Source: a virus. From it: DNA of 24,674 nucleotides. Every line of letters begins with the position of its first letter. Position 1 is the first letter of the stretch. A model generated the notes under the pieces. The model was not told where the DNA came from. It saw only the letters and a list, made by a program, of their open reading frames with translations, and did no database searches. The position numbers were made by a program, and so were the translations under genes. Shown here piece by piece: positions 1 through 24,674 of the stretch. The DNA lies in the IMG/VR virus record IMGVR_UViG_3300038701_002729, positions 1 to 24,674 of that record; one strand, written 5' to 3'.

Positions 1-247
1 GATCAGTTGTTTCAATCTCAACTAACTTAAGTAAATCACCAGGTTCACAATCCAGATAGAGACACAATGCAACAATTGTCTCATCACTATAGGTATTGTT
101 TTTGTGATTGAGCATGTTACTTATGGTATTTCGATGGAGTCCTGTAGCTTTAGCAACATCTTTAATAAGAATTTGCTTGAGTTCTTTTTGCTCTTTAAGA
201 GCGAGGAGTTTCTTCGTTTGATTAACGAGAATATGTTTTTTTGCCAT
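1..247 (-). CDS. XRE/Cro-family transcriptional regulator (partial, runs off left edge)
   Basis: The first 82 residues of a helix-turn-helix protein are visible; the rest lies beyond the left edge. The translation begins MAKKHILVNQ and contains an HTH core (IKDVAKATGLHRNTISNML) followed by a segment ending CEPGDLLKL, typical of small Cro/CI-like regulators. The ATG is preceded by a good ribosome binding site (AGGAG, about 7 bases upstream). It is divergent from the early genes at 469 onward and shares a 221-base promoter region with them, the arrangement of a phage repressor/early-gene switch. It is richer in A/T than the structural genes. Its role as lysogeny repressor is inferred from position; a Cro-like or accessory regulator is also possible. 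Confidence 0.85.
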   Translation of the reverse strand, partial: MAKKHILVNQTKKLLALKEQKELKQILIKDVAKATGLHRNTISNMLNHKNNTYSDETIVALCLYLDCEPGDLLKLVEIETTD

Positions 248-274
248 AATATCTCCTGACTGCTAGTGTTTAAA

Positions 275-303
275 AAATAACATCAATTTGCACACATTGT
301 CAA
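275..303 (-). promoter_or_regulatory. Leftward promoter for the XRE regulator
   Basis: Read on the minus strand, TTGACA (303-298) is a perfect -35 box. After 17 bases comes TTATTT (280-275), a weak -10. The regulator ATG is at 247. The spacing is ideal but the -10 match is modest. Confidence 0.45.
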
Positions 304-372
304 GCATTTGGTTTTTCCAACCTACAGATAAACAGATTGTAATGTAAGATGTAATTGACACCAATGCACAAA
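287..372. promoter_or_regulatory. Inverted pair of related sites between the divergent promoters
   Basis: TTTGCACACATTGTCAA (287-303) and the reverse complement of 355-372 share TTTG, a central TTG and GTCAA ends. The pair therefore forms an inverted arrangement spanning both -35 boxes. Such sites could be operators for the adjacent XRE protein. Part of the similarity comes from the two TTGACA boxes themselves, so the call is tentative. Confidence 0.3.
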
Positions 373-383
373 TAAGCTAGCAT
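355..383 (+). promoter_or_regulatory. Rightward early promoter
   Basis: TTGACA (355-360) is a perfect -35 box followed 17 bases later by TAGCAT (378-383) as a plausible -10. Transcription would start near 390 and run through the hairpin at 403-439 into the gene at 469. It is divergent from the proposed regulator promoter and both use the same -35 sequence. Confidence 0.5.
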
Positions 384-402
384 ATACACAGATAAACAAA
401 TA

Positions 403-439
403 CCCCGTGAGCCAGCTTTGGACGGCAATGCTCACGGGG
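403..439. repeat. 10-bp perfect inverted repeat in the early leader
   Basis: CCCCGTGAGC (403-412) and GCTCACGGGG (430-439) are perfect complements around a 17-base loop, between the rightward promoter and the first early gene. No T-run follows on the plus strand. On the minus strand the stem is followed by a moderately T-rich stretch. It could be an mRNA-stabilising or attenuating leader hairpin, or a protein-binding palindrome. Confidence 0.6.
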
Positions 440-468
440 CACCAAAAACATAGAGAGGATCAACTCCC

Positions 469-705
469 ATGTCACAATCAAATATAACGCCTCGTATTAC
501 ACAAGGCAACCCATACGGCGAAAGCTACGATTGCACGGCTTGTGGTACCAAAGACTGTGTTCCCGAAGAATCACTCTTTCCTTGGCAATACTTCAGTAAC
601 CCCGATAAGTTTCGCATTCAAGGCACGTGCATGTTCTGTGGCTCATCAACCACCCTTTGGCATGAAGATGGCGAAGGCAATCGCATCGAAGATGACAGCC
701 AATGA
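469..705 (+). CDS. Small zinc-ribbon-like early protein
   Basis: A 78-aa protein with two CxxC knuckles: C22/C25 (with C30 nearby) and C54/C57. This suggests a small zinc-binding fold. I do not recognise the family. It is the first gene after the rightward promoter and the leader hairpin. GAGAGGA lies about 9 bases before the ATG. Its stop overlaps the next ATG (ATGA at 702-705), so the two are probably translationally coupled. A C-rich coding strand matches the neighbouring integrase. Phage early regions commonly encode such small zinc proteins; a DNA- or protein-binding role is only a guess. Confidence 0.65.
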   Translation: MSQSNITPRITQGNPYGESYDCTACGTKDCVPEESLFPWQYFSNPDKFRIQGTCMFCGSSTTLWHEDGEGNRIEDDSQ

Positions 706-890
706 AAACATTCACAGTCCATTGGCAAACCAGACGCTCACCCGGTGCAACCTTCTATAGAGGTGCAGAGACCGTTCGCGCAGAAAATAGCGAAGCCGCC
801 AAAACCTTAGTCCAATACACAGTCCATAGCCGTGCATTCAGGGAATACGCCCTCACCCATATCATCATCACCAAAACCGAACAACGCTAA
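702..890 (+). CDS. Hypothetical early protein, 62 aa
   Basis: A 62-aa basic, soluble protein starting MKTFTVHWQTRRSPGATFYR. It overlaps the upstream gene by ATGA and is followed 12 bases later by the next gene, so it sits inside a three-gene early operon. There are no membrane segments or cysteine motifs. The sequence looks like a small beta-alpha fold (strand FTVHW, helix NSEAAKTLVQYTV). I do not recognise the family. Support comes from operon packing and coding-like composition. Confidence 0.5.
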   Translation: MKTFTVHWQTRRSPGATFYRGAETVRAENSEAAKTLVQYTVHSRAFREYALTHIIITKTEQR

Positions 891-902
891 GAGGACAGGC
901 AA

Positions 903-1184
903 ATGACAAACGAAGAAAATAAATTACTCTCATACAAAGACGGTGTACTTATCGCCACAGTCGAATACACAACCCATAAGCATCTTGAAAACTCATGGCA
1001 ATTTATCATATGGGTGCGTGTTGCAGATGATTACAACAACGCAGGCAATCGTTCCGAACGCATCGAGAATGACCATCGCTACTTAGCCATCATCGGCGAA
1101 AGTGGCTTCGATACTCGCGGTCTAGCATTACAATCAGCTATCAACCAAATTAGCGAAATCTTACCCAAAATCGACGAAGACTAA
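903..1184 (+). CDS. Hypothetical early protein, 93 aa
   Basis: A 93-aa protein preceded by GAGGACAGGCAA before its ATG. It is acidic, has no membrane segment, and begins with beta-rich sequence (VLIATVEYTTHK, WQFIIWVRVAD), ending with a helix (ALQSAINQISEIL). It is the last of the three small early genes. A G/C-rich palindromic repeat follows (1197-1240), then a copy of the 23-bp motif and the integrase. I do not recognise the family. Confidence 0.6.
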   Translation: MTNEENKLLSYKDGVLIATVEYTTHKHLENSWQFIIWVRVADDYNNAGNRSERIENDHRYLAIIGESGFDTRGLALQSAINQISEILPKIDED

Positions 1185-1196
1185 TCCCTTGCTTTT

Positions 1197-1240
1197 CTCC
1201 CCCTCTCCTCTTTATGGGAGAGGGGGTCGGGGGGTGAGGG
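1197..1240. repeat. G/C-rich palindromic repeat, long subtype
   Basis: CCCCCTCTCC (1199-1208) pairs perfectly with GGAGAGGGGG (1217-1226) to give a 10-bp hairpin, followed by a GGGGGGTGAGGG tail. It lies 12 bases after the stop of the gene ending at 1184. The copy at 22491-22534 has the same layout. Confidence 0.8.
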
Positions 1241-1257
1241 AATTTTTCACCAAACTT

Positions 1258-1280
1258 TCACGCCCGATAATGGCGTTTAT
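1258..1280 (+). promoter_or_regulatory. Module-boundary motif, copy 1
   Basis: TCACGCCCGATAA, 6 bases, then TTAT; one mismatch to the 13-base core. It lies 24 bases before the integrase ATG. It has the same genomic orientation as the other eight copies but, unlike them, precedes a rightward gene. Confidence 0.7.
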
Positions 1281-1304
1281 TCAAAATCACAGGAGCAAAA
1301 AACA

Positions 1305-2513
1305 ATGACATTACCAGCACAAATCCAACAACCACAACAAATCACAATCACCACTGGCAACAACTGGAGCGGATGGCAACGCTACTTCAATCCAGAGGAT
1401 GCACTACAATCCCTCATCGACCTCGTGGAAATCAAACCGTCCAGCCGCACCGAACGCCACACCATGAAAGCCTATCTCTCAAGCCTCGCCAGCTATGTCA
1501 CATTTTTGGGTGGGGATGCCATCCATGACGGTGGTGAGGATTACACCTGGGACTTCTCCAACATGCAGATGCCCACACTCGCCAATACCCAACGCTACAT
1601 TGCCCATTGCTCGATGACAGGTTTAGCCGCCAGCACCATTCAACGCTATATGGCATCAGTCCGTCACTTCATCAAAGCCCTAGAGCATCAAATGCCCGTA
1701 CCCCAATCAGGCAATGATTTCATGTTCATCATGCAAGCCCAGCATCAATTCAAGGTTGCCCGTGATGTGAAAAACCCTGCACCCACAGCCACAACCTCAC
1801 GCCCCAAGATGGAAACAACCGGGCATCGCCTCGAACTCGAAGAACTCGACCTGCTCTTTTCTTCATTCCGTCCGGGCTTAAACAATCACGACATCACCAC
1901 CATCATGGGCAAGCGTGACATCGCCCTAATCTACCTCGGCATGATTTCAGGTCTACGCGCCTCAGAACTCGCTCGCCTTACCTTGGCAAATATAACCCAG
2001 CAAGATGATGAGAATTATGCTGTCACCGTGCGTGGCAAACGCAACAAATATGACCCCGTCGGCATCGATGCAGAATCAGTCCAACTGATAGAGAATTACG
2101 TTACCGCATGGAATGACACCCTCGCAGATGACGATCCACGTCGCATCACAGCAGATACACCACTATTCCAAACGATGACCAATCACGGCACAATCCCACC
2201 CCTTAAATCGGCAAAGCCAGAGAAAGAAATCTGCTCACGCACCGTCACCCGCCTTGTCGCTCGCCGTGTCGCTGATGCAATTCCAAAGTATGCAGATAAA
2301 TCATTCTCTGCCCATGATATGCGTCGCACCTGCGCCTACATCATGCGTGACCTTGGGTACGAATGGGATAACATCCGCGATAAACTACGCCACCATTCCA
2401 TCGCCACCACCGAGAAATACGTCGGCAAGAAACTCGACCTATCAAAATCCAACTGGACTAAACGTCGCAAATTCAACATCCCATCCGATCCCAACAACAA
2501 ATTACCCCTGTAG
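1305..2513 (+). CDS. int: Tyrosine-family site-specific integrase/recombinase
   Basis: A 402-aa tyrosine recombinase. The N-terminal half (about residues 30-150) is a SAM-like core-binding domain. The catalytic domain (about 175-380) shows R218 in GLRASEL, K245 in a GKRNK turn, the HxxR box H337-R340 (HDMRR), H363 in LRHHS, and the nucleophile Y372 in ATTEKYVG. This set is complete, so the enzyme is predicted to be active. It would cut and rejoin attP and attB during integration. AGGAG (1291-1295) lies 9 bases before the ATG. The gene is rightward and converges on the leftward late cluster, with a bidirectional terminator between them. The N-terminal 25 residues are Gln/Thr-rich and may be flexible. 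XerC/D-like resolution of dimers is a less likely alternative. Confidence 0.93.
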   Translation: MTLPAQIQQPQQITITTGNNWSGWQRYFNPEDALQSLIDLVEIKPSSRTERHTMKAYLSSLASYVTFLGGDAIHDGGEDYTWDFSNMQMPTLANTQRYIAHCSMTGLAASTIQRYMASVRHFIKALEHQMPVPQSGNDFMFIMQAQHQFKVARDVKNPAPTATTSRPKMETTGHRLELEELDLLFSSFRPGLNNHDITTIMGKRDIALIYLGMISGLRASELARLTLANITQQDDENYAVTVRGKRNKYDPVGIDAESVQLIENYVTAWNDTLADDDPRRITADTPLFQTMTNHGTIPPLKSAKPEKEICSRTVTRLVARRVADAIPKYADKSFSAHDMRRTCAYIMRDLGYEWDNIRDKLRHHSIATTEKYVGKKLDLSKSNWTKRRKFNIPSDPNNKLPL

Positions 2514-2517
2514 AAAA

Positions 2518-2555
2518 ATTCCCTCTCCATTTATGGGGAGGGTTAGGGAGGGGTC
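2518..2555. repeat. 38-bp palindromic repeat, short subtype (copy 1)
   Basis: CCCTCTCC, ATTTAT loop, GGGGAGGG, then TTAGGGAGGGGTC. It begins 5 bases after the integrase stop codon. It is identical over 38 bases to the copies at 11385-11422 and 17003-17040. Confidence 0.9.
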
Positions 2556-2624
2556 TGCGCGTAATACACACACCAGCAAACTATCCTAAATACAGAAGAC
2601 CTTTCACAGTCCATGTGCAGGTAA

Positions 2625-2660
2625 TGAAAAAGCCCCTAACGCGTAGACGGGGCTTTTTCA
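2625..2660. terminator. Bidirectional intrinsic terminator between int and the late cluster
   Basis: TGAAAAAGCCCC (2625-2636) and GGGGCTTTTTCA (2649-2660) form a perfect 12-bp stem with a 12-base loop. The A/T ends give a T-run on either strand. It separates the rightward integrase from the leftward late cluster ending at 2712. Confidence 0.9.
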
Positions 2661-2676
2661 TTTGCGATACCAGTAA

Positions 2677-2703
2677 TGTAGGGACGCTATCCATAGCGTC
2701 CGC
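2677..2703. repeat. 27-bp palindromic repeat, copy 1 (CC centre)
   Basis: Arms GGACGCTAT (2682-2690) and ATAGCGTCC (2693-2701) flank a CC centre. Outer bases TGTAG and CGC are shared with the second copy at 3491-3517. It lies 9 bases after the stop of the 40-aa membrane peptide. Confidence 0.9.
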
Positions 2704-2711
2704 CTATAACC

Positions 2712-2834
2712 TCACCCCATACTCAACCACCAGAGGAACAAGCCCATCAACACCAGAAACAACACCAACACCCATGCAGGCATCGGCTTATCACCACCAG
2801 TCTGCCGCATCTTGTCATAAAACCACTTCTTCAT
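2712..2834 (-). CDS. 40-aa single-pass membrane peptide
   Basis: A short open frame starting MKKWFYDKMRQ and ending LWWLSMG. Residues 19-38 are almost wholly hydrophobic (PAWVLVLFLVLMGLFLWWL), giving one clear transmembrane helix behind a basic N-terminus (N-in expected). Its ATG overlaps the TGA of the upstream membrane-protein gene as ATGA (2831-2834), a standard sign of translational coupling. It is the last gene of the leftward late cluster, just before the terminator. A role in lysis (small holin-like or lysis-modulating peptide) or in lysogenic conversion is possible; nothing in the sequence decides. Its short length makes it easy to miss. Confidence 0.65.
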   Translation of the reverse strand: MKKWFYDKMRQTGGDKPMPAWVLVLFLVLMGLFLWWLSMG

Positions 2835-3418
2835 CGTAAGCCTGTTGCCTCACTATATGACTCTGCAATTTCTGAGAGTTCCCCTTCAAATGGACAAGGT
2901 AAAGTTGCCAAACTATCTGCACTTATCCCCACAACAAGGAGACCCATATCAGCTGCATTATTCCCTGCAATTCTTAATCGGTATCCATCTGGTACAAATG
3001 GGCGAGCTAGACAAAGCGCCTCACGAATAAAGGCTTTGCCAATATCACCATTATTAGGCATAGTAAACTGAATAATAGTAGTCTGAGAAATTTCAAAATT
3101 TTGAGCCTGCGTAACTGTAATAGATTCTATTTGAATACTGTCTAATGCACTTTGTATATCCATATCATCCTCACTTTCAGAAGTAGTGGTATTAATCATA
3201 TCGGTCGGTGCAGGAGATAACGTCTCACTAGGGAACGCAACCAAAGTTGGCACAGCAGGGGCATCATCAGGACTAACAATTGAACTCAATACACTTAAAC
3301 CAAAAAATGTCAGGAATATCCCCACTAAAATTGTAGCGATCACATTCGCACAACCCCACCGCTTCTTTCTAGCCTTACCCGTTGCAACATCATCTAATGT
3401 CACCTTGCGCTTATCCAT
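2831..3418 (-). CDS. Single-pass membrane protein with extracytoplasmic domain (unknown)
   Basis: A 195-aa protein. I take the ATG at 3418 (MDKRKVTLDD) because GAGAGGG lies about 8 bases upstream. A longer GTG start at 3526 would translate the palindromic repeat as protein. Residues about 1-22 are basic and cytoplasmic, about 23-45 form one membrane helix (IATILVGIFLTFFGLSVL), followed by a Ser/Thr/Pro-rich spacer and a C-terminal folded part with two Cys residues. I do not recognise the family. The N-in/C-out layout suggests a surface domain. With the 40-aa peptide it forms a two-gene unit bracketed by two 27-bp repeats, beyond the lysis genes, where lysogenic-conversion genes often sit. Confidence 0.7.
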   Translation of the reverse strand: MDKRKVTLDDVATGKARKKRWGCANVIATILVGIFLTFFGLSVLSSIVSPDDAPAVPTLVAFPSETLSPAPTDMINTTTSESEDDMDIQSALDSIQIESITVTQAQNFEISQTTIIQFTMPNNGDIGKAFIREALCLARPFVPDGYRLRIAGNNAADMGLLVVGISADSLATLPCPFEGELSEIAESYSEATGLR

Positions 3419-3490
3419 CCTCACAACCCTCTCGTATTTGCCTTTATCCCAATATAACCCAAATAAAGCAATCACAAGAGTTGAGGATGT

Positions 3491-3517
3491 TGTAGGGACG
3501 CTATGGATAGCGTCCGC
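3491..3517. repeat. 27-bp palindromic repeat, copy 2 (GG centre)
   Basis: Same arms and outer flanks as 2677-2703, but the two central bases are GG instead of CC. It lies upstream of the membrane-protein gene at 3418 and directly before motif copy 2. Confidence 0.9.
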
Positions 3518-3526
3518 AGGGGTCAC

Positions 3527-3549
3527 TCACGCCCAATAAAGGTATTTCT
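3527..3549 (+). promoter_or_regulatory. Module-boundary motif, copy 2
   Basis: Perfect TCACGCCCAATAA core, 6 bases, then TTCT. The TTCT end overlaps the stop codon (TAG, 3550-3548) of the lipoprotein gene. Confidence 0.8.
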
Positions 3550-5203
3550 ACGCCGCCCAATCATAATCCCCACAAATCGGACGCATATCCTCACCAGCAG
3601 ACCACCGCTCAAGCAAAACGTGCATCTCATATAAGAACGGATTCTGCACCCCACTCACATCAAAGCTGATCCACAGCTCATTAGTCGACCATGTGAACAA
3701 ATTTACACCCACATAATTCTCTGGCACGATGTAATCCCACCACATCATCTGACAAACTGCCGCCTCAGCATCTGACCACTGCGGAAAGTAAGCACTCCAC
3801 AAATTATCATAGCTGGGGATGCCTCGCATATCACGGAAATACTTATCAACCCCGTACTGCTCGCGCCACATCTGCACAGGCTCAATGCCACCCGGTACAT
3901 TAATATCACTTAGGTTATCCCATAAGCCCTCAGTATTGATAATCTGTATCTGAGAACTATCCAAACCAATGCACTCAGCACGCAATAAAAGCCATGTCGT
4001 CCGCAGGATATGCCAGTAAGTCGGGAGTAACCCACCACAATCTACACTCTGGGCAACCAATGGACGAATCACCTGAGAACTCTCATAAGCACCAAACGGC
4101 GAGCGCACAGGGTCAAACGCACTCTGAGCAGAGAAGGGCAGATATTCTATCGGCAAATTTGTCACCCAATTGTCTGGGTGCATCGATGCAGGTGAGACCA
4201 ACTGCTCACGCGAATAAACCCCCACGCCAAAGGGAAGAATACCCGTCGTATACTCATGCGCCCCAATAATATGATTACCGCGGATAACCGCCCGTAACCA
4301 ATCATCAAACAACCCCTGATTCACAGCCCAATCAGGTAAGGTCCCAACTGCGAAATTACCCACAGCCAGACGAATACCCTCATTTCGTGCCGCTTCCATC
4401 AACGCAATCTCAGAAGCAATAAAAGCCCCTACATCATAGAGGCTCGGTTCATTGGATAAGTAACGGATGACTTCATAGCAACCCTCACCCCTCCAGCGGA
4501 AAATCCACTCAGCAGGGTTCGGACGCAAAGCCCACTCCTCACCTTCAAACCGTGAGTAATCCCGATGGATGATAACCGTATTCGGCAATCGCTCAACAGC
4601 TTCACACGCCCTGAAGATATTGTCCATTATCAGAAGCGTCGTTGGTTGCAATCGCTCCAAATGCGCCCACAAATAATCCCAATCAGGCACAGCCACACCA
4701 TTCACATTGTAGCTAATCCGCATCCCAGCAGATTGTGAAACAGGCACAGCCTCGATGCCACCATTGATGAATTCAACCCAATCGCCAAAGAAGACCCAAC
4801 CCTCAGCCACCTGCAACCAACCATCACGCTGAGACAACACCTCAAACGTACTGCCAGCAGATGCCACACGGACAACCCCACCATTCGGAGCAGACCGCAC
4901 ATTCACGTTAGAATTAACCCGAACCTCATTCAAAAACTCACGTGTAGGACTAGGCTCAAAAGTCGGCGCAATCGTCGGCGAAGGCGTAGCAGTCGGAATA
5001 TTTGTTGGAATAATCGTCGGCGTAATTGTCGGACTAGGCGTAACCGTCACTGTAGGAGTAACGCTGGGCGTGTCAGTCACATCAGGCGCAGACCACTCAA
5101 TACCATCCGCAAGGATGATAAAATACAGCCTATCCGCAGAAAATGAACATGCTGTCAGCACCAACGCCAACAGCACAATGAAAAATCTAGTGAGGAGCTT
5201 CAC
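3548..5203 (-). CDS. Lipoprotein with SH3b domain and glycosidase-like TIM-barrel domain
   Basis: A 551-aa exported protein. Residues 1-18 are a lipoprotein signal with lipobox LTAC (C19). Residues about 43-88 are a Thr/Pro/Ile/Val linker of TPT-type repeats. Residues about 93-145 are a bacterial SH3 domain (VNVRSAPNGG, GWLQVAEGWVFF), usual in cell-wall binding. Residues about 158-545 look like a glycoside-hydrolase TIM barrel, with E317 in GAHEY and E425 in INTEG as candidate acid/base and nucleophile. The start is GTG with AAGGGAA about 6 bases upstream; the gene overlaps its predecessor by 17 bases. Position among membrane proteins near the lysis end suggests a wall-degrading enzyme. A lipid-anchored endolysin would be unusual, so a surface glycosidase made during lysogeny is an alternative. 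The catalytic residues are inferred by eye only. Confidence 0.7.
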   Translation of the reverse strand: MKLLTRFFIVLLALVLTACSFSADRLYFIILADGIEWSAPDVTDTPSVTPTVTVTPSPTITPTIIPTNIPTATPSPTIAPTFEPSPTREFLNEVRVNSNVNVRSAPNGGVVRVASAGSTFEVLSQRDGWLQVAEGWVFFGDWVEFINGGIEAVPVSQSAGMRISYNVNGVAVPDWDYLWAHLERLQPTTLLIMDNIFRACEAVERLPNTVIIHRDYSRFEGEEWALRPNPAEWIFRWRGEGCYEVIRYLSNEPSLYDVGAFIASEIALMEAARNEGIRLAVGNFAVGTLPDWAVNQGLFDDWLRAVIRGNHIIGAHEYTTGILPFGVGVYSREQLVSPASMHPDNWVTNLPIEYLPFSAQSAFDPVRSPFGAYESSQVIRPLVAQSVDCGGLLPTYWHILRTTWLLLRAECIGLDSSQIQIINTEGLWDNLSDINVPGGIEPVQMWREQYGVDKYFRDMRGIPSYDNLWSAYFPQWSDAEAAVCQMMWWDYIVPENYVGVNLFTWSTNELWISFDVSGVQNPFLYEMHVLLERWSAGEDMRPICGDYDWAA

Positions 5204-5669
5204 TGAGATTCCCTTCCAAAATTACTTCTCTGGGAGGTTCGGAAATACCATCAAACCAATCACGGAGCATCGCTTTCACCTCATCATCTAAATCGGTGAA
5301 TTTGAAATCAGTGTACGGGTCAATCACATCAAGAATAGAATTAGCATAGCGCCGTCGCTCTGGAGACCATTGCGTAATACGAGCTTCAACAACATCACCA
5401 ATACCATCATCACGGATAATACGAATAGCACGACCTGCACCCTCGATAAACTTGCCATTCTGATACCCACTCACCAGCACAAGGATGATAGAAATACTGC
5501 CAACGACGACCATCCCTATAATGGTTTCGTAATCCTCATCAGCATCATCAACCACAATTACGGGTACTTCATCAGGCTCAGGCGTAACCTCCTGCGCTAC
5601 GGCTGGCATGCTCACCATCATGAACATCCACACCATCACCAACAACGCTAACATCAGTCTTGTCTTCAT
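5187..5669 (-). CDS. Signal-peptide and TM protein, lysis-region
   Basis: A 160-aa protein. Residues 1-25 are a signal peptide (LMLALLVMVWMFMMVSMPAVAQ). After an acidic, probably external segment, residues about 49-67 form a second membrane helix (IIGMVVVGSISIILVLVSG). The remainder is a charged, probably cytoplasmic domain. The start is firm: AGGAGGGAAAGAG precedes the ATG. It begins inside the 3' end of the upstream coiled-coil gene, a 92-base overlap in another frame. Such nested starts recall Rz/Rz1 spanin pairs, but this protein has no lipobox and a second membrane helix, so it is not a normal Rz1. I do not recognise the family. Confidence 0.75.
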   Translation of the reverse strand: MKTRLMLALLVMVWMFMMVSMPAVAQEVTPEPDEVPVIVVDDADEDYETIIGMVVVGSISIILVLVSGYQNGKFIEGAGRAIRIIRDDGIGDVVEARITQWSPERRRYANSILDVIDPYTDFKFTDLDDEVKAMLRDWFDGISEPPREVILEGNLSEAPH

Positions 5670-6000
5670 CTCTTTCCCTCCTCAAATCGTCTACATCCTG
5701 CTTAAGTTCATTAATCTGGAGCACCGCAGTCTCCAGCAACTCCACTAATTTGCTTTGCTCTAGCTTCTCTCGTTTAAGCTCCTTATAATGCTTAGCCTGT
5801 GCATCGTGCCAAGCAATCGCCTCATCTGCATTATCAAAATTAGGCATCATCGGCAGAGGCTGAGTCTCGTCCAGCTGCTCCCGAACCTCTTCATCATCAG
5901 GCGCAACCGTCACACCCAAAAAATAAAGCATGGCAACAATGCCTATGCCCAATCCAGCAAATGCCGCCCCTATAGGACTGTCGCTCAACCACTCCCACAT
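5578..6000 (-). CDS. Small membrane-anchored coiled-coil protein, lysis-region
   Basis: A 140-aa protein with an N-terminal membrane helix (about residues 9-31, GAAFAGLGIGIVAMLYFLGVTV). Then comes an acidic linker and a helical, heptad-like stretch (about 68-118, KHYKELKREKLEQSKLVELL onward). The layout resembles an inner-membrane spanin or a holin-associated protein. Its ATG overlaps the stop of the upstream polytopic protein (TAATG), and its 3' end contains the start of the next gene. These overlaps indicate a tightly co-expressed envelope cassette. The spanin analogy rests on topology and nesting, not sequence similarity. Confidence 0.7.
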   Translation of the reverse strand: MWEWLSDSPIGAAFAGLGIGIVAMLYFLGVTVAPDDEEVREQLDETQPLPMMPNFDNADEAIAWHDAQAKHYKELKREKLEQSKLVELLETAVLQINELKQDVDDLRRERDEDKTDVSVVGDGVDVHDGEHASRSAGGYA

Positions 6001-6614
6001 TACATACTCTCTGGAACGCTAATACCGTGTTCAACTAACAAATCTTTCAAGCGTTTATTCTGCTTCTGAGCAAGCGTCAACGTATCACGCCACGCCTCAG
6101 CCTCACTAACAGTCTTGAGCAACTTCGCATGCGTCTCAGACCCAATAAACGCCGCATAACTCGCCACCATGGCAGAAGCCGCAAAGCCCAGCAGATAAGT
6201 CACGCCCAGCGCACCGCGTATATCAATCACACCGCTCACAGTCCCAGAGCCAACCATCATCGCATAATAAACAGCGCCTAAACTACCAAGCGTCAGCATG
6301 AAAATATTGTCTTTTTCGAGGAGCATCGCATAAGCAATCATCCCGAAAGCAATCCAATACTGCATCGTGTCACTCTGAGTGATAATGTCCATCCCACTCG
6401 GAATATCACTACTCGTAATCAGCACCAGATTAATTGCACCAACAGCACCATACATATACCGCATCAAGCGATACGGTCCGATGCCACCAATCAGCATCCA
6501 AAACAGAGTCATCACTCGCTCAAAACCTAAGCGAATCTTCCGCATAATCTCCGTATTCCAGACCAATCCCCAACCTAAGCGAATAGCCTCAATATGTTCT
6601 TTAACAGGTCTCAT
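6000..6614 (-). CDS. Polytopic membrane protein, candidate holin
   Basis: A 204-aa protein with about four membrane helices: roughly residues 52-68, 85-99, 104-123 and 135-157; residues 33-46 are also hydrophobic. A basic amphipathic N-terminus and a helical, charged C-terminal tail (about 160-200, AEAWRDTLTLAQKQNKRL) flank them. Position between tail genes and the other envelope proteins suggests a holin or other lysis protein, although holins are usually shorter. The Shine-Dalgarno sequence is weak (GAGAG just before the ATG). A hairpin terminator candidate and motif copy 3 lie upstream, so this gene begins a new unit. Confidence 0.65.
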   Translation of the reverse strand: MRPVKEHIEAIRLGWGLVWNTEIMRKIRLGFERVMTLFWMLIGGIGPYRLMRYMYGAVGAINLVLITSSDIPSGMDIITQSDTMQYWIAFGMIAYAMLLEKDNIFMLTLGSLGAVYYAMMVGSGTVSGVIDIRGALGVTYLLGFAASAMVASYAAFIGSETHAKLLKTVSEAEAWRDTLTLAQKQNKRLKDLLVEHGISVPESM

Positions 6615-6648
6615 CTCTCAACCGAACCCATTCCATGCCAATATAAAA

Positions 6649-6672
6649 TGAGCCTACCATTCGGTAAGCTCA
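6649..6672 (-). terminator. Putative leftward terminator before the lysis block
   Basis: TGAGCCTACC (6649-6658) and GGTAAGCTCA (6663-6672) pair with one internal mismatch around a 4-base loop. On the minus strand TTTTATATT follows. It lies between the 151-aa gene (stop at 6716) and the polytopic membrane gene (start at 6614), which would separate tail and lysis transcripts. Confidence 0.45.
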
Positions 6673-6693
6673 CCAACGCACATCACAGGGGGG

Positions 6694-6716
6694 TCACGCC
6701 CAATAAAACCCCTTCT
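6694..6716 (+). promoter_or_regulatory. Module-boundary motif, copy 3
   Basis: Perfect TCACGCCCAATAA core, 6 bases, then TTCT. The last base is also the last base of the stop codon (TAA, 6718-6716) of the 151-aa gene. Confidence 0.8.
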
Positions 6717-7171
6717 TAGTCACCACTCATGAACTTATTCAGCACCAAAAACGAGGTAACCAAGAAGAAAGCATCTCGCTGAGACGCAGTCGCACCTGTC
6801 GCTAGTGTGACCAGTCTGCTGTATGCTCCCGCCTTATCCGATGTCAACAACTCAGTTTCCATTGCCAGCGTCACATCTGCCAAGGTCGCTAATTGCCCTC
6901 GCGCCGCTTGCACCCCAGCCCGTACCACCTCACGATATAAGTCACGGAACTGCTTCTCGAAATACGCATCCCACACCCTATCTGCCAATGGCTCAGACTC
7001 AATCCACAATTGCACAAAATGTTCTTCCACATAGGTCGCTACATCAACCGCAATCGGTACATCTTCACGGCGTATCTGACGATGATCCCCGGCATCATCC
7101 TCAAGATAAACCTGCACCGTCTTAGTTTTCATACTATTCGGTGCATCCAATACCACCACAAATTCAGCCAT
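6716..7171 (-). CDS. Hypothetical protein, 151 aa, end of tail block
   Basis: A soluble, mostly helical acidic protein beginning MAEFVVVLDAPNSMKTKTVQ. The first 25 residues look like paired beta strands, the rest like helices (YVEEHFVQLWIES, FRDLYREVVRAGVQAARGQL). It starts one base inside the stop of the upstream gene (TGATG) and ends against motif copy 3, making it the last gene of the tail transcript. I do not recognise the family. Its place just after the tail fibre and a secreted protein would suit a fibre chaperone or minor tail component, but this is inference. Confidence 0.6.
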   Translation of the reverse strand: MAEFVVVLDAPNSMKTKTVQVYLEDDAGDHRQIRREDVPIAVDVATYVEEHFVQLWIESEPLADRVWDAYFEKQFRDLYREVVRAGVQAARGQLATLADVTLAMETELLTSDKAGAYSRLVTLATGATASQRDAFFLVTSFLVLNKFMSGD

Positions 7172-7536
7172 CAGTTGTCAATCCTCTCTGGAGCAACAGA
7201 GACATAATCGCCAGCAACATTGTAATTCTCAAGCAAATAGTAATACCGATTCTCATCTCGATGCCACGCATACCCGGCAACACGCCCCACGCGGATACTA
7301 TTGCCAGCACCAACATAGCGCACCACCGCATTGATATTGATGAACCCCTCCATATCCCACCAAACAGGATTAAGGCAGTTCGGACCATTCAAATCTTCCA
7401 ATGGCGCATACATAGCACACAATTCACCCAGATTGGACGGCGCAGGCACAGTCGGCAAGGGTCTTATTTGCGCTAACCCCACCCCCGTGACAATCAACAT
7501 CAGTACATAGATAAGTGCAAAGCGTAACAATTTCAT
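7171..7536 (-). CDS. Secreted small protein, unknown
   Basis: A 121-aa protein with a signal peptide (MKLLRFALIYVLMLIVTGVGLAQ) and no lipobox cysteine. The mature part is beta-rich with two cysteines (LGELCAMYAPLEDLNGPNC) and aromatic strands (NRYYYLLENYNVAGDYV). I use the ATG at 7536, which overlaps the fibre gene's TGA (TGATG) and has GGAG upstream; a TTG three bases earlier is less likely. An exported protein between fibre and lysis genes could modify the host surface or aid release. The family is not recognised. Confidence 0.65.
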   Translation of the reverse strand: MKLLRFALIYVLMLIVTGVGLAQIRPLPTVPAPSNLGELCAMYAPLEDLNGPNCLNPVWWDMEGFININAVVRYVGAGNSIRVGRVAGYAWHRDENRYYYLLENYNVAGDYVSVAPERIDN

Positions 7537-9446
7537 CAAGGTATCTCCACAACAACTGTCAGGTCACTAAATCCAGCATCGCGTAAACATTTGAAAGTAG
7601 TCTGCGTCGATAAATTCGCTCCACTACCATCACCGTAGCGATTCACAACATCAGCATAAGTCGAACTCCACCAATCAACGCCCACCTTGCTCGGGTGTGT
7701 CACACCAGCTTCATTCACGCTAAACACAGCATCTTTACTCTCAGCATTCCATGATGAAGATTGCTCATAGAACATGGCACCGCCAGAATACGAAGGGCTA
7801 CTACCATCCGCTCCCCACGCAATGTAATTATTTATTTCTGATGACCGAGACGTACTCAGAACAATTGCATAAGTACCTGCACTCAAAGTAAATTCAGAAT
7901 TAAACGTGACAAGTTGTTCAGCATAGCTCGTCCCCAAGGTACTCTCTAAGAAGGCTGCTGTTGCATCTACATCAGCCAACGTACCCGTAGGTTCACCTGC
8001 TGACGTAGTTTCAATCCGTACAGTCACAGTCCCTGTCGGACTGCCCACTTTCTTAAGCCATAACCCAACCGATGCAATATCAGTCTCGCTCGCCAGTGTG
8101 AAAGTCTGCGACAATTTTTCTTTATTACCATTGGTTTCTTCATAGGAACGCCCAGCACCGCCGTTATACAACCAAGTCTTTTCATCGGATGTAAACAGGT
8201 CTTTTGCTAAAAACGGAGAATCCATCTGACCATCAAAATAGTTAGACGCTGAAAAACGCCCTAATGCAAACGTAGCAGTCCCAACTTTTATACCAGTTGA
8301 ATGTGCCTCGCTATCCACACCACCATTATTGACTTGAATATTAATCGTATCATTGGCTTCATCATGCCAAGCCATAATAAAATACCAGGTACCAGTCGAA
8401 GGTGACCCCAACGTATCGGCATTAACAAGTGTCGTACCAGAACCGTCATTCACAATGAACTGGAATCTATCTGAGGATGTGTTGTAATACAAAATGTACT
8501 CAGTATCGCCATCCCATTTCCCCATAATGCCCATACTGGCAGGCTTGCTATCTAATTTCACCCAACAACCAAGGGTTAAATCAATATCACCTGCATCCAG
8601 CGTACTATTATCAGCCACACTCAGGTATTCACTATTGGCTCGCGTAAAATCAGCCGCATTACCCTTCTTACCAGTAGCAGATACAACCGTATTGTTGTCC
8701 GTCAGGTTATTAGATCCATGAGCATCAGCCCGCGTCCCAGATGCTTCATCTAAATCCCACCAACTAGTGAATTTATCTCTCACTGACAAAGCAACTTGTA
8801 ACTCTACATCGCTATCCTGGTTACTACTTGAATACCCTTCAGCCTCAGCTCCTGCTTCACTCTCAGTCACATAAGCCCATACATTCCGCAGATACCCGTT
8901 CGTATCCGCATGATGCTGAATGGATAAAGTGTCATCATCAGAAAACGCATTTCGCTTCTGATATTGAATTTTATTCGGCGCGACAATCACCGTATCCGTA
9001 GCAATCGCTAGCCCCATCGGTGCAATCATCACTTGGCTACCAGCCAATGAGGGGTTAGGGCGTGACTGCGTAATGGTTCCAGCAGTCGTCCCAACATAGA
9101 CAACCTGCAACGCCGTCAATCCAGTGAAGCCGTCCATCTCCCCACCAATAACTAGCGTTGCCGTATTTCCAGTTGTAGTCGTCCCATCAACGAAGCCTCG
9201 TATTGTCCCAGCTTTAGGACCCGCCGCATCAGCATCCATCTGGTAAATCTTGCCATCACTCAAATCCAGATACGCAGGCGCACGATCACCCAAGCCTTCG
9301 CCAGCCTCAGCATCAAACGTCCGCTGACCACCTCCCGCCGCGACCAGCGCCAAGAAATAATCTTCGATACTTTGAAAGCGTGTATTAAAACTTGATAAAG
9401 TGAGCGGTAGGTCTGCCCCGCTCATAGGCGTATAACTTACAGGCAT
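7536..9446 (-). CDS. Tail fibre / receptor-binding protein with LamG lectin domain
   Basis: A 636-aa protein. Residues about 55-160 form a small beta domain of the phage fibre/decoration type (DLSDGKIYQMDAD, LQVVYVGTTAGT). Residues about 225-432 are a concanavalin A/LamG-like jelly roll (WWDLDEASG, YLSVADNSTLDAGDIDLTLG, GTWYFIMAWHDEANDTIN, YFDGQMD). Residues about 450-570 resemble a choice-of-anchor beta sandwich (FTLASETDIASVGLWLKK, LSAGTYAIVLSTS). The C-terminus is a short extra domain. LamG folds bind glycans, so host-surface recognition is likely. Its stop overlaps the next start; its ATG directly follows the tail hub stop. The order Dit, hub, fibre is standard for siphoviruses. Confidence 0.85.
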   Translation of the reverse strand: MPVSYTPMSGADLPLTLSSFNTRFQSIEDYFLALVAAGGGQRTFDAEAGEGLGDRAPAYLDLSDGKIYQMDADAAGPKAGTIRGFVDGTTTTGNTATLVIGGEMDGFTGLTALQVVYVGTTAGTITQSRPNPSLAGSQVMIAPMGLAIATDTVIVAPNKIQYQKRNAFSDDDTLSIQHHADTNGYLRNVWAYVTESEAGAEAEGYSSSNQDSDVELQVALSVRDKFTSWWDLDEASGTRADAHGSNNLTDNNTVVSATGKKGNAADFTRANSEYLSVADNSTLDAGDIDLTLGCWVKLDSKPASMGIMGKWDGDTEYILYYNTSSDRFQFIVNDGSGTTLVNADTLGSPSTGTWYFIMAWHDEANDTINIQVNNGGVDSEAHSTGIKVGTATFALGRFSASNYFDGQMDSPFLAKDLFTSDEKTWLYNGGAGRSYEETNGNKEKLSQTFTLASETDIASVGLWLKKVGSPTGTVTVRIETTSAGEPTGTLADVDATAAFLESTLGTSYAEQLVTFNSEFTLSAGTYAIVLSTSRSSEINNYIAWGADGSSPSYSGGAMFYEQSSSWNAESKDAVFSVNEAGVTHPSKVGVDWWSSTYADVVNRYGDGSGANLSTQTTFKCLRDAGFSDLTVVVEIP

Positions 9447-11315
9447 CTAACTAACCCTCACTCTCGAAACATCCACATCAATGAATAGGACACAATAAAT
9501 GTCCCCTCTCCCTGCACCGCACTCCACCTCAATCGTATGCACCCCACGCAATGTGCCAGATTTCAACGGGTCAGTAATATCGACCTCAGCATAATCATCC
9601 GTATTCCCATTTGGGAACAAACCCGTGCTGACCGTAGCCCCGTCAATTTTCAAGGTCACATCCTCCAGCAGATTTCCCCCATCATCGACCTGCACCTCAC
9701 TGAATTCGGTGTCATGATTGTGATCGCCTGAGCCACCAAATGTATAGAGGTTTATTGCACCGCCACCCACATTCGGGATGTACACAGTCCGCAAAACCGT
9801 ATCATCAACATTGGTAGCGTGATAATACTGCCAATCACTTGATATAGGTCCACCACCAGACGACCCCACATGATTGAACATCAAATGACGATGATCGCCC
9901 CCATCCTGTGCAACCCCAGCAACAGCAGTCCAGCTACTTCTAAAGATAAACGCCTTCGCACTATTCAATCGCACAGTCTGCGTATTGACGATGAAGCTAC
10001 TAGCGTAAGCAATATTGGTATCAATTGGAGCAATCCCAGCAGGGAAGTAATACGGTGCAGGATACGGTTGAATATTGATATTCTGAACCTCGATGCTATC
10101 CACCATTCCCACGATAATCTCTGCCGCACTCTCCTCATATCGGTCAATATTCGCAACCTCAAGCGACGTCTCCAGCCCTTGGTCACTCACCAGCTCCTCA
10201 ACCGACATCACATAATAAGGCTCATCAATATTCCGTTCCTGATACGGCACCCCGTACAGGTTAATCACATCCTGGTACGTCACATGCACCTTATCACCCG
10301 GGTAAATCACATCATTGACGTTCTGCACCCGTAAATCCAAACGCTCATAAGGAACAGAATGACGGTCAAGCCATGCCTTCGCCGCATCCGCCACAGCCAC
10401 ACTCGCAAAGGTCAGTGCCGCGTCCGTCGCATCCGTCGGATTAATCCGCTTAATATCCAATCGGCGACCAATCTCCCCATACAGAGCAATACTCGCACTA
10501 TCCGCGATAAACCAATGCGTCCGACTATTCGCAGTCTCACTATCGACGAAGCCCCTGCTACCAGTCGCTAGTTCCATTGTCAGTGCCGCGTCCCCATCAC
10601 CACCCCCATAGGCGAAGACCTTATTCACCACATCAGATGATTCTTCCGTGATATTGGCACTCTGTATCATCATCGGCGCATCCCGACGGAATGCCATTTC
10701 AGCACTATCGCCCTTCACGAATAAAGCATGCGAATTAACATCACCAAATACCCCTGCATCGAATTGTTTCGCTGTACTACTCTCGCGCATATGCAACCCC
10801 TGCGCCTCGACGATGAAGCGCACAGCACGCAAAACATTCTCACCAGCAAAACGCACTGAAATGTTCTGGCTCGATAACGCCGCCTCACTATTCACGGTCC
10901 ATCCTGCCAAACTCGCCAAATTACTCAGCACAGATGCCACTGACTGATTTTCATATGCCAGTCCGGGCAACGTAATCTTGTCAATCAACTTACTCAAGAA
11001 ACCAGGTCCGCGTACCGTAATCGTCCGCGCAACCGCATCAGGACTAATCGCCTCAATCACAAATGCCCCTAGCTTCCGTGCATACGGCACTTTGTTATAA
11101 TTCGATCCATCCCACTCCAGCTTCACGTCAGATAACCACACTTCCACGACACGACGCACCCGTATCTCAGCCAATGCTCGCGGTTGAAGTGCAAACGTAG
11201 CCCGTCCCATTCCAGCTTCATCCAGCTTCCGCTTATAACTCGCACGAATCGGACGCAAACGATTTGCCACTATTTCGCTGTATGTTGGGTCATAAATATT
11301 TACCCAAACCTGCAT
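9447..11315 (-). CDS. Tail hub / tail-associated (Tal-like) protein
   Basis: A 622-aa protein directly downstream of Dit, the usual place of the tail hub that closes the tube. The N-terminal 400 residues have hub-like content (VEVWLSDVKLEWDG, RTITVRGPGFLSKLIDKITL, QNVNDVIYPGDKVHVTY), as in siphovirus Gp37/Tal-like proteins that assemble as a trimer. The C-terminal about 200 residues are beta-rich and carry two HxH pairs, H475/H477 (GDHRH) and H532/H534 (GDHNH). These resemble metal-binding pairs in trimeric phage tail tips. No peptidase motif is evident. Start ATG follows a weak AAGG site. The hub call rests on order and general sequence character. Confidence 0.75.
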   Translation of the reverse strand: MQVWVNIYDPTYSEIVANRLRPIRASYKRKLDEAGMGRATFALQPRALAEIRVRRVVEVWLSDVKLEWDGSNYNKVPYARKLGAFVIEAISPDAVARTITVRGPGFLSKLIDKITLPGLAYENQSVASVLSNLASLAGWTVNSEAALSSQNISVRFAGENVLRAVRFIVEAQGLHMRESSTAKQFDAGVFGDVNSHALFVKGDSAEMAFRRDAPMMIQSANITEESSDVVNKVFAYGGGDGDAALTMELATGSRGFVDSETANSRTHWFIADSASIALYGEIGRRLDIKRINPTDATDAALTFASVAVADAAKAWLDRHSVPYERLDLRVQNVNDVIYPGDKVHVTYQDVINLYGVPYQERNIDEPYYVMSVEELVSDQGLETSLEVANIDRYEESAAEIIVGMVDSIEVQNINIQPYPAPYYFPAGIAPIDTNIAYASSFIVNTQTVRLNSAKAFIFRSSWTAVAGVAQDGGDHRHLMFNHVGSSGGGPISSDWQYYHATNVDDTVLRTVYIPNVGGGAINLYTFGGSGDHNHDTEFSEVQVDDGGNLLEDVTLKIDGATVSTGLFPNGNTDDYAEVDITDPLKSGTLRGVHTIEVECGAGRGDIYCVLFIDVDVSRVRVS

Positions 11316-11384
11316 AACTCAAAACCTTGTCGATTAATTGCTGTAAAAAATTGGCCAGAAAAACAGCTCAACACTTCCCCAATA

Positions 11385-11422
11385 ATTCCCTCTCCATTTA
11401 TGGGGAGGGTTAGGGAGGGGTC
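11385..11422. repeat. 38-bp palindromic repeat, short subtype (copy 2)
   Basis: Identical over 38 bases to 2518-2555 and 17003-17040. Its last bases overlap the stop codon of the Dit gene (TGA, 11423-11421). CCCAATAA at about 11378-11385, directly before it, matches only 8 bases of the module motif. Confidence 0.9.
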
Positions 11423-12296
11423 ATCTATACGTATCCCATATATCCACAGTCAACTTGCCATCTCCCCCGCTGAATGTCCCAGCAACTGTCAGCGTATGCG
11501 TCCCCGGAGGAATTTGTATCCATCCACCATGCAAAGTCGTCAACTTCGAGTAAAAGGGAGTAACCACATCATTCTCAAACAGTAGATGATTGCGCCCGTC
11601 AATATCGACCACATCACCAGGCGCGAGGCTATCGGTATACTGCAAGCTATCCGCTAACTGCCCATATTCATTGTTGCGCGTCAATGTCGGGTTGGTGATG
11701 CTCACACCAGCAGGAGCTTCCCAGCGAATATAAGCGTTCGCAGTCGCTGACCCATTATTAGTAATCTCGACCGTATCCGTATCACCCACGTCCTGACGGT
11801 CAATCTTTGGTGTGAACACAGGCAAGCCATCGAGGAACAAACTCTCCCCTTGGTCAAATAAGCCTTCGCCATCATGCCCATACCATCGAGCAGTCGGGCA
11901 ATGGAAATTAATCTGCATCAGCTGACGAACATGAGGTTTATTTTTCACACTCTGCGCCATCTCAATATTCGTCACAATCCCCCACGTCCAGACCTGCACC
12001 CCATTTTGCAATCGCTTAATAAGATGCTTAGGTCCCCAATCCAGCATAGCCTTCGCCCCATCACGTAAACTCGCCATGTTATTCGGCGAATACGCTTCCA
12101 GCCAGAAATACCCCTGTGCATTGCCAGTCCCATTCGGCGCAGGATCCATCCCGTACAAATACGCCCCACCAGGCATCCCCAATACAGGCGCACTCTTCGG
12201 CTGAGCATCGCCAAAATCGCCCTGCAAGCTCACCTGCCGTGTCGAGGGGAAAATATAGCTATAATCGCCATAGCCAAAACGCAACAGTTCATCCAT
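11421..12296 (-). CDS. Distal tail protein (Dit)
   Basis: A 291-aa protein between tape measure and hub, where siphoviruses encode Dit. Residues about 1-165 look like the Dit N-terminal belt domain (SLQGDFGDAQPKSAPVLGMPGG, LMQINFHCPTARWYG), which forms the hexameric ring at the tail end. Residues about 170-290 are a C-terminal galectin-like beta domain (DTVEITNNGSATANAYIRWEA, IQIPPGTHTLTVAG). The start overlaps the tape-measure stop (TAATG). The stop lies inside the end of a 38-bp palindromic repeat. Confidence 0.88.
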   Translation of the reverse strand: MDELLRFGYGDYSYIFPSTRQVSLQGDFGDAQPKSAPVLGMPGGAYLYGMDPAPNGTGNAQGYFWLEAYSPNNMASLRDGAKAMLDWGPKHLIKRLQNGVQVWTWGIVTNIEMAQSVKNKPHVRQLMQINFHCPTARWYGHDGEGLFDQGESLFLDGLPVFTPKIDRQDVGDTDTVEITNNGSATANAYIRWEAPAGVSITNPTLTRNNEYGQLADSLQYTDSLAPGDVVDIDGRNHLLFENDVVTPFYSKLTTLHGGWIQIPPGTHTLTVAGTFSGGDGKLTVDIWDTYR

Positions 12297-14146
12297 TACC
12301 CTATACCTTGTCCACGCTTCAACTCGTTTATCCGTGCATACAATCCGTCTGCCGCCGCACGTCCGCCTTCATAACTATTCGCATAGATTGCTTGTACAAC
12401 CACACTCATACCCCCACCCATTCCAGCTAGTTGATCTTGGTTGTAAATCGTTCCAGGTTCTCGCGGAACAAACACCTCGGGTTCTCGCTCACCCACAACA
12501 TATGATTGTCCCTGCGAAACCTCACCACCTCCAGCTCGTGGCGGTGTATTTGTAGAGGCATTTGAAGCACCAGAGAAAAAGCCTACAACATTGGTAACAA
12601 CACCTGCTAAACCAACCTTTTGTTCAACATTTAAATTCTGGGACACTGTTTCCTTAAACAAAAGATATGCTCCATTAGCTTCCCTAATTACTGCAATTAG
12701 CTGGTTAAATGTAATCATTGCTTGAAGCAGAGAACCCATTAATCCACCCTCACGATTGCTCATCCACCAGACAAGCCCACCGATAGCGATAGCCATCAAA
12801 CCAACAGGACCTAAACCAGCCAATAGTGCCGCACCCATTCCAGTAACCCCACCACCACTAGCAACAAACGCCGCACCTGCCGCAGTCACCGCAGGGGTAA
12901 GCAAGGCAATTAAACCTGTAGCAACCGATACAATGCCACCTAAAATTGAAATGACAGTCCCTACACCCGCGATGATCGGACCCGCCACAACCAATGCACC
13001 AGTCAACAACACAATTGTCCCCGTCAATTCAGGGTTCTCGTCAATCCATGCACTCACAGCCGTAATCGTAGGACCAATATAATCCTCAACCAAAGTCAAC
13101 AAGACAGGCATCAGCGCACTACCAATCTGGATAGTCAACCCTTGCACCTGACTTTTTAATCGCTCCCATTGCTCAGTCTGGTCTTGAATAGCACCAGCAC
13201 GATCAGTCGCCCCATCAATACCAGAGTTATAGGTATCGAAGAAGCCAGCCGCTTCGTCATTGGTCAATGCCAATGCACCCTGCAATGCCTCGCTATTCGT
13301 AATGAGACCATCCAGACCGCCATTCTGTTGTGAGAGCAATGTATACGCTCCCACTAACCCCTCAGCCTCGAGCAACGCCGCTCCACTGTCATATCCCAGC
13401 GCGGAAATCGCCGCACTTAAATCAGCAGTCGGGTTCAAGACTGTCGTCAGCATCGAGCGCATAAATGTCGCAGATTGCCCAGCAGAGAAACCTTGCGTAG
13501 TCAAAAATGCTAAACTACCGCCCAATTCATCTAATCCAATGTTGAACTGCGATGCCAACCCCGTCACCTGCGGGAATGCCGCCGCCAATTCATCCATCGT
13601 CAAAACACCCGTCTGCACAGTACGGGTGAAAACATCAGAGACAAACGCCGCATCATCAGCCGCGAAGCCATAACTATTCATCACTGAGATTAAGCCACTG
13701 GTCGTCGCCATCAAATCTGCTTGACCAGCTTCTGAGGTGCGAGTTGCCGCATCCAGGATAGCCATATGCGTGCTTGCATCAGCCACACCAGAAACAATCG
13801 CATAATACGCATCACTAACAGCCAGAGGACCCGCAACAGTATCCGTACCATAGGCTAATAACTCAGCCCGTAAAGCCGCCGCTTCATCACCCGTAATCCC
13901 CAAAATCGCATTCACATTCGACATATTGCGATTAAAGGTCTGCGTAGTCGCCGCCGCCGCTCCCAGATATGCGGCAATCGGAGCAGTAGCAACAGTCATA
14001 TCACGCCCAAAACGCTGAACGTTCTGACCACTTGTCTGAATCCGTTGCCCAAAGCTATTTAATTCATTTCGGTTGCGTTGCATCCCACTGACAAAATCAC
14101 TGTCATCCAGTCGCAACACACCGCTCAAAGTCGCAACAACCGTCAT
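12296..14146 (-). CDS. Tail tape measure protein
   Basis: A 616-aa protein. Residues about 1-55 are helical (FVSGMQRNRNELNSFGQRIQ). Residues about 70-270 match the TP901-type minor tail/tape measure core (NVNAILGITGDEAAALRAEL, TMDELAAAFPQVTGLASQFN). Residues about 340-465 hold long hydrophobic helices, and the end carries GGEVSQGQSYVVGEREPEVF, common near tape-measure C-termini. By the usual 1.5 angstrom per residue, the tail would be roughly 90 nm. The order chaperone, tape measure, Dit is standard. The ATG lacks a clear Shine-Dalgarno site; a 9-codon GTG frame starting in the motif at 14169 ends by ATGA overlap with this start. Preceded by a terminator candidate and motif copy 4. Confidence 0.93.
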   Translation of the reverse strand: MTVVATLSGVLRLDDSDFVSGMQRNRNELNSFGQRIQTSGQNVQRFGRDMTVATAPIAAYLGAAAATTQTFNRNMSNVNAILGITGDEAAALRAELLAYGTDTVAGPLAVSDAYYAIVSGVADASTHMAILDAATRTSEAGQADLMATTSGLISVMNSYGFAADDAAFVSDVFTRTVQTGVLTMDELAAAFPQVTGLASQFNIGLDELGGSLAFLTTQGFSAGQSATFMRSMLTTVLNPTADLSAAISALGYDSGAALLEAEGLVGAYTLLSQQNGGLDGLITNSEALQGALALTNDEAAGFFDTYNSGIDGATDRAGAIQDQTEQWERLKSQVQGLTIQIGSALMPVLLTLVEDYIGPTITAVSAWIDENPELTGTIVLLTGALVVAGPIIAGVGTVISILGGIVSVATGLIALLTPAVTAAGAAFVASGGGVTGMGAALLAGLGPVGLMAIAIGGLVWWMSNREGGLMGSLLQAMITFNQLIAVIREANGAYLLFKETVSQNLNVEQKVGLAGVVTNVVGFFSGASNASTNTPPRAGGGEVSQGQSYVVGEREPEVFVPREPGTIYNQDQLAGMGGGMSVVVQAIYANSYEGGRAAADGLYARINELKRGQGIG

Positions 14147-14168
14147 GCCAATTCATCGCGCCCGAAGG

Positions 14169-14191
14169 TCACGCCTAATAACATCCCTTAT
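14169..14191 (+). promoter_or_regulatory. Module-boundary motif, copy 4
   Basis: TCACGCCTAATAA (one mismatch), 6 bases, then TTAT. It lies 23 bases upstream of the tape-measure ATG, between that gene and a terminator candidate. Confidence 0.7.
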
Positions 14192-14233
14192 CAGTCATAA
14201 GCTACCGCTCTCCAGCCCAAGCAACGCACACGC

Positions 14234-14264
14234 AAAAGCCCCACACCATCAGATGCAGGGCTAA
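14234..14264 (-). terminator. Putative leftward terminator after gpGT
   Basis: On the minus strand AGCCC (14262-14258) pairs with GGGCT (14241-14237), with a possible inner CAT/ATG pairing, and is followed by a TTTT run. It lies about 40 bases after the gpGT stop. The stem is short, so termination may be partial. Confidence 0.4.
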
Positions 14265-14300
14265 GAGGATTTATTCGAGGGTATCTATCGAGGTATGGCA

Positions 14301-14917
14301 TTACGGCTGGTCGGGTAACTTACCATGTTTCAAGTAAGCCTTAGCCGATTGTATTTCCAGAATGTCGTAAGCCAATTGAAGCGACATACAGTCATATCCC
14401 AAGTCCTTCACTGTAGCACCTAGGAGAAACAATTCCGCATCGTCCAATCGCTGAACCTCATCTGGGTAAAAACTCACGCTACCCGGTGCCTTACTTCCCA
14501 GCGCGTAATGCCAAGCTAGTTTTTTGCCGATTGCTTCGCCAATTCACCAGTCTGGAGTGCCGTGATGAATTCCGTCATCACATCTTGTCGCACCCAATCA
14601 AACGCTTCAGCATCCGTCCAATCAATACTCGATGATTCAGGAGCATCGCTAGTCAAACACTCTTGAGGTACAGCCACCAGCACATCAGCAATCGCCTGAT
14701 ACTGACGAGTACCAGCATCCTGCAATTTTGCATAATACGCTTGGTACGTTTCTTCATAGTCTTCAATCGCCTTTAAACTACTTCCTTCGGGGGCGATATT
14801 CAGCAGAACCGTGTTGTACCGTTGCGCCTCATGCACCAAATCACTGAACTTCCGCGTCCACTTCCGCCCCACTCGCGAAAAATCGACCTCTGGCATCGGC
14901 AAACTTTTCTTAGCCAT
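14301..14917 (-). CDS. Tail assembly chaperone gpGT-like frameshift fusion
   Basis: Produced by a -1 ribosomal frameshift at A AAA AAC (14525-14519). After slippage translation continues at CTA (14519) and reads 72 further codons (LAWHYALGSKAPGSVSF onward) to TAA at 14303-14301, giving a 205-aa fusion. The extension is a clean, open, protein-like frame with no start of its own. It fills the gap between gpG and the terminator. Fusion chaperones of this kind bind the tape measure and recruit the tail tube subunit in lambda-like phages. Start ATG at 14917 has AAGGA 6 bases upstream. The presence of the heptamer and extension is seen in sequence; efficiency is unknown. Confidence 0.88.
14516..14917 (-). 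CDS. Tail assembly chaperone gpG-like protein
   Basis: A 133-aa unshifted product ending at TAG (14518-14516) directly after the slippery heptamer. It starts MAKKSLPMPEVDFSRVGRKW and is helical (TRKFSDLVHEAQRYNTVLLN, YEETYQAYYAKLQDAGTRQY). Position between the major tail protein and the tape measure is that of lambda gpG. I chose the ATG at 14917 over a TTG at 14920 because of the Shine-Dalgarno spacing. A palindromic repeat separates it from the upstream tail tube gene. Confidence 0.88.
   Translation of the reverse strand: MAKKSLPMPEVDFSRVGRKWTRKFSDLVHEAQRYNTVLLNIAPEGSSLKAIEDYEETYQAYYAKLQDAGTRQYQAIADVLVAVPQECLTSDAPESSSIDWTDAEAFDWVRQDVMTEFITALQTGELAKQSAKN
14519..14525 (-). promoter_or_regulatory. 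Programmed -1 frameshift site (A AAA AAC)
   Basis: In the gpG frame the codons read GCA AAA AAC TAG, so the heptamer A AAA AAC is in the exact X XXY YYZ register and the next codon is the stop. I saw no strong hairpin at the usual 5-8 base spacing; GGGTA and TACCC about 35 bases downstream could pair. Confidence 0.88.
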
Positions 14918-14968
14918 CAACTATCCTTTCGTATTGAATCAACAAATCAAATTAGCTCATCATGAAAG

Positions 14969-15002
14969 TCCCTCTCCATTTATGGGGAGGGATCTAGGGG
15001 TC
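14969..15002. repeat. Palindromic repeat, variant short subtype
   Basis: CCCTCTCC, ATTTAT, GGGGAGGG as in the 38-bp copies, but the tail reads ATCTAGGGGTC and is shorter. Its last base is also the last base of the major tail protein stop codon (TAG, 15004-15002). Confidence 0.85.
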
Positions 15003-15457
15003 TATGACCAGGTATCTCCATCATATAAATTGCTACGTGGCGTACCACTGCTAATGACCGTCATCTCGATGGTCACTAAGGGTTTATCCACAGCAACTTC
15101 AGGACCCTTAATCTGAGTGATGAGGAAATCTTGGTCATGTTTCAATTTGCCCGAAACATCACCTTCAGGTCCCCACACAATCGGGACAACATTGCCTTGT
15201 TGTGAAATATCGGCAATCGCCGCAATATCCGTATTGATACGGTCAGTGTCATAAATAATCATGATTGTGCCGTTGATGACTTGCAGTTTACCTGCGTGGT
15301 CTTCCCACTCAGTCCCTGCACCACCGGTCACATTCTCATCACCTGTCGATTTCGACATACTAAAGCTCTTGAAAACTTTCTCAGTCGCATCATCAGGGTC
15401 AGCCACAACACGCGAATTAATGCTTAAATAAGCATTATTACTATTAAAAGCAGGCAT
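15002..15457 (-). CDS. Major tail (tube) protein
   Basis: A 151-aa beta-rich protein: MPAFNSNNAYLSINSRVVAD, then KVFKSFSMSKSTGDENVTGG, GKLQVINGTIMIIYD, and ending VTIEMTVISSGTPRSNLYDG. This length and character fit the siphovirus tail tube subunit that polymerises around the tape measure. It sits between the tail terminator and the chaperone genes, the standard order. GAGG lies 7 bases before the ATG. Assignment is by order and general fold character rather than a distinct motif. Confidence 0.8.
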   Translation of the reverse strand: MPAFNSNNAYLSINSRVVADPDDATEKVFKSFSMSKSTGDENVTGGAGTEWEDHAGKLQVINGTIMIIYDTDRINTDIAAIADISQQGNVVPIVWGPEGDVSGKLKHDQDFLITQIKGPEVAVDKPLVTIEMTVISSGTPRSNLYDGDTWS

Positions 15458-15464
15458 AATAACC

Positions 15465-15914
15465 TCACACTTTCTCCATCATAAACTCGTACACATGCCC
15501 GGCATGATGACTCCAGCTTCCGTCGCTCAATTGAACCCGTTGGTAAATGACACGTCCCTGTGTGACTGTCAACACCATCCAATCAGTGTGGCTAGGTAAT
15601 CGCGGGTCAACATCCTGCAACCCACTATCCACCAGCAAATCAGCAATCTCACCTTGCATCACCAATGCCGTGTTATAGGGCGATACAATACCATCTTCCT
15701 CGCCACACACCCCTTTAACGCTCATTTGCAATCGTGCAGAGCGTAAATGCACAGCCTGCAACTCAGAACCGCCACCACTCCAGAACCATGTTAGGTAGGG
15801 ATACGAGATATTGCTGACCTGCTCAACCGGGCTAACATTCGCGCCCCATTGCCCCAGACCATTCATATAATCACTGAGTATCTCCGAGACTGCCCCAAGT
15901 GCGTCCAAAGCCAT
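15465..15914 (-). CDS. Tail terminator / minor tail protein (gpU-like)
   Basis: A 149-aa protein with an N-terminal helix (LGAVSEILSDYMNGLG) and beta strands (YPYLTWFWSGGGSELQ, RLQMSVKGVCGEEDG, WMVLTVTQGRVIYQRVQLSD). This resembles tail terminator proteins that cap the tube and join it to the head. The start overlaps the stop of the gp10-like gene (TAATG). The order gp10-like, terminator, tube supports the call. Confidence 0.7.
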   Translation of the reverse strand: MALDALGAVSEILSDYMNGLGQWGANVSPVEQVSNISYPYLTWFWSGGGSELQAVHLRSARLQMSVKGVCGEEDGIVSPYNTALVMQGEIADLLVDSGLQDVDPRLPSHTDWMVLTVTQGRVIYQRVQLSDGSWSHHAGHVYEFMMEKV

Positions 15915-16336
15915 TAGATGTCATCCAATCCGAGATTACGTCGTGCATCCTCGCCAACCCGTTGCTGAGCATCCGCAAATTCAGGACCCATAAATGGACG
16001 TGGCAACAAACCCACATCCTCAGCACCAAATTCAAGATACTCCGCATACTCTGTCCCAGCGAAGATAGTCCGCTCAAATGAACCCGTATTCTCCCAGCGG
16101 ATGCTTGCACGCAATGTCCCTGTATCCACATTCGGGGGGAAATCAGGTTGGCTCGCAATATGTGTCACACCACCCCGTGTATAACTTAACCCCGGAGGCG
16201 ACGTGCCAAATGACAAAACAATATTCGACACCATCTCCGAGGCAAATCCATCCAGCCAATGATTGACCTTCTGAGGCTCTTGTTGCAGAACACGATCCAT
16301 CCCACTGGTATCAACCGTCACATCGAAATCAGCCAT
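15914..16336 (-). CDS. HK97 gp10-like head-tail / tail completion protein
   Basis: A 140-aa protein with the family signature: an N-terminal helix, a VDTGTLRASIRW segment (about 70-81), YAEYLEFGAEDVG (about 97-109), and RPFMGPEF (about 113-120). These match HK97 gp10-type proteins, which act in joining or completing the tail. It overlaps the upstream head-closure gene by 8 bases and the downstream terminator gene by one. The C-terminus is helical (ADAQQRVGEDARRNLGL). Confidence 0.85.
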   Translation of the reverse strand: MADFDVTVDTSGMDRVLQQEPQKVNHWLDGFASEMVSNIVLSFGTSPPGLSYTRGGVTHIASQPDFPPNVDTGTLRASIRWENTGSFERTIFAGTEYAEYLEFGAEDVGLLPRPFMGPEFADAQQRVGEDARRNLGLDDI

Positions 16337-16718
16337 TTTTCTCTCGCAATCGCTTAATAATCACCTGCACATATGCAGAGTCCGTCATATCATCCATCAC
16401 ATCGACGACCTCATAACGGCGACCATCTGCCATCTCAACCCGATACTCGCCCGCGACAGTCGTCCCGACGGGTAAAATCAACCGATGCTTATCCACCAAA
16501 GTCTCACGCCCACCAGTCAAAGCATTGCTACCATTCATCTGCTGACCAGCACGAATCACACGACAAGAAACACCAGAAGCAGTCACAACCCAATCATTCA
16601 AAGGTTCATTATGTGTACCCTTCGCGTCGCCCTGCTTCAGCAAGGTACAACTATCCGTAAGATAGCGATTCACCATCGCCTGCACCCGTTTAATCGTCCG
16701 CGCTCGTATACCTGTCAT
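16329..16718 (-). CDS. Head closure / head-tail adaptor protein
   Basis: A 129-aa small beta-barrel type protein: RTIKRVQAMVNRYLTDSCTL, NDWVVTASGVSCRVIRAG, DKHRLILPVGTTVAGEYRVE, YEVVDVMDDMTDSAYVQVII. It matches the pattern of phage head-closure (Ad2-like) proteins that seal the portal channel. I use the ATG at 16718; a TTG at 16724 has a closer AAGGG site and would add two residues. The ATG itself lies inside motif copy 5. Position between connector and gp10-like genes is as expected. Confidence 0.78.
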   Translation of the reverse strand: MTGIRARTIKRVQAMVNRYLTDSCTLLKQGDAKGTHNEPLNDWVVTASGVSCRVIRAGQQMNGSNALTGGRETLVDKHRLILPVGTTVAGEYRVEMADGRRYEVVDVMDDMTDSAYVQVIIKRLREKNG

Positions 16719-16737
16719 GCTCAATAATGTCCCTTCT
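16715..16737 (+). promoter_or_regulatory. Module-boundary motif, copy 5 (diverged)
   Basis: TCATGCTCAATAA (two mismatches), 6 bases, then TTCT. It overlaps the start codon of the head-closure gene: the two changes include the base that makes GTG into ATG on the minus strand. Confidence 0.6.
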
Positions 16738-16743
16738 CAGATG

Positions 16744-16974
16744 TCACTCAGCAGGAGTGAAATCGACGTAGTATTCTTTTCCAACTTCAAATTGCTTGAG
16801 TGCTTCTGGATTTATAGTGGACAAATCTATCTGCCCTGCGGGGGTATAGCGGAAGAACTTTCCATTTTCACTATTGGGATCTTCATCATAAACAGGTTGA
16901 AGAATGACACGTCCAACATCTACATCACTCATAGCTTCTTCAATTGATATAACTTCAAATTTTGCCCGTACCAT
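16744..16974 (-). CDS. Hypothetical small connector-region protein, 76 aa
   Basis: A 76-aa acidic protein: MVRAKFEVISIEEAMSDVDV then strands and KFFRYTPAGQIDLSTI, ending KEYYVDFTPAE. GAGGA lies about 9 bases before the ATG. It looks like a small beta protein; similar short proteins are found among head-tail genes of phages, but I cannot name a function. It is separated from the upstream connector gene by a 38-bp palindromic repeat and from the downstream gene by motif copy 5. Confidence 0.65.
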   Translation of the reverse strand: MVRAKFEVISIEEAMSDVDVGRVILQPVYDEDPNSENGKFFRYTPAGQIDLSTINPEALKQFEVGKEYYVDFTPAE

Positions 16975-17002
16975 TCGAGTGTCCTCACTAAACTATGTTT
17001 AA

Positions 17003-17040
17003 ATTCCCTCTCCATTTATGGGGAGGGTTAGGGAGGGGTC
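17003..17040. repeat. 38-bp palindromic repeat, short subtype (copy 3)
   Basis: Identical over 38 bases to 2518-2555 and 11385-11422. Its final TC is part of the stop codon (TGA, 17041-17039) of the connector gene. Confidence 0.9.
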
Positions 17041-17497
17041 AGTCCCACCCTACAATGTCATCATCTCGATGCTCACGCTCACGCCGTTGATAATCCGTAG
17101 TCCGCTTATCAGCATAATCAGGCGTATACGTCGTCTGACCATCCACAGGACCTTGCAAGCTATCTTTGCGATACGGGTCAACCTGCGTCGTACTCAAGCT
17201 AAAGCCCAGACCAAACGCCTTTTTCTTCTCAGCCAGCAAAGACTTCCAAGCATCAGCTGACCGTCGCCAACTAATCGTCAGCCAATCCGCAGTCATATCA
17301 GGCTCTTGTGCCAACCGCGCAATCGTACCGTTAATCAGATTGATGACAGCCTTATTGACACTCCCACCTTCCAATGCCAGTACCATCTGAATCTCTTCAT
17401 CACTGAACATGGCATAATCTTCTTCAGTATCCGCAATGTGATACCGAACAACAAGCAAGTCACTGGGTGTCGTACTTGGCTCATACGTGAAAGTCAT
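17039..17497 (-). CDS. Head-tail connector protein
   Basis: A 152-aa mostly helical protein: LLVVRYHIADTEEDYAMFSD, EEIQMVLALEGGSVNKAVIN, ARLAQEPDMTADWLTISWRR, SADAWKSLLAEKKKAFGLGF. The leading 'DTD...FSDEEI' style segment and helix bundle are typical of phage head-tail connectors of the gp6 type, which bind below the portal. The C-terminal 45 residues are charged and probably disordered. The start overlaps the previous stop (TAATG). Confidence 0.75.
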   Translation of the reverse strand: MTFTYEPSTTPSDLLVVRYHIADTEEDYAMFSDEEIQMVLALEGGSVNKAVINLINGTIARLAQEPDMTADWLTISWRRSADAWKSLLAEKKKAFGLGFSLSTTQVDPYRKDSLQGPVDGQTTYTPDYADKRTTDYQRREREHRDDDIVGWD

Positions 17498-17874
17498 TAT
17501 CGACCTACTCGGTATAACACTTCCGCCCGAACAGTACCCTCATCATTCCCGTCTGCCACAGCCAAATTCAACTTGCCATGCACAGGGAACGGCTCATAGG
17601 CTTCATTCGTACCGTCGAATGTCACCCCTGCGCCAAGGTTATCCTGCACCGCCACACGTGGATAAAACCAGCCATTTGAATTAGCATTACCCACAGTCAA
17701 AATCGTCTGCTCAGGGCTAACCATTTTCAGCGTCACATCCGCAGTCGAAGGTTGCCCCGTATAAGCCAGATGCACAGCCAATATCTCACCCTGTATCTGA
17801 GGACTATCCGTATTCCCGACAGCACTGCCATCACTACCAGCACTCGTCACATCAATCGTCACTCGCTGAATCAC
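17497..17874 (-). CDS. Beta-rich head-associated protein, unknown
   Basis: A 125-aa beta-rich protein: QRVTIDVTSAGSDGSAVGNT, EILAVHLAYTGQPSTADVTL, GKLNLAVADGNDEGTVRAEV. GTG start at 17874 with GAGAGG upstream. Proteins of this size and pattern occur next to capsid genes in many siphoviruses and may decorate the head, but I cannot assign a named family. It lies between the Ig-like protein and the connector, 12 bases after motif copy 6. Confidence 0.65.
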   Translation of the reverse strand: MIQRVTIDVTSAGSDGSAVGNTDSPQIQGEILAVHLAYTGQPSTADVTLKMVSPEQTILTVGNANSNGWFYPRVAVQDNLGAGVTFDGTNEAYEPFPVHGKLNLAVADGNDEGTVRAEVLYRVGR

Positions 17875-17886
17875 ATCTCACCTCTC

Positions 17887-17909
17887 TTACGCCCAATAAG
17901 ACGTATTAT
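17887..17909 (+). promoter_or_regulatory. Module-boundary motif, copy 6
   Basis: TTACGCCCAATAA (one mismatch), 6 bases, then TTAT, between the stop of the Ig-like gene (17911) and the GTG start at 17874. ATAA GACGTA TTAT is itself nearly palindromic. Confidence 0.7.
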
Positions 17910-17910
17910 C

Positions 17911-18318
17911 TTATGCGGCAAATGTCAGTGCAGACGATACAATCACACGACCAGTCGGCAAACGCAGGACCAGATAAAACGTATCCGAACCCGATTCTTC
18001 AACAGTGATGACAATCGCACCCGTCGCATCCGAAGTCAAAAAGCCTGATTTACCAGCAACAACCTGATTATCACCACCAGTAGTCGCCGCAATCCCGCCA
18101 TCAGGAGCAGTCGCCGCCACACCATCGCCACCGCTATCATCAGATAGCCAGAAATCAACCGATGCAACATTCTCCAGCGCACGTGCGCCTTGAGCATCCG
18201 CATACAGCTGAATAGTTACAGTCACCACATCACCATCTTCCGCACTCGGGCTAACCGTTGCAAAAGCAGGAATTTGATACCCATCAATCGCTAGACCATT
18301 TGCAAAATTTGTTGCCAT
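17911..18318 (-). CDS. Ig-like capsid-region protein
   Basis: A 135-aa protein with an Ig-like beta pattern: DGDVVTVTIQLYADAQGARA, VASVDFWLSDDSGGDGVAAT, and an end GSDTFYLVLRLPTGRVIVSS. This pattern is common for proteins encoded just after the major capsid gene and suggests a decoration role. A hairpin terminator candidate separates it from the capsid gene. GAGGT precedes the ATG. Confidence 0.7.
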   Translation of the reverse strand: MATNFANGLAIDGYQIPAFATVSPSAEDGDVVTVTIQLYADAQGARALENVASVDFWLSDDSGGDGVAATAPDGGIAATTGGDNQVVAGKSGFLTSDATGAIVITVEESGSDTFYLVLRLPTGRVIVSSALTFAA

Positions 18319-18339
18319 CTCAATACCTCATTTTCTAAA

Positions 18340-18366
18340 AAGCCCCACCCACGCGGGATAGGGCTT
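18340..18366 (-). terminator. Intrinsic terminator after the major capsid gene
   Basis: On the minus strand AAGCCC (18366-18361) pairs with GGGCTT (18345-18340), followed by T residues (GGGGCTTTTTAG). It lies 32 bases after the capsid stop. It could lower expression of the downstream connector genes relative to capsid. Confidence 0.7.
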
Positions 18367-18397
18367 CAATATCGTTTGAAAGTCAATTCAGGGCGAG

Positions 18398-19291
18398 TTA
18401 CGCTACCTCATGCCCATAAATCCAAGTGAAGTCATCAGGACCAAACGCATAGCGCATGTAACCACGAGTACGCAGAACGAGGTCATACTCACTCGCTGGA
18501 TGAACCACGAAGCCCGGACGTTCACGCCAGAACCACCAGAGATGCTTCTTCGATAAGCGACTATCAACCATAAACCAATTGTTTTGGTCATCGAGCAATG
18601 GATCCACAATGTAGCCCATATTACGATTGGTATTCGTCGCGTTATTCGCGTTGTCACTACGGTTCACACTGTTGACGATTTCATCCGCTTCAGCTTCTAG
18701 TCCCACCGGCACAACCAGAGTATCGGGCAACACGCGCAGAACTAACCCTTGTGGGTTTTTGAACTGACGCATCAGTTCGCGTGTCGCCGTAACATTGTCG
18801 TGGGTCAATGCGGATGTACCTTTATTATTCAGCACAGCCTTACCACCATTACGACCGGTCGAACACAATGCACGTCCATCAGCCGCACCTGCACCCAACC
18901 CGCTACTAGCGAACGCATTGTTGAATGGCGCACTCATATGATAGACAACCGTGCGGTCGTAGCTCATCGCGTGCTCACTCAACATCTGATTGACGACGTT
19001 GTATTCCTCGTCCTTAATCAGATCCATTTCAATTGGGATTTGGTCAGCATATGCCTTATGTGTGAAGGTTTTCAATTCGCCTTCTTCAGGTTCTACCGTT
19101 TCCAAAGTCCCCTTGAACTCACTGACCAGACCGAGCTTACCCAAACCACGAGTACGCTCCGCCGCTTTAGTGCTGGAAGCCATGTTATACAACCCACTCA
19201 CAGCACTCTCCATCAACAACTCACGCATCCAGATAGCCCGTAAGGCTAAAGCGAGAGAGGTGAAATTTTTGAACTTACCAAATGTAGCCAT
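18398..19291 (-). CDS. Major capsid protein (Mu gpT-like)
   Basis: A 297-aa protein: MATFGKFKNFTSLALALRAI, IPIEMDLIKDEEYNVVNQML, an interior LRVLPDTLVVPVGLEAEADE and an ending NNWFMVDSRLSKKHLWWFWR then RTRGYMRYAFGPDDFTWIYG. The last part strongly recalls Mu gpT-family major head subunits, where a 'WF..D' strand and a 'R.RG..GYG' strand close the fold. It sits between decoration and connector genes and has a good site (GGAG 7 bases before the ATG) plus a terminator behind it, fitting high expression. It forms the HK97-fold shell. Confidence 0.88.
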   Translation of the reverse strand: MATFGKFKNFTSLALALRAIWMRELLMESAVSGLYNMASSTKAAERTRGLGKLGLVSEFKGTLETVEPEEGELKTFTHKAYADQIPIEMDLIKDEEYNVVNQMLSEHAMSYDRTVVYHMSAPFNNAFASSGLGAGAADGRALCSTGRNGGKAVLNNKGTSALTHDNVTATRELMRQFKNPQGLVLRVLPDTLVVPVGLEAEADEIVNSVNRSDNANNATNTNRNMGYIVDPLLDDQNNWFMVDSRLSKKHLWWFWRERPGFVVHPASEYDLVLRTRGYMRYAFGPDDFTWIYGHEVA

Positions 19292-19313
19292 TTCAGTCTC
19301 CTAACCTAAGCCA

Positions 19314-19745
19314 CTACGCGCCGAAGAAGGCGTTAGTGATTTGAACATGAATCGCAGTGTTGTCATCCACATCGTATTGCTCGATGATACGCATGCCACC
19401 ACCAGACGTATCGGCAAGATTAACAACCTGAGACGTACCCAAGTCGTAAGTATCCGTGCCGTCCAATACATTGCTCGAAGCATCAGCCGAAGCCACTGCT
19501 CGCCACACATGATACGGCTGAGGGATATACACCCGTATTTCTGTCCCAGCCGCCTGATTATCACTTTTCTCCTGTGCAATCGCCGCAATCACATCACCAT
19601 TACCAGCAACAGCCAATTGACCACTGCTGATAGTCAGCGCGTCGCCAACTTCAATGTCTTGCGATGCCGCCACAGGGAGCATCCAGAGCGCAGGGGGATA
19701 ATGATTCCCGGCACCCAATGTAAAGGCAAACTCAAAAGCCGCCAT
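19314..19745 (-). CDS. Capsid decoration / stabilising protein
   Basis: A 143-aa beta-rich protein: MAAFEFAFTLGAGNHYPPAL, VAASQDIEVGDALTISSGQL, GDVIAAIAQEKSDNQAAGTE. The 'GDALT...GQL...GDVIAAIA' layout is typical of small capsid decoration proteins (DUF2190-like or gpD-like) encoded before the capsid gene. GAGGAG lies 9 bases before the ATG. The protein is likely displayed on the shell surface. Confidence 0.75.
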   Translation of the reverse strand: MAAFEFAFTLGAGNHYPPALWMLPVAASQDIEVGDALTISSGQLAVAGNGDVIAAIAQEKSDNQAAGTEIRVYIPQPYHVWRAVASADASSNVLDGTDTYDLGTSQVVNLADTSGGGMRIIEQYDVDDNTAIHVQITNAFFGA

Positions 19746-19757
19746 AATTTACTCCTC

Positions 19758-20453
19758 TTATTCGTCGCCTTTCGCCTTCAGCATGTCCTCTTCACTGAGA
19801 CCCATCAATGCCATAGCCTCACGATCTTCAGGACTCAACTTAGGCTTAGCGTTATCGTCACCTGTACCACCAGTACCACCATCGTAATTAGGGGCAGGCT
19901 CACGAGTAAGCCAACTCTCATTAGCATTCAGCCATGTCTGGAGCTTCTCAGGCGGATAATCCGTCGGCACAGCTGTCCGCATAGTCTCAGGAATATTGGC
20001 GATACGAGCGTCATTACTACCACGAATGGTCTCAATTGCACCCTTGCCACGTTCGGCAATTGGTTTCAGTCGCTCGACCTCTGCCAATTGTTCCTCATAT
20101 AGCTTTTTGTAGTCGCCACTTTCCTCACTACGCTGACGCGCCGCAGACTCCATTGCCTGTATCCGCGTTTCCAAAGACTCTTGCCCACTTTTAAGCTCGC
20201 TGATAGTAGCATCACGCTCATCAACACGCTTAGTCAGTGAAGCAATAATCTTCTTGGCTTCCGCCATGTCTTTCGGGTTGTACTTACTGTCACTACCTGA
20301 ACCCCCATCGTCGTCGCTATCATCGTCATCAGCCCACCAAGTACGACGCTTTCTCAAGCTAATTCCCAATTCAGGCAAACCAGCCTTCATCCGCGCTTCA
20401 TTGATACGACTAACAGTACGAATCCGCCCACGACTATTACGAGTATTTAGCAT
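19758..20453 (-). CDS. Head scaffolding protein
   Basis: A 231-aa protein with an acidic/glycine-rich early region (WADDDDSDDDGGSGSDS), then a long coiled coil (about residues 61-131, including DYKKLYEEQLAEVERLKPIA), and an acidic, Pro-rich C-terminus ending MGLSEEDMLKAKGDE. The coiled coil plus acidic tails directly before the decoration and capsid genes is the hallmark of phage scaffolds. No protease motif is visible, unlike the gpI protease/scaffold of Mu. I use the ATG at 20453 (AGGAGA 7 bases upstream) rather than a GTG at 20456. Confidence 0.85.
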   Translation of the reverse strand: MLNTRNSRGRIRTVSRINEARMKAGLPELGISLRKRRTWWADDDDSDDDGGSGSDSKYNPKDMAEAKKIIASLTKRVDERDATISELKSGQESLETRIQAMESAARQRSEESGDYKKLYEEQLAEVERLKPIAERGKGAIETIRGSNDARIANIPETMRTAVPTDYPPEKLQTWLNANESWLTREPAPNYDGGTGGTGDDNAKPKLSPEDREAMALMGLSEEDMLKAKGDE

Positions 20454-20488
20454 CACGCTATCTCCTGTGGCATCACGCCACCAAATGT

Positions 20489-20635
20489 CTACGCTGGCAA
20501 AGCATCACACCTCGCCAGTTGCTTTCCTCTCGTCTCACCTTGGCAATGAGCGTCCCCATCCTCCAACACAAAAATCGAGGTCAGCCTACTAATCTCACCC
20601 TCATCATGAAATATCTCACGCCCAATAACGCGCAT
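20489..20635 (-). CDS. Possible 48-aa ORF starting inside motif copy 7
   Basis: An open frame from ATG (20635) to TAG (20489) reading MRVIGREIFHDEGEISRLTS onward and containing two cysteines (AHCQGETRGKQLARCD). There is no Shine-Dalgarno site, and the first seven codons are the motif itself. It fills an otherwise empty 222-base gap between scaffold and the inserted rightward gene. It could be a degraded small gene or chance. Confidence 0.25.
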   Translation of the reverse strand: MRVIGREIFHDEGEISRLTSIFVLEDGDAHCQGETRGKQLARCDALPA

Positions 20636-20638
20636 TAT
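20616..20638 (+). promoter_or_regulatory. Module-boundary motif, copy 7
   Basis: Perfect TCACGCCCAATAA core, 6 bases, then TTAT. It ends 12 bases before the TATAAT of the rightward inserted gene, so it covers the -35 region of that promoter. Confidence 0.8.
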
Positions 20639-20649
20639 CAGATTTCACA

Positions 20650-20655
20650 TATAAT
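20650..20655 (+). promoter_or_regulatory. Promoter -10 box of the inserted rightward gene
   Basis: A perfect TATAAT followed 11 bases later by AAGGAGAT and the ATG at 20679. No -35 consensus is seen at the right distance; the module motif lies there instead, suggesting control by a DNA-binding protein. Confidence 0.65.
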
Positions 20656-20678
20656 GTATTTAAGCTAAGGAGATAAAA

Positions 20679-21179
20679 ATGAATAGTGATTTCGATGCCC
20701 AAGAAATATGGAAACTGACGAAAGAAATTTTAGAACAGTGGGGTGCGATTGAAGTTTGGAACCCTGTTACGGTTGCCAAAGTATACGATGACAAGTACAT
20801 ATATATTGTATCCATATTGCGTCAAGACGGCACAAAATTATTTCATAGTGATATTCGTATTTATATCAAAATGCCAGATAAGAAATTACAAAAGTATCTT
20901 GAAGGGGGAGAAAATCCTACAGAATTACAACGATTCGGATTGCCAACTAAATCTGCGAAGAGTACGCTAATTAAAAAACACACTTTTGTTTATCAGTCTC
21001 TGATAAGTGAAGACGGAATTTGTGACAATTTTTATTTTCGTGCAGGGCAATGGACTTGGTATATTCAAAGACTATCTGATTTTTCAAAGAAACTTCAGCA
21101 AGCAATTCACATTCTTGAATCAGAAGAGGTAGATGATAGAAATTTTTTTGAAGTTGATTGGTCAACTAACCTAATGTAA
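20679..21179 (+). CDS. Inserted rightward gene (moron-like), unknown function
   Basis: A 166-aa soluble protein (MNSDFDAQEIWKLTKEILEQ, VAKVYDDKYIYIVSILRQDG, NFYFRAGQWTWYIQRLSDFS) with alternating strands and helices and many aromatic residues. I do not recognise the family. It is encoded opposite to all surrounding head genes, has its own TATAAT box and a strong AAGGAGAT site, and is clearly richer in A/T and G over C than its neighbours. Its stop lies 4 bases from the convergent stop of the minor head gene. These are the marks of a moron: a recently acquired gene expressed independently, often in the lysogen. A role in superinfection exclusion or defence is possible but not shown. Confidence 0.75.
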   Translation: MNSDFDAQEIWKLTKEILEQWGAIEVWNPVTVAKVYDDKYIYIVSILRQDGTKLFHSDIRIYIKMPDKKLQKYLEGGENPTELQRFGLPTKSAKSTLIKKHTFVYQSLISEDGICDNFYFRAGQWTWYIQRLSDFSKKLQQAIHILESEEVDDRNFFEVDWSTNLM

Positions 21180-21183
21180 GTTC

Positions 21184-22275
21184 CTACCGACGACGATAAT
21201 ACTGACTAGCACCTGCACCTAACACATTTCGCAGACTACCCTCGCGGATCATCGCGCCAAACGTCTCGTCCTCATAGTCCTGCCGAAAATCACGGAGCTG
21301 TACCGCACCCTCTTGGTATGCCTCCCACTTCGCAGGACTTCGCAAAAAACTCGCCTGCTGTTGTTGCCGCTCACGGGGTAAACTCGCAAACCATTGTTCG
21401 CCTGTCACCATGTTCAGCTCACGCCCCACAACCTGAATCACACTCGTACCCCGTCCTTGGTGATGGTCATTCACCCGTGGAATTGGCTCGCCAGCATTCG
21501 CCTCACTATCCCACATCACATCCCCATGCAAACTAACACATGAGAGGCACGTCCGCGCATCGAGCGTCTCCACACGGATAACCCGTCGCGCAATCGCCAT
21601 ATTCGCATTCTGATGAACAGCCGTCCCGTCACGGTATGAAGTCAATTGCAACGTCCGCATCAAATTATTCGCCTGATACAATGGCAAAGTCTCACTCGAA
21701 TCACGCAACACACGCGCAGTCCGTAACGGCGACCACCCTTGAGCAATACCCCCGACAGCCTGCTCACCTATTTGTCGTGGGATGAGACCAGCAAATTCTC
21801 GCTCCAACATCTCACTCCAGCTATTACTCTGGATGTAATTCACAGCCTCAGCCACTGCTTCTGGGTCAGGCGTATTCCACTGCACCCCAACCGCTCGCAA
21901 CTGCGTATCCGTGAAACCAGGTAACGCCAATTGCCTCTGCACCGTACCCGCCGCATCCGAGCCACTCGCCTGCAAGCCCTCCCCTGCACCATCCAGTAAC
22001 ACAGCATTACCTCGCATCACCGTATCAAGGTCAGATAAAAAAGCCCGTAGCACGGGGTCATCCGCTTGGAACTGTTCCCCAGCCTCTTCTAATTCAGCCG
22101 CACGTCGCTCGACCTCTCGCAATCGGGTCTGGAGCAAACTCCCGTCGCGTGTCAGCGTCGATGTAATCCCACGCAAAACAGGAACAGCCTGCTGGTCATA
22201 CCCTCTATCCAGCAAGCCAGTCACCAAATCATTCACGGTCCCTCGACGCGGGTCAGTCTGTCTCGGTGCCGTCAT
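21184..22275 (-). CDS. Minor head morphogenesis protein (Mu gpF / SPP1 gp7-like)
   Basis: A 363-aa protein. The N-terminal half is helical (LREVERRAAELEEAGEQFQA). The Mu gpF-type domain spans about residues 160-285: PLRTARVLRDSSETLPLYQA, RRVIRVETLDARTCLSCVSL with C243/C246, DVMWDSEANAGEPIPRVNDH with H271/H272. Most relatives have a second Cys near 'CRC'; here the segment reads HHQGRGTSVIQ, so the zinc-like cluster may differ. These proteins associate with the portal and act in head assembly. It overlaps the upstream 68-aa gene by 23 bases. Confidence 0.88.
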   Translation of the reverse strand: MTAPRQTDPRRGTVNDLVTGLLDRGYDQQAVPVLRGITSTLTRDGSLLQTRLREVERRAAELEEAGEQFQADDPVLRAFLSDLDTVMRGNAVLLDGAGEGLQASGSDAAGTVQRQLALPGFTDTQLRAVGVQWNTPDPEAVAEAVNYIQSNSWSEMLEREFAGLIPRQIGEQAVGGIAQGWSPLRTARVLRDSSETLPLYQANNLMRTLQLTSYRDGTAVHQNANMAIARRVIRVETLDARTCLSCVSLHGDVMWDSEANAGEPIPRVNDHHQGRGTSVIQVVGRELNMVTGEQWFASLPRERQQQQASFLRSPAKWEAYQEGAVQLRDFRQDYEDETFGAMIREGSLRNVLGAGASQYYRRR

Positions 22276-22459
22276 CTGTCACATCTTCTTCTGGGGATGC
22301 CTCGTCAGTCGCATCAACCTTAATCTTCACAGTGATACTCTTAGCAGTCTCACTCACGCCCACACTCACATTTATCCCATGCGAGACCGATAACTCATTC
22401 TCAATTGCCTGTGCCGCACGTCGCACACGCTTCTTAACCTGCTCAACCACATTCATCAT
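22253..22459 (-). CDS. Small hypothetical protein, 68 aa
   Basis: A 68-aa protein: MMNVVEQVKKRVRRAAQAIE, then two beta strands (NVSVGVSETAKSITVKIKVD) and a very acidic tail (EASPEEDVTDDGTETD). TAGGAG lies just before the two consecutive ATGs. Its 3' end overlaps the minor head gene by 23 bases in another frame. The basic helix and acidic tail are notable, but I cannot assign a function. Confidence 0.6.
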   Translation of the reverse strand: MMNVVEQVKKRVRRAAQAIENELSVSHGINVSVGVSETAKSITVKIKVDATDEASPEEDVTDDGTETD

Positions 22460-22490
22460 TTGCTCCTAATATAATTCTTGGGGATTCTAT

Positions 22491-22534
22491 GTTCCCCCTC
22501 GCCATGAGGGAGAGGGGGCTAGGGGGTGAGGGTC
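22491..22534. repeat. G/C-rich palindromic repeat, long subtype (copy 2)
   Basis: CCCCCTCGCC, short loop, GGGAGAGGGGG, then CTAGGGGGTGAGGG. It ends two bases before the stop codon (TAA, 22538-22536) of the fibre-like gene. Same layout as 1197-1240 with several differences. Confidence 0.8.
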
Positions 22535-22535
22535 T

Positions 22536-22985
22536 TTAAGCCAGCGCCGCAGGACTTTTCTTAATATCCAGCGTCACCTGAGACGTACCACTGCCCCAGA
22601 ACAAAAACACAGGCGTATCACCAGACGACAAATCATCGTAAGGCATGATGTCACCTGCCGCCCCACCAGTCGTCCCATCAGATGACCCCAAACAATAAGG
22701 AACACCCGCAGTCGTTGTTGCGCCGATGTCAATCGTTGCCCCATTCGGGAATAACTGACCATTCGTCCCGTCAGCACCATCCGTCCCAGCGATGCCCGCC
22801 ACGTCAGCTGCTTCACTGTCAGACGAAATCGCCGCGTTGTCACAATCCGCGAGCTTATGCTCATTATCTGCACTGTCCTTATAGACGACCTTGCCTCGTG
22901 CAATCGTCGCACCATAATTCACGTTACGGGGTCGAACCCCACTAATCCATTTCACACTTGCCGCAGTAATTGATAATGCCGCCAT
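22536..22985 (-). CDS. Head fibre / decoration-type beta protein
   Basis: A 149-aa protein: MAALSITAASVKWISGVRPR, GATIARGKVVYKDSADNEHK, ATIDIGATTTAGVPYCLGSS, ending FLFWGSGTSQVTLDIKKSPA. The series 'GATI..G.VVY.D...KL' then 'VGT.Y.LS' is that of small phage fibre or decoration proteins often found near portal genes. The tail fibre at 7536-9446 has a similar beta unit near residues 55-160. I use the ATG at 22985, with GAGGTG upstream, over a GTG at 22997. Confidence 0.72.
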   Translation of the reverse strand: MAALSITAASVKWISGVRPRNVNYGATIARGKVVYKDSADNEHKLADCDNAAISSDSEAADVAGIAGTDGADGTNGQLFPNGATIDIGATTTAGVPYCLGSSDGTTGGAAGDIMPYDDLSSGDTPVFLFWGSGTSQVTLDIKKSPAALA

Positions 22986-23058
22986 AATGCACCTCACATC
23001 TATAGCCTGTAGTTTTCGATGCTTCGAGCATAGCTCTCCACATTATCAACATCGCACA

Positions 23059-23081
23059 TCACGCCCAATAAGGACAATTCT
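23059..23081 (+). promoter_or_regulatory. Module-boundary motif, copy 8
   Basis: Perfect TCACGCCCAATAA core, 6 bases, then TTCT, whose last base is part of the stop codon (TGA, 23083-23081) of the 106-aa gene. With copy 9 it exactly brackets the exonuclease cassette. Confidence 0.8.
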
Positions 23082-23401
23082 CAACTGTCAAATATTTTAT
23101 TGGCGAGTCTTCGCATCACTTTCCGCTGTTTCTGATATTCTGGTTTATCGGGGTTCCAGTTATCACCGAGGTATTCTTTAGGAGGAACTGCCATTACACG
23201 TTTTGTTCGATTGAAACTTTCTTCCGCAATGCGCTTCAACCCAAAAGGTTCATCAGGTGACTTTTGATAAACCTTAAGCATGTCCTGAAAATTAAATGAT
23301 TGGATATGGCTAAGTGCTAAAACGGCAAAACGTAATTCGTCATACTCAGGGCGTTCGCCGTCTTTACAAGACTCAATAATTTCGCTAAGAGTTTTAGACA
23401 T
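23081..23401 (-). CDS. Hypothetical protein, 106 aa, exonuclease partner
   Basis: A 106-aa helical protein: MSKTLSEIIESCKDGERPEY, DELRFAVLALSHIQSFNFQD, KRIAEESFNRTKRVMAVPPK, and a basic end KQRKVMRRLANKIFDS. I use the ATG at 23401 (GGAG 8 bases upstream); an overlapping TTG at 23422 would add seven residues. It lies just after the exonuclease gene, separated by 17 bases, and both are enclosed by motif copies 8 and 9. The 'helical protein beside a nuclease' pattern recalls regulators or structural partners, but the function is unknown. It is less C-rich on the plus strand than its neighbours. Confidence 0.65.
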   Translation of the reverse strand: MSKTLSEIIESCKDGERPEYDELRFAVLALSHIQSFNFQDMLKVYQKSPDEPFGLKRIAEESFNRTKRVMAVPPKEYLGDNWNPDKPEYQKQRKVMRRLANKIFDS

Positions 23402-23418
23402 CTCGGTGTCTCCATTTA

Positions 23419-24333
23419 TCAAGGTATTTCTACAGACTGATTCGCTTTAGACATTTTCTTAATTAGATCTAAAGTTGCGACGCAATCACCTAATGCGCCA
23501 TGTGTCCCATTCAGAGGTTGCCACTTATAAGAACCCCAATAACTCGACCATTCACCATAATATTGAGCATAAAACTTCATGGCACAATCGTAACCAAATT
23601 TGATAGGTTCTAAGTCGTGACGGTCACAATCGGCTTCTAACCTTGCTCTATCAAAATCAGCGTTATAAATGACAACTATCTTTTGCTCAATCGCTTGCTT
23701 AATATCCTCATAGACTTCTGCAAATGTAGGACAATCGGCTAAATATTCTAATGAAATACCGTGTACCATTTCCGCTTCGGGATTTATCCCGCCTAATGGC
23801 TTAATCCGTTGGTCAAGGATTGTATTATCCTGCATATCAATGACGGCAATTTCAATAATCTCACCATGCAAATCAGTGGTTTCCGTGTCGAGAATAACTA
23901 CATCCTCAAGTTCCACGATATGTTTAGCCCACTGGATAGCACGGTACTTATCCTCACAAAAGCCACAGACGAAATGATCATAATCATTATCTATCCATTC
24001 CTTGCGTGTAACCAGCCAAGCATCACCATAGCGGTTCGTAACAAGCCCATTGCAGTCTGAGCAACGCTTTTCTAGCTTTTCAGCCATATAACGGGCTTTC
24101 TCTAAGGCTTTAAGCTGTGCTTCTGTAGGTTTTCTTTTTGGTTTAGCTTCACTCATAGCATAAAGGTCATAGTATCCGACATGCTTACCGCGATGGTTAT
24201 AACGCTTCTTTTGTGCAACAGGTTTCTGCTCTTTGGTCAATTTCAAACCAAAGTCACGAGACAAAGTCGTCTTAGTAGCTATACCATCGGGAATATCTTC
24301 CCATTTTGTATATACTGGAATTTGTTCAGACAT
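23419..24333 (-). CDS. DEDDh 3'-5' exonuclease with N-terminal zinc module
   Basis: A 304-aa protein (ATG at 24333; GAGGGG 8 bases upstream; a GTG at 24339 is the alternative). Residues about 91-126 form a CxxC...CxxC zinc knuckle (C91/C94 and C123/C126, with CSDCNG and CGFCED). Residues about 146-295 are a DnaQ-like exonuclease: Exo I with D149 and E151 (ILDTETTD), Exo II with D228 (YNADFDRARL), Exo III with H278 and D283 (GTHGALGDCVATLD). All five catalytic residues are present, so it should degrade DNA or RNA from 3' ends with two metal ions. It sits between portal and fibre genes, far from any visible replication genes, which is odd for such an enzyme. Confidence 0.9.
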   Translation of the reverse strand: MSEQIPVYTKWEDIPDGIATKTTLSRDFGLKLTKEQKPVAQKKRYNHRGKHVGYYDLYAMSEAKPKRKPTEAQLKALEKARYMAEKLEKRCSDCNGLVTNRYGDAWLVTRKEWIDNDYDHFVCGFCEDKYRAIQWAKHIVELEDVVILDTETTDLHGEIIEIAVIDMQDNTILDQRIKPLGGINPEAEMVHGISLEYLADCPTFAEVYEDIKQAIEQKIVVIYNADFDRARLEADCDRHDLEPIKFGYDCAMKFYAQYYGEWSSYWGSYKWQPLNGTHGALGDCVATLDLIKKMSKANQSVEIP

Positions 24334-24351
24334 AGACACTACCCCTCACAC

Positions 24352-24374
24352 TCACGCCCAATAAGCCAACTTCT
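24352..24374 (+). promoter_or_regulatory. Module-boundary motif, copy 9
   Basis: Perfect TCACGCCCAATAA core, 6 bases, then TTCT. Its end overlaps the portal stop codon (TAG, 24375-24373), and its other end is 19 bases before the exonuclease ATG. Confidence 0.8.
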
Positions 24375-24674
24375 ACAACACCATCCCAGGCATATTAAAA
24401 TTCTCCATGCCCGGCACACCCTGACCAGCATCCTGACCATTGCGTTGGGCATCCAGCGAACGTTCTGCGAGCAGACGATCAATATCACGCTCATCATGGC
24501 TCGCAAGACTACTCTGGCTCATCACGCGCAAGCCTTGGCGCACAAACCCATTGCGAATATACCAATCTGCTGATGCCTGAATATCCGCATCATTCCGTAT
24601 CTGGGCATCTTTAAAGCGAGGTGTATAGCTCGTCACTTTGGGTGGCTTATTAATTCCAAAGACTTGTTGTTGCC
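24373..24674 (-). CDS. C-terminal end of a probable portal protein (partial)
   Basis: The frame is open to the right edge, so only the last 99 or so residues are visible, from QQQVFGINKPPKVTSYTPRF to GMENFNMPGMVL. A GTG inside (24636) is not the true start because coding-like sequence continues upstream. The segment is helical (ADIQASADWYIRNGFVRQGL, ERDIDRLLAERSLDAQ) with a flexible Gly/Met-rich tail. Portal identity is inferred from its place directly upstream of minor head and scaffold genes; the visible part has no diagnostic motif. Confidence 0.55.
   Translation of the reverse strand, partial: QQQVFGINKPPKVTSYTPRFKDAQIRNDADIQASADWYIRNGFVRQGLRVMSQSSLASHDERDIDRLLAERSLDAQRNGQDAGQGVPGMENFNMPGMVL

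Follow-up and report, generated by a model that had tools for sequence, protein, structure and literature searches.

The stretch of DNA analysed here (the window, 24,674 bp, an IMG/VR virus record that is a fragment of a temperate siphophage) carries nine copies of an imperfect inverted repeat of ~32 bp, all in a single orientation, the one in which the late genes run leftward. Judging from sequence, we tentatively read these elements as dif-like tyrosine-recombinase sites that terminate exchangeable units of genes, a reading to which we would give slightly less than an even chance. We favour it over a binding site for a regulator, a serious competitor that we consider somewhat less probable. 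The recombination site is preferred because the arms are inverted around a free centre, the centres do not repeat, the copies sit at stop codons, extra genes accompany them, and one copy has a XerC-like recombinase gene as its neighbour.

The left end of the window holds an integrase gene and an XRE protein gene. Along the leftward strand the gene order is portal, exonuclease, MuF-like protein, scaffold and capsid, then connectors, tape measure and Dit, with fibre-like and SH3-domain genes ending the series. A 33-bp palindromic repeat of the window matched only one Chloroflexota MAG among the genomes of 84,980 species, and prophage-like terminase relatives are present in genomes of the same order as that MAG; on these two grounds, the host is probably a member of the Chloroflexota. 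The records used are fragments, gene calls were simple, and the site-score threshold was picked by eye. Several patterns were refined after seeing the data, so p-values are descriptive. The nine copies and the integrase gene are as follows.

Site 1, 1258..1289, minus strand: ATAA-ACGCCA-TTATCGGGCGTGA in the leftward reading; 25 bp upstream of where the integrase gene starts and, given this place, also a candidate attP core.
Site 2, 3527..3558, minus strand: AGAA-ATACCT-TTATTGGGCGTGA; overlaps the TAG of a 551-aa gene.
Site 3, 6694..6725, minus strand: AGAA-GGGGTT-TTATTGGGCGTGA; overlaps the TAA of a 151-aa gene, with a terminator-like hairpin (6674-6647) 20 bp beyond the site.
Site 4, 14169..14200, minus strand: ATAA-GGGATG-TTATTAGGCGTGA; 22 bp before the tape-measure start.
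Site 5, 16715..16746, minus strand: AGAA-GGGACA-TTATTGAGCATGA; follows an extra 231-bp ORF and overlaps the head-completion gene start.
Site 6, 17887..17918, minus strand: ATAA-TACGTC-TTATTGGGCGTAA; 1 bp past the TAA of a 135-aa gene.
Site 7, 20616..20647, minus strand: ATAA-TGCGCG-TTATTGGGCGTGA; between a rightward ORF (20679-21179) and the scaffold-capsid genes.
Site 8, 23059..23090, minus strand: AGAA-TTGTCC-TTATTGGGCGTGA; overlaps the TGA of a 113-aa gene.
Site 9, 24352..24383, minus strand: AGAA-GTTGGC-TTATTGGGCGTGA; overlaps the TAG that ends the portal gene.
XerC-like tyrosine recombinase (integrase), 1305..2513, plus strand: keeps R, K, HxxR, H and Y, the residues conserved in this family, by our assignment.

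All nine coordinates given in the initial annotation were correct, as were its single orientation (9/9 with the motif written on the plus strand) and its constant gap: only a 6-bp gap yields all nine copies in the window, and the opposite strand yields none. Its count of five perfect copies stands for a strict core with A at position 9, while the degenerate form TCACGCCCRATAA-N6-TTMT is matched exactly by six of the nine copies, with one mismatch by two, and with two mismatches by one. At up to three mismatches, shuffled sequence gave an expectation of 0.24 chance matches, compared with 11 found in the window; the two beyond the nine, at 8961 (minus strand) and 11123 (plus strand), are both inside genes. 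In the direction of the leftward late genes, the element reads W-K-A-A-N6-TTATTGGGCGTGA, in which TTATTGGGCGTGA is the window arm. The 6-bp centres vary freely in content and are all different within one genome. Six of the nine copies start no more than 8 bp from the stop codon of an ORF with 60 or more codons, compared with 3% of random positions, and the copy at 16715 starts 6 bp past a stop codon. The overlaps with leftward stop codons at 3527, 6694, 23059 and 24352 and with a start codon at 16715, all noted previously, were found here as well.

The motif described initially is real, and what it missed is a weaker, inverted arm across the gap. Profiles built from the nine window copies and 28 other sites place conserved positions at T(-9), A(-7), C(-3), G(-1), AKAA, N6, TTMT, C/G(15), G(17), T(21) and A(23), with the outer left arm weak, above all in the window copies. 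Sites of the dif type consist of two 11-bp arms with palindromic, conserved inner parts around a variable 6-bp centre, one of the two arms being better conserved (PMC2731167, PMC6449649). The present element has the same layout, with inverted arms of ~11 bp, conserved inner arms, a variable 6-bp centre and a gap of 6 alone. We call it dif-like rather than dif because canonical outer arms such as TTATGTTAAAT are absent from the sites, which carry TTATTGGGCGTGA in the window and TTATCGGAAGTGA in relatives.

Exact matches to the motif in IMG/VR numbered twelve, mostly single and inside genes, and only the contig L010 held several copies. We initially took L010 for an unrelated phage, which was wrong, as this contig covers the terminase-portal part of a phage of the same clade. 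Starting from the L010 terminase, we reached 12 further contigs and, from there, a broader set of 80 loci. The closer relatives have portal, MuF, scaffold, capsid and connector genes in common with the window and bear the element at gene junctions comparable to those of the window, each lineage with arms of its own (AGAA-N6-TTATCGGAAGTGA in L056, L057 and L098; ATAA-N6-TTCTGAGGGGTGA in L059). Across 0.94 Mb, the pattern occurred 21 times forward and once in reverse, all within the closest clade, while five control patterns gave 0-2 matches. In 247 kb of non-redundant clade sequence, a gap of 6 gave 29 forward and 0 reverse matches, and other gaps gave 0-3. In these 0.94 Mb, the element was absent from more distant relatives with the same terminase family. 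The refuting condition named initially, that related phages lack the motif, thus had a mixed outcome: the distant terminase relatives do lack it, but in the closer clade it persists at comparable junctions. One site in L016 shares its centre with the window copy at 6694, which, at one site in 100 kb, we left as possible chance.

To place the sites relative to genes, we called the clade genes with a simple script, clustered them, and considered a core-gene junction interrupted when the gap was at least 150 bp. Sites were found at 25 of 44 interrupted junctions and at 4 of 61 direct ones (Fisher p=1.5e-8), so the initial claim that the motif marks module boundaries holds and extends to relatives. 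Individual junctions illustrate the pattern. Terminase and portal are adjacent, with no site, in nine of the compared relatives, while L010 has an extra 693-bp gene between them with a site at its stop codon. At the c7|c16 junction, a site is present in the window only, behind the extra 231-bp ORF, and at the c4|c7 junction it is present in G526 behind an extra gene and absent in G531. Before the scaffold gene, G531 and G526 keep a site with the same centre. The typical unit is an ORF with a site at its 3' end, the opposite border seldom having one. L058 and L059 share 30 identical bp (both arms and the centre CAAGGC) behind a ClpP-like gene; their flanks do not align, and they differ in what comes after the shared site. 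We had first described this as a shared site among unrelated genes and softened the statement, as the ClpP-like gene precedes both. The comparisons brought no recombination event to light: in the one close pair (L260/G530, 88% identity), the alignment ended inside a gene and not at a site; an apparent breakpoint at a site was rejected as an offset of the ungapped comparison.

The integrase offers a candidate partner for the sites. Its best NCBIfam match was XerC, below the curated cut-off, and its match to IntI was weak. When IMG/VR was searched with the integrase alignment, close homologues (48-50% identity) turned up in only three clade phages besides the window, and these phages carry the sites. 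In all four phages whose records include that region, the 60 bp upstream of the integrase start contain a core with no more than one mismatch; multiplied together, the chance frequencies come to ~2e-6, with the G527 start set at an inner ATG after inspection. Three of the four integrase-region sites have AGAA-N6-TTACC[AC]G[AT]A in common, and three of the four point towards their gene. The association between site and integrase is real, yet inseparable from common descent.

We also looked for the element in host chromosomes, where the initial annotation had suggested that an equal density would refute its reading. None of 396 genomes from the host's class held an exact copy, and the motif is therefore no feature of host density; a chromosomal feature with the window's exact arms was accordingly rejected, a shorter arm giving two single matches. 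In 101 genomes of the order, ACTTCCNAKAA-N6-TTMT had 14 matches, all of the form ACTTCCGATAA-N6-TTAT, which is the complement of the L057-type arm; host-type arms read TTATCGGAACT. With one mismatch allowed, GATAA-N6-TTATCGGAAST had 58 matches in 9 genomes, compared with 1 for the reversed pattern, and in G271 (655 kb) GATAA/TTATC pairs occurred five times at a gap of 6 and 0-1 times at other gaps. These host-order sites, whose arms are nearly those of the phage element, are scattered in both directions, inside genes as often as between them, near housekeeping genes. Some are probably coding coincidences; this may hold for some of the matches inside murA and proC, the latter assigned by its N-terminal motif. 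The neighbours examined were not SOS genes, which led us to reject an SOS/LexA reading, and GC skew was uninformative on how the host sites are polarised relative to replication. A search with the canonical dif sequence found no host dif, the canonical arm occurring in 2 of the 101 order genomes. The scattered host-order sites are comparable to the additional dif-like sites that Acinetobacter chromosomes contain (PMC12907356).

Of the three mechanisms initially put forward (a repressor-binding stoperator, an operator for a phage regulator and a recombination linker), a recombination site fits the anatomy best, with its inverted arms, variable centre and XerC-like integrase neighbour. In such a system, the phage's own XerC-like integrase or the host XerC/XerD would most likely bind the two inverted arms of ~11-13 bp that flank the freely varying 6-bp centre at the 3' ends of gene units. 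An incoming unit with a matching centre could then recombine, leading to insertion, replacement or inversion of a block, and the outcome would be a late region with units of an ORF plus a site. Because their 6-bp centres differ, copies in one genome would not normally recombine together. Certain features of the junctions sit less well with recombination: inserted genes usually have the site at the 3' border alone, the window copies all face one way, neither a canonical outer arm nor a host dif turned up, some junctions retain the site as a regulatory element would, and interrupted junctions may be operon borders, which the regulator model predicts too.

Among the systems most like this one are, in the plasmids and chromosomes of Acinetobacter, the dif sites and pdif (Xer) modules (PMC6449649, PMC12907356), which have inverted arms around a variable 6-bp centre, conserved inner arms with one arm more so, and many copies per replicon bounding gene units, as well as additional chromosomal dif-like sites. 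Here, in contrast, the outer arms are non-canonical, the sites are in a phage at virion-gene borders, and the window copies share one orientation, whereas sites in pdif modules alternate. Extra genes mostly have a site at one border, and we saw no identical unit in two places. Integron cassettes, including attC clusters in phages (PMC9892861), are similar in having an ORF followed by a site at the stop codon, units all in one direction, and a tyrosine recombinase. They differ in that attC has an R''-L''/L'-R' structure and a GTTRRRY box, both apparently missing here, where the short site with its 6-bp centre seems to leave no room for attC boxes, and the present integrase is XerC-like and only weakly IntI-like.

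The regulator reading, which we hold to be a realistic possibility of roughly one in three, is that a dimeric phage or host protein binds the inverted repeat and controls each late block, acting as at a stoperator, operator or ESAS, with the integrase copy serving as the operator of that gene. We credit this model because the orientation is single relative to transcription and the element is kept at comparable junctions across the clade; sites that overlap stop and start codons, a feature reported for stoperators and for SAS/ESAS, and the three of four integrase copies facing their gene also agree with it. On the other hand, the arms are specified over ~11-13 bp and strongly asymmetric, beyond the usual operator half-site, host-order sites do not respect gene borders or direction, and the copy at 1258 faces away from every gene on its strand. 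Binding of the XRE protein, initially put forward as a check, found no positive support, as region 248-468 next to this repressor-like gene is without a copy. Mycobacteriophage stoperators (PMC9283540) resemble the element: more than twenty of them are distributed over the genome, in short intergenic spaces, with orientation tied to transcription, and the orientation of the present copies follows transcription as well. They are 13-bp asymmetric sites for a monomeric repressor, whereas here an imperfect inverted repeat surrounds a free 6-bp centre, and the present repressor-like gene has no copy beside it. The SAS/ESAS elements that cluster K mycobacteriophages carry (PMC3203893) share an imperfect inverted repeat with a variable spacer beside an RBS-like box, one orientation, an upstream stop codon inside the site, and lineage-specific half-site bases. 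ESAS, however, have 17-bp arms with a 4-13 bp spacer and are linked to start codons in the non-structural half, whereas here the gap is fixed at 6 and the sites are among structural genes, tied mainly to stops. Many of the relatives' sites do lie a few bp upstream of starts, while window copies 1258, 3527, 6694 and 23059 do not.

That the elements are late promoters, at which a phage-modified RNA polymerase or activator starts each late block and expression of the downstream core genes is restored by a copy that follows an inserted gene, is improbable. In one orientation, copies do stand ahead of the terminase, scaffold, tape-measure and fibre blocks, but matching sigma-70-like hexamers are absent at the leftward sites, start codons in or just past the arm leave scant room for a transcription start, terminator-like hairpins directly follow window 6694, L057 11437 and L066 10788, and the 1258 copy has no same-strand gene after it. 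Least probable, and by our estimate very unlikely, is an SAS-like translation element whose arm is the ribosome-binding site of the next gene: arms are Shine-Dalgarno-like (GGAAGTGA, GGAGGTGA, GGGGTGA) with a GTG or ATG within or directly after them in L057, L058, L059 and L065, but the window arm GGGCGTGA is a poor Shine-Dalgarno, several window starts lie 80-105 bp off while the stop codon overlaps the site, and the model gives AKAA-N6-TTMT nothing to do. Neither a sigma-70 promoter nor a ribosome-binding site fits well with the copies followed by hairpins, the copy at 1258 or the copies far from the next start.

Phage regulation in Chloroflexota is little known, and if the element is instead the binding site of a regulator, phages of this phylum would have a new system that controls late genes genome-wide. 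With recombination sites, the implications concern mosaicism, as illegitimate or homologous recombination is the usual explanation for the joints of phage mosaics. Sites of tyrosine-recombinase type at block borders, together with a matching recombinase beside one of them, would make site-specific module exchange testable in the laboratory. We further speculate, as a rather unlikely extension, that this phage lineage has turned its XerC-like integrase into a cassette machine acting on its own late region, in which virion and accessory genes would travel as units of an ORF plus a dif-like site, each with a private 6-bp centre. If true, such a machine would be a site-specific mechanism of modular phage evolution in Chloroflexota viruses.

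Two gene modules of the window phage or its relatives were found beside the dif-like sites. The gene for a ClpP-like protease, whose presence varies among relatives, is placed between the gene at the small terminase position and the large terminase, and wherever it is present a site always lies 3' of it.

ClpP-like protease gene in relatives of the window phage
L010, 7911-8837
L058, 1768-2442
G527, 17387-18241
L068, 76-987

The second module, a MuF-like gene and its neighbour, is often bordered by sites. Both genes are co-directional with the portal gene in the window and in relatives G528 and G529; they are inverted relative to it in G526, G527, G530, G531, G532, and L062.

MuF-like gene and neighbour
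window, 21184-22997
G526, 13074-14622
G527, 23131-24228
G530, 6411-8638

Similar sequences were also observed elsewhere. GATAA-N6-TTATCGGAA[CG]T sites are dispersed in the Chloroflexota chromosomes G271, G507, G509, and G513-G516 (L168-L240), both within and between housekeeping genes, and the scattered chromosomal site takes the form GATTCGTGATAA-N6-TTATCAGGATTC in the Chloroflexota genome G001. The 100 kb contig L016 has one intergenic match, ATAAGGGGTTTTATTGGGCGTGA (8592-8614), identical at 22/23 bp, centre included, to the window copy at 6694, a likeness that may be due to chance. One arm of the window copy at 17887-17909, TTATTGGGCGTAA, resembles a conserved segment of 16S rRNA around position 560, a similarity we took as coincidence.

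Two other repeats were noted. The TGTAGGGACGCTATNNATAGCGTCCGC hairpin occurs twice in the window, at 2677-2703 and at 3491-3517, the latter a few bp past a site. Near-identical copies of a palindromic repeat, CCCTCTCCATTTATGGGGAGGGTTAGGGAGGGG, are intergenic in the phages.

CCCTCTCCATTTATGGGGAGGGTTAGGGAGGGG palindromic repeat
window, 2514-2555
window, 11381-11422
window, 14963-15004
window, 16999-17040
L010, 5350-5389

Among prokaryote genomes, the exact 33-mer of this repeat was found only in the Chloroflexota MAG PMV_1.47, on 13 contigs; in the phages, it is a REP-like repeat of host type.

Follow-up and report, generated by a model that had tools for sequence, protein, structure and literature searches.

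In the Mu-like phages of Pseudomonas aeruginosa, variable accessory ORFs occupy fixed positions between core genes, in so-called plasticity regions (PMC4378225). Lambdoid morons are likewise inserted between genes that are adjacent in relatives, deviate in base composition and, in the strict sense, carry a promoter and a terminator of their own. Short asymmetric repeats that lie in intergenic regions in one orientation have been described as stoperators in L5 and Bxb1 and as start-associated sequences (SAS) in the Cluster K phages (PMC3029335, PMC3203893), and the SAS are confined to non-structural genes (PMC3203893).

The window, by which we mean the whole stretch of DNA analysed here (a virus record of 24,674 bases), contains a late operon on the minus strand that extends from the right end, where the portal gene is truncated, to the gene of an SH3-domain protein at the left; proteins of the head, the tail tape measure and the distal tail can be recognised. 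Between the portal gene and a decoration-like head gene lies a two-gene cassette, which runs exactly from one copy of a 23-bp motif to another (23059-24374) with both copies in the same orientation (Table 1). The first-pass annotation had recognised here a DEDDh exonuclease with a zinc module and a 106-aa helical protein, hereafter the partner, as well as a motif copy at either edge, both in the same orientation and both overlapping a stop codon. The two genes are borne out by profile matches, catalytic residues and a structure model, and both edge copies match the motif with 0 mismatches.

The cassette resembles the cargo of the plasticity regions in that the genes at one fixed position between the core genes vary among the related phages. 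It differs from the P. aeruginosa case in the phage family and host and in having a phage-wide motif at both edges; in addition, the next module, decoration-MuF, is partly inverted in many of the window's relatives. Like a moron, the cassette is absent between the same genes in relatives and deviates in composition. However, it comprises two genes, its only candidate promoter is the general motif of the phage, and no minus-strand terminator-like site was found at its end (counts equal those in shuffled sequences), so it is not a moron in the strict sense. The motif is short, asymmetric, intergenic and of one orientation like the stoperators and SAS, but it lies in the late-gene region, is bipartite (AKAA-N6-core) and has no known regulator. 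The reading that we favour, with moderate confidence, is that the exonuclease and its partner are accessory cargo in a variable site between portal and decoration-MuF, with the motif as a late regulatory element.

The virus is probably a temperate tailed phage of a Chloroflexi host. The host is assigned as such because a MITE-like repeat of the window (TCCCTCTCCATTTATGGGGAGGG) is abundant in a Chloroflexi genome and genomes of one Chloroflexi class and order carry relatives of the terminase genes and of MuF. Searches of viral contigs with the exonuclease, and of both viral and genome contigs with the major capsid protein, revealed no close relatives. Both the repeat and the motif are also present in L011, a viral contig of 12,400 bases in which terminase genes and a 230-aa gene are accompanied by a portal gene that breaks off at the contig end. 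Placed on the portal of the provirus G327, the fragment from L011 extends to about residue 431 and that from the window starts at about residue 439; we infer that L011 represents the upstream portion of this virus or of one very similar to it.

Table 1. Coordinates of the features discussed; positions refer to the window unless another contig or locus is named.
Feature	Position	Strand	Remarks
Portal gene, C-terminal part	24373..24674	minus	cut by contig end; stop TAG 24373-24375
Motif copy AGAAGTTGGCTTATTGGGCGTGA	24352..24374	minus	0 mismatches; upstream edge of cassette, overlaps portal TAG by 2 bases
DEDDh 3'-5' exonuclease (predicted), 306 aa	23419..24339	minus	N-terminal RRQRL-like module, four-Cys zinc module, DnaQ-like catalytic domain; start GTG at 24339 or ATG at 24333
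Partner, 106 aa, all-helical, phrog_21314 family	23081..23401	minus	ATG 17 nt past exonuclease stop
Motif copy AGAATTGTCCTTATTGGGCGTGA	23059..23081	minus	0 mismatches; downstream edge of cassette, overlaps partner TGA by 1 base
Decoration-like head gene, 153 aa	22536..22997	minus	first gene of decoration-MuF module; 41% identity to same-position G406 gene
68-aa ORF between decoration-like gene and MuF	22253..22459	minus	from ORF list; 100-aa ORF at same position in G327
MuF-like minor head protein, 363 aa	21184..22275	minus	without C-terminal toxin extension
Antisense 166-aa gene between MuF and scaffold	20679..21179	plus	GC 0.34
Motif copy upstream of scaffold-like gene	20616..20638	minus	0 mismatches
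Motif copy upstream of 125-aa gene	17887..17909	minus	1 mismatch
Motif copy upstream of head-tail adaptor gene	16715..16737	minus	2 mismatches
Motif copy upstream of tape measure gene	14169..14191	minus	1 mismatch
Motif copy upstream of 204-aa gene	6694..6716	minus	0 mismatches
Motif copy after SH3-domain protein gene	3527..3549	minus	0 mismatches
Motif copy near integrase gene	1258..1280	minus	1 mismatch; outlying
Integrase gene	1305-2513		
MITE-like repeat	2514-2555, 11381-11422, 14963-15004, 16999-17040		intergenic
230-aa phrog_20814 gene	L011 1373-2065		
Relative of exonuclease N-terminal module, 138 aa	L011 7081-7497		
Integration module of G431	L170 10143-14629		
Inverted loci	L169 8412-11050, L183 5024-6121, L184 5423-7650		
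Inverted loci	L185, L186, L188, L189, L208		
MuF with C-terminal extension and following small gene	L184 5980-7901, L169 9404-11244, L204 704-2487		

The portal-decoration junction in related phages

Relatives were collected by MuF-based searches as provirus loci and 27 viral contigs, and the portal-decoration-MuF-scaffold region was compared in 31 relatives and the window (32 loci). Some of the contigs span only a part of this region, the public genomes are drafts, most contigs are fragments and ORF boundaries were set mechanically. The truncated gene at the end of the window is identified as a portal gene by its homology to the portals of relatives (identities of 40% with G406 and 22% with G327). 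The MuF-like protein scored 0.00098 against Pfam Phage_Mu_F, which is below the family cut-off, and is 36-57% identical to its relatives in the alignment. The label 'decoration' for the 153-aa gene, which has no Pfam match, is one that we infer solely from position and conservation.

Across the 31 relatives, the portal-side gap ranges from -8 to 5928 nt and the scaffold-side gap from 12 to 2283 nt, where a larger value in L194 reflects a permuted gene order in the contig and the negative value in L169 an over-extended ORF. Five relatives (L192, L198, L199, L201 and L207) have a closed portal-side junction, their gaps being, in ascending order, 10, 10, 13, 91 and 92 nt, and in G382 the portal and MuF genes overlap and no decoration gene was detected. 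The provirus G327 carries 5.9 kb of other cargo at the junction, which includes several small genes and a 942-aa AAA_16/TPR protein. Gaps of 1.1-3.6 kb are found in L190, L197, L202 and L203, and those of L190 and L197 contain an SH3-domain protein gene and beta-helix/fibre-like genes. In G431, an integrase gene is located directly upstream of the decoration gene. The portal-decoration site is variable in relatives, being closed, filled with unrelated genes or rearranged, and the cassette is therefore one of several loads.

That the cassette is accessory cargo is well supported, in agreement with the earlier view that both genes are foreign to the head module. The junction is closed or otherwise loaded in relatives, no exonuclease, partner or motif (at most 1 mismatch) was found in the 31 related loci, and the GC content of the cassette is 0.40, against about 0.50 around it (0.49-0.55 for most neighbouring head genes). 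Their place between the portal gene and the decoration-like gene, with both of which they share the strand, would also suit a native structural or packaging role in the head module, but neither gene is present here in any relative with a complete junction, their GC is low, and their homologues stand in early, replication or plasmid contexts; we regard a native head function as highly improbable. The nearest relatives are just 57-58% identical in MuF, and no close relatives that differ by the cassette were found.

In a separate observation, a tRNA-Pro gene, the integrase gene and two small genes precede the decoration gene of G431, and the contig ends before the portal gene; this integration module may sit at the portal-decoration junction.

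At the other edge of the decoration-MuF module, the antisense 166-aa gene is a probable second accessory insertion, and other relatives have methyltransferase or unknown genes at this MuF-scaffold site. The 230-aa gene of L011 (GC 0.41) lies between terminase and portal genes and is followed by a motif copy; it is a probable third insertion, terminase and portal being adjacent in G327 and L183. In eight of the 31 relatives, the decoration-MuF segment itself (or just MuF, if a decoration gene was not detected) lies in inverted orientation to the portal and/or scaffold genes. At least three changes are needed on the MuF tree, well-supported branches force at least two, and the clade of the window comprises six inverted and two direct loci. 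No convincing inverted repeats were found flanking the module. A broader reading would have decoration-MuF as a recurrently rearranging cargo locus loaded at both edges, with the motif in this lineage letting added genes run late while the head genes stay undisturbed, and the exonuclease-partner pair as a counter-defence load; we consider this quite unlikely.

We also noticed that L184, L169 and L204 carry MuF genes with C-terminal extensions (524-556 aa), each followed by a 71-76 aa gene that is similar in all three. This arrangement resembles the MuF polymorphic toxin-immunity pairs (PMC5576092).

The exonuclease and its 106-aa neighbour

The exonuclease is a DnaQ-type 3'-5' enzyme as judged from homology, from which its activity, substrate and timing are also predicted. 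It matches Pfam RNase_T (PF00929) with 52.2 bits (1.4e-13), above the family threshold of 24, and PHROG phrog_192 at 6.7e-38. All five DEDDh catalytic residues are present (D151, E153, D230, H280 and D285), as in the DnaQ/DEDDh exonucleases represented by Pol III epsilon and phrog_192, and the closest solved structures are those of Pol III epsilon. In contrast to these enzymes, the exonuclease of the window has additional N-terminal RRQRL-like and zinc modules, the latter of the form C-x2-C...C-x2-C (Cys93/96/125/128), and both modules are common to its plasmid and Chloroflexi homologues. The catalytic and Cys columns show no variation in an alignment across three full-length homologues. The N-terminal part scored 37.3 bits (E 3.1e-9) against NCBIfam NF041638 (RRQRL zinc-binding), where the cut-off is 65, and by this profile match it is related to the RRQRL zinc-binding proteins without being a member. 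A structure prediction from the single sequence was unusable (pLDDT 35). A stand-alone 138-aa relative of the N-terminal module is encoded in the non-structural region of L011 (27% identity over 84 aa, E 2e-9).

Full-length homologues of the exonuclease (33-39% identity) are present in several genomes of the same Chloroflexi group, where the neighbours, read by eye, are ParA/ParB-like, replication-like and in one case terminase-like genes, and 128 plasmid records match at least 80% of the query. The matches in phages and viral contigs cover the catalytic half only; in the Vibrio/Salinivibrio phages MAR and SMHB1, the relative is located near partition or replication genes.

The partner matches PHROG phrog_21314 over the full length (4.9e-22, profile positions 2-107 of 112). 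Its AlphaFold model is all-helical with a mean pLDDT of 90, and a fold search with this model gave no structural match at E <= 0.001. Relatives were found in Vibrio and Xanthomonas phages and in 19 viral contigs, and none in 396 genomes of the Chloroflexi class in a search without a positive control. The phrog_21314 proteins of the Vibrio phages MAR, VHML and VP58.5 and the Xanthomonas phage KPhi1 are 35-41% identical to the partner over nearly the full length, but they are encoded outside the head operon beside other small genes, those of the Vibrio phages near an adenine methyltransferase gene. The family as a whole is mostly found outside head operons, with several members near DNA methyltransferase genes.

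The two genes are adjacent, 17 nt apart, on the same strand and equally low in GC, which would be expected if their products formed one functional unit, be it for anti-defence, for host DNA breakdown or as a regulated nuclease. The catalytic domain of the exonuclease also matches the PADLOC DEDDh and PDC-S48 models, and anti-CRISPR genes are located at accessory sites of the Mu-like Pseudomonas phages (PMC4378225). However, these PADLOC matches are generic DnaQ-domain matches, and the pair occurs together here alone. Among the examined loci and within the fetched flanks, no exonuclease was found beside other members of the partner family and no partner beside other exonucleases, so the pairing is probably local. 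In Vibrio phage MAR, relatives of both are present about 15 kb apart. The co-occurrence data thus lend no support to the co-operation that the first-pass annotation had suggested, and we consider a joint function unlikely.

A phage-wide motif on one strand

The motif recurs throughout the phage, on one strand and at the junctions of late genes. The window has nine copies (23 bp, up to 2 mismatches) where 0.02 would be expected from shuffled sequences; all nine are on the minus strand, and eight of the 29 late-gene junctions bear one. Alignment of 11 copies, nine from the window and two from L011, gives a consensus of AKAA, six variable bases and then TTATTGGGCGTGA. The L011 copies are located upstream of the terminase and portal genes (flanking TerL and portal), and none was found in the remaining 8.8 kb of that contig, its early/replication part. 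When viral contigs were scanned for the motif, 12 had a single match, which by a rough estimate is as many as chance would produce; of these only L011 is relevant, since it also has the MITE-like repeat. No similar dispersed motif was seen de novo in G327 or G406. A sigma-70 scan gave nothing above shuffled sequences; the motif lies upstream of the cassette.

In the form AKAA-N6-TTAT, the motif contains half-sites in inverted orientation (ATAA/TTAT in five copies) that are spaced by about one turn of the helix, which would suit a putative dimeric binder. A structured RNA was rejected for the motif, as the window has no Rfam match, and so was a host element, as no exact match was found in one Chloroflexi genome rich in the MITE-like repeat.

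Multiple asymmetric copies of one orientation in intergenic regions are also the layout of stoperators, as in L5/Bxb1 (PMC3029335). With its 13-bp asymmetric core, its overlap with stop codons and its absence from relatives, the motif could accordingly be a repressor-binding silencer that blocks late prophage transcription, including that of the cassette, rather than a promoter. The copies lie, however, in the late region and not in the early/replication part of L011, the AKAA box at a fixed spacing lengthens the site to 23 bp, and no repressor was identified in the available sequence. We regard a silencer as possible, if rather doubtful.

The edge copies of the cassette are identical at 19 of 23 bases, including a 14-bp perfect run, and their flanks match at chance level. 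A stop codon is also overlapped by the copies at 3527 and 6694, which indicates that the overlap is a trait of motif placement and not of the cassette. With copies scattered over the junctions, 1.9 two-gene blocks with a motif at both ends are expected by chance, and the cassette is one of seven blocks between successive motifs; its bracketing by the motif as such is not beyond expectation.

The first-pass annotation had proposed that the direct copies allow the cassette to be gained or lost, in which case they would be boundaries at which homologous recombination inserts or deletes it and leaves one copy. The same orientation of the copies exactly at the edges and their 14-bp perfect run would agree with this, as would the motif copies that follow two other probable insertions, at 20616 (after the 166-aa gene) and at L011 1351 (after the 230-aa gene). 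However, most of the late junctions that carry the motif do so without an insertion, the repeat identity stops at the motif ends, and 14 bp is short for RecA-dependent recombination. No relative was found in which a single motif joins the portal to the decoration gene, and relatives with a closed or loaded site lack it (at most 1 mismatch). This absence from relatives is what the annotation itself had counted against exchange, although relatives at such distances (identity of 57-58% at most) would not reveal a recent event in the phage's own lineage. We find exchange through the motif very doubtful, and none of the observations calls for it. As the motif is used at many gene boundaries of the phage, the edge repeats are probably regulatory rather than recombination scars. 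A transposon or integron origin of the cassette was also rejected, its borders having no recombinase, terminal repeat or extended duplication.

Probable late expression of the cargo and its significance

In the reading that we favour, accessory cargo with a late regulatory element, the motif would mark the starts of late transcription or regulatory units, either as a putative promoter or as a binding site of a phage-specific factor. Expression of the cassette, as a single late unit, would then begin at the 24352 copy, and that of the decoration-MuF unit at the 23059 copy. The exonuclease may have been acquired from the plasmid/prophage replication gene pool and would most likely trim or proofread DNA 3' ends in late replication and recombination, and the helical protein would come from a phage DNA-metabolism gene that was acquired separately.

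What looked like a mobile cassette bracketed by repeats hereby becomes a testable case of cargo loading within a structural operon, and the phages concerned are those of a bacterial phylum for which few phages have been studied. Because NTPase-TPR, SH3-domain and fibre-like genes are found at this site and DNA methyltransferase genes at the next, it is a practical site at which to seek accessory genes that are new and may serve in anti-defence. The motif specific to this phage, in turn, is a direct handle on late-gene regulation.
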